DNA from: a virus
Strand: one strand, 5' to 3'
IMG/VR virus record: IMGVR_UViG_3300043499_000136
Location: 1-47,732 of that record
Length of the DNA: 47,732 bases
In this document: positions 1 through 47,732 of the stretch, one piece after another
Layout of the letters: every line of letters begins with the position of its first letter
Position numbering within the stretch: position 1 is the first letter of the stretch
Made by a program: the position numbers and the translations under genes
The notes under the pieces: generated by a model
What the model was told of the DNA's origin: nothing
What the model saw: the letters and a program-made list of their open reading frames with translations, nothing else
The model's database searches: none

Positions 1-60
1 CCGGTGGGCGAGCCGATCTAACGCCCGGCCGTAAGCTGGGGGCCTGATAGCAACTTCGTG
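1..60. other. Left edge, non-coding
   Basis: No gene is supported here. A short inverted repeat (GGGCG at 6-10, CGCCC at 21-25) could be the tail of a terminator of a gene outside the window. Promoter elements begin at 61. Confidence 0.4.
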
Positions 61-107
61 TTGCAGCGACGGTTCTAAGCTGCTATGCTTAGCTAGCAAG
101 CAAGCAA
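61..107 (+). promoter_or_regulatory. Promoter with leader repeat, copy 1
   Basis: TTGCAG at 61-66, exactly 17 bp, then TATGCT at 84-89 preceded by TGC (extended -10). The spacer holds GACGGTTC at 68-75, which recurs at the same distance in three other copies. The leader has AGCAAGCAAGCAA at 95-107. It drives the genes from 128. Confidence 0.75.
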
Positions 108-127
108 CCTCTACCAAGGAGCAGCAA

Positions 128-442
128 ATGGAACAGTTCACAGCAATTACCCTTCGTCGCCCCGACGCAGACGCGGGGGACGAGGTCATCGGATGGATCA
201 GACACGGCGAGCACTGCGAGCATCGCAACTGCCTCAAGCAGCAGCGCGCTGGCCGTCGTTACCACGCAACGCCCGCCGGGTTCAGCATCACCGTCACGCC
301 GACCCACTACCACACCATCGATGATGCCGTCCGTGCCATCGAGGATGCGATGTACGGAATCCCCGGACGTCGCCCAGACCTGACCGTCGAGGAAGATACA
401 AACTGGAGCGAAGGTTCCTACCTCGTTTCAACCGACGCGTAA
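128..442 (+). CDS. Hypothetical protein (104 aa)
   Basis: Unrecognised small acidic protein with no membrane segment. It has a scattered Cys/His pattern (HGEHCEHRNC, residues 26-35) that might hold a metal but matches no family I know. The start is set by an AAGGAGCAGC ribosome site 3 nt upstream. It is the first gene of a four-gene operon (128-1437) behind the promoter at 61-89. Function unknown. Confidence 0.8.
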   Translation: MEQFTAITLRRPDADAGDEVIGWIRHGEHCEHRNCLKQQRAGRRYHATPAGFSITVTPTHYHTIDDAVRAIEDAMYGIPGRRPDLTVEEDTNWSEGSYLVSTDA

Positions 443-455
443 AGGAGCAGCTAGC

Positions 456-767
456 ATGCAAGCACGCACCGCATCACACCAGGACCTCAAGAACCTCGAG
501 CTCACGGACCACATCGCGATGCTCGTGGAGGACTGGAACGAACCAGATGATGTCGCCATTGGCACTTCGTCCATGTTCATCTGGCGCGACACCATCTACG
601 TCCACACACCGGTGACCATGAAGTTCAGAGGCGATGCCGAACACCGAGACAGCATCACAACCTCGATGGTCACTGCTACATACCGAGACAACAAGTGGGT
701 CGACATCGCTGTCTGGGACGAGGAGGGGGCGCTCTGCTACGCCACCGACTCGGGGAAGAACCGATGA
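456..767 (+). CDS. Hypothetical protein (103 aa)
   Basis: Unrecognised soluble protein. It has a beta-rich middle (residues ~40-90, alternating hydrophobic stretches such as SMFIWRDTIYVHTPV), suggesting a small alpha+beta fold. The start follows AAAGGAGCAGC. Its stop overlaps the next start in ATGA (764-767), so the two genes are probably translationally coupled. Confidence 0.8.
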   Translation: MQARTASHQDLKNLELTDHIAMLVEDWNEPDDVAIGTSSMFIWRDTIYVHTPVTMKFRGDAEHRDSITTSMVTATYRDNKWVDIAVWDEEGALCYATDSGKNR

Positions 768-1141
768 GCGCGATGCCGAAGAAGAGCAACACAGTCGAGA
801 CAACCGTCACGTACCCCGTCCGCTTCTATTTCATGGCGCCGGGGGATAGCAGCATCCGTCGCCGGTATCCGCGGACCTACCTCGTCTACGGAGCCGACCT
901 CAAGGGCAACAGGTTCAACGACCACTGCCTGGGGTACGTGTTGACCAAGGCGCGGTGGGGATACTGGGAGGCGCATGCGACCAAGAAGGACGGCGGCTTC
1001 TCGACCCGCAACGTGTCGCTGCTCCTCGGTCCCAACCCCACGGTAGCGCCGACACGGGAGGAAGCAGCCAAGGATCTGTTCCTGCATCTGCGCCGTCACG
1101 CAAGCGGGAAGAAGCTGCTGCTAGCTGCGGGGGTCCTCTGA
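764..1141 (+). CDS. Hypothetical protein (125 aa)
   Basis: Basic, unrecognised protein. The ATG at 764 is chosen because it overlaps the previous stop (ATGA); an upstream in-frame start at 695 would lie deep inside the preceding gene. No domain is recognised. It ends with a one-base overlap (TGATG) into the next gene, in keeping with a tight operon. Confidence 0.75.
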   Translation: MSAMPKKSNTVETTVTYPVRFYFMAPGDSSIRRRYPRTYLVYGADLKGNRFNDHCLGYVLTKARWGYWEAHATKKDGGFSTRNVSLLLGPNPTVAPTREEAAKDLFLHLRRHASGKKLLLAAGVL

Positions 1142-1437
1142 TGAACGCGCTCACCGAGAACGCGAGGGCGGTCCTCGTATCAGCAGCCCGCTTGCGTGGG
1201 GAGCCGCAGGAGATGTTCACAGCGAAGGACCTCGCGGACTTCCACAACAACCACGACCTCGAAGCGGGGAACCGTCCCACGGTGGTAGAGCGGGGACTGA
1301 AAACCTTCACTCTACCCGCGCTCATCCGACGGAACTATGCCTTCAAGTTCGACACGAACGGGGAGCCGCAGTACTGCCTCACCAACTCGGGCTTCGAGGA
1401 AGCGCTCATCATCACGGGCGGGCGGGGGCTGCTATAA
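1141..1437 (+). CDS. Hypothetical protein, possibly winged helix (98 aa)
   Basis: Unrecognised. The order of predicted helices followed by a short beta stretch (helix around MFTAKDLADFH, then YAFKFDTNGEPQYCLT) would suit a small winged-helix DNA-binding fold, but this is a weak visual inference. The start overlaps the previous stop. The 3' end (TGCTATAAT at 1430-1438) doubles as an extended -10 promoter for the next leader. Confidence 0.7.
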   Translation: MNALTENARAVLVSAARLRGEPQEMFTAKDLADFHNNHDLEAGNRPTVVERGLKTFTLPALIRRNYAFKFDTNGEPQYCLTNSGFEEALIITGGRGLL

Positions 1438-1438
1438 T
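1430..1438 (+). promoter_or_regulatory. Extended -10 promoter, copy 2
   Basis: TGC followed by consensus TATAAT (1433-1438), overlapping the end of the upstream gene. It is followed by GCTTAGCTAGC, close to the sequence after copy 1. No clear -35 is seen. It would produce a leader of about 180 nt before the gene at 1628. Confidence 0.5.
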
Positions 1439-1581
1439 GCTTAGCTAGCTTCGCACCAAACTCCGGCGGGAGTCTTGCTTGCTGCTCCGCTCTCGCCGTC
1501 GTAGGCACTTGGCCCTCCGGTATCGCGACTCCCGGGGGGCCTTGTTGCGGTCTCTACCAGTGAATCAAGTGCGACCGAAGA

Positions 1582-1606
1582 TGCTATGCTAGCTGCATGC
1601 AAGCAA
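1582..1606 (+). promoter_or_regulatory. Promoter with leader repeat, copy 3
   Basis: TGC-TATGCT (-10 at 1585-1590), followed directly by the leader repeat TGCATGCAAGCAA at 1594-1606. No good -35 is visible. It sits 38 nt upstream of the start codon at 1628. Confidence 0.6.
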
Positions 1607-1627
1607 CCGATCAAAGGAGGTGAGATA

Positions 1628-1840
1628 ATGGAAGCATCAGACCAAGCGACGACGAGGCAAGCAACCTCGGATGACCTGTTCGACGTGAGCGTCGAGGTTC
1701 GCGTCCAGTGCACGGGAGTTCCCGGGCCAGACGCACAGGCCACAGCGCGGCAGATGGTCGAGAACGCACTCTCGAACCAAGCGTCGCTGGAGTTCACGAT
1801 CGTGGACGTGGGCGAGCCGGACCACCGACAGGACTCGTAG
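1628..1840 (+). CDS. Hypothetical protein (70 aa)
   Basis: Unrecognised acidic protein with a beta-strand-like middle (DVSVEVRVQCTGV) then a helix (ATARQMVENALSNQASLEF). The start at 1628 follows a perfect AAAGGAGGTGA site; an in-frame ATG at 1586 lies before that site and inside the promoter. It is a single-gene operon between copy 3 promoter and a terminator. Confidence 0.75.
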   Translation: MEASDQATTRQATSDDLFDVSVEVRVQCTGVPGPDAQATARQMVENALSNQASLEFTIVDVGEPDHRQDS

Positions 1841-1845
1841 CAGCG

Positions 1846-1876
1846 AAGCCGTGGCCCTCCTTGGGTTGCGGCTTTT
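1846..1876 (+). terminator. Rho-independent terminator
   Basis: AAGCCG (1846-1851) pairs with CGGCTT (1869-1874), with inner GCCC/GGGT pairing, followed by a T run. It closes the single-gene operon at 1628-1840. Confidence 0.75.
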
Positions 1877-2189
1877 CTGCGGCTGCATGTGACGGTGCGC
1901 TAGCTGCGCTGCAAGCGCGCGCGCAAGCATGCATGCATGCGGACCCAGGAGCTAATATAAGCGCTGCTAAGCGCATCAAATTAGCGCAGCTAGGGGTATA
2001 GCTGCAATTTATTTAGAGGCCTTATATGCGCGCAAGGAGCTTCGCTATTAGCAAATGCTAACAGGCCCCCCACCGTAGGATCTAGCAGTTCCTAACGCGG
2101 GCCGACCCCCGCTTCCGAGACGCGAGGTGCAAGCAAGCTGTCTCAAGAGAGCGGAGGTCGGTGCTCACCGCAGGCCGAGAGGAGATCCC

Positions 2190-2220
2190 AGCTACCCGCA
2201 TTATAGCATCACGGGTAGCT
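2190..2220. repeat. Inverted repeat enclosing a leftward -10
   Basis: AGCTACCCG (2190-2198) and CGGGTAGCT (2212-2220) are perfect 9-bp arms. The 13-nt loop, read on the minus strand, contains TGC-TATAAT (2208 down to 2200), the same extended -10 as used on the plus strand at 2251. Confidence 0.7.
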
Positions 2221-2250
2221 CTCGAGCCACGTGTTGGCAGCGGAGCGGGA

Positions 2251-2259
2251 TGCGATGCT
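2251..2259 (+). promoter_or_regulatory. Extended -10 promoter for primase-helicase
   Basis: TGC followed by consensus TATAAT at 2254-2259, about 48 nt before the start at 2307. The hexamer 17 bp upstream (GTGTTG) is a poor -35, as expected for an extended -10 promoter. It lacks the GCAAGCAAGCAA leader. Confidence 0.6.
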
Positions 2260-2306
2260 ATAATCAAAGTGCAGGGGGTTTCACGTCAGTCAACCGAGAG
2301 GAGCAG

Positions 2307-4439
2307 ATGGGTGTCCATCCAACGACCGAGTTCATCAATCGCGTATGGGACGCACACGAGCGACCCGATAACGAAGAGCAGCATGCGTTCCTAGCTTTCT
2401 TCGACGATGACCATGTCTTCACAGAAAACCGGGTGGTTCGAGGTCAAGCAAAGACGCGGAAGCTTCTCCCGCCTCACGGGGGTGTCGATCTTTACTTCGC
2501 GCCATGCCTTTTCCGACGGAAGCGTCGTCGCAACGAGTACGCTCTCCCGGGGCGCTGGCTTTACGCTGACCTGGACGAAAGCGACCCCCGGAAACTCAAT
2601 CATCTGCCTCCTACAGTTGCGTGGGAGACGAGCCGCGGCAGGTATCAGTGCCTCTGGCGGCTTACCGAAGCTCTTCCTCCAGAGAAGCTAGCCTTCCTCA
2701 ACCAGCGGACCACGTACTTCACGGACGCGGATCGAGGCGGCTGGTCGCTCACTAAAGTGCTGCGTGTGCCCGGCTCTATCTCCACGAAGCACGGGGACGA
2801 CTTCCAAGTGCGGTTGATGTGGTGGAAGGACGAGCTTCAGTACGACCCGAAGGACATCCACACGCTCGTCCGCGGCATGAGAGTGCCGAAGCAGCACTAC
2901 CTCGAGCTGAGAGACGTGAAGTTCCCAAAAGCGCCACCCGGGAGGATCGTACGGCGCTTCAGAATCCCGCCACGGGCTAAGAAGCTGCTGCGCGCAACCG
3001 AGGCACGTGGTGACCGATCTGAGCGCCTCTGGTGCCTCTACGTGGACCTGCTGAGCGCCGGGATGAAGCCGGAGCAAGTGTTCGTGGTAGTGCGACCGAC
3101 GGTGTGGAACAAATACCGAGGACAGAAGAGGGAGATACCGCAGCTATGGAGCGAGATCAACAAAGCGGCAGCACAGACCGTGTCGGACTCACTGAAGAGC
3201 AAGTCACGGCGTTCATCCAAGCGGCCCGCCCAGTCCTCACGGCGTGGGTCGAAGCAACAAGACGAACCATCCAAGTCCTCGAAGACATCGCCAAGCAAGT
3301 CGAAGAAGCGCAAGCGAAAGCCCGAGACGGAGAACGGTCTTCCTGACTTCGAGCTTGACAGCAAGCTTCAGACCTTCGGCCAGTTCATGTCGAAGAAGAT
3401 CAGGAAGCCCGGCTGGATGGTGGAAGCGATTTGGGCAGAGGGGGCACACGGAATCCTCACCGGCGAAGCGAAGGCCTTCAAATCCGTCATCAGCACCGAC
3501 CTCGCGATCAGCGTAGCGAGCGGCTCTCCCTTCCTCAACAGCTTCAGCATCCCGTCGGTTGGGCCAGTCTTGATCATCCAGGAGGAGAACGACGAGGGGG
3601 AGTTCCAGGACAGAATCCACCGGATCATCGAGAGCCGGGGTCTCGGGGCGAGCGCGAGCTTCAGCAACGGCGGGGGGACGCTCCAGTTCAAGCCGACGGC
3701 GGACCTACCGATCCACACCTTGAGCAACGCCGGCTTCGACTTGACCCGGACGGACCACCTCGAGTGGCTCCAGAAGCAGGTCGTGAAGCACCAGCTGGCG
3801 TTGGTGATTCTCGATCCGTTCTACCTGATGACGCCCGGCGTGAACGAGAATGAGCAGGCGCAAGTGGCGCCAGTCTTGAAGAAGCTGCTCCGCCTGAAGC
3901 AGGCTCACGGGGTAGGAATCCAGATCATCCACCACTACAAGAAGCAGAACGTGTTAGCTCCAATCCACGGCGCGGCGCGTATGTCGGGTAGCTCTGTCTT
4001 CCACCGCTGGTTCGAGTCGGCGGTGTACGTGGAGAAGACTGAGGACCCGACGACCGTCAGGCTGATTCCGGATCACCGGGGGCAAGCGCCCCAAGGAGCG
4101 ATGAGGGTTTCCTTCGATCTCGGGACGCCAGACGACAGTGAGTACAACGTCTATGTCCATCAGGCCAAGGCCGATCGAGCCATGCTCCACAGCAGACTCC
4201 GGGAGATCATGAAGGACAATCCTGATGGCCTGCCGATCAGCCAGCTTCGAGTTCAGATGGGCATGGCAAGCAGCAAGCCGTTGAAGCAGATGGCTCGGGA
4301 TCAGGGTCTGATCGTCGAGAAGAGGAAGACCGGTTTGCGTGGCAGGCCCCAGATCATCGTCAGGCCGATGACGGAGCAAGGGCAGAAGAGCCGAGACACG
4401 CAGTATCGTGGCAAGGGGAAGCGGGGCCTCGATGGGTGA
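2307..4439 (+). CDS. RepB-like primase / RepA-like helicase fusion (710 aa)
   Basis: Predicted replication initiator combining a primase and a hexameric helicase. The N-terminal part (residues ~30-200) looks like the archaeo-eukaryotic RepB-type primase fold, with ADLD at 87-90 and RVPGS at 153-157. A Ser/Lys/Arg-rich linker (295-345) leads to a RepA/AAA_25-type ATPase: P-loop GEAKAFKS at 386-393, where the usual Gly before the second Lys is Phe; Walker B LVILD at 499-503; IIHHYKK at 540-546. The C-terminus (~640-700) is basic and may be a winged helix. The start at 2307 has GAGAGGAGCAG upstream; in-frame codons before it cross the promoter. It would prime and unwind DNA for the polymerase encoded at 31787-34174. 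Confidence 0.8.
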   Translation: MGVHPTTEFINRVWDAHERPDNEEQHAFLAFFDDDHVFTENRVVRGQAKTRKLLPPHGGVDLYFAPCLFRRKRRRNEYALPGRWLYADLDESDPRKLNHLPPTVAWETSRGRYQCLWRLTEALPPEKLAFLNQRTTYFTDADRGGWSLTKVLRVPGSISTKHGDDFQVRLMWWKDELQYDPKDIHTLVRGMRVPKQHYLELRDVKFPKAPPGRIVRRFRIPPRAKKLLRATEARGDRSERLWCLYVDLLSAGMKPEQVFVVVRPTVWNKYRGQKREIPQLWSEINKAAAQTVSDSLKSKSRRSSKRPAQSSRRGSKQQDEPSKSSKTSPSKSKKRKRKPETENGLPDFELDSKLQTFGQFMSKKIRKPGWMVEAIWAEGAHGILTGEAKAFKSVISTDLAISVASGSPFLNSFSIPSVGPVLIIQEENDEGEFQDRIHRIIESRGLGASASFSNGGGTLQFKPTADLPIHTLSNAGFDLTRTDHLEWLQKQVVKHQLALVILDPFYLMTPGVNENEQAQVAPVLKKLLRLKQAHGVGIQIIHHYKKQNVLAPIHGAARMSGSSVFHRWFESAVYVEKTEDPTTVRLIPDHRGQAPQGAMRVSFDLGTPDDSEYNVYVHQAKADRAMLHSRLREIMKDNPDGLPISQLRVQMGMASSKPLKQMARDQGLIVEKRKTGLRGRPQIIVRPMTEQGQKSRDTQYRGKGKRGLDG
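3146..3346 (+). CDS. Possible overlapping small gene inside the primase linker (66 aa)
   Basis: An alternative reading frame lies wholly inside the linker-coding part of the primase-helicase gene. The predicted peptide is amphipathic and helical (LTEEQVTAFIQAARPVLTAW, then IQVLEDIAKQVEEAQAKA), with GAGGGAG about 11 nt before its ATG. The main frame here is low complexity (Lys/Ser/Arg), and its codon pattern could by itself create such a helix in the other frame. Treat as a candidate only. Confidence 0.3.
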   Translation: MERDQQSGSTDRVGLTEEQVTAFIQAARPVLTAWVEATRRTIQVLEDIAKQVEEAQAKARDGERSS

Positions 4440-4577
4440 CCGGGTCGCGGATTGCGGAGCTGAGATGCCAAGAGGCTTTTTGGGAAATCATGTGATATAC
4501 ATATATAGTAGTGATGATTTTCACGAAACCTTGAAATGAGATACCGCTGCATGCATTCACGCCCGTACGCGTCATGC

Positions 4578-4607
4578 GCCTGCCCATGCCTGCCCGCGCC
4601 TGCCCGC
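4578..4607. repeat. Three tandem 10-bp repeats (GCCTGCCCRY)
   Basis: GCCTGCCCAT, GCCTGCCCGC and GCCTGCCCGC lie head to tail at 4578, 4588 and 4598. They resemble iterons in arrangement. There are only three units, so chance or slippage is possible. Confidence 0.6.
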
Positions 4608-4685
4608 GTCACCCACGCCCGTCGCGCATACCGGGTTCGCTGCCGTAGCAATACCGAGCTCACGCCGTGAAGCCTGGCAGCCCAT

Positions 4686-4726
4686 TTGCGGTGCAAGCTG
4701 CTAAGCTATATGCATGCAAGCAAGCA
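4686..4726 (+). promoter_or_regulatory. Promoter with leader repeat, copy 5
   Basis: Two readings are possible: TGC-TAAGCT (-10 at 4702-4707), matching the family, or TTGCGG (4686-4691), 17 bp, TATGCA (4709-4714). The leader repeat TGCATGCAAGCAAGCA follows at 4711-4726. It drives the genes at 4768 and 5168. Confidence 0.65.
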
Positions 4727-4767
4727 GCGCGCAAGCGCATCAACCGCAATCACAAGGAGCTCGCATC

Positions 4768-5130
4768 ATGGATCGCACCGCACGCATCGCAACAGATCAG
4801 CCGCAGCGCATCACCGTCGCACTCGAAGCGCTTAGCGAATGGCTCAACTCATTCAACCGCTTCGAGGGTGAGCTCGCATATACCGTCGCCCACTTCACCG
4901 ACACAAGCGACAACCCATATGCCAATCTCACCGTCGCACTCGATTGCACCGTCACATGCTCCGAGTTCGAACGCATCATGGTTCTCAACCTCGACACCGG
5001 AGATGACGGGGGTCCGCAGGTCATCACTACAACGTGGGTCGAGGATTCGCTCCACAGCATCACCCAGTTCTTCGACACAATGACCGCACTCGTCTACCAG
5101 GATCACACGCTCCAACTCGACGCCGCATAA
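4768..5130 (+). CDS. Hypothetical protein (120 aa)
   Basis: Unrecognised acidic protein, probably alpha+beta, with no signal or membrane segment. The ATG at 4768 follows ACAAGGAGCTCGCATC; an in-frame ATG at 4714 lies inside the leader repeat. First of two genes in a small operon; both use a GGAG(C/T)CGCATCATG start context, suggesting duplication or shared selection on the translation start. Confidence 0.75.
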   Translation: MDRTARIATDQPQRITVALEALSEWLNSFNRFEGELAYTVAHFTDTSDNPYANLTVALDCTVTCSEFERIMVLNLDTGDDGGPQVITTTWVEDSLHSITQFFDTMTALVYQDHTLQLDAA

Positions 5131-5167
5131 GCAGCAAGCCAACCACAACACATCAAGGAGTCGCATC

Positions 5168-5638
5168 ATGCATAACACCATCATCGGAACACCCATCAAC
5201 GTTCGCACCATCGACCACACAATCAGCTCCGACCTCGCATCGCTGATCTGCGGTCATCACTTCATCGGGGAACACTCTCCCGAGGTGAAGGGCAACCGCT
5301 TATTCGCCCTACAGCAGCTCTACCAAGCCATCCGTCAACTCGGGGACTTCGAGCACACCGGCGACTGGGACTGGTCAATCACTGTGCTCGCGGATAACAC
5401 CCTCGATCCCTCCGCCCCGCCGATCGCTCACGGAGCCCGCGACATCGACGACGATCGTTGGGTCAACTGCGACACCTTCCGCCTCGATATCACCGACGAT
5501 CAAATCTACAACGGATCAGCCATCAAGGACCTCCACCTCCTCATCGACGAGGACCACGACAACGACGACGCTCCACGCCAACCGGTTCGCATCCCCGTGA
5601 AGGACATCCGCGCCATCTACATCTCCTACGACACATAA
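5168..5638 (+). CDS. Hypothetical protein (156 aa)
   Basis: Unrecognised, strongly acidic protein rich in Asp and His (for example IDEDHDNDDAP near residue 126). Possibly metal binding, but no family is recognised. The start follows AAGGAGTCGCATC. It is the last gene before the hairpin at 5646-5676. Confidence 0.75.
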   Translation: MHNTIIGTPINVRTIDHTISSDLASLICGHHFIGEHSPEVKGNRLFALQQLYQAIRQLGDFEHTGDWDWSITVLADNTLDPSAPPIAHGARDIDDDRWVNCDTFRLDITDDQIYNGSAIKDLHLLIDEDHDNDDAPRQPVRIPVKDIRAIYISYDT

Positions 5639-5645
5639 ACCCACC

Positions 5646-5676
5646 GAGAAGCCCCGCATCGCACGCGGGTCTTCTC
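5646..5676 (+). terminator. Hairpin terminator-like element
   Basis: GAGAAG (5646-5651) pairs with CTTCTC (5671-5676), with inner CCCGC/GCGGG. It is a strong stem but has no T run, so termination is likely rather than certain. Confidence 0.55.
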
Positions 5677-5698
5677 ATGATGTGAAATCGAGACTGAT

Positions 5699-6166
5699 AT
5701 GTCAATCAAGGGCACAGCCCAACGCCGGAGACCAGCTTATGACCCGTTGCTGGATGCACGGAGCGAATGCACACCCGCTCTAGCGCACCTCGCGGGCTCA
5801 GGAATCAATCAGCTGGCGATGTTGCCGGGTATCCGTGCTGCGCGCATTTCAAGCGAAATCTCGCGGTCAAAACCGGGTACCACACCGCCAACAGGTCATC
5901 ACGTTGGACCGACGCCAGCGGAGCGACGGGATCAGTTCAACGCATGCACCACACACCGCGAAAGGCTGGATGTAATCGCGCAAATCAGCCGACAGATTGC
6001 TCAAGCACGGGGCGGAACGGAGCTGAAGCAACGACGCGGGACGATAGAGTGGAAGCTAGAAATTGCGCGCGACGAGCGTGTGTCCGCGTTAGTAGCGGTA
6101 GAATACGGAATTAGCGCGTCGAGGGTGCGGCAAATAAGAAGCGAGATGATTTTGCGGCGCGAGTGA
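5699..6166 (+). CDS. Helix-turn-helix protein with sigma region 4-like C-terminus (155 aa)
   Basis: Predicted DNA-binding protein. The last 30 residues (RDERVSALVAVEYGISASRV then RQIRSEM, ~124-150) resemble the sigma-70 region 4 helix-turn-helix, in which a Gly turn precedes a recognition helix with an R-x-R-Q-I pattern. The N-terminal half is unrecognised and basic. It lacks a good ribosome site, so translation may be weak or the start uncertain. It lies directly before the terminase small subunit promoter and could regulate late genes or the repeated promoters. Other HTH families would fit too. Confidence 0.6.
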   Translation: MSIKGTAQRRRPAYDPLLDARSECTPALAHLAGSGINQLAMLPGIRAARISSEISRSKPGTTPPTGHHVGPTPAERRDQFNACTTHRERLDVIAQISRQIAQARGGTELKQRRGTIEWKLEIARDERVSALVAVEYGISASRVRQIRSEMILRRE

Positions 6167-6174
6167 TGAAGCTG

Positions 6175-6183
6175 TGCTATAGT
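6175..6183 (+). promoter_or_regulatory. Extended -10 promoter before terminase small subunit
   Basis: TGC-TATAGT, with the -10 at 6178-6183. No clear -35 and no GCAAGCAAGCAA leader. It would start a transcript that immediately includes the hairpin at 6202-6237. Confidence 0.55.
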
Positions 6184-6201
6184 TTCTTCTGTTAGCGAAT
6201 C

Positions 6202-6243
6202 GGTCCGAGAATCCTGAAGCGTCACGGATCTCGGGCCATCTTT
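6202..6243 (+). terminator. Leader hairpin (attenuator or terminator) before terminase
   Basis: GGTCCGAGAATCC (6202-6214) pairs with GGATCTCGGGCC (6226-6237), with one bulged A and one G-T pair, followed by ATCTTT and the ATG at 6244. It lies about 20 nt after the -10 at 6178, in the position of an attenuator, and leaves no room for a ribosome site. Confidence 0.6.
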
Positions 6244-6921
6244 ATGAGTGCAGAAGCAACCGACAAACTCGACAAGTATCAACGCACCACTCTCACAGAC
6301 GACATGATTCGTCTCGCTGAGAAGACGGGGCGAAAGACCTCGAGGCGAATCGCGAAACAGACGAAGGCATTGACGGGTCGCCCCACTGCTCTGACTCCGC
6401 TCACTGCTCTTCGCATCATCGAGATGATCCTCGAAGGCAATCGCCCGAGAGCGGCGTGTGCTTCGGTGGGCATCACCAAGAGAACCTTCGATACGTGGAA
6501 GGCGCGAGCACGTGAGTGGATGGAACGCGAAGAGTTTGATGGCGACCTGGAGAAGGTGCCAGAACACGAGCGAATCTTCGTAGAGTTCACTCTGATGGTA
6601 GAGGCCGCGGAGGGCGAAGCTGAGCGTCTGATGTTGAAGAAGGCTCTGTCTGGAAAGAGAGGGTGGCAGGCGGCCGTGGCAGTCCTCGAAAGGCGATTCA
6701 GTGGCGGGTGGAGCAAGGAGAACGTTCACCGTCACGAAGTTGGCGGCGGAGAGCGGCCAATCGTCATCGAGATCGAGACTGATCAGGAGCGCGCGGCAGG
6801 CGTGGCGCATGTGCTGAACGAAGCGGGTGTGATTGACGGCACGGATTCGGCGCGGGAGATCACGGAGCGGAGCGGAGCGGCCGAGAACCAGGTCGAGGAG
6901 CAGGTCGAGACGCCTGGTTGA
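6244..6921 (+). CDS. terS: Terminase small subunit (225 aa)
   Basis: Recognises phage DNA and presents it to the large terminase for packaging. A helix-turn-helix lies at residues ~68-90 (AACASVGITKRTFDTWKARA), and WQAAVAVLERRF (141-152) matches the W-x-A-A-x-x-x-L-E-R-R segment common in small terminases. The C-terminal tail (~180-225) is acidic. The ATG at 6244 follows a hairpin with no visible ribosome site, which is unusual for a packaging gene. The large subunit is about 2.3 kb downstream, separated by small genes. Confidence 0.8.
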   Translation: MSAEATDKLDKYQRTTLTDDMIRLAEKTGRKTSRRIAKQTKALTGRPTALTPLTALRIIEMILEGNRPRAACASVGITKRTFDTWKARAREWMEREEFDGDLEKVPEHERIFVEFTLMVEAAEGEAERLMLKKALSGKRGWQAAVAVLERRFSGGWSKENVHRHEVGGGERPIVIEIETDQERAAGVAHVLNEAGVIDGTDSAREITERSGAAENQVEEQVETPG

Positions 6922-6930
6922 AGGTTCGTG

Positions 6931-6976
6931 TTGCATCAGGGCTCCGTAGCTGCTAGCTTATGCATGCAAGCAAGCA
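6931..6976 (+). promoter_or_regulatory. Promoter with leader repeat, copy 6
   Basis: TTGCAT (6931-6936), 17 bp, TAGCTT (6954-6959) preceded by TGC. The leader repeat TGCATGCAAGCAAGCA (6961-6976) follows, identical to that at 4711-4726. Confidence 0.7.
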
Positions 6977-6995
6977 CCGACAGAAGGAGCAACGC

Positions 6996-7202
6996 ATGTC
7001 ACTGGTCAACACAATCAGCATCGAGCCACAACAGCTCGCTGCCGCAACGCAATTCGTGGAGGATCACAACCTCCGGGACTTCAGCCTCATCACGCTCGAG
7101 GGTCGCCCCAACCTCTACATCCAGCTCGCCGGTTGTGAAGCGCCGGAAGCAACCGTCACACCTGACGGGACCGTCACGGACCACGCTCGCTCAACCGTCT
7201 AA
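6996..7202 (+). CDS. Hypothetical protein (68 aa)
   Basis: Unrecognised small soluble protein, with a central beta-like segment (FSLITLEGRPNLYIQLAG). The start at 6996 follows AGAAGGAGCAACGC; the in-frame ATG at 6960 is inside the leader. Single-gene operon with its own promoter and terminator. Confidence 0.75.
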   Translation: MSLVNTISIEPQQLAAATQFVEDHNLRDFSLITLEGRPNLYIQLAGCEAPEATVTPDGTVTDHARSTV

Positions 7203-7215
7203 CGCACTCGGGATC

Positions 7216-7240
7216 GCCCGCTCGCATATGCGGGCTTTCT
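7216..7240 (+). terminator. Rho-independent terminator
   Basis: GCCCGC (7216-7221) and GCGGGC (7230-7235) form a perfect stem with an 8-nt loop, followed by TTTCT. Confidence 0.8.
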
Positions 7241-7575
7241 CGTGCGGCTAGTTCGTGATTAGTCGCTACTGGGTCTGACTTTTCAAACACGCACTTCCTG
7301 ATGAGTTGCGATCGCTAATCGCTCGCCTGCCACTACGCGCTCACACTTGTCTAAATCGCTATACGCACGCTCTACCACGGAAGGATCTGACTTATCTAAA
7401 CGCGAACTTTTCTCGAAGTGCGAATTTGCGCCGCTCGCCAGCCGCATATAGACAAATCGCATTTCACATCGCGGTGACACGTCTTACGCGACTTCGCGAC
7501 CCGCCACTCACCCGTCAATCCGCGCCCGCTCGCTGCGCGCTAGGCATGGACGTATGTAGCATGGACATATATCCC
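7241..7575. other. Non-coding region with imperfect direct repeats
   Basis: No credible gene: the open frames here lack ribosome sites and protein-like sequence. The DNA is less GC-rich than its surroundings and has two imperfect direct repeats (TCTGACTT-x-TC-x-AAC, near 7272-7296 and 7384-7408), and related TCTAAA-CGC and AGACAAATCGC words. It could be a protein-binding or origin region. Confidence 0.5.
7272..7408. repeat. Imperfect direct repeat pair (~25 bp)
   Basis: GGTCTGACTTTTCAAACACG at 7272 and GATCTGACTTATCTAAACGC at 7384 match at most positions and both continue to ACTT. The copies are 112 bp apart. Confidence 0.5.
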
Positions 7576-7579
7576 ATTG

Positions 7580-7623
7580 TGCTATGCCTGCTTATGGGCG
7601 ATACTTGTTATGCAAGCAAGCAA
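7580..7623 (+). promoter_or_regulatory. Promoter with leader repeat, copy 7
   Basis: TGC-TATGCC (-10 at 7583-7588) or TATGCA (7609-7614) are the candidate -10 elements. The leader repeat TATGCAAGCAAGCAA spans 7609-7623. Spacing between -10 and leader repeat differs from other copies, so the exact start is uncertain. Confidence 0.5.
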
Positions 7624-7646
7624 TCCCCACGAAAGGGGCGCATGAC

Positions 7647-7820
7647 ATGGCAACCAGCACAAAGCGGATCACGGTTCAGGACTACTGCGCGAAGCACAAC
7701 CAGCCTCAGCGCAAGGTTCGGCGCCATACGCGAGCGCTTGGCATGGGCGTCGGGCGCGGCAAGCGCTACGGACTCACGGCGGCTGACCAGCGCAAGCTCA
7801 GCAAGTCGCTAGGCATCTAG
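7647..7820 (+). CDS. Small helix-turn-helix protein (57 aa)
   Basis: Predicted DNA-binding protein consisting of little more than one domain. After a short N-terminus comes VQDYCAKHNQPQRKVRRHTR, then GKRYGLTAADQRKLSKSL, which fits a MerR/Lsr2-like helix-turn-helix followed by a RY-x-[FL]-T turn and a last helix. The same module ends the proteins at 41533-42234 and 42642-43148. The start at 7647 follows GAAAGGGGCGCATGAC. Single gene between its own promoter and terminator; candidate regulator or nucleoid-type protein. Confidence 0.7.
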   Translation: MATSTKRITVQDYCAKHNQPQRKVRRHTRALGMGVGRGKRYGLTAADQRKLSKSLGI

Positions 7821-7839
7821 CGCGCAGCTAGACCCCCCT

Positions 7840-7857
7840 GCCCCCTAACGGGGGTTT
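7840..7857 (+). terminator. Rho-independent terminator
   Basis: CCCCC (7841-7845) and GGGGG (7850-7854) around a 4-nt loop, followed by TTT. Confidence 0.7.
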
Positions 7858-8025
7858 GGGGTTGCTAGGGACTCCCGCCCACCGATTGCGAAAACTCACC
7901 AATCTTCAGTCTCCGAAGGTTTGGCGCTAAGGCGTCATTCGCTTAGGAATCCGCGCGTAAGGTCGCCACAGGCCGTTCTGAGCCTCCCGCGACGCCTACA
8001 AGACCACCGAAAGGAACTCGAACCC

Positions 8026-8349
8026 ATGGCCCTGTCAGGACCGTCCCCATCGTTCATCGACTACTTCGCGATGAGTCGTGAAGGCAGCGGAGGCCCAGGC
8101 GTCTCATCGAAGGCCGGAGTCCCGAAGAACACGGCGATCGAGCACGACGGTCTCACCTCCGCGACTTTCATCAAACTCCTCTGGCTCGACCACGACCAGT
8201 CCAAGGTCTTCGACATCACCAGCGAGGCCTACGTCACTCGAGACCACGTCGAGGGCGACGGCGACCTGATCGAGGACATCCTCGGGGAGTTCAAGGTCAA
8301 GATCGACACGAACAAGCCCAACACCGAGCTTCTGCTCCTCCAGCAGTAG
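8026..8349 (+). CDS. Hypothetical protein (107 aa)
   Basis: Unrecognised acidic protein; residues ~42-105 look like a small beta-rich domain (FIKLLWLDHDQSKVFDITSE and following). The ATG at 8026 has AAAGGAACTCGAACCC upstream, an acceptable but distant ribosome site. It opens the late region, and the long 5' region (7858-8025) shows no promoter I can recognise. Confidence 0.65.
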   Translation: MALSGPSPSFIDYFAMSREGSGGPGVSSKAGVPKNTAIEHDGLTSATFIKLLWLDHDQSKVFDITSEAYVTRDHVEGDGDLIEDILGEFKVKIDTNKPNTELLLLQQ

Positions 8350-8384
8350 GACTGCGTTCGATAACCGGGCCGTGTGCCCAAACG

Positions 8385-8442
8385 CTTGACCAGGGGAACC
8401 GGCGAAAGAGCCTCCAGCACGAGTAGCCGACCCCTGGTCAAG
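8385..8442 (+). ncRNA. Candidate structured RNA element
   Basis: A perfect 12-bp stem, CTTGACCAGGGG (8385-8396) with CCCCTGGTCAAG (8431-8442), encloses a 34-nt apical region with a further CGGC (8400-8403)/GCCG (8426-8429) pairing. A smaller hairpin GGGC/GCCC precedes it (8367-8379). No T run follows, so it is not a standard terminator. It sits 8 nt before the start codon at 8451, which lacks a ribosome site, suggesting a cis-regulatory or processed RNA. Confidence 0.55.
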
Positions 8443-8450
8443 ATCTTCTC

Positions 8451-8894
8451 ATGAACTCATTCCGTGCATCAGACACTCCCGCGCCCGTACGACGGGTGGA
8501 CCTCCGGGAGACCAACCCAAACCTGTACCGATCGCTGATGACAGTCGCGGCGATCTTCGTGGCTCTCGGTCTCAACTTCTTCATCTTCACGCCGACCTTC
8601 CTCCAGTACGGGATTCCCAAGAGTGTCCTGGCCGCGGGGTTCTCCGGGATCGGGCTTCTGTACTTCGTAGTTCTCAACCTCCGTCGCAACCTCTGGATGG
8701 TGAGAGTGCTCCTGATCATCAGCACCACCGCGATGGTCTTCTGGGGGTGGGGCACAACGGAGACCGCATTCGCGGGTGAGTCGAGCTTTCAGTTGGCAAT
8801 TCTGTATTGGGGGCTAGCGGGGATCCAGGTTCCACTACTCAAGGCACCATTCTTCGATCCCGCCACCGCGAACGGGAACGGGAGAGGGAAATGA
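8451..8894 (+). CDS. Membrane protein, four predicted segments (147 aa)
   Basis: Integral membrane protein with hydrophobic segments at about residues 29-48, 58-77, 82-102 and 112-131. Function unknown; its position just before the large terminase and next to another membrane protein could mean a holin-like or superinfection role, but there is already a holin candidate at 27836. The start at 8451 lacks a ribosome site and follows the hairpin at 8385-8442. The end overlaps the next gene (ATGA). Confidence 0.7.
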   Translation: MNSFRASDTPAPVRRVDLRETNPNLYRSLMTVAAIFVALGLNFFIFTPTFLQYGIPKSVLAAGFSGIGLLYFVVLNLRRNLWMVRVLLIISTTAMVFWGWGTTETAFAGESSFQLAILYWGLAGIQVPLLKAPFFDPATANGNGRGK

Positions 8895-9202
8895 ATTGGG
8901 TACTCGGCGCGGTAGAATGGATCAACAACCCGATCGTTGTAGGCCTCATCCTCAGCCTCCCCGCGTCGTACTTCGGGTGGAAGGCGAAGCAGCGGGCCGA
9001 GGCCGCTGATGCGAGTGTAGCTCTCACCAACGCTTACTCGCTCCAAGGAGACGCGGTCCAGCAGGCCTTCGACGGACTCAACGAGATCATCAGGAACCTG
9101 CGCGAACTCCGGGTAGATGACCGTAAGGACATCGAGGAGCTGGAGGAGAAACTGGCCGAGTGCAGGGAACAGTTCGGTCGGTACGCAACACCAGGATCAT
9201 GA
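8891..9202 (+). CDS. Single-pass membrane protein with coiled coil (103 aa)
   Basis: One membrane segment near the N-terminus (residues ~14-28, IVVGLILSLPASYFGW), then a long charged helix likely to be a coiled coil (~33-95, including LRVDDRKDIEELEEKLAECR). Architecture recalls small phage spanin- or holin-associated proteins, but no family is recognised. The start at 8891 follows GGGAGAGGGAA and overlaps the previous stop; the end overlaps the terminase start. Confidence 0.7.
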   Translation: MNWVLGAVEWINNPIVVGLILSLPASYFGWKAKQRAEAADASVALTNAYSLQGDAVQQAFDGLNEIIRNLRELRVDDRKDIEELEEKLAECREQFGRYATPGS

Positions 9203-10704
9203 CCACAGACACACTCAACATCAGAGTCACCAAGTACGTCCCGCAGGACCACATTGACCGCATGAATGTCAAGCAGCATGCGGCGCTCTGGGTCAATGCG
9301 AAGGAGCTGATGTACGGCGGTGCGGCTGGCGGCGGTAAGAGCGACTTCCTCCTGATGGCGGCGCTCCAGTACGTGGACGTACCCGAGTATGCGGCGATCA
9401 TCTTCAGGAAGACGTACACGGATCTCTCGCTGCCCGGCGCGCTCATGGACCGAGCTCACCTGTGGCTGGACCAGACTGATGCCCGCTGGGACGCAGTTGA
9501 CAAGCGGTGGGAGTTCCCCAGCGGCGCTTCGCTCTCGTTCGGCTACCTCAAAAGCGAGCTTGACAAGTACCGCTACCAGTCGGCGGAGTTCCAGTACATC
9601 GCCTTCGACGAGCTGACCCAGTTCCCGATCGAGGACTACCAGTACCTCTTCTCACGCCTTCGTGGTCCGGCCGAGGGAGCGGGATCGCTGGCTCGTGTGC
9701 CGCTTCGCATGCGGTCAGCGTCGAACCCGGGCGGTCAGGGGCACGCGTGGGTGAAGAAGCGCTTCATCGACAAGGAGTGGGACCCGGAGGACCCCGACGA
9801 CTCTTACGAGCGAGCTCAGTCACGAGTCTTCATCCCCGCCTCGCTCTACGACAACGAAGAGAACGTCAACGTACCCCAGTACGAGGAGTCACTGAAAAAC
9901 CTTGACCGCCAGACGAGGAAACAGCTTCTTGACGGTGATTGGACGGCGAGACCTCCGGGCGACTGGTACTTCAACGAGCGAGACATCGCTGCGGCAGTTG
10001 ACCTGGCAGCTACTCTCTACGATCCCGCGCTTGACTACTTCGGTCCTACGGGACACGACAAGGCAATTCCTCCGAGTGGTGGAAGCGTCTACCTCGGGAT
10101 CGACTGGGGAGAGCACACCGCGGCCTACTGCATCTGGCCCCTCGAGGGAGGCGGTGTGTACATCCCGCCGAGCGAGGTCGTCACGTGGCAAGAGGAGCCC
10201 TCGGAGGCGACCCGGCTGATGCTGGTCAACGCGTCCAAGTTCGGCTACCCCCTCCGCGCGGCCCGCTATGACGCTGCCGGTGTGCAGAGCATGCGGACGT
10301 TCCTCAAGACCGCGAAGGCGGCCGGGTACGCGGGCCTGAAGCCGGCGAAGATTCCCTTCAACCAGTACAAGTCCGAGGCGGCCATGTATATCCGCCACCT
10401 GCTGGAGCGGGTCGGTGAGGGCTACGAGACCCGAGTCATCGCGATCAGTCCCGAGAACAAGGAGCTGATTCGCCAGTTGCCGGAGTTGGAGTCCGACCCC
10501 GAGAACGCGAAGCGAGCGTGGCTGAAGGACGAGGACCAGCACTCCGCAGATGCGCTCATCGCAGGCGTAGCGCCGATGGCGGCAAAGAACCGCAAGATGT
10601 TCAAGGAGCAGACCGAGCAGGCCTACAAGCGTGGTCGGGCACAGACGGAGGTCGTAGACGAACCGGTTGACCTTAGCAGTCGTCGAGGAAGGATTCGGGC
10701 ATGA
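9199..10704 (+). CDS. terL: Terminase large subunit (501 aa)
   Basis: DNA-packaging motor and headful/cos nuclease. ATPase: Walker A GGAAGGGKS at 40-48, Walker B YIAFDE at 133-138. RNase H-like nuclease domain in the C-terminal half, with acidic residues D302 (GIDWG), D358 (RYDAAG) and D451 (HSADALIAG). The length is normal for the family. The ATG at 9199 overlaps the previous stop and has CCAGGA just upstream. The end overlaps the portal gene by ATGA. It works with the small subunit at 6244 and the portal. Confidence 0.93.
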   Translation: MTTDTLNIRVTKYVPQDHIDRMNVKQHAALWVNAKELMYGGAAGGGKSDFLLMAALQYVDVPEYAAIIFRKTYTDLSLPGALMDRAHLWLDQTDARWDAVDKRWEFPSGASLSFGYLKSELDKYRYQSAEFQYIAFDELTQFPIEDYQYLFSRLRGPAEGAGSLARVPLRMRSASNPGGQGHAWVKKRFIDKEWDPEDPDDSYERAQSRVFIPASLYDNEENVNVPQYEESLKNLDRQTRKQLLDGDWTARPPGDWYFNERDIAAAVDLAATLYDPALDYFGPTGHDKAIPPSGGSVYLGIDWGEHTAAYCIWPLEGGGVYIPPSEVVTWQEEPSEATRLMLVNASKFGYPLRAARYDAAGVQSMRTFLKTAKAAGYAGLKPAKIPFNQYKSEAAMYIRHLLERVGEGYETRVIAISPENKELIRQLPELESDPENAKRAWLKDEDQHSADALIAGVAPMAAKNRKMFKEQTEQAYKRGRAQTEVVDEPVDLSSRRGRIRA

Positions 10705-12335
10705 GTCAGATCGAGAATGCACAACGACTGGTCGATCGGCTGGAGAAGGCCATCGAGTGGCCGTTCAAGGGCGAGGCGCAGATCATTCGTCAGATCTTCA
10801 AGTGGCAGTTCTTCCGTGAGGCGAACGAGACTCGGCTCAGGAATATCCATCCCGGGGGTTGGGACGAGGACAAAGCGTACCTCGTTGATCCGCTGGCCTC
10901 ACGGATTTCCGAGGCGTTCGCGGACCTCCAGTTCGGTGAGGAGCCTGACTTCCTCGCGGGTAAGAGTGGCGACCAGGAGCGGATCGAGGACATCGCCTTC
11001 GAGACGAACCTGCCCGGGGAGCTTCAGCACGGTGCCGAGATCCAGGTATCCGAGGGCGAGGTCTGGTGGAGGCTCCGCGTAGACAAGGACGTCAGCGACT
11101 GGCCCATGGTCGAGTTCGTCTCCCGCGCGGCGGTCTACCCGATGTTCCGAGGCGTTCATCCAGTGGCGGTTGCGTTCGTCAGCGTCATTGAGGATGGCGA
11201 CGACGCTTGGAGATACGTCGAGGTTCATGCGGACGGCGTGATCCTCAACCGGCTCTTCAAGATCCCCTTCCAGCAGACCTCCGAGGGGACGGCCGCCACG
11301 AATTCCATTCTGCCCCTGATTTACCACGCAGACCGTCCGTTCGGGGAACCCGTCCCGCTGACCGACAGGCCCGAAACTGAAGACCTTGACCCCGTCTGGG
11401 AGCATGAGTGCGGGATGCTCGCTGGACGCGTCATCAACAAGCTCGGAAAGAGCAGGCGGGTGGGCCTGAGCCAGTTCGCTCGTGTGGAGGGGCTGCTCTT
11501 TTCGCTCAACGAGGCTTCGTCCATCGGCCAGAGCAACATGCGCCTTACCGCGCGGAAGCGGATGACGGTGACCGAGGCCATGCTTCATCCTCCGGTCAAT
11601 CCCGAGACGGGAGACCCGATCGCGCCGAAGCCGATCTTCAACACCCAGGAGGAGGTCCTGGTCGAGGCCCAGCTGGACGAAAACCTCGACGGTGCTGCTC
11701 GGCCACAGCTGAAGGTCATGGAGTACGACTTCGACGCCGAGGCAATGATCGCCTGGTATCAGCACCTCGAGAACACAATCCTTGTCCGTACCCGCACCGC
11801 GCCCGCGCTCGTGGGTCGGGGGGTCGAGTCAGCGCAGACCGCTCCCGCGCTCAGGGCTCGGCTCCTCGACTCCACACTGGCCGCAAACGGCAAGGCCCGC
11901 TACTGGGACGACGCTGTTCCAGACATCCTCCGAGGACTGGCCCGGCTCGACGAGCTGGACTCTAACCAGGGCGGCTTCGGTCGTTCGTACGAGGACTCGC
12001 TCGACAAGCCGCGGATGAAGCGCAAGTCGATCATCCCCGAGGACCCCAAGGACGAGGTGGACAAGCACGCTGTGGCCATGGGTGCGGACCTCGAGTCGCA
12101 GAAGACCGCTATTCGTGCCTACCGCCCCGACTGGACGGACGCGCAGGTAGACGAAGAGATCGCGGAGATTGATGCCGAGAACGAGAAGGCCGCTGAGCTG
12201 GCCTCTAAGTTCGCCCCTGCACAAGGGCCGGGCATCCAGAACGGAAATCTTGGAGGCGACAAGGGCAAGGCGCGCTTGTCACGACCCAAGGAAGCCGCTC
12301 CTGGGGGAGGAACCCCCGGGATCACGGATCGGTGA
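10701..12335 (+). CDS. Portal protein (544 aa)
   Basis: Forms the dodecameric ring at the capsid vertex through which DNA is pumped. Called from position directly after terL, from length, and from SPP1 gp6-like features: an acidic, Trp-rich N-terminal half, a segment near residues 365-380 (RTAPALVGRGVESAQTAPAL) of the type seen in the stem of phage portals, and a disordered C-terminus. Translationally coupled to terL. Confidence 0.85.
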   Translation: MSQIENAQRLVDRLEKAIEWPFKGEAQIIRQIFKWQFFREANETRLRNIHPGGWDEDKAYLVDPLASRISEAFADLQFGEEPDFLAGKSGDQERIEDIAFETNLPGELQHGAEIQVSEGEVWWRLRVDKDVSDWPMVEFVSRAAVYPMFRGVHPVAVAFVSVIEDGDDAWRYVEVHADGVILNRLFKIPFQQTSEGTAATNSILPLIYHADRPFGEPVPLTDRPETEDLDPVWEHECGMLAGRVINKLGKSRRVGLSQFARVEGLLFSLNEASSIGQSNMRLTARKRMTVTEAMLHPPVNPETGDPIAPKPIFNTQEEVLVEAQLDENLDGAARPQLKVMEYDFDAEAMIAWYQHLENTILVRTRTAPALVGRGVESAQTAPALRARLLDSTLAANGKARYWDDAVPDILRGLARLDELDSNQGGFGRSYEDSLDKPRMKRKSIIPEDPKDEVDKHAVAMGADLESQKTAIRAYRPDWTDAQVDEEIAEIDAENEKAAELASKFAPAQGPGIQNGNLGGDKGKARLSRPKEAAPGGGTPGITDR

Positions 12336-12400
12336 GACCGGGTAGCCGCAGGCGTAGGGCCTGAGACAAACAATCCCCCCGGAGAGTGAAGGAGTAGGAG

Positions 12401-13054
12401 ATGGCAAAGAAGGCAGCGACCAAGAAGCCTCCCAAGAAGGGCAAGCGTAAGCCCGAGGACGAGGAGGAGGTCGAGGAACTCGACATCGACGACGAGGAGG
12501 AAGAAGACCTCGATGACGATGACGAGGAGGACGAGGAGTCAGAGGATGATGACGACGAGTCCGACGAAGACGACGATGACGAAGAGGATGATGACGATGA
12601 CCGTCAGGAAATCCTCGACGAGAACAATCGCCTGAAGCGGGAGGCTGCCGAACGCAGCAAGAAGGCCCGCGAGCGTCGGCGCAAGGAGCGCGAGCGCAAG
12701 GGCAAGTGGGAGGAGATCGCCAAGGACGAGACTGATCGTGCCGACAAGGCTGAGGGCGAGCTGGCCAAGGTAACGCGCCAGATCAACGTCAGCAAGGTCG
12801 CGGGTGCTCTCAACATGAAGCACCCGGAGGACGCCCATCGGTTCCTGGACGACGACGAACAGGACGATGAGCGCCTCGCGGAACGCGGACTGAAGAAACT
12901 CAAGGAAAAGCGCCCTGAGCTCTTCAACGCGAAGCGTCGTTCCGGTGGAAACATCGAGGACGGCGACGGAGACGGTGACGACGACGAGTCCGGTAAGGGC
13001 TCTGAGGTTGGCACCGGCTTCGACCGTCTGCGCACTGTGAAGCGCAAGACGTAG
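12401..13054 (+). CDS. Capsid scaffolding protein (217 aa)
   Basis: Likely internal scaffold for capsid assembly. A basic start is followed by a nearly unbroken Asp/Glu run (residues ~20-67), a charged helix likely to be a coiled coil (68-125), and a C-terminal part with a basic tail (RLRTVKRKT). Position between portal and major capsid fits. The start follows GTGAAGGAGTAGGAG. Confidence 0.75.
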   Translation: MAKKAATKKPPKKGKRKPEDEEEVEELDIDDEEEEDLDDDDEEDEESEDDDDESDEDDDDEEDDDDDRQEILDENNRLKREAAERSKKARERRRKERERKGKWEEIAKDETDRADKAEGELAKVTRQINVSKVAGALNMKHPEDAHRFLDDDEQDDERLAERGLKKLKEKRPELFNAKRRSGGNIEDGDGDGDDDESGKGSEVGTGFDRLRTVKRKT

Positions 13055-13089
13055 TGAGCTAACCAGACAACAACGAAAGGAGTGGTTAC

Positions 13090-14043
13090 ATGCTCACGCT
13101 GGCCGAAGCGGCCAAGTTGGAGCGCGATCCCCTGCGTCAGGGCGTCCTCGAGACGTTCGAACAGGAGACGAGCTTCATGTCCCTGGTGCCGTTTTTCGAC
13201 ATCGAGGGATCGGCCTACACGTACAACGAGGAGGACACCCTCCCCGGTGTGGAGTACCGTGCCGTCAACTCGGCCTACGCCGAGAGCACCGGAACGGTCA
13301 ACCCACAGTCCGAGAGCATCGTCATCGCAGGTGGCGAGGCCGACGTCGACACGTTCATCGTGAAGACGCAGGGCCGGCTCAACGACCAGCGCGCCATCCA
13401 GGAACGGCTCAAGGTCAAGGCCATGGGCTACCAGTTCCAGGACGGCTTCATCAACGGAGACGTGGCGGTCGACGCCAACGCCTTCGATGGGCTGAAGAAG
13501 CGACTGGTGGGCGACCAGGTGATCACTCCGACCGGGAACGGCATCAACGTTCTCGGAGCCGACGACGAGGACAGGCACCTGTTCCTCGACCAGCTGGACC
13601 AGCTCCTCGGAGCTGTGCCCGGCCTCAGCGGACGGAACGGGGTTCTGATCATGAACTCCCGCATCCGCCAGCTGATCGCCAGCTCCGCGCGTCGCCTGAC
13701 CATCTTCACCACGACCCTGGACAATCTCGGCAACGAGATCCAGCGGTACCGTGGGATCAGGATGGTCGATCCCGGCGAGGACGCACTCGGGAACGACATC
13801 GTCCCGCAGACCGAGCCCGACGGCGCCGACGTGGAGAACACGTCAAGCATCTACGCCGTCAAGTTCGGACGGACGCCCGACGATCGAGGGGTCACCGGCC
13901 TCACGAACGGCGGGATGCAGGTCGAGGACCTGGGCAAGCTCCAGAGCAAGCCCGCGTGGAGGACTCGGATCGAGTTCTTCCACGGTCTCGGTGTCTTCTC
14001 CGGTCGGGCCGCCGCAAGGCTCCGTCGGGTCTACGCCGCGTAG
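13090..14043 (+). CDS. Major capsid protein (317 aa)
   Basis: Main building block of the head, probably HK97 fold. Evidence is position after the scaffold, length, and the family style: an N-terminal helical arm, an E-loop-like region (~50-95), and GGMQVEDLGKLQSKPAWRTR near the C-terminus, which resembles the spine and P-domain end of phage capsid proteins. The strong AAAGGAGTGGTTAC ribosome site suits high expression. Confidence 0.85.
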   Translation: MLTLAEAAKLERDPLRQGVLETFEQETSFMSLVPFFDIEGSAYTYNEEDTLPGVEYRAVNSAYAESTGTVNPQSESIVIAGGEADVDTFIVKTQGRLNDQRAIQERLKVKAMGYQFQDGFINGDVAVDANAFDGLKKRLVGDQVITPTGNGINVLGADDEDRHLFLDQLDQLLGAVPGLSGRNGVLIMNSRIRQLIASSARRLTIFTTTLDNLGNEIQRYRGIRMVDPGEDALGNDIVPQTEPDGADVENTSSIYAVKFGRTPDDRGVTGLTNGGMQVEDLGKLQSKPAWRTRIEFFHGLGVFSGRAAARLRRVYAA

Positions 14044-14080
14044 GAACCCACAACCAGTACCTATAGGAGGGTGGTCAGCA

Positions 14081-14305
14081 ATGACAACCAAGGCAAAGGC
14101 GAAGCAGAAGGCCGACGTGAAGGACACGGAGGAGCCCGAGGTCATGGAGCTGAAGGCTCGCTATCACAGCGAGGGATGCCCCATGGACCCCGACGACCTC
14201 GAGTGGTCCGAGAAGTTCGCGAAAGCGGGCAGACACGCCGGCCACAACATCGAGATCATTCGGTGCTGCCGCTGCGGCGGACAGACCGAGCGACGAACCG
14301 ACTAG
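14081..14305 (+). CDS. Small zinc-ribbon-like protein (74 aa)
   Basis: Unrecognised. A charged N-terminus leads into YHSEGCPM and CCRCGG near the C-terminus, a Cys pattern that could bind zinc. It lies among head genes, so it may be a minor head or head-maturation protein. The start follows ATAGGAGGGTGGTCAGCA. Confidence 0.7.
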   Translation: MTTKAKAKQKADVKDTEEPEVMELKARYHSEGCPMDPDDLEWSEKFAKAGRHAGHNIEIIRCCRCGGQTERRTD

Positions 14306-14322
14306 CCTAAGGAGGCTACATC

Positions 14323-14955
14323 ATGGCGGAAGGTGACACAGTCACCAAGAAGGCCAGTGACGTCGGCGTCCCGATGATCGAGGGTTCCCCGGACGAGCCC
14401 ACCGGTCCCGAGGACGCTGCTGGCATCGGCAACAAGAGGGGTGACTACTCGTCTCGTAACGACGGGCAGAAGCACTTCTCGATGGAGCGGGATGCCGATG
14501 GCGACATTGTCGCTGTCGACCAGTCCGACATCATCGAGAACAGCACCCCGGCCGTTCCCCCGGAGGGAACGAAGGGTGGTGTCGATTCCGCTGGCGAAGG
14601 CGGACCCGGCACCCAGAACGCGGTCGTCACGATCCAGTTCGCGGACGCCCCCACCTCGGGGACGGTCACGCTGGAGGACCAGGACGGTGTCGAGTACACC
14701 ATCAACTGGGACGACACGCCGGCGGAGGTCAAGACGACTCTCGCAGCCGGGGCCACGTTCGAGGCGACGGACATCCCGTCGTGCACCACCACGAACGGAG
14801 GCTCCCTGGACTCAGGAGAGCTGTGCACCATCCGTTTCGGTGGATCGTTCGAGGGATCGGACGAGCCCGACCTGGTGATGACGGCGGACGACCTCGTCAG
14901 CGGCACGGCGGCGGTCAACAAGACGCAGCACGGCGGCGAAGGCCCCGGACTGTAA
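14323..14955 (+). CDS. Probable head decoration or structural protein (210 aa)
   Basis: Unrecognised acidic protein. Residues ~1-95 look flexible and Gly/Pro/Glu-rich; residues ~97-205 are beta-rich (VVTIQFADAPTSGTVTLEDQ), compatible with an Ig-like or decoration domain, with two cysteines that could pair. Directly downstream of the capsid gene cluster. The start follows AAGGAGGCTACATC. Confidence 0.6.
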   Translation: MAEGDTVTKKASDVGVPMIEGSPDEPTGPEDAAGIGNKRGDYSSRNDGQKHFSMERDADGDIVAVDQSDIIENSTPAVPPEGTKGGVDSAGEGGPGTQNAVVTIQFADAPTSGTVTLEDQDGVEYTINWDDTPAEVKTTLAAGATFEATDIPSCTTTNGGSLDSGELCTIRFGGSFEGSDEPDLVMTADDLVSGTAAVNKTQHGGEGPGL

Positions 14956-14965
14956 GAAGAGGACA

Positions 14966-14998
14966 GGGGGTCGTCGGTACGCTATCCCGGCGACCCCC
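14966..14998 (+). terminator. Strong intergenic hairpin
   Basis: GGGGGTCGTCGG (14966-14977) pairs with CCGGCGACCCCC (14987-14998), with one G-T pair; outer AAGAG/CTCTT can extend it. No T run. Could be a partial terminator or an mRNA processing/stability element after the capsid genes. Confidence 0.55.
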
Positions 14999-15018
14999 CA
15001 CTCTTCGGAAAGACTTAG

Positions 15019-15339
15019 ATGCCCAAGACAGAAGCACAACTTCAAGCGGGCCTAGACACGGGTACCACGCGGTACACGGCTCCAGAGCCCGGAACAACGG
15101 AGACGGTTAGTGGTGAGGATTCCACACTAATCCTCAACAAGGTCAACCGGAACGGGGCCTACATCTACAACCAGTCATCCGACACCGAGATCTGGCTCAA
15201 GCTGGCACCGGACGGAGCAGCCGTGTTCGAGGGCATCCCCGTCTTCGCCAACCAGCTGATGATCATCGGCGGATATGACGGTCCGATCTGCGCCATCGCA
15301 AATGGCGGAGATATCGACGTCTCGATCGCGGCGGTCTGA
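15019..15339 (+). CDS. Hypothetical structural protein (106 aa)
   Basis: Unrecognised, beta-rich (ILNKVNRNGAYIYNQSSDTE, then GDIDVSIAAV). Sequence style and place between the capsid and connector genes suggest a head decoration protein. Only a weak ribosome site (GGAAAGACTTAG) precedes the ATG. The next gene begins one base after its stop. Confidence 0.6.
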   Translation: MPKTEAQLQAGLDTGTTRYTAPEPGTTETVSGEDSTLILNKVNRNGAYIYNQSSDTEIWLKLAPDGAAVFEGIPVFANQLMIIGGYDGPICAIANGGDIDVSIAAV

Positions 15340-15340
15340 C

Positions 15341-16192
15341 GTGGCTTTCTCAGAAAACAACAGCTTCATCCACACGACGACCTCCGACGCGCAGTTCCGA
15401 GCGTGGGCGCAAGCCATCCACGATCGCCTCGCGGCGGTAGGGCTGAACCAGACCGCTGACACCGGTCAGATCAACCTCGTGACCGTGGTCGCACCCGCCA
15501 TCAACACCGATGCGGGCTACGAGATCTGGAACTTCACCGACACGGAACAGGGCACCGACCCGATCTTCTTCAAGGTCACGTATGGGAAGGCTGCCCAGAC
15601 GCAGAGGGGCCGTGTCACCTTCCAAGTCGGCACCGGGTCCAACGGCACTGGCACCCTGACCAACCCTGGTACTGCGAGAATCCAGGCTCCTGCGATCGAC
15701 TCAAACGGGAACGGCTACATCGGAGCCTGCTTCCGTGACGGTGCTCTGTCCCTGATGATCGTGGCCGACCCCACGACTGCTGCTCAGGCGAACTTCATCT
15801 TCTTCGCCATCGAGAGGCTGAGGAATGCGGACGCCACTTTGATCGCCGGCGCGTTCGCCCTGATCTACACCCCGGGAGGGGGCAACGACGTTCGTATGTC
15901 AGGAGCCTGGCAGGCGAACAACCACGCCTTCATGACGGGCGGCGGCCAGCCCCTGTCCGGCAAGGTGACGTTCGGCAGGCTGATCCCCGGAATCAACGTC
16001 ATCTCGTGCGCTCCTCTCCGGTGTGTCCTCATGGCACGCAGCGGGGTTGTGAGCGCGGGAGACAGCGGCGACGTCACAATCGCGGGAGCGGCGAAGACGT
16101 ACAAACGGCCGGTGGGTAACCACGTCGTGGTTCCGTCCACAGCGGGGACCGGCTCCACCGATGCCAACAACCTCCTGATGCCCGCAAGCTGA
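15341..16192 (+). CDS. Hypothetical virion protein (283 aa)
   Basis: Unrecognised. An N-terminal helix (FRAWAQAIHDRLAAVGL, ~18-34) precedes a Gly/Asn-rich beta region of the kind found in phage surface and tail proteins. A GTG start at 15341, one base after the preceding stop, is chosen; an ATG at 15275 would overlap the upstream gene by over 60 bases in another frame. Overlaps the next gene as TGATG. Confidence 0.65.
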   Translation: MAFSENNSFIHTTTSDAQFRAWAQAIHDRLAAVGLNQTADTGQINLVTVVAPAINTDAGYEIWNFTDTEQGTDPIFFKVTYGKAAQTQRGRVTFQVGTGSNGTGTLTNPGTARIQAPAIDSNGNGYIGACFRDGALSLMIVADPTTAAQANFIFFAIERLRNADATLIAGAFALIYTPGGGNDVRMSGAWQANNHAFMTGGGQPLSGKVTFGRLIPGINVISCAPLRCVLMARSGVVSAGDSGDVTIAGAAKTYKRPVGNHVVVPSTAGTGSTDANNLLMPAS

Positions 16193-17127
16193 TGGCCTGG
16201 CCAGCAACACCATCCGCTCTGGATGAAGTCAACCTCGGGACCCTCCAGAGCTTCGGTGATGAAGGTGATCCGGGTACGACCTACCGAGAGGCGGTTGAAG
16301 ACTCGCTGAATGACGGTGAGCCTTTCGCCACTGATCCACCTCTACCCGTGAACCGGGGAACGATCTCCATCGGCACCCTGAACAACCCTCGACGGGTGAC
16401 CGTGGAGTGGGACCCCAACCGCACGACAACCTGGGCGAAGGGTGCTACCCAGCACGACTTCACTCTCTACGACCCCACGGGAGAGGTCCTTTACGAGGAG
16501 TCCGTACCGGTGGACGACCGTGCGACTGACCACTACAGCGTCGGCCCAATCGAGCTGAATTACCGAGGCCAGTACGTGATCGAAATCACGGCTACTCACC
16601 TTGCGTCGGGAGGCCAGACTCGAATCGACGAGACGATGGATATCGGATACGCCGATCTCCCGGAACCCGGATACGTGGCGGGTGTAGACGAGGAGATGTG
16701 GGGAGACCCCACTACCCACGCCGATCCCAACGTTCCGCTTACGGTGAATCCTATCGTCACCCTGAACTACGATGGGCCTACCACCACGTTGACAGCGGAT
16801 GCCCAGGTTCACCACAACCTTTGGTGGGACACGCCTCCAACCCACATCGAGTTCAACCTCTGGCGGTACGACGGCCTGTTCGGGGATACCCGGTTGATTC
16901 CCCTTACCCAGGCTCCGGAGGACGGAGAGATACTGCAGGCTCTTTGGGACAGCGTGCAGGCCTCTGGACTCCATGTCGTCCAGATCGTCCAGTACTCGGA
17001 GGTCTTCAACACGTTCAGCCAGGCCCACTACGAACTCATCGACACTGGAGATCCACCCTCCGGAGACGGAGGAGGCCCACCCGCCATCGTCGGTGGAGTC
17101 ATCGGGGGAGTTGGGAAGAAGCCATGA
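16192..17127 (+). CDS. Hypothetical virion protein with Ig-like domains (311 aa)
   Basis: Unrecognised acidic protein. Residues ~55-155 read as an Ig-like beta sandwich (TVEWDPNRTTTWAKGATQHD through YRGQYVIEITATH), and a second beta domain may follow (~180-285). The C-terminus is Gly/Pro-rich. Ig-like domains often decorate heads or tails and may hold host surface sugars. Part of the head cluster, coupled to its neighbours by overlaps. Confidence 0.6.
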   Translation: MAWPATPSALDEVNLGTLQSFGDEGDPGTTYREAVEDSLNDGEPFATDPPLPVNRGTISIGTLNNPRRVTVEWDPNRTTTWAKGATQHDFTLYDPTGEVLYEESVPVDDRATDHYSVGPIELNYRGQYVIEITATHLASGGQTRIDETMDIGYADLPEPGYVAGVDEEMWGDPTTHADPNVPLTVNPIVTLNYDGPTTTLTADAQVHHNLWWDTPPTHIEFNLWRYDGLFGDTRLIPLTQAPEDGEILQALWDSVQASGLHVVQIVQYSEVFNTFSQAHYELIDTGDPPSGDGGGPPAIVGGVIGGVGKKP

Positions 17128-17498
17128 TCAGCTACGCCACAGTCGACGAACTCGAAGCGTTCTTCGAGGACGGCCTCCCCGAGGGATACGACAACGACTA
17201 CTTCGAGCGAGTCCTCGAGCTGGCAAGCCAGGACATCGATCGCTACTCCACGGCAATCGTCGGGCTTGGCCAGCAGCTGAAGTTCGCCGAGGTGGACGAT
17301 CCCATCGAGTGGTGGGAAGACCTCGAGGCAAGCCAGAGCGCGTGGATCGTGGAGGCCACGTGTGCCCAGGCCGAGTGGCGCTTGGCCAAGGGTGATCAGT
17401 ACTTCGTCGAGATTCCAGCGAGTCTCGGTCCGAAGACGCGCGCGGCTCTCAAGCGTACGGGACTCGCGCTCGTCGCACCATTCGCAACTGCTCGATAG
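17124..17498 (+). CDS. Head-tail connector / adaptor protein (124 aa)
   Basis: Helical protein of the size and position of the adaptor ring below the portal (gp6/gp15-like). It begins ATVDELEAFFEDGLP and is rich in Trp and acidic residues. Function is assigned by position between capsid genes and the tail terminator, not by a clear motif. ATGA overlap with the preceding gene. Confidence 0.6.
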   Translation: MISYATVDELEAFFEDGLPEGYDNDYFERVLELASQDIDRYSTAIVGLGQQLKFAEVDDPIEWWEDLEASQSAWIVEATCAQAEWRLAKGDQYFVEIPASLGPKTRAALKRTGLALVAPFATAR

Positions 17499-17506
17499 GA
17501 GGGCAT

Positions 17507-17641
17507 ATGGCTAGGAGAGTACGTCGGAAGCGGAAGCAAACCTGCGAGACGCCCAAGAAGCGGGTGTGGGGAGTGTGGGACGATGAGCCCGTTCCTCGCA
17601 ACGGCAAGCGAGCGCTCACAGAGATCGAGAAACTGCGATGA
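17507..17641 (+). CDS. Small basic protein (44 aa)
   Basis: Short gene with an excellent ribosome site (ATAGGAGGGCAT before the ATG). It starts MARRVRRKRKQTC and contains WGVWDDEPVP. Its stop overlaps the next start (ATGA at 17638-17641), so it belongs to the connector operon. Function unknown; the very basic N-terminus could touch DNA. Confidence 0.65.
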   Translation: MARRVRRKRKQTCETPKKRVWGVWDDEPVPRNGKRALTEIEKLR

Positions 17642-18243
17642 CCGTACGCCAGAGACTCAACGACCGAGGGCGGGTGATCCGGGCTGTCGATGTAGTAACC
17701 GGCACTCCCGTGATCGACTCGACCGTTGGAGACTGGCAGCCGTTCAACGCAGTCACACCCCGTATCCCCGTTCTCGGCCTGACGCAGAATCCGCGCACCG
17801 TTGCGGCTGCGTGGGGCCTGGAATGGGCGGACGGCTATAGAGACCCAGGTTCCCTCGGACCCGGTTATCGGATGGAACTTAGCACTGGCCCGGTGCTGGA
17901 AGTCCTGGGGTCTCCCGAGGCGCTCAAAGAGGGCGAGCGGATTACCGGCTGGGCTGCGCTTGCCCAGGATATCACGAGCCTGTATCCGTTCGAAGGCGAG
18001 ATTCGTACAGCTGGAGATGATGATGAGCAGCCCCTCATCGTCGCAATCTGGGAGTTCCGGGAGGATCAGGAGCGGCAGGGACGGTACGAGCGCTTTCGCG
18101 GGCGTGTGCCCATCGAGTTCCAGTCAATGGCCAGGGTCAACCACGAGCTTATCGTCGACGAGATCGTGTACAAGATCCAGGAGGGCATCACAAACCTCGA
18201 GACCATGACCATCGACCTCGTGGTGAGCAAGCACCATGGCTAG
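17638..18243 (+). CDS. Head-tail connector / head-closure protein (201 aa)
   Basis: Unrecognised in detail. Placed between the adaptor and the gp10-like protein, where head-closure (stopper) proteins occur. The C-terminal half has a beta-rich stretch (VPIEFQSMARVNHELIVDEI) seen in stopper-type folds. Overlaps the next gene by 8 bases. Confidence 0.55.
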   Translation: MTVRQRLNDRGRVIRAVDVVTGTPVIDSTVGDWQPFNAVTPRIPVLGLTQNPRTVAAAWGLEWADGYRDPGSLGPGYRMELSTGPVLEVLGSPEALKEGERITGWAALAQDITSLYPFEGEIRTAGDDDEQPLIVAIWEFREDQERQGRYERFRGRVPIEFQSMARVNHELIVDEIVYKIQEGITNLETMTIDLVVSKHHG

Positions 18244-18796
18244 AAACACCTTCACAGCGACCACAGACACTAAGGGCGCGGATAAGCGCTTCGCCCGCGG
18301 TGTTATTGCCGTTCGGAACCACACCGAACACGGACTCAAGAAACTGCGGTCGGCGGGTGAGGAATTGCTCGCGCTTCACGCACCCGAGGAGTCCGGTCGC
18401 CTGATCAGCGGCATCCGGGGAATCATCCGGGGTCGTAGAATCTTGGTCTTCACCGTGCGCGCCGAGGACCCCGATAGCGGCTTCGACTACGTGGACGTGA
18501 CACGGTTTGGTCACCGGGTAGCCCGTATCTATCCAGGCCAGAAGGCTCGCAGCGTCACCTCACCGGTGGCACTCACAGCCGCGGGCACACCGCGGATCAC
18601 GTCGGGGCGGGGCGCTCGCGCAGACATCTTCCGAGGAGCCAAGGTCTTGAAGACCAAGCACGGCTACTTCGCATCCGTACGCGGGTACAAGCCGTCACGG
18701 GACTGGGTAGAGCCGGCGATCGATGACATTCAGGACGCTGGTGGCCGAGTCGTGGAGTCAATCGGTCGCGGAGTCGCAAGGACGTTGTCACGCTAA
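18236..18796 (+). CDS. HK97 gp10-like neck protein (186 aa)
   Basis: Likely tail-completion or neck protein. The pattern HAPEESGRLISGIR (residues ~44-57) followed by a beta segment and FDYVDVTRFGHR fits the HK97 gp10 family, which sits before the tail terminator. Basic C-terminus. Stop overlaps the next ATG (TAATG). Confidence 0.65.
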   Translation: MARNTFTATTDTKGADKRFARGVIAVRNHTEHGLKKLRSAGEELLALHAPEESGRLISGIRGIIRGRRILVFTVRAEDPDSGFDYVDVTRFGHRVARIYPGQKARSVTSPVALTAAGTPRITSGRGARADIFRGAKVLKTKHGYFASVRGYKPSRDWVEPAIDDIQDAGGRVVESIGRGVARTLSR

Positions 18797-19236
18797 TGGA
18801 TACCAAGGCACTAGCAGAGGCACTGGAGGCATGGGCAGACGAGTCAAGCACCGTTACCGCGTACCCAGACGAGCCGCAGAGCTACTCGGCAGCGTTTCCC
18901 CTCGTAGCCTGCCGTATCCTGGACGACGAGGAGCAAGACGTCTCGGATCAGTTCCCGACCATCGACTATGAGCAGGTTCACGTTCGAGTCGTATCCGCGG
19001 AGCTGATGATCTTTGTTGACCCCGTGCCCGGGTGGACCAGCGATCAGGCTCTCTACACGATCGTCGATGACCTGAGAGAAGCGCTGAAAGCTGACGTCAC
19101 ACTCGGGAACCGCGTAGAGGCCGCCTCTTCTCTCTACCGGGTTGAGTACGTTGGAGAGGCACAGATGGCAGATGGAACGGCGGCTAACATGGCGACGTTC
19201 ACCCTTCAAATCGCGGAGAAAGTGAGGACACGATGA
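18796..19236 (+). CDS. Tail terminator protein (146 aa)
   Basis: Predicted to cap the tail tube and join it to the head. Called by place immediately before the major tail protein, length and alpha/beta pattern. Overlaps the next gene by ATGA. Confidence 0.6.
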   Translation: MDTKALAEALEAWADESSTVTAYPDEPQSYSAAFPLVACRILDDEEQDVSDQFPTIDYEQVHVRVVSAELMIFVDPVPGWTSDQALYTIVDDLREALKADVTLGNRVEAASSLYRVEYVGEAQMADGTAANMATFTLQIAEKVRTR

Positions 19237-19445
19237 AAGCATGGCTCGCTGATTCACAGCGGGGCAAGGTCAAGCTCACGGCCGGCGAGAAGACTCTTGG
19301 CTACGGCAAGGAGAACGCGGTGTCGATCACCGAAGCCGAGCTCGAGGGTCTCAAGGAGATCGCGCCCGAGGGCGTCGTGATCCAGACCGACAAGTCTTCC
19401 GGTTCGAGCTCAGGCTCGGGCGGCGAAGGAGATTCCGCTTCGTAA
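19233..19445 (+). CDS. Hypothetical protein (70 aa)
   Basis: Unrecognised. The N-terminal half is compact (residues 1-50); the last 18 residues are a Ser/Gly-rich linker-like tail. Lies between tail terminator and major tail protein. ATGA overlap with the upstream gene. Confidence 0.65.
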   Translation: MKAWLADSQRGKVKLTAGEKTLGYGKENAVSITEAELEGLKEIAPEGVVIQTDKSSGSSSGSGGEGDSAS

Positions 19446-19491
19446 GGCGGGACTCGAAGAAACGACAACAACCGAGACATAGGAGGTAAAC

Positions 19492-20184
19492 ATGTCTCTT
19501 GGTGGAGGGCGAGTCCCGTACGATCCAGCGACGGCACTCGCAGGTCCTGCCCGAGTTCTGTATGCGCCCATCAGCGCTGCGGTCCCGGTGGACCTCTACG
19601 ACATCGTTCCCGGTGTGGCCGACGGTTCGGGTGAGTACCCAGCGGTCGGCGATTGGGAGGACTTCGGCTTGGCGGCCGACGCTCCGACCTACAACCACAG
19701 CCGGGAAACGGAAGGTCTCGAGTACGAGCAGCCTCACGGCGTTCTGTTCGAACAGCTTTCCGAGATCACCCGGACGTTCACCGCCCAGATCGGCGGGATC
19801 AGCCCGGAGAACATGAAGATCGTCGAGAACACGGCTTCGGCGATCGAGACCATCGCGGCTGCGGACAGCCAGGCCGCCCAGAAGAAGGTTCCCTTCGGGA
19901 ACTACTCCTCGCTCACGGCGTACCGGATCGCCATGGTCTCGTTCAGGCCGGACGGCTCGGCGGTCGTGCAGGAGGACACGGGTGGCCCGACTCGTCCCCC
20001 GGCCGTGGGTCTGGTCTTCCCGCGTGTCGTGCTCGGGGCCGAGGACTCGGAGTTCTCATTCGGAGCGGGGGAGCCGGTCAACGCACCGATCGCCTTCAAC
20101 GTCATCGACGAGGACACCCTCGACGCCGGCGAAGAGCACGGCTTCTGGGTCTTCGAGGAGGCCGGAGTCATCGCGGTCGCGTAG
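19492..20184 (+). CDS. Major tail tube protein (230 aa)
   Basis: Forms the tail tube. Position just upstream of the frameshifted tail chaperones, the strong AGGAGGTAAAC ribosome site and acidic beta-rich sequence support this. Residues ~75-165 contain the alternating strands (FTAQIGGISPENMKIVENTA) seen in gpV-like tube proteins. Confidence 0.8.
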   Translation: MSLGGGRVPYDPATALAGPARVLYAPISAAVPVDLYDIVPGVADGSGEYPAVGDWEDFGLAADAPTYNHSRETEGLEYEQPHGVLFEQLSEITRTFTAQIGGISPENMKIVENTASAIETIAAADSQAAQKKVPFGNYSSLTAYRIAMVSFRPDGSAVVQEDTGGPTRPPAVGLVFPRVVLGAEDSEFSFGAGEPVNAPIAFNVIDEDTLDAGEEHGFWVFEEAGVIAVA

Positions 20185-20220
20185 TTCGCAACAACCAGTT
20201 CGACCTAAGGAGGGTCAAAG

Positions 20221-20661
20221 GTGGCAACAGTGAATCACACCAAAACAGTTACGATCGGGGATCACAATCTCCCGGTCGTGCCGCAGCGCCATGCGCGTCT
20301 GCGTCGCATGCTCAGCGCGGAGGACTTCGAGAAGGTCCTCTCAGGGGAATACTCCTCGGAGTCCTACCGCGTCCTGAGCGTCCTCATTCCGGAGCTACCG
20401 AAGGCGATTCCGCTCTACGAGTGGGAGGGATACGCCGACCAGGAAGCGATGGACAACGATCAGTACGAGGAAGAGGCCGACCGGTCTCCGACGACTGCTG
20501 AGATCGTTGACGCATTCGAAACCGCGATCATGGTTTCCGGGGCTGACCGCCTGGGAAAGATCGTGAACCTGGTCCAGATGGGCGTCGAGGGTCAGGCAGC
20601 GATGTCAGCAGCGACGCCCAGCTCGCCAGACTCGCCTGGCTCGAATGGGGAATCGGACTAG
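20221..20661 (+). CDS. Tail assembly chaperone, upstream product (146 aa)
   Basis: Equivalent to lambda gpG: binds the tape measure while the tail tube polymerises. GTG start at 20221 after TAAGGAGGGTCAAAG. The gene contains a GGGAAAG slippery heptamer (20553-20559) in the correct phase, and reading in the -1 frame continues to 20900. The unshifted product ends in a Ser/Pro-rich tail. Confidence 0.85.
   Translation: MATVNHTKTVTIGDHNLPVVPQRHARLRRMLSAEDFEKVLSGEYSSESYRVLSVLIPELPKAIPLYEWEGYADQEAMDNDQYEEEADRSPTTAEIVDAFETAIMVSGADRLGKIVNLVQMGVEGQAAMSAATPSSPDSPGSNGESD
20553..20559 (+). promoter_or_regulatory. Programmed -1 frameshift site (GGGAAAG)
   Basis: The zero-frame codons are GGA AAG preceded by G, so both tRNAs can re-pair as GGG AAA after a -1 slip. 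This is the heptamer used by lambda G/T. The -1 frame is closed by a TGA at 20544-20546 just upstream, so shifting must occur after that and before 20661. Confidence 0.8.
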
Positions 20662-20900
20662 ACGAGTACTGGAGTACCGCCCCGAACCACCACTACGTGG
20701 GCGGCATCACGTTCGCTCGTATGCAGGAGCTGGTGGACCTGCACATGGAGGGCCGTCGTCTGGAGATGTTCCAGTTCGGTGTAGCTGTGAACGCGGCTAT
20801 GAGCGACGACCCCCGTAAGAACCTCGACCGGATTCTCCATCCGCTCGATTTCGACCTCGACAAGGTCCACCCCATGATTAGAGGGAGCATCGGCACCTGA
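20559..20900 (+). CDS. Tail assembly chaperone, frameshift extension (gpGT-like)
   Basis: No independent start is needed: this frame is entered by the -1 slip at 20553-20559 and gives a fusion of about 113 + 113 residues. The extension is clearly protein-like (QLARLAWLEWGIGLDEYWST, then FARMQELVDLHMEGRRLEMF), typical of the second tail chaperone domain. An internal ATG at 20697 would miss the first half of it. Its stop overlaps the tape measure start. Confidence 0.8.
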   Translation, partial: DREPGPDGRRGSGSDVSSDAQLARLAWLEWGIGLDEYWSTAPNHHYVGGITFARMQELVDLHMEGRRLEMFQFGVAVNAAMSDDPRKNLDRILHPLDFDLDKVHPMIRGSIGT

Positions 20901-23900
20901 TGGCACTCAATTCAGCAGTCCAGAATCTCCTCCTGCGAGTGCAGGCGGAGACTGCTGAGGCTGAGAGTAAGCTTGGACGGATGGCCGGCGCCCTCAAAGC
21001 GTGGGGTGGCCTTGACGAGGAAGCGGAAGCCAAGCTCGAGATTCGTGAGGCTCGGCGCAACCTGTTCTTCGTGAATAAGGAGCTGTCCGAATACGCAGCA
21101 CAGATCGCGGAAGCGCAGGCGGACGTAGATACGAGGGAAGCTCGAACCAAGCTTGACCTTCTGGAGCATGCGCTCCTGTCCATCGACCGTAGCCGAGTCA
21201 CAGCGCAGACCGACGTCCAGATCGCGAGGTCGTTGGCCAAGATTCAGCTTCTCAGGCGGGAGATGTCAGCCCTTGCCCACCAGGGTGATGGCATTGACAC
21301 CGCCAGGATCGTCAAGGAATTCGCACGCCTTGCTACGGTAGCAAACCGGGCCAGATCTTCCATGACTACGGGCGCGGCCGGGCCTGGACCATTCGAGTCC
21401 CTGTCTCGGAACCTCAAGCTGGCCCGTGTCAACCTTGGGCCATTCGTAATCGGGCTTCAGGGATTGGGCAGGCTGTGGCTGCTCATGATCCCGAAGGTCG
21501 CCGCGCTAGCCGCCGGCATCCTCGCACTAGCCTCATCGCTCGGCGCGGCTGTGCTTGGACTCGGCGCGCTGGCTGTGGCGACCGCTGGCGTTATCGGACC
21601 CATGGCGATCCTGGGGATTGCTGCCGGGACGATTTTCGCAGGGGCCAAGACGGGCCTGGATGACTACAGAACGGCCATGGAAGCCCTCCGGCAAGCAACC
21701 CGAGCCCAAGAGGATGCGGAGAGAAACCTGAGCCAGGCACAGCGGGATGCTGACGACGCTCAGAAGAACTTGACGGCCGAGCGGCGTGAGGCCCGATCGA
21801 CGATCGAGGACAACATCGCCAGCACCGGGGCGGCCCTTGCGGATGCTGAGAACGCCCTCACCGTCGCCCAGGAGAACCAGCTCACCGCTCAGCGTGCGCT
21901 GACGGACGCTCGTATCGCGGCCACCCGTGCGCTCTTGGACATGAAGTTCGCCGCCGAGGGTGCAGCACTCGGTGAGAAGCGGGCCGAGATCAACCTCAAG
22001 AAGGCACGGAACGCGCTGCGCGCACTCGGGGACGATGCTCCTCGAATGAAGCTCAAGGAAGCTCGGTTGGCTGTCCAGGAAGCCGAGCTCGCTCTCAAGC
22101 AGGCTCGTGAGGAAGGAACACGCAGCCAGGAGGACTTGACCACCGCAGAGGATCGTGGGATCGACGGCTCCGATCAGATGATCTCTGCGAGACAGGGAGT
22201 GGAGCAGGCCAACTACGCGGTGGTCACAGCTACCCGAGACCTGACAGCGGCGATCGAGGATTCGAACGCAGCGCAGAAGGCCACGGTAGCCAACTCGGAG
22301 AATGTGCTCTCCGCGCGCAAGCGCCTCCACCAGGTCAACCGCTCGATCATCGACCAGGAGCGCGCTCTCAAGTTCGCGACCCAGGACGTGAACAAGGCCC
22401 AGCGCCAGCTGAACCGCGCTCAGCGGGATGCCGCGCCGCTGATGACCAAGGCGGGGAAGGCTATTCGCAAGGCGCTGAACGATACCAAGCGCGCCTTCAT
22501 CGCGAACCTGGGTCCGGGTGTCGAGCGGATTTGGCAGGGCCTCGCGAATGGTCTCGAGGAGGACTTCATCCCCTTGCTCGAGAGCCTGCGTAGTGATTTC
22601 CGTAGTCTTGGATCAACCGTCGGAAAGGCTATCCAGCAACTCTTCGCTCGCATGAATTCGGACGATGCGAGGCTGTTCTTCTCCGAGATGATCCAGGGTG
22701 CGGCCAAGGTTGTACCCCTGCTCACCAAGGGCTTCTTCAAGATCGCGCATATCTTCGCGAACATCGCTGAGGCGGCTCTTCCACACCTGATCAATGGCCT
22801 CAAGGCGGTCAACGGCTTCCTGAAGGATTTGTCGGGCAAGTCGGACAACCCCCTGTTGGGCCTGGCGATCGGGGGGGCAGTCAGCCAGCTTGGAGACTGG
22901 TTGAAGCTTATCGGGTCAATCGTCCGAGCCCTGTTCAGCCTTGGAAATGTTGCCGCAGACGACGGCCAGACTCTGATCCAGTGGATCACGGAGATGGTCA
23001 ACAAGTTTGCGGATTGGGCATCCAGCACCGAGGGGCAGAATCAGATCCAGGAGTTCTTGGATGAGATGATCCCTCTGTTCATGGGCCTGCTCGACTTGGT
23101 GGGCGAGCTGATCAAGTTCGGCATCCGAATTGCCGAGATCTTCGGACCCATCGCGTTGGTGATCAACAAGGTTCTCACCACGATCCTTGATCTCATCAAC
23201 GACATCCTCGGACCCCTGACCGAACTCCCGGACGTGATCAAGATCGCCATCGGGGCGTTCCTCCTGTTCAAGGGACCGATCGGCATCCTGCGCTCACTCG
23301 TGGGAGTCATTGGTGGCCTGATCACTCGGCTGGGGATCGGCGGTCTTGCGGGATCAATCGGTGGCCTGGCTTCAAGGGCACTTCCAGCTCTTGGTCTCGC
23401 CCTCCGCGCTGTGCCCTTCGTTGGAGCCGCTCTTGCCGTGGCGGAGTACGGGGACGACGTGGGCAAGGCTGTTGCTTCGTTCGCGGGCTACAGTGATGAG
23501 ATCATCCAGGCCCAGGAGGATCTCGGGCACGCGCAGGATACGCTGTCCAACCGCCTGTTCAGCATCTCACAGGTCATCAGGAATCTCCGGGCGGCGGGCG
23601 CGAAGCAGGTTCATACGAAGCAGGACCTGTTCAACATGTTCTCGCCCGACCAGCTCAACCGGGCTATCGCCATCGCCGAGCGTGGTGGAGACCTCATGGG
23701 CAAGGGCTTCGTCCAGAAGGCCCTGGACCGACTCCACGCGGGTCGAGAGAAGTTCCGCATGTGGTTCACCGGACTCGGCTCCAGCTTCATCTCCTGGATT
23801 CAGCAGCTTTCACCCGCCCTCAAGAAGGCTGGAGAAGGCATCATCGCCGGGATTGCCCAAGGCATCAAGGGCTTCAGCCCCGTTCTCGGAAATGCCCTCG

Positions 23901-24241
23901 AGTTCGGCATCAAGAAGCTGAAGGACCTCCTGCCAGGTTCCGAGCCCAAGGACCCCTCCTCGCCGCTGCGAGGTCTGGAGAAGGCGGGACAGGCCATCGT
24001 GGGCAACATCGCCAAGGGGATTATGAGCGCTCAGGAAGACCTACCGAACAAGCTCGCCCTGCGGGTCCACCACGCGATGGGCAACGCGGGTGCTGGGAAG
24101 TCGGGAGGCGGCCAGACGATCAACCACAACAGCTTCGATCTGCGCGCAACCGGCGTGAAGGGCGGAGGATACCCCAACGCCGACGAGTACATGGCGGCTG
24201 TGTCCCGTAACCTGCGGAAGAGAGGTTTGTCACTCGCATGA
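20900..24241 (+). CDS. Tape measure protein (1113 aa)
   Basis: Sets tail length and is ejected with the DNA. Longest gene in the window. Residues ~1-180 and ~255-560 are long Ala/Glu/Arg/Gln-rich coiled coils; hydrophobic segments lie near 195-255, 725-790 and 785-860. At about 1.5 angstrom per residue in an extended helix the tail would be near 165 nm. It has no obvious peptidase or lysozyme domain. Coupled to the chaperone and to the distal tail protein by overlaps. Confidence 0.92.
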   Translation: MALNSAVQNLLLRVQAETAEAESKLGRMAGALKAWGGLDEEAEAKLEIREARRNLFFVNKELSEYAAQIAEAQADVDTREARTKLDLLEHALLSIDRSRVTAQTDVQIARSLAKIQLLRREMSALAHQGDGIDTARIVKEFARLATVANRARSSMTTGAAGPGPFESLSRNLKLARVNLGPFVIGLQGLGRLWLLMIPKVAALAAGILALASSLGAAVLGLGALAVATAGVIGPMAILGIAAGTIFAGAKTGLDDYRTAMEALRQATRAQEDAERNLSQAQRDADDAQKNLTAERREARSTIEDNIASTGAALADAENALTVAQENQLTAQRALTDARIAATRALLDMKFAAEGAALGEKRAEINLKKARNALRALGDDAPRMKLKEARLAVQEAELALKQAREEGTRSQEDLTTAEDRGIDGSDQMISARQGVEQANYAVVTATRDLTAAIEDSNAAQKATVANSENVLSARKRLHQVNRSIIDQERALKFATQDVNKAQRQLNRAQRDAAPLMTKAGKAIRKALNDTKRAFIANLGPGVERIWQGLANGLEEDFIPLLESLRSDFRSLGSTVGKAIQQLFARMNSDDARLFFSEMIQGAAKVVPLLTKGFFKIAHIFANIAEAALPHLINGLKAVNGFLKDLSGKSDNPLLGLAIGGAVSQLGDWLKLIGSIVRALFSLGNVAADDGQTLIQWITEMVNKFADWASSTEGQNQIQEFLDEMIPLFMGLLDLVGELIKFGIRIAEIFGPIALVINKVLTTILDLINDILGPLTELPDVIKIAIGAFLLFKGPIGILRSLVGVIGGLITRLGIGGLAGSIGGLASRALPALGLALRAVPFVGAALAVAEYGDDVGKAVASFAGYSDEIIQAQEDLGHAQDTLSNRLFSISQVIRNLRAAGAKQVHTKQDLFNMFSPDQLNRAIAIAERGGDLMGKGFVQKALDRLHAGREKFRMWFTGLGSSFISWIQQLSPALKKAGEGIIAGIAQGIKGFSPVLGNALEFGIKKLKDLLPGSEPKDPSSPLRGLEKAGQAIVGNIAKGIMSAQEDLPNKLALRVHHAMGNAGAGKSGGGQTINHNSFDLRATGVKGGGYPNADEYMAAVSRNLRKRGLSLA

Positions 24242-25095
24242 TTCTTGGAGTCGAAGGCATCCACACCTTCCGCAGCTTCGTGATGAACGACCTGACGGAC
24301 GACCCCCGTGTCAAGGTAGACCGTGTGCTCGGCTTGCGAAGCATCCCCGAACTCACGTCCAGCCAGGACAAGGCGACCGGTCGGATGGGCATGATCGCGC
24401 GCCGCTCGGATCGAGTTGGAAAAATCGTCACCTACGAAGGCATGCTCCAAGCCACGAACCTGGCGGACCTGCTCACGATCTCGGACGACATGGCCGCTGC
24501 GTTCATGACCACCGATGAGCATGAGATGGAGGTGGCTCCACACTCGGAGGACCCCAACGTAGCGACGCTACCCACGCGTACCTACTGGGGGCGACCTGCC
24601 TCGTGTGATATCAGCGCCGAGTACGCCGCAACCATTCGCAACTACAAGAAGGGCTGGGAAACCGTCTTCAGTCTCATCCTTGAGCTGAGCGATCCACGGC
24701 TGTACCACCCGACCCTGCACACGCTTACGGATGCGGTAGGTCCATTGTCCATCGCGGCTACGAATGCGGGTAACTGCGACACTGAGGCCATTATCACGGT
24801 CAACGGTGCCAACATCGAGGACCTGACGCTGACGAACACTAGCTTCGCCAATCCGAAGACGTTGCTCCTGGACGGAATGGTGGCTGGAGACAACGTGGAT
24901 CAGATCGTGATCGACTCGAAGCGTCGTCGCATCCGCAAGGGCAGTGGTGCCAACCTGATGGAGTTCTACGATCCGACCAGCACCTGGTGGGACCTTGGAC
25001 AGGACTTCCTTCAGGCGGGGGCGAACGTGGTCACCTGTTCTGGCACGAACGTGGCAGACTTCGAGATCAAGTACTACGACGCCGACATTGCCTGA
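24238..25095 (+). CDS. Distal tail protein, Dit-like (285 aa)
   Basis: First protein after the tape measure, the normal place of the distal tail hub. It opens with VEGIHTFRSFVMNDL and has a middle region with W-G-R and Y-K-K-G-W-E-T motifs, then a beta domain (residues ~170-283, NCDTEAIITVNG through DFEIKYYDAD) of the type found in Dit proteins. ATGA overlap upstream, TGATG downstream. Confidence 0.75.
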   Translation: MILGVEGIHTFRSFVMNDLTDDPRVKVDRVLGLRSIPELTSSQDKATGRMGMIARRSDRVGKIVTYEGMLQATNLADLLTISDDMAAAFMTTDEHEMEVAPHSEDPNVATLPTRTYWGRPASCDISAEYAATIRNYKKGWETVFSLILELSDPRLYHPTLHTLTDAVGPLSIAATNAGNCDTEAIITVNGANIEDLTLTNTSFANPKTLLLDGMVAGDNVDQIVIDSKRRRIRKGSGANLMEFYDPTSTWWDLGQDFLQAGANVVTCSGTNVADFEIKYYDADIA

Positions 25096-26402
25096 TGTTC
25101 TTCACCTGGGAAATCTGTCACGATACCGGGGAGCGGAAGGGCTTCGTTTTTGACCGTAAAGAGGGTGAGGTTATTGTAGGCCTGAATGACCAGCGCACCT
25201 GCTCAGTCAAGGCCAACCTTGAAGACACCGTGTCAAATCTGATCCGCCCGGGCCGTACCCGCATGAAGGTCCGCTGCAACATCCGCACGGGCCTTGACGA
25301 TAACTTTCTCCTGGCTAACAACCTGATCCAGAACCCCCTGAGTGACGGGGCGTACGTGGAAATCCCCGGGGTGTGTCCTTCGATCCGACTTCTGAACGCC
25401 TCGCATGCTTCGTATCCCGTGGACGGGGAGGTTCCAGCGGATTGGGACCCGACAGACCTGGACAAGTCGGAGTTGATGTGGGAGCTGATCTTCCGCTCAG
25501 ACAAGAGGCGTCGGGAACGCCAGGATGATCTGGATGCGATTCCCGATCCGACGGTCATCCCACCCGTGGGCATTATCGAAGGCACACTCGCAACCGCGGG
25601 GACCGTGGAGCCGCGCAAGTTCGCCGACGGCCTGATCACGTGGGATGAGCTGAAGCGGTATGCCGATCTTCCTGAGTGGCCGGATTTCGAGCTGAATCCC
25701 CTCGACAACCTTGGTGACTTCGAGGTCGCGGAGTTCAACACGTTCCTGCCTCGCCAGGGTACGGATCGCACAGCGGAGATCGTCTTGGAGTACGGCCACA
25801 ATCTCAGCGCTGATCCAGACGGCTTTCAGTACGAGCCGTCCGGGGTGGACCTGTGCAACCGAGCTGTCTTCATCGGACGGAATCGCCGCGCGTTCGTGGC
25901 CGAGGATACGATCAGCATCAACCGCTACGGCATCTGGCAAGGCCACGACCAGCAGGTCAACACGAAGGACATGGACAAGCTCGAAGAGATGGCCAAGGGC
26001 TACGTCGCGAAACACTGCTTTCACATCAACATCGTCAATGTCGTGCCAGCGGTTGAGCAAGGGGGTACCGCACGCGGCTGGCACCGAGACGCGCTAGGCG
26101 ACTGGACGTCTCTCGGTGCTCAAGAGTACGCGGTCCCCCCCGTGTTCGCTCCAACCGATCAAGGGGGTGACTACTGGTTGGGCGATGAAATCACCATCCG
26201 CGCCAAGAACCAGTTCACGATTGATGTTGAAGCGGACCAGGCGGGACCCGATACCGACTTTCGCGCTCGCGTAACCGCCGGCACATTCCGAGAAGTTGAT
26301 GAGGCTGGAAACGTCGGAGTGGCCCTGACTCTCGTCCCGGTAGTCGACGATGACCCGAACGTGGGCGGCTACGAGACCATCGTGCGAGCGAACAATGGCT
26401 AG
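25095..26402 (+). CDS. Minor tail protein, tail hub (435 aa)
   Basis: Probably the tail-tip hub that follows Dit. The N-terminal ~200 residues (EVIVGLNDQRTCSVKANLED and on) resemble the strand-rich start of actinophage minor tail proteins of the Gp37-like type. The rest is mixed beta. Overlaps the next gene by 8 bases. Confidence 0.65.
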   Translation: MFFTWEICHDTGERKGFVFDRKEGEVIVGLNDQRTCSVKANLEDTVSNLIRPGRTRMKVRCNIRTGLDDNFLLANNLIQNPLSDGAYVEIPGVCPSIRLLNASHASYPVDGEVPADWDPTDLDKSELMWELIFRSDKRRRERQDDLDAIPDPTVIPPVGIIEGTLATAGTVEPRKFADGLITWDELKRYADLPEWPDFELNPLDNLGDFEVAEFNTFLPRQGTDRTAEIVLEYGHNLSADPDGFQYEPSGVDLCNRAVFIGRNRRAFVAEDTISINRYGIWQGHDQQVNTKDMDKLEEMAKGYVAKHCFHINIVNVVPAVEQGGTARGWHRDALGDWTSLGAQEYAVPPVFAPTDQGGDYWLGDEITIRAKNQFTIDVEADQAGPDTDFRARVTAGTFREVDEAGNVGVALTLVPVVDDDPNVGGYETIVRANNG

Positions 26403-27009
26403 CAGTCACCGACACGAGCAGATGGATGAGCGGTTTGCTCGACATCTTCGTGAAAGCCGCCAGGACGGAATCGGAGTCGGGGAGTCGGTGATCGCTGCCA
26501 CTGAGCTATACACGCTCGGGGAGACCATCGTGGACGGCTTTGCTGAGTACCCCCCGGGTACGGCTTGTGAGTTTGAGTTCGGGTTGTATGACTTCCCCAA
26601 TGACTACGACAACTTCGATGACCTGACCACCCGAGACGATACCGAACCCACATGGCTGCATGTGCCCACGGAAGGAATGTATCGCGTGAGTGCGAAGGGT
26701 CAGTGGAGCGGGGCCGCAGACAGCGGTGTTGATCCCGGTTTGACACGGTCTCAAGTGACTGCATCAAACTCCGGGACTAGCCTTGACCCCCCTTCCGACT
26801 GGGGGTTCTGGTCGTCAGTAACCCTGGTCGGGGAGAACACTGAAGGCATGCTGGTCTACCGTGACTACGCCTACTCGGGCCTGTTTCACCTACGGCCTAC
26901 ACAGTGGCTCCAGCTCCTAATCAGCGCCGGCGTGGCGGACGGCTCCGGCGATCCCTCCACTTTCAATCACTCGGGTCGTCTTGGATTGGCACTACTCTAT
27001 GAACTTTGA
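26395..27009 (+). CDS. Minor tail protein / putative tip protein (204 aa)
   Basis: Unrecognised. A short helical lead (HEQMDERFARHLRESRQDGI) precedes a beta sandwich-like domain with aromatic strands (TWLHVPTEGMYRVSAKGQWS, then SGRLGLALLYEL), reminiscent of C1q/TNF-like host-binding domains in phage fibres. As the last tail gene before lysis it is the best receptor-binding candidate in the window. Confidence 0.55.
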   Translation: MASSHRHEQMDERFARHLRESRQDGIGVGESVIAATELYTLGETIVDGFAEYPPGTACEFEFGLYDFPNDYDNFDDLTTRDDTEPTWLHVPTEGMYRVSAKGQWSGAADSGVDPGLTRSQVTASNSGTSLDPPSDWGFWSSVTLVGENTEGMLVYRDYAYSGLFHLRPTQWLQLLISAGVADGSGDPSTFNHSGRLGLALLYEL

Positions 27010-27036
27010 GAAACACCCAACAACAGGAGGGCAAAC

Positions 27037-27825
27037 ATGAGTCTCAGAGACGAAGTTCAGCATCTCTGGGAGACGGCAGCCAAGCCGTTCAACGAGCTAT
27101 GGGCCTGGGCCAAGAAGCCCAAGGACATGGCGGAGCGCGCAATCCGCTGGGACGAGCTGGCCGACTGGGCAGCCGAGCATGCCAAGGTCGAGCATCATCA
27201 CCACGATGAGGACTCGTCCAAGGAGTGGCGTAAGAAGTCCCGCATCTACCGGAAGCGCGCCAAAGCCTGTCGTAACGAGAGCACAGCGGGTGATGTCCCC
27301 GGGATGGAGGCCGGTGGCTGGCATCCGGACGCAAGGCGCGTCGGCGTCGTCTCCGGGATCGGTCCGCTCCAGCACCCGGTCTGCGGCCTGCTCCACACCA
27401 CGGAGGGGTTCGGTCTGCCGAACTACGTGGGGACCAACCCGCACTGCACTCTGGACCCCCTCCACAACGTTCTCTACCAGCACCAGACCGTGCTCGAGGG
27501 TGCTCGCGCGCTCCAGAACCTGTCCGGTGGGGTGGAGACCAACCGCAAGTGCATCCAGCTCGAGATCATCGCCTTCGCTGGTCAGTCTCAGAACTGGAGC
27601 GAGGAGACGTACGACAACATCGCCGACTGGATGCGGTGGGTCGAGAAGCACTGTGGGGTCAAGCCCACCTTCGATGGCCTGAGCTTCCCCGGCGGGGGCC
27701 AGACCGCCCACATGTCGTCCACGCAGTGGAACGCCTACGACGGCTGGGCCGGCCACTGCAACGTACCCGAGAACCTGCATTGGGACCCGGGTGCGATCAA
27801 GAAGGACCTGTTGCTACCTGCCTAA
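27037..27825 (+). CDS. Endolysin, N-acetylmuramoyl-L-alanine amidase (262 aa)
   Basis: Cuts the amide bond between glycan and stem peptide to lyse the host. The C-terminal two thirds form an amidase_2/PGRP-type zinc amidase: H120 (LLHTTEGFG), H240 (WAGHCNVPEN) and H248-D250 (LHWDPG). The N-terminal ~80 residues are helical, Trp-rich and basic, and include a natural HHHH (53-56); they may bind the wall or act in release. No second catalytic domain and no mycolyl-arabinogalactan esterase gene is present in the window. Confidence 0.85.
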   Translation: MSLRDEVQHLWETAAKPFNELWAWAKKPKDMAERAIRWDELADWAAEHAKVEHHHHDEDSSKEWRKKSRIYRKRAKACRNESTAGDVPGMEAGGWHPDARRVGVVSGIGPLQHPVCGLLHTTEGFGLPNYVGTNPHCTLDPLHNVLYQHQTVLEGARALQNLSGGVETNRKCIQLEIIAFAGQSQNWSEETYDNIADWMRWVEKHCGVKPTFDGLSFPGGGQTAHMSSTQWNAYDGWAGHCNVPENLHWDPGAIKKDLLLPA

Positions 27826-27835
27826 GGAGGCATAC

Positions 27836-28180
27836 ATGAACCTCAACCCGAAGATTGCAGAGCGACTGCACAAGTTCGCCGACGCAATCGGTGTCAAGCC
27901 CGCCGTGGTGGATGGGTTCTTCACCACCATCGTGCTCCTTGGAGCCAACACCATCGCTACGGGAGACCCACTCGACCTCAACGCGGTCAAGCTCGCGGGG
28001 CTGTTGTTCATCCTCGCCGTTGTCGGGGTGGCGGCCCCGCCCGCGCAGGGCGTTACGCAGGAGGTGGTAATCGCGGCCAAGCCTGAACTCCAGGCTGTGA
28101 CCGACATCGTTGACCCCTCCACGCCAACGGCCGCTGATCCGGGCTCGGTGGAGTTGAACATCGCTCGACGCATCGAGTAG
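27836..28180 (+). CDS. Holin (114 aa)
   Basis: Likely membrane pore that releases the endolysin. Two hydrophobic segments at about residues 24-41 and 51-68, a soluble N-terminus and an acidic C-terminus. Directly follows the endolysin with an AAGGAGGCATAC ribosome site. Last gene of the late operon. Confidence 0.75.
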   Translation: MNLNPKIAERLHKFADAIGVKPAVVDGFFTTIVLLGANTIATGDPLDLNAVKLAGLLFILAVVGVAAPPAQGVTQEVVIAAKPELQAVTDIVDPSTPTAADPGSVELNIARRIE

Positions 28181-28207
28181 AGAAACCTGGTCGGTTAGCC
28201 GCCGGCC

Positions 28208-28238
28208 AGGGCAATGGAGTACTGCTCTCCTTTGCCCT
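28208..28238. terminator. Hairpin after the lysis genes
   Basis: AGGGCAA (28208-28214) and TTGCCCT (28232-28238), with inner GGAG (28216-28219)/CTCC (28227-28230). Lies between convergent operons. Confidence 0.6.
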
Positions 28239-28248
28239 CCTCACGATT

Positions 28249-28279
28249 GGCCCTGCTCCTACGGGAGTGGGGCCTTTCG
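28249..28279 (+). terminator. Late-operon terminator
   Basis: GGCCC-TG-CTCC (28249-28259) mirrors GGAG-TG-GGGCC (28264-28274) around a TACG loop, followed by TTTCGT. Separates the rightward late genes from the leftward replication genes. Confidence 0.75.
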
Positions 28280-28453
28280 TGTGTTAGGAACGATTCTGGG
28301 ACCAGCCACAATGCAGACACCACGCGGTCAGGCTGTGACTCTGCAGGGAGCGTCCTGGACGGCCGGCATACACCGTTCGCTCGGGGCAGCCGTGGGGACA
28401 ACGACCACTTGTGACCGCTTGCTCCACCTGTTGTGGGGAGACCTGGTTAGCCA
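28280..28453. other. Convergent intergenic spacer
   Basis: I see no supported gene. Open frames here on both strands lack ribosome sites, and the longest plus-strand one runs opposite the zinc-ribbon gene. Confidence 0.5.
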
Positions 28454-28885
28454 TTACGCACTCCTTCCTGCGCCGTTCGCGCGCCGGCGCCTCTTGCCCG
28501 CGTTGCGAGTATCCATGTGCTGGCGTTCCTTAGCGCGCTTCACGTCAGCAGCGGCCTTCTTGGCCTTGCGAGTCTCGTTCCACTCCTTCTGCTTGGCAGC
28601 GAGCTTCCCTTCCTTCCGAAGGTTCTCCCGATAAGCAGTGGCCTTCTCGGCCAGGCAATCCTTGCACCAGCTACGTGGGTGATAGACGATTTCGCCGCTG
28701 ACTAGCTTCCGCTTGGTCCACCCGAACATCTTTGGTGACGGCAGCACCCGGTTGCACTTCGGACACCGCTTCTTGTCGGGCAGGCCCTGTGCCCTCGCGC
28801 GACGGTATCGCTCCTGCTGGGTCTTGCTGATCTTCCGCTTGACCGAATCGGGCCGGGGCTGCCCTGCAAGTTTATTCCTTGCCAT
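28454..28885 (-). CDS. Zinc-ribbon protein (143 aa)
   Basis: Very basic protein with two CxxC pairs (KKRCPKCNRVLP, then SWCKDCLAEKA), giving a four-Cys zinc ribbon at residues ~41-77, followed by a long Lys/Arg/Ala helix. The style resembles the N-terminal zinc half of phage endonuclease VII-like or HNH proteins, but no catalytic His/Asn set is seen, so a nuclease call is not supported. Last gene of the leftward operon; overlaps the VRR-NUC gene by 14 bases. Confidence 0.65.
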   Translation of the reverse strand: MARNKLAGQPRPDSVKRKISKTQQERYRRARAQGLPDKKRCPKCNRVLPSPKMFGWTKRKLVSGEIVYHPRSWCKDCLAEKATAYRENLRKEGKLAAKQKEWNETRKAKKAAADVKRAKERQHMDTRNAGKRRRRANGAGRSA

Positions 28886-29180
28886 ATAAGCGCTCCACGT
28901 GGCCCAGAATCCGCTCTACATCCCGTACGGAGCGGACCACGTAAGCCAGCCCCCCTGCGCGCCGAATCTGGCGCAACTGCGCTGCCTGAAGTTTTGTGGC
29001 GCCCTTCTTGTTCTCCGGGGTCTTCACCTCGAGGGCGATAAACACACCGAGGTAACAGATAAGAAGGTCGGGGATGCCGGACGAGTAGATTCCTCCATGA
29101 ATCTTACCCGCCCAGCCGCCCCGAGCCCGGACCAGGTCCTGGATCTTCTTTTGCAGCCTGGTCTCGGGCTTAGTGGCCAT
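28872..29180 (-). CDS. VRR-NUC nuclease (102 aa)
   Basis: Small nuclease of the PD-(D/E)xK superfamily; stand-alone phage VRR-NUC proteins are thought to act as Holliday-junction resolvases. Motif: GIPDLL with D38, then E51-V-K53 in ALEVKT, and Q65 in the next helix. Likely debranches replicative or recombination intermediates before packaging. Neighbours are the DUF669 and Sak4-like genes. Confidence 0.8.
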   Translation of the reverse strand: MATKPETRLQKKIQDLVRARGGWAGKIHGGIYSSGIPDLLICYLGVFIALEVKTPENKKGATKLQAAQLRQIRRAGGLAYVVRSVRDVERILGHVERLYGKE

Positions 29181-29185
29181 GTGGC

Positions 29186-29932
29186 CTAGAGGTCGTCGAG
29201 GTCGAGCGACTCGAGCTCGTCATCGTCGTCGTCATCGTCGTCCTCGTCATCCGCTTCCTCGGCCGCCTCGATCAGCTTCCTGATCTTGGCGTCCTTGGTC
29301 TTCTTGGTGACCTTGACGTCGAGGTCGTTCTCCTTGATGTAGGCCTTCAGCTCCGAGCGATCCATGTCGCTGAGGTCGACTTCATCCTCGTCGTCCTCAT
29401 CGTCATCATCGTCATCGTCGTCGTCCTCATCATCCTCGTCTTCATCGTCGAGGTCGAGTTCGTCGTCGTCATCGTCATCCTCATCCTCGTCGTCATCCTC
29501 TCGGACATCGTCGGGGTCGAGGAAGTCCCAGGAGACGCGGGACCGCATCTTGTCGTCGTATTCCTCGTCCTCGAGGCTGAAGCCGATCTCCTTGCCGACC
29601 AGCTTCTTGAGGGGGATGCCGACTTCGCGCTTCGGCACCTTGACCCCGAGAATCTCGAGGAGGTCGGCGATGCGGGGCAGGGCCTTGTTCGAAAGCCACA
29701 GACGCTCCGTGATCTTCTTGCCCTTGTACCGACCGTCGAGGAACTGGAGGACGATCTTGATGCACGGGGAGCCCTTCTCAGAGCTGACGTCCCGCTTCGC
29801 CGACAAGATCTTGCCGACGTAATCGCCCTCCTTGTAGCGCTTGCCACCGCCCTCGCTTTCCTCCATCTGGGAAAAGTCGATAACGACAACGTCTTCGCTA
29901 CCGCGCTTTGCCCCCTTCTTTCTCTTTGCCAT
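29186..29932 (-). CDS. DUF669-type ssDNA-binding protein with acidic tail (248 aa)
   Basis: Residues ~30-140 match the DUF669 style (KEGDYVGKILSAKRDVSSEK, then VLQFLDGRYKGKKITERLWL), found beside phage recombinases and inferred to coat single-stranded DNA. An almost pure Asp/Glu stretch (~141-187) follows, then a small helical domain (SELKAYIKENDLDVKVTKKT, ~193-222) like HeH/LEM or Rho-N modules, then a second acidic tail. Acidic tails are usual in single-strand binding proteins. It precedes the VRR-NUC gene and follows the Sak4-like gene with a stop/start overlap. Confidence 0.7.
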   Translation of the reverse strand: MAKRKKGAKRGSEDVVVIDFSQMEESEGGGKRYKEGDYVGKILSAKRDVSSEKGSPCIKIVLQFLDGRYKGKKITERLWLSNKALPRIADLLEILGVKVPKREVGIPLKKLVGKEIGFSLEDEEYDDKMRSRVSWDFLDPDDVREDDDEDEDDDDDDELDLDDEDEDDEDDDDDDDDDEDDEDEVDLSDMDRSELKAYIKENDLDVKVTKKTKDAKIRKLIEAAEEADDEDDDDDDDDELESLDLDDL

Positions 29933-30747
29933 TACTCTCCTTCTCCTGGGTTGAGTTCCCAGGACTTGATGATCATCGCGCCGTCGGGATTGACGGCGAT
30001 CCTACCGAGGACCCCGCTCCCTGCGGTTCGGTCCTTGGTTTCGTATTCCTCGTGTGGGCCAACCAGCATGCATGTGACCCACCGAGTCTTGCGCTTGCCC
30101 TTCTTATCCCTGAGCTTCGCCTCCTTCTGGTAGATGCGTCCGATGATGCCAACGGCCGACATGGCCACACCGCGGACCGCATTGTTCAAGTCTGGGACGT
30201 GCATGATGTCCTCCCCCTCCTCCGGATCGCCGATCTGGCGCTCCTGACAGGTGAAGATCACATGCATCGGGAGATTGCGGAACTGGAGCAGGATGCCCTC
30301 CATGAACTTGGAGGCTTTGAGCCAGTCGCGCTGTGCAGGCTGCTTCGGGTCCTTGTTCGGGTCCCGATCCGCGTTCTCCTTCATCGCGCGCTTGAGCGCA
30401 AGGTTGTTGAGGCCCGTGATCGTGTCGATCGCCACGGACTCGAAGGGGTGGTCTCCCTTCTGGAGGTACCAGTAGATCGCGGCGATGTCTGACCACGTGT
30501 TGACCTTGAAGACCTTCGTTCCCTTGAACTCCCGCGCGCTGCGTGTGCCCTCCTCCCTGACATCGATGATCAGGGTCTTTGGGAAACTCGCCGCAAGCCG
30601 CGTCTTGCCCTTGCCGTTCTTGCCGTACACGAGCAGGCGTACGTGGGGGCTGGCCTCGGAGATATCGAAGATCTGAGCCTCGATCTTGTCCTTGGTGACT
30701 TCGGACGACTTGCTGGGGCTTCGGCGTCTCCGCTTAGCCTTCGCCAT
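29932..30747 (-). CDS. Sak4-like RecA-fold ATPase (271 aa)
   Basis: Predicted single-strand annealing recombinase of the Sak4/AAA_24 type. P-loop GKNGKGKT at 42-49, Walker B VAIDT at 105-109, then a Lys/Pro linker and C-terminal strands. The usual length for the family is 220-300. The Sak4-DUF669 pairing is common in phage. The start follows AAAGGACAAGG and overlaps the end of the small membrane gene upstream. Confidence 0.8.
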   Translation of the reverse strand: MAKAKRRRRSPSKSSEVTKDKIEAQIFDISEASPHVRLLVYGKNGKGKTRLAASFPKTLIIDVREEGTRSAREFKGTKVFKVNTWSDIAAIYWYLQKGDHPFESVAIDTITGLNNLALKRAMKENADRDPNKDPKQPAQRDWLKASKFMEGILLQFRNLPMHVIFTCQERQIGDPEEGEDIMHVPDLNNAVRGVAMSAVGIIGRIYQKEAKLRDKKGKRKTRWVTCMLVGPHEEYETKDRTAGSGVLGRIAVNPDGAMIIKSWELNPGEGE

Positions 30748-30829
30748 CCTTGTCCTTTCCCATGGCCCAGCCGATGTAGACCAGGATCAAGCTGGCGAAC
30801 ATCACGCCAACGACTTCATACCACTCCAT
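30734..30829 (-). CDS. Small membrane protein (31 aa)
   Basis: Tiny gene with a perfect ribosome site (AAGGAGGACTA before the ATG). The product begins MEWYEVVG, has one membrane segment (VMFASLILVYIGWAM) and a charged end. It starts within the stop of the RecB-like gene (TAATG) and ends inside the start of the Sak4-like gene, so it is embedded in the operon. Function unknown. Confidence 0.65.
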   Translation of the reverse strand: MEWYEVVGVMFASLILVYIGWAMGKDKDGEG

Positions 30830-31794
30830 TAGTCCTCCTTGTTTCTCGGCATATAGCCGTGTCTGATAATGCTCTTCACGTCTGAGCCTTGCAACTCTCC
30901 GGTGCAGAGGCTGAGGAAGTCGCAGTCGTACCTGCAATTCTTCCCCGAGGTTCTTGGAAACCGCTCCCGCTTGAGCCCGGCCTGGATCTCCTGCACCGTC
31001 TCCACCAGCTCCTTCATCATGGTCTTGGTCATGGTGGGGTCCTGTGGCAGCTGAGTTCTCCGGAAGAAGCGGTCGTTGCGAGCGTGGAGGTGCCGGAGGA
31101 TTTTCAGGTATCGCTTCGGGTTCAGCTTATGCCGCTTGATTTCCGCCAAGTAGCTCCAGTAGTCGCAGTTGATGTTCATCCGCTGAGAGAGCTCGCCGCT
31201 CTGGAGCAAGCCGGGGATGGTCGGGGCCTTCGTCTTGATCTGGTTGTACTCCACGCCCCGTAGGGGTGTGTATCCCATCTTCTCCGCACACCAGAAGTAC
31301 CGCGATAGCTGGGAGTCGAGAACCATGAATTCCGGCTCGAAGAAGTCCTTCTTCATGGTCTTGTGATCTTGGAGCCACAGGCCTCCCTGCGCGTCCTCGT
31401 AGATGCGGTCCACGATGAAGCGGAACTTGAGGCCGTTCGGCAGTTCGATGATCTCGTCCATCTCGGAGTCGATGGTGTGCTGGGTCTCGTCCTCTGCTGC
31501 GTAGTGGTGGAAGTAGGCCCGCATGATCCGGTTGACCTCGGTGGGAAGATCACCCCACTCTTCCTTGGTTTCCTCGAATTGGCCGTCGAAGCGCTCCGTA
31601 TACTCCTCATGGATTTCGCGCCAATCCTCGCCGTCGTAGTGGTACATGAGGCAGTCGTGAATCCAGCTACCCCGTTCGAGCTGGACCTTCTTCGTCCGCG
31701 GCTGCAATTCCATCACGTACTTGTACCGGTACTGGTTGGGGCACCGGCGCCAGGTCTTGGCCCGGCTGTTCGAGATGATCAATTCCTTAGCCAT
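30829..31794 (-). CDS. RecB/Cas4-like exonuclease with Fe-S cysteines (321 aa)
   Basis: PD-(D/E)xK nuclease, probably resecting DNA for annealing recombination. It opens with SNSRAKTWRRCPNQYRYKY, the signature of Cas4/AddB/RecB-type nucleases; active-site residues D129 (FIVDRI) and D143-x-K145 (LQDHKT). C18 with C287, C291 and C297 would coordinate a 4Fe-4S cluster. The ATG at 31794 follows AAGGAGAGCCTTGGA and overlaps the polymerase stop; a codon 15 triplets upstream is not needed. Works with the Sak4-like and DUF669 proteins. Confidence 0.8.
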   Translation of the reverse strand: MAKELIISNSRAKTWRRCPNQYRYKYVMELQPRTKKVQLERGSWIHDCLMYHYDGEDWREIHEEYTERFDGQFEETKEEWGDLPTEVNRIMRAYFHHYAAEDETQHTIDSEMDEIIELPNGLKFRFIVDRIYEDAQGGLWLQDHKTMKKDFFEPEFMVLDSQLSRYFWCAEKMGYTPLRGVEYNQIKTKAPTIPGLLQSGELSQRMNINCDYWSYLAEIKRHKLNPKRYLKILRHLHARNDRFFRRTQLPQDPTMTKTMMKELVETVQEIQAGLKRERFPRTSGKNCRYDCDFLSLCTGELQGSDVKSIIRHGYMPRNKED

Positions 31795-34174
31795 TCCAAG
31801 GCTCTCCTTCTCCCCAGTGGGTGCCGATGTCAACATCGGCGATGATGGGGATGTCGATCTCTGCGCCGAAGTACCGCTTGGCGTACCTCAGACTCTGCTG
31901 CTCCATGACGTTCTTCACTAGCTTCGCGGTTGCGTGCGCCTTCTTCTTCGCTACCTCGAAAAGGAGTGCGTCGTGGATGGTGCCAACCACGGGCACACCG
32001 CGCCGGTGAAGCAGCAGCATTGATATTAGCATCAAGTCGCTGGCCGTCGACTGCACGGGACTATTGATGGCCTGGCGCTCAGCCTCTTGACGGACTTCCT
32101 TGTTCTGCGACACCACGTCCGGCAGGTGACGGACCCGTCCGAGGGGGCTTACTACTCGGTGGTACCGGCGAGCTAAGCGTCGCTGCCGCTCGTGCCATGG
32201 CCTCAAGGCTGGGTACGACTCGAAGAACCGGTCCCGCACCACGTTGGCTTCCTCGAGGGTGACTGTGACGTCGTAGTTGTCGAAGGCATATGTGACGAAC
32301 TTCGGAGCGCCCATGCCGTAGAGGAACCCGAAGTTCACCGCCTTCGCTTTCTTCCGAGTCTCCTTGTCGATGTCCTCAGGCCGCTTGCCCGTGGTCTCGG
32401 CTGCGGTCTTGAGATGCAGGTCCTCTCCTCGGAGGAAAGCCTGGATCATTCGCTTCTCGTGGGCCATCATCGCAGCGATTCGAAGCTCGATTTGAGAAAA
32501 GTCGGCTTGAATTAGGACATTCCCGGGCTCTGCCGTGAAAAGTCCGCGGATGAATGTGTTGCGGGGGACGTTCTGCAAGTTGGGATTCTGCGAGCTAAGC
32601 CGGCCGGTGACGGTCCCGAAGAGCTTGTAGCTTGGGTGGATACGCATGTTCTCGTCCGCGTGATCCGCATACGGCCGCAGATATGTGGTGAGGTACTTGT
32701 TCCACTTTCGCCACTTGAGCAGCGCCGCACACTCCTTGGACTCCTTGGCCAGCTGGAGCAGGACCGACTCCTTGGTCGAGTTTTTGCCCTTCTTCGTTTT
32801 CTCGAGCGGCGTGAGCCCGAGGTCCTTGAAGAGCCACTCGGCCACCTGGTCGGGGCTGTTGAAGTTGATGCTTTCCTTCTTGAGCGCGGGTACCCGTGTA
32901 ACCATTGCCCGCTCGATACGATCCTTGATCTCCGTGGCTTCGGCTATCCGCTGTGTCCACCGGTCGGGGTCCACCTTGATCCCCCGTCGCTGCACATCCA
33001 CCAGCACCTCGGCTGCCGGCATCATCAGGAACTTGAACACCCGAGCCGAGCGCTTGTCCTTGATCAGCTCCGGCACGAGGCCGTCCTTGAGCCGCTTCGT
33101 GTAGTCGGTGTCCTTCCCGTTGTAGACGGCAACCTGACGAATCGGCTCGTCGTACGCGGACTTCTTCTTCTCCTTGTCCATGTCGTAAGCATTGGCCTGG
33201 AGCAAGATTTGGCTGAGATGCTTCAGTGACTTGAAGCGGTTCTCGTTGACCATGTGAGCCGCGAGCATTGTGTCGAACCCGGGCTTGATGAAGATGCCGT
33301 AGCGCGTCATCCACACCCAGTCGAATGTAGAACCATTGTGGGTTACACTCTTGGCCCGCTCCAACTCCGGCTGGAGAAAGTGCAGCACCTTCTCGTAGTT
33401 GTCGCGCCAGCTTGAGGAGCTATGCCACAGGGGCACCACCCAGGCTGAGCCTGGTTCCACGGTGAACGCGATGCTGATCGTCCGCGCATCCCGGTCCCAC
33501 CACGGTAGGAAGTTGGTCTCCACGTCAAAGGTGATCTCGTCGGCGTCCCTGAGCTGGCTACGCAGCCACCGCAGCTGGGCCTTGGTGCGGATGATCTTCA
33601 CGCGGGTCTTCGGCGTCTCGTCCTTGCCGTGGATCATGCGGTCGAAGCGCTGGAGGTCGGCTACGAACATCTCCCCGTACTTCGGATTCCGTAACATAGC
33701 CGCCGGGTGGAAGGTCGCCATCACGCTCATGCCGTCGAGGTCCCACCGAGTCCCGGTGTGCTTGGTGATGCCAGACTTGCCGATGAAGCCCTGGAGTGCC
33801 GAGTTGCCCATTAGCAACACGTACTTCGGATCTACCTGCTTGACTTCCTCAAGTAGATAGTTCTCGACGCAGACTTTGATCTCTTTTCGCTCGGGAGTCC
33901 GATTGCCCGGCGGGCGGCATTTTGCGACGTTTGTGATGTAGCAATCGTCTCGGCTAAATGACGTATGCTCGGCGAGGAGTCGGTTGAGAAGCTTGCCGGC
34001 AGCCCCAACGAACGCCTGATGTGATTCATCTTCCCGCTGGCCCGGGGCCTCACCAACCAACATGATCTCGGCCTTTCGGCTTCCGGCACCCATGAGGCAC
34101 ACATGGTCAGCCTCCTCGTGTAGTTCGCAAAGCTCGCAGTTGGGATTGCGGATTTCGTCCTTCCAGCTACCCAC
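31787..34174 (-). CDS. Uracil-DNA glycosylase / DNA polymerase I fusion (795 aa)
   Basis: Replicative polymerase with a repair domain. Residues ~10-180: family 4-type uracil-DNA glycosylase, GEAPG at 41-45, HPAAMLR at 156-162, and cysteines C13, C16, C86, C102 spaced for a 4Fe-4S cluster. Residues ~190-390: 3'-5' exonuclease with FDVET (216-220), HNGSTFDW and YNGKDTDY, so proofreading looks intact. Residues ~400-795: family A polymerase with motif A ADFSQIELR, motif B KAKAVNFGFLYG and motif C GTIHDALLF. No 5'-3' exonuclease. Phage SPO1 polymerase is a known precedent for glycosylase-polymerase fusion. Overlaps both neighbours by 8 bases. Confidence 0.9.
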   Translation of the reverse strand: MGSWKDEIRNPNCELCELHEEADHVCLMGAGSRKAEIMLVGEAPGQREDESHQAFVGAAGKLLNRLLAEHTSFSRDDCYITNVAKCRPPGNRTPERKEIKVCVENYLLEEVKQVDPKYVLLMGNSALQGFIGKSGITKHTGTRWDLDGMSVMATFHPAAMLRNPKYGEMFVADLQRFDRMIHGKDETPKTRVKIIRTKAQLRWLRSQLRDADEITFDVETNFLPWWDRDARTISIAFTVEPGSAWVVPLWHSSSSWRDNYEKVLHFLQPELERAKSVTHNGSTFDWVWMTRYGIFIKPGFDTMLAAHMVNENRFKSLKHLSQILLQANAYDMDKEKKKSAYDEPIRQVAVYNGKDTDYTKRLKDGLVPELIKDKRSARVFKFLMMPAAEVLVDVQRRGIKVDPDRWTQRIAEATEIKDRIERAMVTRVPALKKESINFNSPDQVAEWLFKDLGLTPLEKTKKGKNSTKESVLLQLAKESKECAALLKWRKWNKYLTTYLRPYADHADENMRIHPSYKLFGTVTGRLSSQNPNLQNVPRNTFIRGLFTAEPGNVLIQADFSQIELRIAAMMAHEKRMIQAFLRGEDLHLKTAAETTGKRPEDIDKETRKKAKAVNFGFLYGMGAPKFVTYAFDNYDVTVTLEEANVVRDRFFESYPALRPWHERQRRLARRYHRVVSPLGRVRHLPDVVSQNKEVRQEAERQAINSPVQSTASDLMLISMLLLHRRGVPVVGTIHDALLFEVAKKKAHATAKLVKNVMEQQSLRYAKRYFGAEIDIPIIADVDIGTHWGEGEPWNG

Positions 34175-34610
34175 GTGCCATCTCCAAGTCGATGAGCGCT
34201 AGCTCCTTCTTGAGACTCTTGTCTCCGAAGTGGAACGCAAGCCAGCGGAAGATGTAGTCGGGGATGCTGTGGCAGTACGGAATGTGGGGGTTATCCGTCT
34301 CCCCATTCGGCTCGAATCGCATGTGTGCGAACTTACGAGCGAGCATCGGTAGCTCCGCACCGAACTGGAAGCCGATTGACGCCATGATCGCGAAGGCGTT
34401 GATCATCCCCTCCATCGTACTCCCTGTCGAGCCGAAGCCGTGGATGAACAGCTCACCAAGTGATCCATCCGCCTGCCGGTTGGCGGTGAGATATCCCGTG
34501 AAGTTGCCGATCTCTACTTTGTGGGTGATCCCTTCCCGGTCAGTAGGTAGTAACTTACGGTCAGGACCTACCTCTCCCTCCATGGTGTCCTCGGCATGTG
34601 GCTCAGTCAT
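34167..34610 (-). CDS. Stand-alone class II ribonucleotide reductase C-terminal domain (147 aa)
   Basis: Residues ~18-130 resemble the extreme C-terminal part of adenosylcobalamin-dependent NrdJ: a GITHKVEIGNFTGYLTAN strand pair, GSTMEGMINAFAIMAS helix, KFAHMRFEPNGETDNPHI, then SIPDYIFRWLAFHFG. The catalytic barrel of the reductase is absent from the window, so it cannot reduce nucleotides alone; it may bind nucleotides, modulate host reductase, or be a remnant. The start at 34610 overlaps the dCMP deaminase stop. Homology is from memory of the family. Confidence 0.7.
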   Translation of the reverse strand: MTEPHAEDTMEGEVGPDRKLLPTDREGITHKVEIGNFTGYLTANRQADGSLGELFIHGFGSTGSTMEGMINAFAIMASIGFQFGAELPMLARKFAHMRFEPNGETDNPHIPYCHSIPDYIFRWLAFHFGDKSLKKELALIDLEMARG

Positions 34611-35137
34611 CAATGCACCTGATTCGTGAACTGGTAGTCCGGCCCCGGGTCCCAATGCTGGTTACCCATCAGGATGATCTCCAGGCCAGCGTCGTCGAGG
34701 ATGTCGAGCCTCCCGGCCCGATACTCCTTCACGTAGACGAACTGGGTAATCCCCGCGGCAACGATGAGTTGAGCACAGGAACGGCACGGGCTGTATGTAC
34801 ACCACATAGCTGCACCGTGGGTTGCGATTCCGAAACTGGCTGCCCAGGCAATCGCATTTGACTCCGCGTGGATCGCTCGGGTGCAACCCTCTGCGAATTT
34901 GCACCGATCGGAGAACGCCTCGCTCTCGCAGATGCCACAGGTGCAGACGTGGTCATCTACTTCACAGCCTACGTCAAGGCAGTGAGCCATCCCGGGCGGT
35001 GAGCCGTTGTACCCCTCGGCGATCACGCGGTTCTTACGAACGATGAGCGCCCCTACCTGTCCACGCTCACAGCTTGATCGTTGCTCCAGCAGCTGGAGGC
35101 GTCCGAGTAGGTACTGCTCTCTAGTTAGTCGTGCCAT
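34610..35137 (-). CDS. dCMP deaminase (175 aa)
   Basis: Converts dCMP to dUMP, feeding thymidylate or modified-pyrimidine synthesis. Zinc site: HAE at 90-92 and PCRSC at 117-121. The substrate segment GYNGSPPGMAHC (42-53) and the extra Cys-rich loop (58-85) are typical of phage and eukaryotic dCMP deaminases. Full length. Encoded next to two thymidylate-synthase-fold genes. Confidence 0.9.
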   Translation of the reverse strand: MARLTREQYLLGRLQLLEQRSSCERGQVGALIVRKNRVIAEGYNGSPPGMAHCLDVGCEVDDHVCTCGICESEAFSDRCKFAEGCTRAIHAESNAIAWAASFGIATHGAAMWCTYSPCRSCAQLIVAAGITQFVYVKEYRAGRLDILDDAGLEIILMGNQHWDPGPDYQFTNQVH

Positions 35138-35939
35138 ATGCCCTCTCCATTCTCTTGCGATCTCCTTCGAAGTAGTGGAGGCTCATGATGTGCATCGTGA
35201 GCTTCCCGATTGCGATTCCCCCGAACTGCGTGTCGACCCCGGCTTCCACCAGCATCTCGTTCATCCACTGGCCGAGCCGGACCGCCATGTAGACGTCGTC
35301 GCAGAAGTGGCGGACGAAGTCGACGCTGCGGATCATGTAGGTCACCGACAGCTCTTGCTCACGGATCATGAAGTGGTAGCCCAGTGAGCAGGGCACCCGC
35401 TCTCCGTGGTGTGCCCCGGTGTCCTCGGGGAACCAGATTGGCAGGAAAGCCTGACGAGTGAGTGGCTCCCGCATCAGCAGGCCTGCCACGTCCCCGAGAT
35501 CGCCATAGCGGAAGCGGATGCCCTGGTGAACATCACAGCGATCAGGAGCATGCTTCGGCCACATGCGCTCGGGGTACGTGTGCGAGTACTGAGGCTCCTT
35601 CCCCCCGAAGTCCTTGAGGTGCCGGCTCGCCACTCCGTCATCCAACCAGCGTTGTGCGGAGGGCGGGGGATTCAGCGGCCTTCCGGACACCCGCTCGAGA
35701 AAGTGCTCCTCGGCCCATGGCATCTGCGGATCGATGACCTCCTGCGCCTTCTCGACGCTGTGAGGCATCTCGAAGCTGAGACTGACGTCCTGCAACTCGT
35801 AGCTCACGTGGGCGGGTGAGTTGCTTACGTCCACAGCGTGCCACGTGGGTACGGGGACTTCGACTCCTTTCTTCAGCAGGTCCCTGCCGATCGTTCGGAA
35901 GATGTACGGATAGCTACCCTCATACGTCTGCATCGTCAT
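35121..35939 (-). CDS. Thymidylate synthase-fold protein 1, putative pyrimidine hydroxymethylase (272 aa)
   Basis: Folate-dependent transferase acting on a pyrimidine nucleoside monophosphate at C5. Nucleophile C184 in VPCSLGYHF; phosphate-binding TRQAF (161-165) and RSVD (204-207). By hand alignment, residue 215 (11 after R204) falls where thymidylate synthase has the Asn that reads uracil, and here it is Asp, as in T4 dCMP hydroxymethylase. So a cytosine substrate and hydroxymethyl product are inferred. Sequence otherwise diverges from ThyA, which leaves open a plain dUMP methylase. Start at 35939 overlaps the upstream gene by 20 bases; an ATG at 35933 is an alternative. Confidence 0.7.
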   Translation of the reverse strand: MTMQTYEGSYPYIFRTIGRDLLKKGVEVPVPTWHAVDVSNSPAHVSYELQDVSLSFEMPHSVEKAQEVIDPQMPWAEEHFLERVSGRPLNPPPSAQRWLDDGVASRHLKDFGGKEPQYSHTYPERMWPKHAPDRCDVHQGIRFRYGDLGDVAGLLMREPLTRQAFLPIWFPEDTGAHHGERVPCSLGYHFMIREQELSVTYMIRSVDFVRHFCDDVYMAVRLGQWMNEMLVEAGVDTQFGGIAIGKLTMHIMSLHYFEGDRKRMERAYGTTN

Positions 35940-36753
35940 CCCATTTCTTCTTGAGGACATCGAGGTTGAGGTCGCTGAGCGGAACCGGCTTCGGTGCCTC
36001 ACAGTGTCGACCGTGCTCTACGAAGAAGGCGCGCTGCTCGCGCACCCTACGGCGTGTGCCCAACTTGGAGACCACCTCTCGACGATCGAGGTCATCGAAG
36101 TACTCCAGCTGCTTCTTCATGCCACGCAGCGCCGGCAGCTTCTCGATCTCGTCGTCGCTGTAGTTATTGATCTCTTCGGCCCAGCCACTGCTGAAGAAGT
36201 ACGGGACTCCCTGCAACGATGAATGCTGTGCGGATGCGAGCATCCATCGGAACCCGTACTCGTTGACATCGTCGCCGCGGCCTTCGGCGATCTCCTTGGC
36301 GATGCAGTACGCCAGCGCCAGGTCCAGGCCGCCCATCCGAGTGATCATGCTCGTGCGACTGAACATGTTCATCACCGGCTTCGGGTGGGCTCGGAACGTG
36401 AACCCAAGGATGCAGTTGCCCCAGGCATAGCTCACATGCCGCTTACCCTTCTTGCGGCACATCATCTGGGCGATCTGGGGCCGTTGCCAGCTCACGTTGC
36501 TGGCCTGCTCGATGAAGAGCTTCAGGTCCACCGGCTCGATGTAGTCGTTCTGGAGCGTGGTGAAGCGGCCCCTCGTCATCCAGAGGTCCTTGGCTACATC
36601 GATCTCGTAAGCCATGCTCGGTGTCTCGACCGCCACGTCGAAGAACACGTGGGTCATGGAGCTAACGACCATCTCGTCCCTTGGGCTAAGGAAGAACTGG
36701 TCGCACATGCCGTCCCAGAGCTGACGGAGGTCCGGATATTCCCAGGCGTCCAT
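35920..36753 (-). CDS. Thymidylate synthase-fold protein 2 (277 aa)
   Basis: Second, more divergent member in tandem with the first. C114 in GNCILGFTF lines up with the nucleophile (Cys, five residues, Phe), and FSRTSMITRMGGLD (131-144) with the RS-x-D...N segment. R133 is kept, the RSxD Asp is Met136, and the substrate-reading position again holds Asp (D144). It could be an active hydroxymethylase with different specificity, or a partner subunit, since active sites in this fold are shared across a dimer. Start shares one base with the MazG-type gene's stop. Confidence 0.55.
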   Translation of the reverse strand: MDAWEYPDLRQLWDGMCDQFFLSPRDEMVVSSMTHVFFDVAVETPSMAYEIDVAKDLWMTRGRFTTLQNDYIEPVDLKLFIEQASNVSWQRPQIAQMMCRKKGKRHVSYAWGNCILGFTFRAHPKPVMNMFSRTSMITRMGGLDLALAYCIAKEIAEGRGDDVNEYGFRWMLASAQHSSLQGVPYFFSSGWAEEINNYSDDEIEKLPALRGMKKQLEYFDDLDRREVVSKLGTRRRVREQRAFFVEHGRHCEAPKPVPLSDLNLDVLKKKWDDDADV

Positions 36754-37289
36754 CAGTCCTCCATGAGGAACTTACGGCCCTCGGGGCTGATGTCCTCACC
36801 TCCGGCGACTGGATCGGCCTGCCAGTCCCGCTTGCTGACCTTGGCCCAGGTCTCCTCGACGATGGCGTCGAAGTCCCAGCCGCGCTGGTGGCAGTACTGC
36901 ATGCAGCCCCGGATCACCATTTCGATGTCGTACTCCGACCTCCGGACCACGAGGCCACCGATGGCCGCGGTCAGCTCGAAGATGGTGTCCATGTCCATCG
37001 GGTCGGCTACGGCCTTGAGCCGGAACCCCTCCGTGTTCTTGGGCACACCGACGTGAGCCATGGCGCCGAGCAGATACACGATCAGATCTCCGACCGCATC
37101 CTTGCCGTCGGCGACGTGGTCCGCTGCCGATCCGCGGATGTTCTGGCGCTGCTTCAGGTGGCTGTGTGCCAGCTCACCCAGCTCCTCGATCACTCCGAGA
37201 ACGGTCTCTCGGCTGTCGGTGCTGGGGAAGTTGTGAGCCACCCAGACGTTGCGCTCCTCGACTAACTCTCCGAATCGAGTGGAGTCCAT
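36753..37289 (-). CDS. MazG-type nucleotide pyrophosphohydrolase (178 aa)
   Basis: All-alpha NTP pyrophosphohydrolase that converts an NTP to NMP plus pyrophosphate. Metal-binding EELGE at 35-39 and KDAVGD at 63-68 give the E-E-x-x-E...D pattern. The C-terminal ~90 residues are extra. In a hydroxymethylcytosine pathway such an enzyme would remove dCTP and supply dCMP, as T4 dCTPase does; substrate here is unproven. The start follows GAAAGGACGTCT. Confidence 0.8.
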   Translation of the reverse strand: MDSTRFGELVEERNVWVAHNFPSTDSRETVLGVIEELGELAHSHLKQRQNIRGSAADHVADGKDAVGDLIVYLLGAMAHVGVPKNTEGFRLKAVADPMDMDTIFELTAAIGGLVVRRSEYDIEMVIRGCMQYCHQRGWDFDAIVEETWAKVSKRDWQADPVAGGEDISPEGRKFLMED

Positions 37290-37837
37290 AGACGTCCTTT
37301 CCTCAGGTCGATGTATCGGTCGATTTGTGTGATGACCTTGTCGTAGTTCCGGTACCCCGCCATGGCCTGCTCCCCGGTGTAGTCATAGAAGAGCAACTCA
37401 CCCCCGTACCCCTGGAAGAGGGAGCGGTAGCGGTCGTAGATAACCTCGGCGCGCTCCTTCACGCCGTCCATCTCGTGCTTGCTGGCCGCCACGTTCTCGA
37501 GGACCGTGTGCTTCGGGGGTAGGCACACGATCGTGATGGCCAGCGACGAGAGGAACTTCTTGATCAGGTCCTGCTCGTACGGCTGGAACTCCACCGGACG
37601 ACCCACCACGTCGGCGTAGACCATCTCGCTCCAGAAGAGCCGGTCCCAGATGGTCGGCTTTTCGAGCTGACCTCCGATCTCGAGAGCGATTGCGGTGTAG
37701 GTGTCCTGTCGGGTGACCTTGTACAGGAGGTCCCGGTTCTCGACGGCCCGCTCCCCCACGGCCAGGCCGTACTCCATGCACAGCCCTTCGACGAGTGTGG
37801 ACTTGCCGCCTCCGTCCGGGCCTTCGACGATGATCAC
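37262..37837 (-). CDS. Deoxynucleoside monophosphate kinase, thymidylate kinase-like (191 aa)
   Basis: P-loop kinase starting MIIVEGPDGGGKSTL (P-loop GPDGGGKST at 6-14), with DRLFWSE near 64-70 as the substrate-binding DR motif of thymidylate-kinase relatives. Probably phosphorylates dTMP or a modified dNMP to the diphosphate, the step that commits an unusual nucleotide to DNA. Overlaps the MazG-type gene by 28 bases. Confidence 0.75.
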   Translation of the reverse strand: MIIVEGPDGGGKSTLVEGLCMEYGLAVGERAVENRDLLYKVTRQDTYTAIALEIGGQLEKPTIWDRLFWSEMVYADVVGRPVEFQPYEQDLIKKFLSSLAITIVCLPPKHTVLENVAASKHEMDGVKERAEVIYDRYRSLFQGYGGELLFYDYTGEQAMAGYRNYDKVITQIDRYIDLRKGRLWTPLDSES

Positions 37838-38037
37838 TTGCTCTTCCTCCTCTTTCGTTTCACCTTGCTATACGGCAAGTCGGTTCGGAGATCGATTCCG
37901 AGGATTGCGTAACGGTATCTCCGGCGAAGACGGTACAGTCCATCTCCGATGTGATACGGGCTGCCCGGAGCAGTACGAATACGAGCCACGTCGGTGTCGT
38001 ATTCGTCAATGCTGGGCGCTCGCTTTTTCTTGGCCAT
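37834..38037 (-). CDS. Small basic protein (67 aa)
   Basis: Unrecognised, very basic at both ends (MAKKKRAPS; KVKRKRRKSK) with Tyr/Arg-rich centre. Probably binds nucleic acid. ATG at 38037 is chosen over a GTG one codon upstream; GAGGGGAG lies just before. Overlaps the kinase start. Confidence 0.6.
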   Translation of the reverse strand: MAKKKRAPSIDEYDTDVARIRTAPGSPYHIGDGLYRLRRRYRYAILGIDLRTDLPYSKVKRKRRKSK

Positions 38038-38106
38038 CACACTCCCCTCGACTGTTTGTATTCACAAATCATACACCAGATTGCTTAGCCGCGGCCATCA
38101 CGTGGT
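38038..38106 (-). promoter_or_regulatory. Possible internal promoter/operator of the leftward operon
   Basis: The only sizeable gap in the leftward operon. It holds TATGAT on the minus strand and a short palindrome TTTGT-ATTC-ACAAA (38054-38067), which could be an operator. No convincing -35. Confidence 0.3.
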
Positions 38107-39522
38107 TCAGGCGCGTTCTTCGGTTCCGTAGACTAGCTCTGGGTGTTCCAGGATTTCCTTGGCCGTGGACTTCTTTTCCCGTAGGGAATCCACGACAGTC
38201 TCATCGATGGTGCCGGGTGCCACGTAGTGGCGATAGGTCACCTTGTTGGTCTGGCCCTTGCGGTGGAGTCGGTCGATCCCCTGGCTGTAGAGGATCAACG
38301 AGTAGATCAGGCCGTAGCAGATGCACTGGTTCGAAGCCACCAACTCGTTTAGACCTCGGGCTCCAGTTTGCCATTGCGAAATGAAAACAGTAGGCTTATC
38401 GGTACTATAGAACGCCTTGCGCTTTCTGAGCCTCCGCTTGGCGCTTACATCGCCGTAGAAAAGCAGCGTGTTGTAACCCGCCCGGCGCGCAGCTATCTGT
38501 GCGTCCAGTAGCTCGTGACGGAAGCGGCAGTACACAACGACCTTCTTCACGTCGGCATGCATCATCTCGTCCAAGTCGTTCTCCAGCTGCATCTGCTTCT
38601 CGCTGCCGATCTTCTTGGCGGTTCGCTCCATGGTTGACGGCCGTGTGCCCCCGAGCCAGCCGGAGGTGAGCTGGCTTAGCCGCAGCATCTGGACCAGGAC
38701 AATGGGGGTGACCGACTCGAAGTCCTCCATCTCGATGATCGACTCGCGGGCCAGCTCGTCGTAGGCTTCCCGGGTCTTGCGGCTGAGGGGCACGTGGACG
38801 ATGTTCGGCCCGCTCGGGTCCCAGACATGGCCGCGGCGCTCGGGCAGATCGAGACACTTGTCCTTGGTGATCGCGAACGTGTACGGGCGGATAACCCGTC
38901 GGAACTTCCGGGTCCGTAGGTACTTGACCACCTTGTATGCACGGGTGATTGCGTACTCCGACTTGAACGCTCCGTAGCTGGTCCCGAAGATCGACGGGTT
39001 CACAACCTTGTACTGAGCGAACAGGTCCAGGCGCGTCTTACCGATCGGCGTCCCGGACATCACGAGGCGGTACCGGATTCGCTTGCTGAGCAGGTATGCG
39101 CCCTTCGAACGGCGCGCGCCTACGGACTTGATCATGTCCGACTCGTCGATGATGATGACATCGGGCTTCCACAGCGCCAGCTCGTCGTACAGGTGTGGCC
39201 GCCAGATCGAGTCGATGCTTACGATCTTCCAGATCGGCCCTGAGTGTGGTATCTCCCCCCATGGATCGTGCTTTTCGATCTCCTCGGGCCACACGCTGAT
39301 GACGGACTTGGGGCAAGCCACTACGACACGGAGCCGACGGTTCTCCTTGACGCAGAGGCAGCCCACCCAATCGATAGCGATCTTCGTCTTGCCCGTCCCC
39401 ATCTCGGCGAAGAGCGCGCCGCATCCTGTTTTCAGGAACTTCTTCAGCGCCCGCACCTGGTGGCGCATCGGCTTCGTCTTGAAGTAGTAGACGCGCTTCC
39501 CGCGCGTACGGACCTTCGTCAT
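38107..39522 (-). CDS. SNF2-type superfamily 2 helicase (471 aa)
   Basis: DNA translocase or helicase. Walker A EMGTGKT at 40-46, motif II DESD at 126-129, motif III SGTP at 156-159, and motif VI QGIDRLHRKGQ near the C-terminus, the SNF2-like arginine-finger signature. Phage versions assist replication fork restart or recombination. Overlaps the next upstream gene by one base. Confidence 0.85.
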   Translation of the reverse strand: MTKVRTRGKRVYYFKTKPMRHQVRALKKFLKTGCGALFAEMGTGKTKIAIDWVGCLCVKENRRLRVVVACPKSVISVWPEEIEKHDPWGEIPHSGPIWKIVSIDSIWRPHLYDELALWKPDVIIIDESDMIKSVGARRSKGAYLLSKRIRYRLVMSGTPIGKTRLDLFAQYKVVNPSIFGTSYGAFKSEYAITRAYKVVKYLRTRKFRRVIRPYTFAITKDKCLDLPERRGHVWDPSGPNIVHVPLSRKTREAYDELARESIIEMEDFESVTPIVLVQMLRLSQLTSGWLGGTRPSTMERTAKKIGSEKQMQLENDLDEMMHADVKKVVVYCRFRHELLDAQIAARRAGYNTLLFYGDVSAKRRLRKRKAFYSTDKPTVFISQWQTGARGLNELVASNQCICYGLIYSLILYSQGIDRLHRKGQTNKVTYRHYVAPGTIDETVVDSLREKKSTAKEILEHPELVYGTEERA

Positions 39523-39968
39523 CAGTCGGGGAAGCCGACCCCCGACGTGGAGTTGTCCTCCAAGTGGAACGGCAGGTGATGGATGATGTCGTAGACGCTG
39601 GAGAACTTCTGCTTGACCTGCGGCAGGTAGTAGAACACCGAGTCCCGCTTCGGCTTACCGACGAGCCAGACGTCCTTGTAGAGCGCAAGGGCCATGCCGA
39701 TTTCGATCAGCGTCCCCGTGATGTGCTCGTGTTCCACGAGTGCAATCACCAGCTCAGCGCTAGCCACCCCCATGAAGTCGTTCTCCCCGCACTCGGCCTT
39801 GAACTCTGGGGTGAGCGCATCGAAGTCGTGGCCGTCGCCGGGGTTCTCGTAGGCCTCGACGGTCTCGGTCCAGTCGAACGTGATGGTGTGACCCAGACGC
39901 TGGCAGGCTGCTTGCACCCGGCGCACCCGTTCGAAGTCGTGGGTCTTACCTGCTACATAGATCTTCAT
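39522..39968 (-). CDS. Nucleoside 2-deoxyribosyltransferase-like N-glycosidase (148 aa)
   Basis: Begins KIYVAGKTHDFERVRRVQ, with GTLIEIGMALAL (85-96) supplying the catalytic Glu at E89; this is the NDT/RCL family that breaks or exchanges the base-sugar bond of (deoxy)nucleotides. In mildiomycin synthesis a relative (MilB) acts on hydroxymethyl-CMP made by a thymidylate-synthase relative (MilA). Here it could remove unwanted dNMPs or salvage host nucleotides. Substrate unknown. Confidence 0.7.
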   Translation of the reverse strand: MKIYVAGKTHDFERVRRVQAACQRLGHTITFDWTETVEAYENPGDGHDFDALTPEFKAECGENDFMGVASAELVIALVEHEHITGTLIEIGMALALYKDVWLVGKPKRDSVFYYLPQVKQKFSSVYDIIHHLPFHLEDNSTSGVGFPD

Positions 39969-40114
39969 TCGAACATTCCTCTCACGATCAGGCCTCCGCC
40001 CGTAAAGACGAAGGCTGCCTCTGGTGACCAGTCGAGCGTGAGCATGAGCAGCCCCGCTACGAGTAGTCCTGCTCCGACGGTGATGTATGCCGACGCCAGT
40101 ATGTCGTTCCTCAT
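39965..40114 (-). CDS. Small membrane protein (49 aa)
   Basis: Two hydrophobic segments (ITVGAGLLVAGLLMLTL; AAFVFTGGGLIV). ATG at 40114 overlaps the upstream stop (ATGA) and the end overlaps the next start. Function unknown. Confidence 0.6.
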   Translation of the reverse strand: MRNDILASAYITVGAGLLVAGLLMLTLDWSPEAAFVFTGGGLIVRGMFE

Positions 40115-40629
40115 CCTTCGTACCCCGCTGCTGTCTCGAGGAGGCACTGATCCAACCCCTTCTCGATGTCTTCGGGCGATGCCGGATCGTGGCCCATGTC
40201 TAAGAGCTTGTCGTGGAGCAGGTCTATAGCCCTCCGGAGGTGTGCCCTTGCAATCGGCGGCTCGAAGTCTTCGGAACCGATTTCGCGGTCCGCTGGACTT
40301 ACCACTCCCAAGGACACAGGTGGGATGGGTTCTCCGTGGATCGTGAGCCGGACTTCATGAGTCTGCATGATGGCGGCTTGCTCGTCCGAGTCCAGCTCCC
40401 AGTACGTGATGATTGCGGTATCGAGCAGGGTGGGGGCGTCGTGGATTGCTCCCGTCTCGTCCATCACGCGGTGGAATCCGTCGTTCTCTACGGGGACGAT
40501 TCCCCGCACCGGGTGGTTGATATAGCGACCCAGGATTGCCCGTTCGAAAGGCAGGTCCGTTACCCCGCCGTCCTTCCGTCCCTGGAGCTTGTACACACCG
40601 TCGGGGTTGGGTGGACTAACTGGCCGCAT
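40111..40629 (-). CDS. Hypothetical protein (172 aa)
   Basis: Unrecognised acidic protein. Residues ~1-105 are beta-like with Gly/Pro turns; residues ~125-170 are helical (RAHLRRAIDLLHDKLLDMGH). Starts in the 3' end of the preceding small gene, with only a weak AAGAAG ribosome site, suggesting translational coupling. Confidence 0.65.
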   Translation of the reverse strand: MRPVSPPNPDGVYKLQGRKDGGVTDLPFERAILGRYINHPVRGIVPVENDGFHRVMDETGAIHDAPTLLDTAIITYWELDSDEQAAIMQTHEVRLTIHGEPIPPVSLGVVSPADREIGSEDFEPPIARAHLRRAIDLLHDKLLDMGHDPASPEDIEKGLDQCLLETAAGYEG

Positions 40630-40792
40630 CGGCGATCTTCTTGAGCGACACGTCGATGCTGATGAGGAGGTTGCCGAAGAGCTCGACTGCCGCAGCCGCC
40701 ATCTCGTCGACATGCTCGTCGGTGGGCTGGTTCCCCTGTCGAAGGTGAGCAGCGATCTTCTCGACTAACTCCCGCTTCGCTTTCGTCTTCAT
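40616..40792 (-). CDS. Hypothetical protein (58 aa)
   Basis: Short helical protein (MKTKAKRELVEKIAAHLRQG and on), with GAAAGGCAAAG before the ATG. Overlaps the following gene by 14 bases. Helical pattern AAAAVELFGNLL suggests self-association. Function unknown. Confidence 0.6.
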   Translation of the reverse strand: MKTKAKRELVEKIAAHLRQGNQPTDEHVDEMAAAAVELFGNLLISIDVSLKKIADAAS

Positions 40793-40853
40793 CTTTGCCT
40801 TTCTCGATTACGGGCCAACCGAATACCCGCGATGAAGCGGGCACCCGGCGACT

Positions 40854-41024
40854 CTATTGCTCTTCGTGTTCTGTGACGATTCGGATGTTCATGGCCACGT
40901 AGATGCCGAACGCGGCCCCGGCGTAGATACCTGCCATGATCCAGCTGTGGTCCCGCAGGCTAAGGAAGAACAATCCTCCACCTACGAAGATACCGAGCTG
41001 GAACACTGCGCCGATCCATCTCAC
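40854..41024 (-). CDS. Small two-segment membrane protein (56 aa)
   Basis: GTG start at 41024 after GAGAGGGTAT. Two hydrophobic stretches (WIGAVFQLGIFVGGGLFFL; IMAGIYAGAAFGIYVAM) give a hairpin membrane protein. One of three tiny membrane proteins in this operon. Function unknown. Confidence 0.6.
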   Translation of the reverse strand: MRWIGAVFQLGIFVGGGLFFLSLRDHSWIMAGIYAGAAFGIYVAMNIRIVTEHEEQ

Positions 41025-41111
41025 ATACCCTCTCTTTCTCTGTCGTATGGGTTAGTCCGCGGCGGGTATACCAGGAAGAGGTATACCCACCACGAACCGG
41101 GCAGCTTGCCC

Positions 41112-41294
41112 CTACTCCGCGGGCGTGACGGTGACCGTGAGGTCCTCGGGGTTCCCGAGCTTCTCGGCCGCGTCCTTCTTGAGGTAGAGCTTGCCGATGG
41201 CAGGGTCATCCCCGTCCTCCGCGTAGCGGAACGTTCCCTTGGTCTCCTTCTCCTTGGTGAAGGAAATGGAGAGGGACTTCTCCTTCTTGGCCAT
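41112..41294 (-). CDS. Hypothetical protein (60 aa)
   Basis: First gene of the leftward operon, with a perfect ribosome site (ATAAGGAGGGCCAA). Compact alpha/beta peptide (SLSISFTKEKETKGTFRYAE, then IGKLYLKKDAAEKLG). Similar short proteins are widespread in actinophages as I remember, but the function is unknown. Confidence 0.7.
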   Translation of the reverse strand: MAKKEKSLSISFTKEKETKGTFRYAEDGDDPAIGKLYLKKDAAEKLGNPEDLTVTVTPAE

Positions 41295-41338
41295 TTGGCC
41301 CTCCTTATGTAGGTTGGCTGCGGTGAAGCAGCTTTTGC

Positions 41339-41351
41339 GCTTGCAGCAAGC
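41339..41351. promoter_or_regulatory. Palindromic operator candidate, leftward copy
   Basis: GCTTGC-A-GCAAGC, a perfect 6-bp palindrome around one A, lying just after the leftward -10. It shares its core with the palindrome at 41450-41466. Confidence 0.6.
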
Positions 41352-41378
41352 ATAAAGCATTGAATTGCTCGCTGTCCA
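41349..41378 (-). promoter_or_regulatory. Leftward promoter of the replication operon
   Basis: On the minus strand: TGGACA (41378 down to 41373), 17-18 bp, then TTATGCT (TATGCT at 41354 down to 41349). Followed by the palindrome at 41339-41351 and the gene starting at 41294. Confidence 0.65.
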
Positions 41379-41442
41379 TACCGTGAAAAACTGGCGCTAT
41401 TTGCAGCGGTTTTCCACGGGCATCTGGGTTGAGCAAATCAGC

Positions 41443-41451
41443 TGCTATATT
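41443..41451 (+). promoter_or_regulatory. Rightward promoter, copy 8
   Basis: TGC-TATATT with -10 at 41446-41451, no good -35. Diverges from the leftward promoter about 70 bp away. The -10 overlaps the palindrome at 41450, so a protein bound there should block it. Confidence 0.55.
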
Positions 41452-41466
41452 GCTTGCAGCAAGCAA
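41450..41466. promoter_or_regulatory. Palindromic operator candidate, rightward copy
   Basis: TTGCTTGC-A-GCAAGCAA, a perfect 17-bp palindrome. Its right half is the GCAAGCAA core of the leader repeats found after the other promoters. Confidence 0.65.
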
Positions 41467-41492
41467 CCCAGCTCACCGTCGCAAGGAGACCC

Positions 41493-41540
41493 ATGCATAT
41501 GCGCGCAGTATATTTTCTCGTGAAGCGGCCACATGCCTGA
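41493..41540 (+). CDS. Possible leader peptide (15 aa)
   Basis: Starts at an ATG with a good GCAAGGAGACCC ribosome site, reads MHMRAVYFLVKRPHA and ends 8 bases inside the next gene. The only good ribosome site in this leader belongs to it, so it may feed ribosomes to the gene at 41533. It may instead be a mis-set gene start. Confidence 0.4.
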   Translation: MHMRAVYFLVKRPHA

Positions 41541-42234
41541 TCTGGCAAGGCTGCTCAAGCCACCCCCAGCACACATCGTCAACCCTTACCACGGGGCGAC
41601 GATTTGGCGGGTGAAGCTTCCAGGTCAACCCGTCCAGACGATGGCGAGCTTCCAGTTCAAGGAGCGCTACCCGCGGCTATACCCGAAGTTCCGCTCGGTC
41701 AAGCTGGGGGAGACGCGCATCCTAAAGGTCCGTTTGCGACGGAGGAAAGCCGTCCGGATCGGGGTTCAAGCGCTCCATCCGAATCAGCTATCCCAGAAAG
41801 CCCGTGCGCGCATATGCCCGTGGGGTATTCGAGGCGAGATGCGTCGCATGTTCATCGAGGAGGGCGTTACTCCCTCGGAGTTTCGAGCCCGTCCCGAGTT
41901 CCGTCTATCCGTCGACGCTCACATGCGTGAAGTGACGGAGCAGTACTACAAGGACCACCCCGAAGAACAAGCCTACAAGCTTGCGCGGCGCGAACGGAAG
42001 CGCGAGGCGCAGAACAAGCAACTGGCCAAGCAAGGCCGACCTGCCAAGATCGACTACTCGAAGTTCATCAACCCCGGCCAGATTGCCAAGCACCTCGGTG
42101 TGCCCCCGTTGGAGGTGCGGAAGTTCCTCCGAAAGCACAGGATCGGTAAGCGCGGGGGACGATACGCCTTTACCCGTAAAGAGACCCGCAAGCTCCTCCG
42201 CGTGATGAGAAAGGAGATAGATGGAGCTGAGTGA
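41533..42234 (+). CDS. DNA-binding protein with C-terminal HTH module (233 aa)
   Basis: Basic protein. The N-terminal ~100 residues are unrecognised (strand-rich, PYHGATIWRVKLPG), the middle is a charged helix (~135-170), and residues ~179-227 hold the helix-turn-helix INPGQIAKHLGVPPLEVRKF with GGRYAFTRKETRKLLRVM. The same module occurs at 7647 and 42642. As the first full gene under the divergent control region it is a strong candidate regulator of that region and of the repeated promoters. Weak own ribosome site; coupling to the short peptide upstream is likely. Confidence 0.7.
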   Translation: MPDLARLLKPPPAHIVNPYHGATIWRVKLPGQPVQTMASFQFKERYPRLYPKFRSVKLGETRILKVRLRRRKAVRIGVQALHPNQLSQKARARICPWGIRGEMRRMFIEEGVTPSEFRARPEFRLSVDAHMREVTEQYYKDHPEEQAYKLARRERKREAQNKQLAKQGRPAKIDYSKFINPGQIAKHLGVPPLEVRKFLRKHRIGKRGGRYAFTRKETRKLLRVMRKEIDGAE

Positions 42235-42427
42235 GAAGCAGTGGGCCATCATTGATGCGATGGCAAATCGTCACGAAGTCGTGGTACACGAGCCCGTTGA
42301 GCGCGGACTGAGGGAAGGTACGGCCGTGTACGTGGCGGGCGTGAACTGGACAGGAGACAGCACCCCGTTGATTTCCGAGGATTTGGTCGTTTGGCCCTCG
42401 GGAATCGAGGAGTGCATGCCCAGATAG
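42221..42427 (+). CDS. Hypothetical protein (68 aa)
   Basis: Unrecognised acidic protein; helix (SEKQWAIIDAMANRHEVVVH) then strands. AAAGGAGATAG ribosome site inside the end of the previous gene, with a 14-base overlap. Confidence 0.7.
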   Translation: MELSEKQWAIIDAMANRHEVVVHEPVERGLREGTAVYVAGVNWTGDSTPLISEDLVVWPSGIEECMPR

Positions 42428-42456
42428 CGCCCAGAAAGCGGTGAAGGATTCAGGTG

Positions 42457-42465
42457 TGCTAAGCT
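42457..42465 (+). promoter_or_regulatory. Extended -10 promoter, copy 9
   Basis: TGC-TAAGCT (-10 at 42460-42465), preceded by GGATTC 8 bp upstream, a degenerate form of the GACGGTTC box. No leader repeat. The leader of about 180 nt (42466-42641) holds no supported gene. Confidence 0.5.
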
Positions 42466-42641
42466 TTACCCCACAGTGGACAACAATCTACAGATGCCCA
42501 AAGCATCCGCAAGCGAGAGAGGTGATAGTCAACTCAGTAGACCCGCCGGATCGGAAGCGCGTGTTCCGGGTACCACGGGTCGGACGCGCAAAGTTCGTAG
42601 CCGTATCAATCACAAAGCTACATACACCTAAGGAGGGTAAA

Positions 42642-43148
42642 GTGGCGAAGAAGAGGACCAGGAAGAAGGCAAAGCCCGAGACCGAGGTCGAGGAGACCGA
42701 GGAGCTCGAGGACCTGGAGGATCTCGACGAGCTCGAGGACCTCGAGGACACGGACGACGACGACGATTCCGAGGAGGAGGAGCCGGAGGACGAGGACGAG
42801 GACTCCGACGACGACGACGAGGATGACGACGACGAGGACGAGGACGACGACGACGAGGAGGAGGCTCCGAAGAAGAAGTCCAAGAAGTCCAAGTCGAAGG
42901 GCAAGTCGAAGAAGGGCAAGAAGGGCAAGTCCCGCAAGGGCCAGGCCCCTCCGACCCGCGAACTCCCGAAGGGCCGCTACGGCGCCCAGGAGATCGCCGA
43001 CATCGCCGACGTCGACGCCCGCGCCGTCCGGGTGTTCCTCCGGAAGGACGAGAACAAGGAGAAGTACCCCAAGGACGAGGAGCTGGGGCGCTACTCCTTC
43101 ACGAAGGCGACCGCGGAGAAGATCGCCAAGCGGATCAAGAAGGGCTAG
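42642..43148 (+). CDS. Acidic/basic-tract HTH protein (168 aa)
   Basis: GTG start at 42642 after AAGGAGGGTAAA; an open frame extends upstream to 42441 but would cover the promoter and lacks a ribosome site. Domains: Asp/Glu-rich region (~13-74), Lys/Ser/Gly-rich region (77-99) and a helix-turn-helix (~112-167, YGAQEIADIADVDARAVRVF with GRYSFTKATAEKIAKRIK) like those at 7647 and 41533. Resembles an Lsr2-type nucleoid protein in layout. The acidic run could mimic DNA or hold protein partners. Confidence 0.7.
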   Translation: MAKKRTRKKAKPETEVEETEELEDLEDLDELEDLEDTDDDDDSEEEEPEDEDEDSDDDDEDDDDEDEDDDDEEEAPKKKSKKSKSKGKSKKGKKGKSRKGQAPPTRELPKGRYGAQEIADIADVDARAVRVFLRKDENKEKYPKDEELGRYSFTKATAEKIAKRIKKG

Positions 43149-43171
43149 CTCCAAGCTCTCATCCGATCGCA

Positions 43172-43202
43172 GGGCGGGCGGGCCTACGGGCTCGCTCGTC
43201 CC
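43172..43202 (+). terminator. GC-rich hairpin
   Basis: GGGCGGGCGGGC (43172-43183) pairs with GCTCGCTCGTCCC (43190-43202), with two G-T pairs and one bulged T. No T run; partial terminator or processing site. Confidence 0.45.
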
Positions 43203-43229
43203 GTGTTCGGCCTATCGTAGAAAGGCAAA

Positions 43230-43520
43230 ATGATCAACGCGGACCAATCAGCAGAGATGTCCAAGCTCCTTCGGGAGCACGGGACGGTGGAATTGCTCGT
43301 GCACGACACGCATCTGCTCGCTCGCACGGACTCAGGAACGGACGACGAGCAGACGTTCGAGCTTCTGCCCGAGGGCGGGGTCGAGCAGTACAACGCCGGT
43401 GACCCACCGGTAGCGGGAGGACCCGATGACGGACCGGACATCGTGCCTCCACGTCGCACGGCACTCCCCGACCCTGCCGCAGACCCCGCTGCGGACGAGA
43501 CCGACACAGACACCCTGTGA
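43230..43520 (+). CDS. Hypothetical protein (96 aa)
   Basis: Unrecognised. Residues ~1-50 are structured (SAEMSKLLREHGTVELLVHD); the rest is Pro/Asp-rich and likely disordered. Start follows TAGAAAGGCAAA. Overlaps the next GTG start. Confidence 0.65.
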   Translation: MINADQSAEMSKLLREHGTVELLVHDTHLLARTDSGTDDEQTFELLPEGGVEQYNAGDPPVAGGPDDGPDIVPPRRTALPDPAADPAADETDTDTL

Positions 43521-43765
43521 TCGCAGCAGCATTCATCGTCACGGTCATCCTCGTGGTGGCCGTGGCGGTGTCCATCATCTGGCTGGTCGATAGGCACCAG
43601 CGAAAGCGCGGCCCCGGGTACACTGTGCCCGAGGGTCTGGACATGGAGCTACCCCCCATCGAGGAACCGTTCATCGGAGGCTGGAACGAGTTCAAGACGA
43701 TTTGGACGGCACCTGACGGGAGGAGGTTCACCAAGCAGCGCTACGCCGAGAGCATGCAGAAGTAG
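43517..43765 (+). CDS. Single-pass membrane protein (82 aa)
   Basis: GTG start overlapping the previous stop (GTGA). N-terminal membrane segment (AAAFIVTVILVVAVAVSIIW, residues 3-22), then a basic stop-transfer run and a soluble tail. Function unknown. Confidence 0.65.
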   Translation: MIAAAFIVTVILVVAVAVSIIWLVDRHQRKRGPGYTVPEGLDMELPPIEEPFIGGWNEFKTIWTAPDGRRFTKQRYAESMQK

Positions 43766-43768
43766 CCA

Positions 43769-43808
43769 GGACGGTTCATTGCTGCTATGCTTATAGCTGC
43801 AAGCAAGC
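43769..43808 (+). promoter_or_regulatory. Promoter with leader repeat, copy 10
   Basis: GACGGTTC starts at 43770, 8 bp before TATGCT (43786-43791) with TGC in front. Leader repeat GCAAGCAAGC at 43799-43808. Lacks the TTGC -35, which argues that the GACGGTTC box matters by itself. Confidence 0.7.
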
Positions 43809-43829
43809 CACAGCCTGAAGGAGGGCTAA

Positions 43830-44219
43830 ATGGATAAGCAGCAGATTCGCTCTGCACTTCGAGAGATCGAGGCGGAGCGGAAAACCCTCGACAAGCGGGA
43901 GAAGGCGCTCAACGCTTTGCTCCTCACATTCGAGGAACCGGAGAAGCCGAGAGTTCGGCGGACCACGGGAAAAGTACGTGACCGTGAAGTACTCGACCTG
44001 ATCCGCTCCAACCCGAACAAGGAGTGGAACAACCGAGAGGTCGCCGACTGCACGGGCATGCCGTACACCTCGGCCGGATCATCGATGATCCGGCTAGCGG
44101 AGGCGCACCAGGTCACAGTGATCGGGGACTGGGAGACGGAGCCGGGTAGCCGGGTCGCTCCAGTCATCAAGCACAAGCCAGTTCGCATCGTGCCGGGCAA
44201 GAGCCGGAAAGCAGCATGA
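43830..44219 (+). CDS. Coiled-coil and winged-helix protein (129 aa)
   Basis: N-terminal coiled coil (IRSALREIEAERKTLDKREK, ~6-35), then a helix-turn-helix-like domain (~48-100: REVLDLIRSNPNKEWNNREV with a following recognition-type helix YTSAGSSMIRLAEAH). Likely a dimeric DNA-binding regulator. AAGGAGGGCTAA ribosome site. First of a dense operon to 45590. Confidence 0.65.
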   Translation: MDKQQIRSALREIEAERKTLDKREKALNALLLTFEEPEKPRVRRTTGKVRDREVLDLIRSNPNKEWNNREVADCTGMPYTSAGSSMIRLAEAHQVTVIGDWETEPGSRVAPVIKHKPVRIVPGKSRKAA

Positions 44220-44458
44220 CCAAGCGGGAGCGAGCGATGCGGGTGGGGGGCGGGTACGCCCTCCTCTCCGCGTTCTCGGTTATGAGCGCATGCCGCCACG
44301 TGCTAGCTACCGTCGTTCGGGAGCAGTACAAGGGCCTCGAGCCGAAGGAAGAGGAGTGGCTGCGGAAGCGGATCAAGCACTACAACACCGAGGCCGAGCA
44401 ACTCCGTAGGTTTGCCTGGCGGCTGATCAACGACAACTCGACACCGGGAGGTCGATAG
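44216..44458 (+). CDS. Hypothetical protein (80 aa)
   Basis: Unrecognised, basic and helical. ATGA overlap with the previous gene; the stop overlaps the next GTG start. Confidence 0.65.
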   Translation: MTKRERAMRVGGGYALLSAFSVMSACRHVLATVVREQYKGLEPKEEEWLRKRIKHYNTEAEQLRRFAWRLINDNSTPGGR

Positions 44459-44670
44459 TGGAAAAACTCATCGAGTTGCTCGGGTGGTTCATGAAGGAGG
44501 AGTGCCCACTGATCCTCGTCCACCTCGGCGTCAGCAACGAGAATGACAAGTGGGTCTTACGGATACGGACCGAAGACACGGTAGGAAATCGCGAGGTCTG
44601 GACCAACGTGAACCGGTCGCTCACAGTATGCGCGGCATCCCTCCTCGGGTCGTTCAAGGAGACGGAGTGA
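44458..44670 (+). CDS. Hypothetical protein (70 aa)
   Basis: Unrecognised. GTG start overlapping the previous TAG. Helix then strands (PLILVHLGVSNENDKWVLRI). Overlaps the next gene as GTGA. Confidence 0.65.
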   Translation: MEKLIELLGWFMKEECPLILVHLGVSNENDKWVLRIRTEDTVGNREVWTNVNRSLTVCAASLLGSFKETE

Positions 44671-44900
44671 GAACCATCTTCTTCACGACGCGGGAAGTCC
44701 AGACCCTGCGGTTGCTCATGACCAACGGCTGCCCCACGTGCCACTGCCGAGCTAACCCCCGTGACCTCGGCGAGCGGTATCACGTCAGCGCTTCCACGAT
44801 GAGTCGCATCAAGACAGGGCACATCACGGAAGGAACCGAGAAGCCCCACCGTCCGCAGCATGTGGAGGTACGCCCCCATCCACGCGTATTCGAGGACTGA
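44667..44900 (+). CDS. Small helix-turn-helix protein (77 aa)
   Basis: GTG start at 44667 within the preceding stop. Contains a Cys-rich CPTCHC (residues ~25-30) followed by DLGERYHVSASTMSRIKTGH, a clear helix-turn-helix of the homeodomain-like or resolvase type. Possibly zinc-stabilised transcription factor. Overlaps the cupin-like gene by one base. Confidence 0.65.
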   Translation: MRTIFFTTREVQTLRLLMTNGCPTCHCRANPRDLGERYHVSASTMSRIKTGHITEGTEKPHRPQHVEVRPHPRVFED

Positions 44901-45280
44901 TGAAAGTGGAGTACCACGACGCCGACCACTTCAAGTGCAACGACCTGCGACGGTGGAAGCTTTCACTGTGGGGCGGCATCAGCATCCGCTTGCATCACTG
45001 GGTGGAGGGTGATCCACGGGAGTACCAGCATTCGCATCCGTGGAACTTCCTGACCCTGGTGTTGCGGGGCGGATATACCGACGTGGGGGACAACCGGCCC
45101 GATGACACGGTGCGCGCTCCCGCTGTGCGCTTGCGTAGTAGCGAATGGCGGCACTCGGTGGTCCAGGTTTTGCCCGGCACCTGGTCCGTAGTGATTACCG
45201 GCCGGATCATCGATCGGTGGAAGTTCTGGATCGGGAGATGGCGCGTCAACGAGGAGGAGTGGAATGAACGAGAGTGTTAG
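44900..45280 (+). CDS. Cupin-like protein (126 aa)
   Basis: Single beta-barrel of cupin type: HSHPWNFLTLVLRGGYTDVG (residues ~44-63) gives the first metal-binding motif and WRHSVVQVLPGTWSVVITG the second. Function in phage is unknown; could be a sugar-nucleotide or small-molecule enzyme, or a binding protein. TGATG overlap upstream, 17-base overlap downstream. Confidence 0.6.
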   Translation: MKVEYHDADHFKCNDLRRWKLSLWGGISIRLHHWVEGDPREYQHSHPWNFLTLVLRGGYTDVGDNRPDDTVRAPAVRLRSSEWRHSVVQVLPGTWSVVITGRIIDRWKFWIGRWRVNEEEWNEREC

Positions 45281-45590
45281 ACCGATCTACCACCACGTGT
45301 TGCCCGAGGGTATCTACGACGTGAAGGTAGTTCAACTGGTCCCAGACGTCAGTGTGTCACAGAGGGCTTTCACTCGCATCATCCTTCAGTGGATCGGCAC
45401 GGATCGCCAGATCATTGCTGTGGTCAGCTCGGCGCGGGAGGTTGCATGGAGCGTTCACGCGTGGGGCGCGCCGGACTATGACAACCTCAACGTGATCATG
45501 GGCTGTCGTTACAAGGTCCAGATCACTCACGAGGTCTACGAGCAGAAGGCGCGGGAACGCGTGAACGTTCTTGCCTTGATTACGGAGTAG
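45264..45590 (+). CDS. Hypothetical protein (108 aa)
   Basis: Unrecognised, beta-rich (IYDVKVVQLVPDVSVSQRAF). AACGAGGAGGAGTGGA precedes its ATG. Last gene of the 43830-45590 operon. Confidence 0.65.
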   Translation: MNESVRPIYHHVLPEGIYDVKVVQLVPDVSVSQRAFTRIILQWIGTDRQIIAVVSSAREVAWSVHAWGAPDYDNLNVIMGCRYKVQITHEVYEQKARERVNVLALITE

Positions 45591-45600
45591 CAAATCCGTG

Positions 45601-45648
45601 TTGCATTGACGGTTCAGGTATGCTAAGCTGCACCCGAGCAGCAAGCAA
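45601..45648 (+). promoter_or_regulatory. Promoter with leader repeat, copy 11
   Basis: TTGCAT (45601-45606), 17 bp containing GACGGTTC (45608-45615), TGC, then TAAGCT (45624-45629). Leader AGCAGCAAGCAA at 45637-45648 and ribosome site GAAGGAGCAGC. One of the three best matches to the shared architecture. Confidence 0.8.
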
Positions 45649-45662
45649 TCCGAAGGAGCAGC

Positions 45663-45815
45663 ATGCTTACACCCCGGGAAAATCAAGCTGTCACGCAAGT
45701 GGTAGTTAGCGACAACCTCCGTCTTTGGGCACTCGCCATCTACTTCGCGTATCACCACCCCGACCTCCTCGTCATCGCCCAGCAGGAGATCGAGGACCGA
45801 GCCGCACTCAACTAA
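45663..45815 (+). CDS. Hypothetical protein (50 aa)
   Basis: Short helical protein (NLRLWALAIYFAYHHPDLLV) with a strong AAGGAGCAGC ribosome site directly after a leader-repeat promoter. Function unknown. Confidence 0.65.
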   Translation: MLTPRENQAVTQVVVSDNLRLWALAIYFAYHHPDLLVIAQQEIEDRAALN

Positions 45816-45825
45816 GGAGCAGACC

Positions 45826-45996
45826 ATGGAACATCACCAGATGGAGCAGTTCTACCAGCAATGGGCCATCGAGGAGCAGCGCCACAACGAGTCGATCCTC
45901 TGGCTCAAGGTCCTCGGATTCATCGGCCTCGCACTCGCACTGCTGATGGTGACTTGCACCCTGTCCATCGTCCTCGCAGTCAAGGATGTGATCTGA
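45826..45996 (+). CDS. Small membrane protein (56 aa)
   Basis: His/Gln-rich N-terminus (MEHHQMEQFYQQW) and one membrane segment (VLGFIGLALALLMVTCTLSI). AAGGAGCAGACC before the ATG. Stop overlaps the next ATG. Confidence 0.65.
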   Translation: MEHHQMEQFYQQWAIEEQRHNESILWLKVLGFIGLALALLMVTCTLSIVLAVKDVI

Positions 45997-46322
45997 TGAA
46001 GCGCACATTCACACCTGCGGAGATGGAGCAGCGCCTCCGTGCAGCGCAGATCGGCAAGGTCACCGTCGAGGCATCAGCCATCAGTGGCTCTCCCTACGAC
46101 TACGTCTACGTGTACTTCACGGAGCGGGAAGCGGAAGACTGGCACCTCATCGTCTCGGACAACTACGAGATGGGGGACGGGCCGGGGATCGTGGTGGGGC
46201 TGCATCAGCACTACGAGGAGGCATGCCGCCACGTCGAGGTCATCCCGCCCGGGGGTCCGGAGGTCTTCCAGGTCATCGCGTCGCTCATGATCCAACTACT
46301 CATCGAGGAGGTATTCAGCTAA
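45996..46322 (+). CDS. Hypothetical protein (108 aa)
   Basis: Unrecognised alpha/beta protein (KVTVEASAISGSPYDYVYVY, then a C-terminal hydrophobic helix VFQVIASLMIQLLIEEVF). Overlaps both neighbours by one base. Confidence 0.65.
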   Translation: MKRTFTPAEMEQRLRAAQIGKVTVEASAISGSPYDYVYVYFTEREAEDWHLIVSDNYEMGDGPGIVVGLHQHYEEACRHVEVIPPGGPEVFQVIASLMIQLLIEEVFS

Positions 46323-46546
46323 TGCCGATGGGACACACCGTCATCGACATGACCGACCCAGTTCGTCGCGAACTCGTTGGGCTCGCTCAGCTCAAGGGGA
46401 TGCTCTCGATGCACAAGGCCGGCCTTCGTCGGAGTCGCTCACCGCAAGCAACTACGATCGCTCGCAACGCGGGCTACCGTGGAAACATCGACAAGCAACT
46501 CGCCGCCGTGAAGGAGCGAATTGCAGAACTGGAGACGCAGCTATGA
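46322..46546 (+). CDS. Hypothetical protein (74 aa)
   Basis: Unrecognised basic protein ending in a helix (KQLAAVKERIAELETQL) that could form a coiled-coil dimer. ATG overlaps the previous TAA; ATGA overlap with the next gene. Confidence 0.65.
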   Translation: MPMGHTVIDMTDPVRRELVGLAQLKGMLSMHKAGLRRSRSPQATTIARNAGYRGNIDKQLAAVKERIAELETQL

Positions 46547-46902
46547 ACAAGACCAAGGTGAATGAGGTCCTGATCGAGGACTTCAAGTTCGAGGGGGGCG
46601 CAGCAAGCCTCCACTTCCCCGACCGTGCCGAGGACAAGAACAGCTTCATCCTCGACATCGGGAGCGATCCGAGCAAGATGGGCATCGAGGCTTGGGTGAC
46701 CGTCGAAGGGGAGTTGAACAGCAATCCCGACGGGTGGAACGTCTTCCAGATCGCCGTTCAACTCCGTCACAGCTACACCAAATCCATCTCCCTCGCGGAC
46801 ATCGACAACATCGACAAGGACCTCGGAGAGTTCCCGGACCTCCTAGCGATAGCGCAGCGCGCTCTTGATGCAATCCTCGAGAAGCATCCCGAGTTGCGCT
46901 GA
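46543..46902 (+). CDS. Hypothetical protein (119 aa)
   Basis: Unrecognised acidic protein with a beta-rich front (VLIEDFKFEGGAASLHFPDR and on) and helical end. Last gene of the 45663-46902 operon. Confidence 0.65.
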   Translation: MNKTKVNEVLIEDFKFEGGAASLHFPDRAEDKNSFILDIGSDPSKMGIEAWVTVEGELNSNPDGWNVFQIAVQLRHSYTKSISLADIDNIDKDLGEFPDLLAIAQRALDAILEKHPELR

Positions 46903-46940
46903 CGGTTCAAAGGTGCTAAGCTGCATTTAGCAGCAAGCAA
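46894..46940 (+). promoter_or_regulatory. Promoter with leader repeat, copy 12
   Basis: TTGCGC (46894-46899), 17 bp with GACGGTTC (46901-46908), TGC, TAAGCT (46917-46922). Leader AGCAGCAAGCAA at 46929-46940 and GGAAGGAGCAGCAA ribosome site. The -35 lies in the end of the previous gene. Confidence 0.8.
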
Positions 46941-46959
46941 CCACTGGAAGGAGCAGCAA

Positions 46960-47310
46960 GTGACCGGATTCAAAGCACCGCTCAACGGCGACAAGCCGAA
47001 GCCCCGTAAAAGCCACATCAAAACGTGGACTACGGACACACTGGACGGATGGGACGAACGCGGAGGATGGCGCAAGCGCGCTGCCGGGTTCATCTCGAAG
47101 TTTGTCCCCGAGGACTGGGGCAACTTCTTCAGTCCCAACCCAGATGCCATCGCAAAGAACCGCCGATTCATCCGCTTCGACGACGAGGAGTTGCACGTCA
47201 TCTACGACGGGCTCATCGAACACGGTGGGGATGCGGCCGACGAGTCCCTGATGGAAGAGATCGAGGACGAGTGCAGCTACCGGGGCATCAAGCCGAGGAT
47301 TGATTGGTAA
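46960..47310 (+). CDS. Hypothetical protein (116 aa)
   Basis: Unrecognised. GTG start after GGAAGGAGCAGCAA. Basic, Trp-rich first half; acidic second half ending CSYRGIKPRIDW. Stop overlaps the next ATG. Confidence 0.65.
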   Translation: MTGFKAPLNGDKPKPRKSHIKTWTTDTLDGWDERGGWRKRAAGFISKFVPEDWGNFFSPNPDAIAKNRRFIRFDDEELHVIYDGLIEHGGDAADESLMEEIEDECSYRGIKPRIDW

Positions 47311-47558
47311 TGCCAGTCATCGAACTCAGCAGCGACGGAGTCGACATGGTAGTGCCGTGCCGCAACACGTTCGAGCGGCGGTACTTCCTCTACGTCCTCG
47401 GCCTCGAGCTCAACGCGCAGCCCGACTCGCCCCCGAAGCGGAAGCTCCAGCCATGCGCCGGGTGCGGGCGTCCATCGGTCCTACGGTGGTGCAGTAATGC
47501 CTGCTTCTGGGCCGAGGACGGTCCACCCGATGACCACGTAATAGATGAGGAGGAATAG
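47310..47558 (+). CDS. Zinc-ribbon-like protein (82 aa)
   Basis: C-terminal half has CAGCGRPSVLRWCSNACFW, a CxxC...CxxxC set able to hold one zinc. N-terminus helical/strand. ATG overlaps the preceding TAA and the stop overlaps the next GTG. Function unknown. Confidence 0.65.
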   Translation: MPVIELSSDGVDMVVPCRNTFERRYFLYVLGLELNAQPDSPPKRKLQPCAGCGRPSVLRWCSNACFWAEDGPPDDHVIDEEE

Positions 47559-47732
47559 TGGGACACATCAACACCGAGTCCAAGGACATGCTCCTGACGC
47601 TCGCAGCCACGATGGCGCTCCGAGCAATCGCAAGCGCAAACGCGGTAGACGCCGATCAGCTCAAAATCCACGATGACCAGAAGGTGGAGGACCTGGAGTT
47701 CCACATCGACGTGGTCGTGTACTGCGAGGACC
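47558..47732 (+). CDS. Hypothetical protein, truncated by window edge (58+ aa)
   Basis: GTG start overlapping the previous TAG, ribosome site GAGGAGGAATA. Begins with a helix (MLLTLAATMALRAIASANAV). The gene continues beyond the window, so its end is unknown. Confidence 0.6.
   Translation, partial: MGHINTESKDMLLTLAATMALRAIASANAVDADQLKIHDDQKVEDLEFHIDVVVYCED

What the first reader, a model, noticed from the sequence alone, without database searches (positions are those of the whole stretch)
61..46940. Dispersed promoter-leader-ribosome-site module shared by about a dozen small operons
Copies at 61, 45601 and 46894 share TTGC, 17 bp, TAWGCT; GACGGTTC sits exactly 8 bp before the -10 in these and at 43770; TGC precedes nearly all -10s (also 1430, 1582, 2251, 4699, 6175, 6951, 41443, 42457). 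Many leaders then carry GCAAGCAAGCAA and an AAGGAGCAGC ribosome site. Accessory operons across 47 kb are therefore wired to one signal set. It recalls start-associated sequences of cluster K mycobacteriophages but the sequence is different.
Basis: seen in the sequence. Interest (0 to 1): 0.8.

Follow-up and report, generated by a model that had tools for sequence, protein, structure and literature searches.

The report
Shared promoter-leader modules and anti-leader RNA
A phage's small operons share one promoter-leader-ribosome-site module, and the phage also appears to carry a small hairpin RNA whose loop is complementary to that shared leader, so one RNA could tune many phage genes at once.

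Summary
They fit host sigma-A extended -10 promoters. Downstream genes include primase/helicase and small terminase, not only accessory ones. Relatives lack these sequences; several carry modules of their own.

New lead: one family promoter (1430-1438) has no ORF behind it and precedes a predicted ~100-nt RNA. Its hairpin loop is the best complement to nine tagged leaders among 94,736 genomic 15-mers, covering the SD of the strongest targets. There is no experimental support. In mycobacteriophage Anaya the only inverted SAS also sits in a hairpin loop, conserved in 10 of 23 cluster K records examined; the other 13 lack it, evidence against generality.

Verdict: real feature, a new variant of SAS/ESAS-like wiring, with a testable RNA hypothesis.

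The parts
54..130 (+). full module: CGTGTTGCA, GACGGTTC (68-75), TGC-TATGCT (81-89), tag GCAAGCAAGCAA (96-107), SD AAGGAGCAGC (116-125), ATG 128
1430..1449 (+). extended -10 TGCTATAAT (1430-1438) and +1 region sharing ATGCTTAGCTAGC with the module at 61; no ORF behind it
1445..1546 (+). predicted ~100-nt non-coding RNA (5' end inferred from the -10)
   Evidence: fold z -2.75, 2 of 200 shuffles fold as well; no Rfam family at gathering score
1464..1498 (+). 10-bp hairpin with loop CTTGCTTGCTGCTCC (1474-1488), complementary to leader tags and SDs; 2 bp inside the loop are predicted
1507..1546 (+). terminator-like hairpin GGCCCTCCGG / CCGGGGGGCC then TTGTT (weak T tail)
   Evidence: -22.5 kcal/mol; not found by the consensus scan, whose loop limit is 8
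1582..1630 (+). module: TGC-TATGCT, ATGCAAGCAA, AAAGGAGG, ATG 1628; no box
2256..2309 (+). TGC-TATAAT promoter of primase/helicase gene 2307; no tag
4699..4770 (+). module: TGC-TAAGCT, ATGCAAGCAAGCAG, ATG 4768
6175..6246 (+). TGC-TATAGT promoter of small terminase gene 6244; no tag
6924..6998 (+). degenerate full module: CGTGTTGCAT, 17 bp, TAGCTT, tag GCAAGCAAGCA, AAGGAGCA, ATG 6996
7597..7649 (+). tag GCAAGCAAGCAA (7612-7623) with a poor -10, ATG 7647
41339..41378 (-). minus-strand copy: TGGACA-18-TATGCT, TGCT, GCAAGC; points into the replication operon beginning at 41294
41443..41495 (+). module: TGC-TATATT, palindrome TTGCTTGCAGCAAGCAA, AAGGAG, ATG 41493
42441..42471 (+). GGATTCAGGTG-TGCTAAGCT promoter with a long leader to 42642; no tag
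43770..43832 (+). GACGGTTC, TGC-TATGCT, tag GCAAGCAAGC, AAGGAGG, ATG 43830; no TTGC
45594..45665 (+). full module; GAGCAGCAAGCAA tag and AAGGAGCAGC SD, ATG 45663
46887..46962 (+). full module; AGCAGCAAGCAA tag and GGAGCAGCAAGTG SD/start, GTG 46960

Best explanation
The repeated unit is a family of phage promoters read by the host's housekeeping RNA polymerase: TGC plus TAnnnT (extended -10), with a TTGC -35 in the fullest copies. Each is coupled to a transcript that in the tagged copies starts at or within a few nt of a GCAAGCAA tag and runs 27-54 nt (170 nt at 42642) to a strong Shine-Dalgarno. Four promoters carry a GACGGTTC box in the spacer, most likely an operator or activator site for an unidentified phage DNA-binding protein. 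I propose that the tag and SD are also the address for a phage antisense RNA: promoter 1430 would make a ~100-nt RNA whose hairpin loop CUUGCUUGCUGCUCC pairs with the SD (128, 456, 46960) or the 5' tag (45663 and others). The expected effect is lower translation of the best-matched operons, including the RNA's own upstream operon, and weaker or different effects where only the 5' tag can pair. SHOWN by sequence: the module, its enrichment and the complementarity. PREDICTED: transcription starts, hairpin, terminator. INFERRED: regulation by RNA pairing and by the box. My probabilities: promoter family 0.85, box is a regulator site 0.5, RNA exists 0.5, RNA acts on the leaders 0.3-0.35.
For: Blocks enriched upstream of genes. 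TANNNT is the mycobacterial -10 and TGN raises promoter activity (PMC3898074, passages). The tag starts 0-2 nt from the predicted +1 in 6 of the 8 tagged modules that have a TGC-extended -10, and 4-5 nt in the other two. The loop scores first of 94,736 15-mers for summed complementarity to nine tagged leaders, after minus-strand windows over leaders were dropped. 1 of 2000 shuffles of that intergenic region does as well. In a hairpin scan of the window, 15 relatives and the right part of Anaya, the window's loop matches 7 of 74 leaders at 9 bp or more; the best loops of the relatives match 0-4, the 4 (G029) and a 13 in Anaya being antisense to a leader of their own. Loop-letter shuffles reach 7 in 9 of 1000. 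Net pairing energy is -17.5 (46960), -14.4 (45663), -13.1 (456) and -11.3 (128), against a mean of -1.0, sd 4.2, for 63 control leaders. Promoter 1430 shares 13 bp with the module at 61. Parallel: Anaya's inverted SAS is in a hairpin loop.
Against: No transcription data and no relative with the same module, so no covariation test in the window. Random genomic stretches in place of loops reach 7 in 93 of 1000 runs, a null that can include the site itself. The fold z-score is modest (-2.75), 2 bp are predicted inside the loop, and the terminator has a poor T tail. For 8 of the 11 module leaders scored, net pairing is weak (-2.7 to -8.6), and one control (5168) reaches -11.6. A cofold calculation gave almost no gain, but it cannot represent loop pairing. 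The syntenic relative G001 has its own tag but no exact antisense copy of it at a non-leader site. In cluster K, sister phages keep SAS without the antisense loop.
Confidence: 0.42

Rival explanations
1. Ordinary strong host-type promoters plus an unstructured A-rich leader that helps translation or mRNA stability. The complementary hairpin loop is coincidence or a relic, and the 1430-1546 stretch is the 3' end and terminator of the 128-1437 operon.
For: Nearly all -10s fit the host consensus. Relatives have repeated modules of other sequence without an antisense copy, e.g. G001 CCTATGCAC, 4 of 4 exact copies non-coding and ahead of an SD-like AGGAG. The complementarity statistics are only moderate once search freedom is counted.
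Against: Does not explain why one family promoter points at a non-coding hairpin, nor why its loop is the best genome-wide complement and spans tag plus SD.
Confidence: 0.42
2. The module is mainly a transcriptional regulon: a phage DNA-binding protein recognises GACGGTTC (and perhaps the GCATGC/GCTAGC palindromic words around +1), like stoperators or ESAS inverted repeats. Not exclusive of the others.
For: GACGGTTC is kept in register in four promoters while neighbouring bases vary, even at 43770 where TTGC is lost. A weakly regulator-like protein lies behind one of the family promoters (41533: phrog_66 at 5.6e-4; HTH_17 below its cut-off).
Against: Only 4 of 12 promoters have the box, and 41533 is not one of them. 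No repressor or integrase was identified in the proteins scanned. No stoperator consensus above chance (6 with 2 mismatches, 2.5 expected, none in the modules).
Confidence: 0.4
3. The similarity reflects copying of intergenic cassettes by recombination, with no shared control.
For: Promoters 61 and 1430 share 13 bp, and three copies share CGTGTTGCA.
Against: Similarity is confined to functional-looking blocks in fixed register, while spacers vary.
Confidence: 0.18

Closest known systems
SAS and ESAS of cluster K mycobacteriophages (PMC3203893 and PMC11373665, passages read)
   Same: Repeated RBS element a few nt before starts of many non-structural genes; a subset with an upstream conserved element described as a SigA-like promoter; mostly one orientation; Anaya's one inverted copy lies in an intergenic hairpin loop.
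   Different: Sequence unrelated; here the shared element also includes a 5' tag at the predicted start of transcription; the GACGGTTC box is a single non-palindromic site, not an inverted repeat.
c4 antisense RNA of phages P1/P7 (PMC12197685, passage read)
   Same: Phage antisense RNA thought to present complementary sequence in loops and to bind around the ribosome binding site of a phage mRNA.
   Different: c4 acts on ant mRNA; the RNA proposed here would act in trans on many leaders, and is unproven.
Staphylococcus aureus RNAIII (PMC2837412, search listing and start of abstract only; C-rich loops that block SDs are recalled)
   Same: One RNA with hairpin loops pairing to the translation start of several mRNAs.
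   Different: Bacterial, much longer, unrelated.
Repeats upstream of ATG starts in Gordonia cluster DJ phages (PMC9753669, passage read)
   Same: Multiple intergenic repeats upstream of starts, suggested to be regulatory.
   Different: Sequences not given in the passage; they lie downstream of the tape measure gene; no RNA proposed there.

Membership tests
Cluster K SAS/ESAS | 13-bp GGGATAGGAGCCC, up to 2 deviations, next to gene starts | tested here: not met
   0 matches in the window
Cluster K SAS/ESAS | repeat at the RBS position of many non-structural genes, one orientation | tested here: met
   AAGGAGCA 6 of 8 and GCAAGCAA 10 of 17 in upstream zones; one minus-strand module points at minus-strand genes
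Cluster K SAS/ESAS | 17-bp imperfect inverted repeats upstream of the SAS (ESAS) | tested here: not met
   Upstream block is a single GACGGTTC, by inspection of the listed modules
Host sigma-A extended -10 promoter | TGN immediately before TANNNT at the -10 position | tested here: met
   12 of the 14 sites tabulated, including 1430; exceptions 7597 and the minus-strand site
Host sigma-A extended -10 promoter | transcription start 7-12 bp downstream, mapped | not testable with these tools
   no RNA data for this contig
Cluster A stoperators | 13-bp GGTGGMTGTCAAG sites (consensus recalled) | tested here: not met
   6 matches with 2 mismatches, 2.5 expected; none in a module
Phage trans-acting antisense RNA | own promoter, non-coding, folded, terminated | tested here: inconclusive
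   TGCTATAAT, no ORF with a usual start, z -2.75, terminator with weak T tail
Phage trans-acting antisense RNA | seed complementary to target translation starts | tested here: met
   8-13 exact bp to 9 of 9 tagged leaders; rank 1 of 94,736
Phage trans-acting antisense RNA | changes target expression | not testable with these tools
   needs experiment
Rfam families | match at gathering score | tested here: not met
   0 matches in the window

The most novel reading that the evidence does not exclude
Some actinophages wire many operons with one shared leader/RBS and encode a small RNA whose hairpin loop is the antisense of that shared element, giving one RNA control of a whole phage regulon. The window's 1445-1546 RNA and the inverted-SAS hairpin of Anaya-type cluster K phages would be two independent cases, and would give the SAS elements (role described as unknown in PMC3203893 and PMC11373665) a function.
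Probability: 0.25. Interest if true: 0.85.

Novelty: new variant of a known kind. Interest (0 to 1): 0.58.

Why it matters
Repeated leader/RBS elements in phage genomes have been described since 2011 without an agreed function. Pope et al. left open whether SAS bind an RNA or a protein. The lone antisense copy displayed in a hairpin loop, seen here and in Anaya-type phages, turns that question into a simple test: delete or change the hairpin and measure the SAS- or tag-led genes. If true, it would be an RNA-level master switch for a phage regulon.

Tried and rejected
1) Exact full module elsewhere: GACGGTTC-N5-TGCTAWGCT in IMG/VR gave one hit (L005) lying inside a terminase-like gene, read as chance. 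TGCTAWGCT-N2..14-GCAAGCAAGC gave 3 hits (L128-L130), all inside called genes, read as chance. TTGC-N3-GACGGTTC-N5-TGCTAWGCT gave 0 in the genome collection.

2) Close relatives: near-DNA search of the left half (1-24000) against phages found none; the right half was not searched that way. Single-protein scans with terminase and DNA polymerase found none. A three-sequence polymerase alignment gave 80 loci, best 54-55% identical. Twenty-nine of the 80 were searched for the motifs, and 15 records were read (60,000 of 62,308 bases for one, all of the rest).

3) Cofold of hairpin with leaders was rejected as a test because it cannot represent loop pairing; replaced by duplex plus opening energies.

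4) Generality in cluster K: 23 records fetched of 188 hit. 10 of 23 have the CTCCTATCC loop in the homologous hairpin. Of the other 13, five (Yuna, Marshawn, SirPhilip, Scarlett, MarkPhew) are classed Anayavirus too. Three Unicornvirus records (Bryler, Sunflower1121, PhelpsODU) have a changed loop sequence CTCCCTTCC although they keep 15-16 GGATAGGAG copies. Rando14's single forward copy is at 1150, outside this region. So the antisense loop is not universal in cluster K.

5) Covariation in that alignment is supportive but thin: 92.6% of cells paired versus 37-47% when slid, 2 pairs changed on both sides, but 'further pair types' and the number of pairs changed on both sides do not exceed shuffles.

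6) RNA-based replication origin as the role of the RNA (PMC7157519 passages): not pursued beyond reading; the window was not tested for parABS.
Full report
WHAT THE WINDOW IS. The window is a single virus record of 47,732 bases, 61% G+C, with no tRNA. Among the 30 rows listed, its DNA polymerase is 36-41% identical to those of Gordonia, Streptomyces and Curtobacterium phages and of an environmental myovirus, with the same neighbourhood of exonuclease and AAA genes. A simple gene call gives 74 genes: structural genes on the + strand at about 8-28 kb, a replication operon on the minus strand at about 28-41 kb, and small + strand genes at both ends.

THE OBSERVATION. All the coordinates given were checked; one is off by 5 (2251, really 2256). 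The blocks are CGTGTTGC or TTGC, 17 bp, TAnnnT; GACGGTTC ending 8 bp before the -10 (four sites); TGC directly before the -10 (12 of 14 tabulated sites); GCAAGCAA; and AAGGAGCA. Measured against the 3.1% of positions that are non-coding and within 120 nt upstream of a called start, TGCTAWGCT falls there in 6 of 7 cases, GCAAGCAA in 10 of 17, AAGGAGCA in 6 of 8 and GACGGTTC in 4 of 7. The looser TGCTANNNT is there in 9 of 18. A count of all upstream 10-mers also puts TGCAAGCAA-like and TGCTATGCT-like words on top. These are post hoc P values but far from chance. Missed copies are at 6931-6959 (TTGCAT, 17 bp, TAGCTT), at 7597-7623 (tag with a poor -10), and on the minus strand at 41378-41339, pointing into the replication operon.

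WHAT IT IS. The -10s match the TANNNT motif found at 73% of primary starts in M. tuberculosis, where TGN before it raises activity and no -35 motif was found (PMC3898074, passages). Host polymerase can therefore plausibly read them, though the host of this phage is not known. If transcription starts 7 nt after the hexamer, the mRNA begins within 2 nt of the tag in 6 of 8 tagged modules with a TGC-extended -10, and within 4-5 nt in the other two. So the 'leader repeat' is best seen as a 5'-terminal tag. Genes behind the modules are mostly of no known family but include a primase/helicase (2307) and a small terminase (6244). GACGGTTC sits in the promoter spacer in four cases and is kept even where TTGC is lost (43770), which suggests a protein site; the protein is unknown.

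RELATIVES. Of 80 polymerase relatives in IMG/VR, 29 were searched. TGCTAWGCT occurs in 10 of 29, with at most 3 copies per record. GCAAGCAAGCAA with up to one mismatch occurs in 2 of 29. Several relatives have repeated upstream elements of their own: G029 has GGATCGTGTATAAT with CGAAAGGAG; G010 has GGATTTGATAyrAT; G001, which shares several genes with the window, has CCTATGCAC soon after a -10-like word in three of its four exact copies, all four non-coding and ahead of an SD-like AGGAG. So the module class appears to persist while its sequence turns over.

THE NEW LEAD. The promoter at 1430-1438 is one of only three exact TGCTATAAT copies and shares 13 bp with the module at 61, yet no ORF with a usual start follows it closely (the frame of gene 1213 stays open past its stop). 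The next 100 nt fold (z -2.75; 2 of 200 shuffles as good) into a 10-bp hairpin at 1464-1498, then a terminator-like hairpin at 1511-1541 with TTGTT. The hairpin's 15-nt loop is CTTGCTTGCTGCTCC. It is complementary over 8-13 exact bases to all nine tagged leaders, and ranks first of 94,736 genomic 15-mers on both strands after minus-strand windows over leaders were dropped. Shuffles of the intergenic region match it in 1 of 2000. A separate scan asked, for every hairpin in the window, 15 relatives and the right part of Anaya, how many leaders its loop could pair with over 9 bp or more: the window's loop reaches 7 of 74. That scan did not recover Anaya's own hairpin, whose inner stem is shorter than its limit. 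With loops antisense to leaders dropped (832 of 865 kept), loop-letter shuffles reach 7 in 9 of 1000 runs, but random genomic stretches do so in 93 of 1000, a null that can pick the site itself. With opening energies, the best targets are 46960 (-17.5; 14 bp over SD and GTG), 45663 (-14.4), 456 (-13.1; second gene of the first operon) and 128 (-11.3). The other 8 of 11 module leaders scored are at -2.7 to -8.6; 63 controls average -1.0, sd 4.2, best -11.6. The three strongest promoter-proximal targets are exactly the three full modules with GACGGTTC and TTGC.

A PARALLEL. Pope et al. (PMC3203893, passages) describe SAS, note that four K1 phages each have a single inverted SAS not obviously at a gene start, and leave open whether SAS bind an RNA or a protein. 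In Anaya that copy lies in the gp96-gp97 gap, in the apical loop (CCTCCTATCC) of a strong hairpin. The hairpin and an invariant loop core are found in 10 of 23 cluster K records fetched, out of 188 hit. On those ten (9 distinct), 92.6% of cells pair versus 37-47% when slid, and 2 pairs change on both sides; this is thin support. Against the parallel: the other 13 of 23 lack the loop, including three with a related sequence and a changed loop, and all 13 still have SAS cores. No Rfam family fits the window at gathering score, and relaxed searches of both regions gave only weak matches below gathering score.

LITERATURE. SAS function was still described as not known in 2024 (PMC11373665, passages), where ESAS are called SigA-like promoters. 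The main texts of PMC3203893 and PMC12699233 contain no 'small RNA'. My searches listed no report that I recognised as an antisense-SAS or anti-leader RNA; they cover only the open library. c4 RNA of P1/P7 is the nearest precedent (PMC12197685, passage).

VERDICT. The module is real and more than chance. It is a new variant of SAS/ESAS-like wiring, not a member of that family. The anti-leader RNA is an inference from sequence that one blot and one reporter pair can settle.

Noticed in passing
window 41493-41540: A 15-codon ORF (MHMRAVYFLVKRPHA) with its own SD follows promoter 41443; its stop overlaps the start of gene 41533, suggesting translational coupling or a leader peptide.
   Followed up: no
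window 1841-2306: 466-nt non-coding stretch rich in GCATGC/GCTAGC/TTAGCGC words and A+T-rich patches before the primase/helicase gene, with TGCTATAAT on both strands (2208 minus, 2256 plus); a candidate replication origin.
   Followed up: no
window 41450-41466: Perfect palindrome TTGCTTGCAGCAAGCAA overlapping the start region of promoter 41443, in the divergent control region of the replication operon.
   Followed up: no
window 34167-35939 (minus): Nucleotide-metabolism genes: TSCPD domain (34167), deoxycytidylate deaminase (34610), sub-threshold thymidylate synthase match (35121); the environmental relative MW202455 has thymidylate and 'pyrimidine hmase' synthase genes next to its polymerase, so base modification is possible.
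   Followed up: partly
L131:34683-35067 (Anaya 59682-60066): The gp96-gp97 gap of Anaya-type phages holds conserved, apparently structured non-coding DNA with at least two strong hairpins; the second carries the antisense SAS.
   Followed up: partly
G029 (loci L100-L102), G010 (L097-L099), G001 (L088-L090): Each relative has its own repeated promoter/RBS words: GGATCGTGTATAAT with CGAAAGGAG; GGATTTGATAyrAT; CCTATGCAC tag.
   Followed up: partly
L091:7947-7964: In relative G003 an intergenic hairpin with 14 pairs has a loop complementary over 9 bp to three leaders.
   Followed up: no
window 42642-43148: Protein with a very long Asp/Glu run followed by a basic stretch and a possibly DNA-binding C-terminus; 61% identical over 61 residues to one in G001.
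   Followed up: no

Follow-up and report, generated by a model that had tools for sequence, protein, structure and literature searches.

In phage T4, the dCMP hydroxymethylase gp42 belongs to a pathway with a dCTPase (gp56), a dNMP kinase (gp1) and dCMP deaminase, and these helper enzyme types are the same as those of the cassette described here. Other members of the thymidylate synthase (TS) superfamily include the FAD-linked 5-hydroxy-dCMP synthase of phages RB69 (gp42) and HY126 (AfhB; PDB 9iqu, 9iqc), for which we take the 5-hydroxycytosine work as given in a citing paper (PMC13390438), and MilA, the CMP hydroxymethylase of mildiomycin biosynthesis. At position 177 of E. coli TS (EcTS), cytosine-using enzymes are marked by Asp (PMC6400193, PMC5175136) and dUMP enzymes retain Asn (PMC5175136); an Asn-to-Asp change in TS switches the substrate from dUMP to dCMP, and the pair of positions 147 and 177 separates the TS of cytosine-modified contigs from that of unmodified ones (PMC8670742). 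The cytosine-modified MetaGPA contigs of that study share the residue signature reported below, with TS Asp177, dCMP deaminase and pyrophosphohydrolase domains lying near one another. Shewanella phage Thanatos, for which modified cytosine has been demonstrated in the DNA, has a similar set of parts: dCTP pyrophosphatase, dCMP deaminase and a TS/hydroxymethylase (PMC12838424). Published annotation, by comparison, reads the cassette as thymine synthesis (PMC10353413).

The window analysed here is the whole of a 47,732-nucleotide viral record (IMG/VR IMGVR_UViG_3300043499_000136). A prior sequence-only reading had described five adjacent, leftward, overlapping genes, and both the coordinates and the family matches agree: all five open reading frames (A to E) lie on the minus strand, and each overlaps the next.

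31787..34174, minus strand: DNA polymerase I (PolI) fused to an N-terminal family-4 uracil-DNA glycosylase, downstream of the cassette (PF00476, E 1e-95; PF03167, E 3.9e-31)
34610..35137, minus strand: E, dCMP deaminase with zinc motifs HAE and PCRSC (PF00383, E 1.5e-20; phrog_174, E 8.3e-44)
35121..35939, minus strand: D, TS-superfamily enzyme with a predicted dCMP-type active site (phrog_160, thymidylate synthase, E 3.9e-21)
35920..36753, minus strand: C, predicted second TS-fold protein (phrog_13667, function not assigned; 'hypothetical' in public records)
36753..37289, minus strand: B, putative MazG-like nucleotide pyrophosphohydrolase (phrog_715, E 2.3e-6)
37262..37837, minus strand: A, putative dNMP (thymidylate-type) kinase with P-loop GPDGGGKST (phrog_761, thymidylate kinase, E 1.4e-15)
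38107..39522, minus strand: SNF2-type helicase, upstream (PF00176, E 6.1e-17; phrog_62, E 3.8e-102)

At family level, dCTPase-like, dNMP kinase and dCMP deaminase genes stand beside a candidate dCMP enzyme, as in the T4 pathway. The assignments of A and B are weak ones, made to families, with predicted substrates. A Pfam search with B gave no match; by synteny, its slot in relatives holds dUTPase/MazG-type proteins, and that of A holds genes labelled 'thymidylate kinase' or 'polynucleotide kinase'. The reading frame of D spans 35121-36002 and opens upstream at 36002, with a likely start at 35939 or 35933, and its match to PF00303 is sub-threshold only. The glycosylase domain of the PolI fusion scores 151.5 bits against TIGR00758, for which the cut-off is 125.3.

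To place D within its superfamily, we compared 111 aligned homologues with reference sets of 63 canonical TS, 58 T4-type and 17 RB69-type sequences. The codons that matter most are as follows.

35295..35297, minus strand: D Asp215, at the base-specificity position EcTS Asn177/T4 Asp179 (Asp in 111/111 of the D family)
35319..35321, minus strand: D Asp207, at the pterin-contacting EcTS Asp169 (Asp 107/111, Glu 4)
35388..35390, minus strand: D Cys184, equivalent to the catalytic EcTS Cys146 (Cys 111/111; codon checked)
35703..35705, minus strand: D His79, at the catalytic Glu58/Glu60 position (His 108/111, Gln 2, Glu 1)

D belongs to the TS superfamily, but judged by its residues it is not of the thymidylate synthase type. 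It shares the fold with ThyA, along with equivalents of Cys146, Arg166, Ser167, Asp169 and His207 (TS residues kept in D being Cys184, Arg204, Asp207 and His255). Unlike ThyA, it has Asp rather than Asn at 177, a position held by Asn in 59/63 canonical TS and by Asp in all 58 T4-type and all 17 RB69-type enzymes; His147 is replaced by Thr or Ser in 111/111 homologues, Glu58 is lost, and the alignment shows that the long C-terminal part of TS is missing. The EcTS Arg127 position is likewise Gln throughout (Gln163 in D; 111/111). Given the invariant Asp177, the Thr/Ser at 147 and the separate ThyX or ThyA genes found in relatives, we conclude that D very probably acts on dCMP; a hydroxymethyl-dUMP product of the SPO1 kind is disfavoured by the same Asp, dUMP enzymes having Asn (PMC5175136).

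The chemistry is less readily deduced. With T4 gp42, D shares the fold, the Cys nucleophile, the dCMP-type Asp, Thr at 147 and Asp at 171/169, but its second Arg is replaced by Gln and Glu60 by His. Glu60 is conserved in all TS/CH/dCH members according to the T4 structural paper, and the reference sets have Glu at this position in 63/63 TS and 58/58 T4-type sequences and Phe in 17/17 of the RB69 type; that the main D clade has His instead speaks against a folate chemistry left unchanged. Divergent D-like proteins have Glu here (5/5), and because such genes adjoin C and retain Glu, the notion that loss of Glu58 accompanies C was ruled out. With the RB69/HY126 enzyme, D shares the dCMP-type Asp and Thr, the loss of Glu58 and a similar 'AExF..SG' helix; the RB69 type has Phe58 and Asn169 (17/17 each), whereas D has His and Asp. 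MilA, the best profile match of D, has the same cytosine-type Asp, but retains Glu68 and prefers CMP through Ala176/Lys133, where D has Ser205 (104/111) and Arg162 as in deoxy-specific enzymes.

Profile and fold comparisons bring D close to several of these enzymes at once. By hhalign it aligns with T4 gp42, E. coli TS and the RB69 enzyme with E values from 1e-8 (T4 type) to 1.6e-11; the scores are 81 for the RB69 type, best of the three and over full length, 77 for TS and 64 for the T4 type. A structure model of D (pLDDT 89) finds MilA and the HY126 dCMP hydroxylase as its best Foldseek matches, with little gap between hydroxylase and hydroxymethylase. In the family tree, where branches are long, D forms its own clade (support 100/99), apart from canonical TS, T4 dCMP hydroxymethylases and RB69-type 5-hydroxy-dCMP synthases, so that transfer of its chemistry by phylogeny from enzymes of known product was ruled out. 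The earlier proposal of a modified pyrimidine made by T4-like parts thus stands in part: the parts list and the Asp177 of all 111 homologues agree with it, while D falls outside the T4 clade and Glu60 is lost in most members, that of the window included.

That reading had also named two TS-fold proteins, and D is borne out by profile and Foldseek searches, C by structure prediction and Foldseek. With C as query, no TS match came from Pfam, NCBIfam or PDB profiles; structure alone revealed the relationship. The AlphaFold model (pLDDT 94) has 31 PDB matches with E <= 0.001, the best being the phage dCMP hydroxylase (9iqu/9iqc), followed by MilA and T4 dCH, and the best 50 rows are all TS-superfamily entries. 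The model identifies C as a distant TS-fold protein, with a Foldseek E value of 3.0e-6 to the RB69/AfhB type at a TM-score of only about 0.41-0.51. Two codons align with functional positions of the family.

36322..36324, minus strand: C Asp144, aligned to the cytosine-recognising Asp (EcTS 177; RB69 Asp194 by hhalign; Asp 90/91; codon checked)
36412..36414, minus strand: C Cys114, aligned to the TS catalytic cysteine (RB69 Cys163 by hhalign; Cys 91/91; codon checked)

Arg133 is invariant among the 91 aligned C sequences, and C retains the Cys, Arg and Asp positions while lacking the folate residues. Of the three families, only the RB69 type aligns with C in register (hhalign p 0.0038), sharing fold, Cys, Arg and dCMP-type Asp; the overall sequence relation falls short of significance, and where the RB69 type has Asn169, C has mostly Tyr (81/91; Met in the window).

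Since the phage collection held no DNA nearly identical to the window, comparison was made at the protein level. Named phages of Mycobacterium, Gordonia, Streptomyces, Microbacterium, Pseudomonas and Serratia have the cassette genes in the same order, and this recurrence across several hosts argues that it is not due to chance; the module thus extends beyond the actinophage operon envisaged in the sequence-only reading. Among 99 non-redundant C-bearing loci, the neighbourhood of D includes the kinase cluster in 92, the deaminase in 87, PolI in 94 and the SNF2 helicase in 92, making PolI a syntenic partner of the cassette and the helicase a conserved neighbour. C and D are mostly close neighbours, and across the loci examined, from phages of Actinobacteria to those of Pseudomonas and Serratia, C without D or a D-like gene was seen only at a contig end. 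Thirty records have D with no C match anywhere, ruling out the idea that D requires C. A search for further relatives of the Mareelih enzyme found none.

In 48 viral records with C and D, ThyX is present in 16 (two matches partial) and a full ThyA in another (17/48 in total), and in phage Huwbert a true TS with Asn177 adjoins D; on these sequences, D is not needed for dTMP supply in such relatives. Decorating enzymes of the families searched are not common in the same records: GT2 and GT1 were each found in 3/48, and carbamoyltransferase, the decorating enzyme of the MetaGPA contigs, in 0/48. A GT2 search of the window was without match, no arabinosyltransferase was recognised with the cassette, and the locus differs from the T4 pathway in having no recognised glucosyltransferase and in having C as an additional TS-fold gene.

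Overall, we consider it likely that this operon serves to modify cytosine at the nucleotide level, with hydroxymethylation the most probable single chemistry; modification of cytosine is partly supported and hydroxymethylation leads, its use of methylene-tetrahydrofolate by D being the best single option at somewhat under an even chance. An ordinary dTMP supply, in which deaminase, MazG/dUTPase, thymidylate synthase and thymidylate kinase feed dTTP as in the SEA-PHAGES annotation, suits the four enzyme names, was proposed in PMC10353413 and accords with the TS residues kept in D. Set against it are the invariant Asp177, the absent His147, the Glu58 lost from the main clade, the coexisting ThyX or ThyA and a C left unexplained, and we regard it as very improbable; the sequence-only reading had offered it as the simpler alternative, which Asp177 and the separate ThyX/ThyA of relatives weaken. 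A dCMP methylase using methylene-tetrahydrofolate, yielding 5-methyl-dCMP and 5-methylcytosine DNA, is improbable to a lesser degree: an Asn-to-Asp TS does turn into a dCMP methylase (cited in PMC8670742) and D retains Asp169, but the rest of the canonical set (His147, Glu58, Arg127) and the long TS C-terminal part are gone.

D, or C, might instead be a flavin-dependent dCMP 5-hydroxylase producing 5-hydroxycytosine as in RB69/HY126. The hhalign score of D, the shared loss of Glu58, the fold match of C to the FAD-linked HY126 enzyme and its in-register alignment all favour this; the differing residues at 58 and 169, the separate position of D in the tree, the nearly equal hydroxylase and hydroxymethylase fold scores, and the glycosylation by RB69-type phages, for which no enzyme is common among cassette records, leave it rather unlikely. 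Slightly better placed, though still doubtful, is an obligate hetero-complex with C as a non-catalytic or half-site partner. In its favour, active sites of the TS type draw on Arg residues from the opposite protomer (PMC6400193), one of that pair is gone from D (Gln163), and C is nearly always accompanied by D or a D-like gene, usually adjoining; at the same time, 30 records have D alone, and C has a Cys/Arg/Asp set that would be superfluous in a pure scaffold. Equally tentative is our own proposal that C is a new folate-independent TS-fold member acting with or after D through Cys114 and Asp144, where it would form a C6 adduct on dCMP or hydroxymethyl-dCMP and make an undescribed modified dCMP that enters DNA as a finished nucleotide, without a sugar transferase. 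The C and D pair would then represent a separate, so far unrecognised dCMP-modifying lineage in phages of Actinobacteria and Proteobacteria.

Under the favoured cytosine-modification reading, a general pathway can be outlined; gene order, fold, residue identity, conservation and co-occurrence are what the analysis shows, whereas substrates, products, direction of flux and incorporation into DNA are what we infer. B would hydrolyse dCTP (and dUTP) to the monophosphates. D would bind dCMP through Asp215, Cys184 would attack C6, and a one-carbon or hydroxyl substituent would be placed on C5, with C acting as a partner, either as a subunit or on dCMP or the product of D. Kinase A and host nucleoside-diphosphate kinase would then raise the modified dCMP to the triphosphate, and phage PolI would incorporate it, replacing some or all dC. 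E would convert spare dCMP to dUMP, for dTMP made by host or phage ThyX/ThyA. We found no report of base analysis for any cassette-bearing phage in the open-licence literature, though one may nevertheless exist.

If this is correct, a gene set usually labelled as thymine-making may give its phages a disguised base in their DNA, and modified cytosine would bear on host restriction, type IV and CRISPR defences, on the sequencing and engineering of cassette phages, and on enzyme mining for base modification. C is a new TS-fold protein that lends itself to testing, with its partner and the likely class of substrate known in advance. The residue change in D by itself makes the 'thymidylate synthase' label, copied over some hundred records, probably incorrect. 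D homologues in relatives are annotated 'thymidylate synthase'; more than 100 sequenced phage genomes carry D under that name and more than 80 carry C as 'hypothetical'. These genomes include that of Mycobacterium phage Muddy and those of phages whose listed host is Mycobacteroides abscessus.

Overall, we believe that the five leftward genes listed below form a cassette for cytosine modification, a prediction that is well supported. The sequence-only reading, which had proposed a T4-like pyrimidine hydroxymethylation pathway in an actinophage operon, described a real finding that is wider in extent than stated; its cytosine modification stands as a prediction, but hydroxymethylation is only one of three candidate chemistries. 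The literature has until now treated the cassette as making thymine (PMC10353413), and what is new here is C, a conserved, unannotated second partner of thymidylate synthase (TS) fold. An ORF check places all five genes as proposed, each overlapping its neighbour, and the kinase, MazG-like protein and dCMP deaminase belong to families recognisable by profile.

37262-37837, minus strand: kinase (A)
36753-37289, minus strand: MazG-like protein (B)
35920-36753, minus strand: second TS-fold protein (C)
35121-35939, minus strand: TS-superfamily enzyme (D)
34610-35137, minus strand: dCMP deaminase (E)

The window is the entire IMG/VR virus record (47,732 bases), and the annotated phage collection holds no near-identical phage. 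Its rightward genes encode terminase, portal, major capsid and tape-measure proteins; the leftward replication block comprises a RecA/Sak4-like protein, a PD-(D/E)XK nuclease, PolI, small proteins, the five cassette genes and an SNF2-type helicase. PolI (31787-34174, minus strand) carries an N-terminal family-4 uracil-DNA glycosylase domain scoring above the NCBIfam cut-off; Pfam also matches this domain in KimJongPhill and locus L090, and gives no match in Muddy or Emalyn. Between PolI and the deaminase lies a small TSCPD-domain protein (34167-34655, minus strand) that resembles the C-terminal part of B12-dependent ribonucleotide reductase and falls outside the conserved cassette gene set.

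Among the named phages compared, the order helicase, kinase, MazG/dUTPase, C, D, dCMP deaminase, PolI recurs in Mycobacterium phages NoShow and Muddy (deaminase unnamed in Muddy), Gordonia phages Emalyn, Cozz and Vine, Streptomyces phage KimJongPhill and Microbacterium phage Huwbert, with lysin B or small genes inserted in some. The lysin B of Gordonia phages sits between D and the deaminase (L005:7007-7846, L007:6998-7837, L008:6857-7660). From the kinase onward the order is identical in Pseudomonas phage PMBT14 and Serratia phage Serbin, whose C-slot gene is annotated 'hypothetical' and scores weakly against the C profile; read by eye, both C-slot proteins keep a Cys and an Arg, with an Asp 11 residues after the Arg, and a 262-residue PMBT14 protein, equal in length to its C-slot protein, is a Foldseek match of C. 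The screen took in 168 sources, drawn from the loci, the named phages and the window. D is encoded in 167 of them, and both genes in 131; the sole C without D sits at a contig end. No C match occurs anywhere in the 30 records with D and no C nearby, several exceeding 200 kb, so C depends on D and D is independent of C. Such D-only loci (L059, L034, L038 and others) lie on contigs of up to 434 kb, beside RNase HII, RecA and DnaB-type genes. Since the bacterial and archaeal genome collection yields only seven D homologues, every one in MAG contigs, D looks like a viral gene.

D has a weak Pfam TS match and a clear PHROG thymidylate synthase match, and ordinary dTMP supply would be its simpler role. 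In profile alignments it lines up with E. coli TS, T4 gp42 and the RB69 enzyme, its catalytic Cys, Arg and Asp falling on theirs. Yet at position 177 (E. coli TS numbering throughout), where TS has its specificity residue Asn, all 111 D-family members have Asp, and at position 147 all 111 have Thr or Ser; the pair is Asn/His in canonical TS and Asp/Thr in T4-type (n=58) and RB69-type (n=17) enzymes. Precisely these positions separate the TS genes of cytosine-modified and unmodified contigs (PMC8670742), and Asp at 177 is tied to cytosine by mutational work cited in PMC8670742, PMC6400193 and PMC5175136. A dTMP role is further weakened because ThyX occurs in 16 of 48 records with C and D (two matches partial), full ThyA in one further record, and a true TS adjoins D in Huwbert. 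GenBank notes label D itself 'ThyX' in Emalyn and Cozz (L005:6007-6852, L007:5980-6858), wrongly, as profile alignment assigns it to the TS (ThyA) fold family.

For D as a cytosine-modifying enzyme, three chemistries are known among Asp177 members, two of them being hydroxymethyl (T4) and methyl (engineered TS). The third is hydroxyl, in RB69 and HY126 (PMC13390438). Glu at position 58/60, described as conserved in TS, CH and dCMP hydroxymethylase (dCH) (PMC6400193), is found in 63/63 TS and 58/58 T4-type reference sequences; the residue is Phe in 17/17 RB69-type sequences and His in 108/111 of the D family. Position 169, a pterin contact, is Asp in 107/111 D sequences and Asn in RB69-type enzymes. 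With mostly His at the one position and mostly Asp at the other, D fully matches the residue set of neither type. Five divergent D-like proteins of C-bearing loci have Glu at the matching helix position, which supports the 58/60 register and suggests a folate-using ancestor. In the tree, D and D-like proteins form one strongly supported group apart from TS, T4-type and RB69-type enzymes, with long branches limiting inference. Retention of the pterin Asp, together with what seems to be a folate-type ancestor, leads us tentatively to rank hydroxymethylation first for D, at somewhat less than an even chance. In Gordonia phages Mareelih and GMA2 (L175:3653-4501, L180:4019-4861) a different TS-like enzyme with Asp177 is encoded next to thymidylate kinase and dCMP deaminase; instead of Glu, Pro or an adjacent residue aligns at its position 58, and it falls outside the D clade.

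Sequence profiles do not recognise C as a member of the TS superfamily, and its sole PHROG, matched by 91/91 C homologues, is one of unknown function. Its AlphaFold model (pLDDT 94.2) matches TS-superfamily structures, best HY126 dCMP hydroxylase 9iqu (E 3.0e-6) and 9iqc, then MilA and T4 dCH, with modest TM-scores of about 0.4-0.5. Cys114 and Arg133 (C numbering) are invariant and Asp144 is present in 90/91; they line up with RB69 Cys163, Arg183 and Asp194. Manual alignment finds no Glu at the 58 position in the helix around residues 61-71, and residue 136, at the 169 position, is Tyr in 81/91. Taken together, these features point to a TS-fold protein that appears to bind a nucleotide, may be active and seems to have given up folate; C may serve as a subunit of D, catalyse a second step or act as a hydroxylase.

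The search for GT2 in the window gave no match, and none of 48 relatives has a carbamoyltransferase; three of them have GT2 and three GT1. Should cytosine be modified, decoration of the base by these three known families is improbable, though a family not yet described may carry it out. Upstream of the helicase, a nucleoside 2-deoxyribosyltransferase-family protein (PF05014; 39522-39968, minus strand), absent from the cassette's conserved neighbour clusters, could act on dCMP, since its family includes MilB-type nucleotide N-glycosidases. A cysteine-dioxygenase-like protein (phrog_4786, E 8e-21) is encoded at 44900-45280 on the plus strand.
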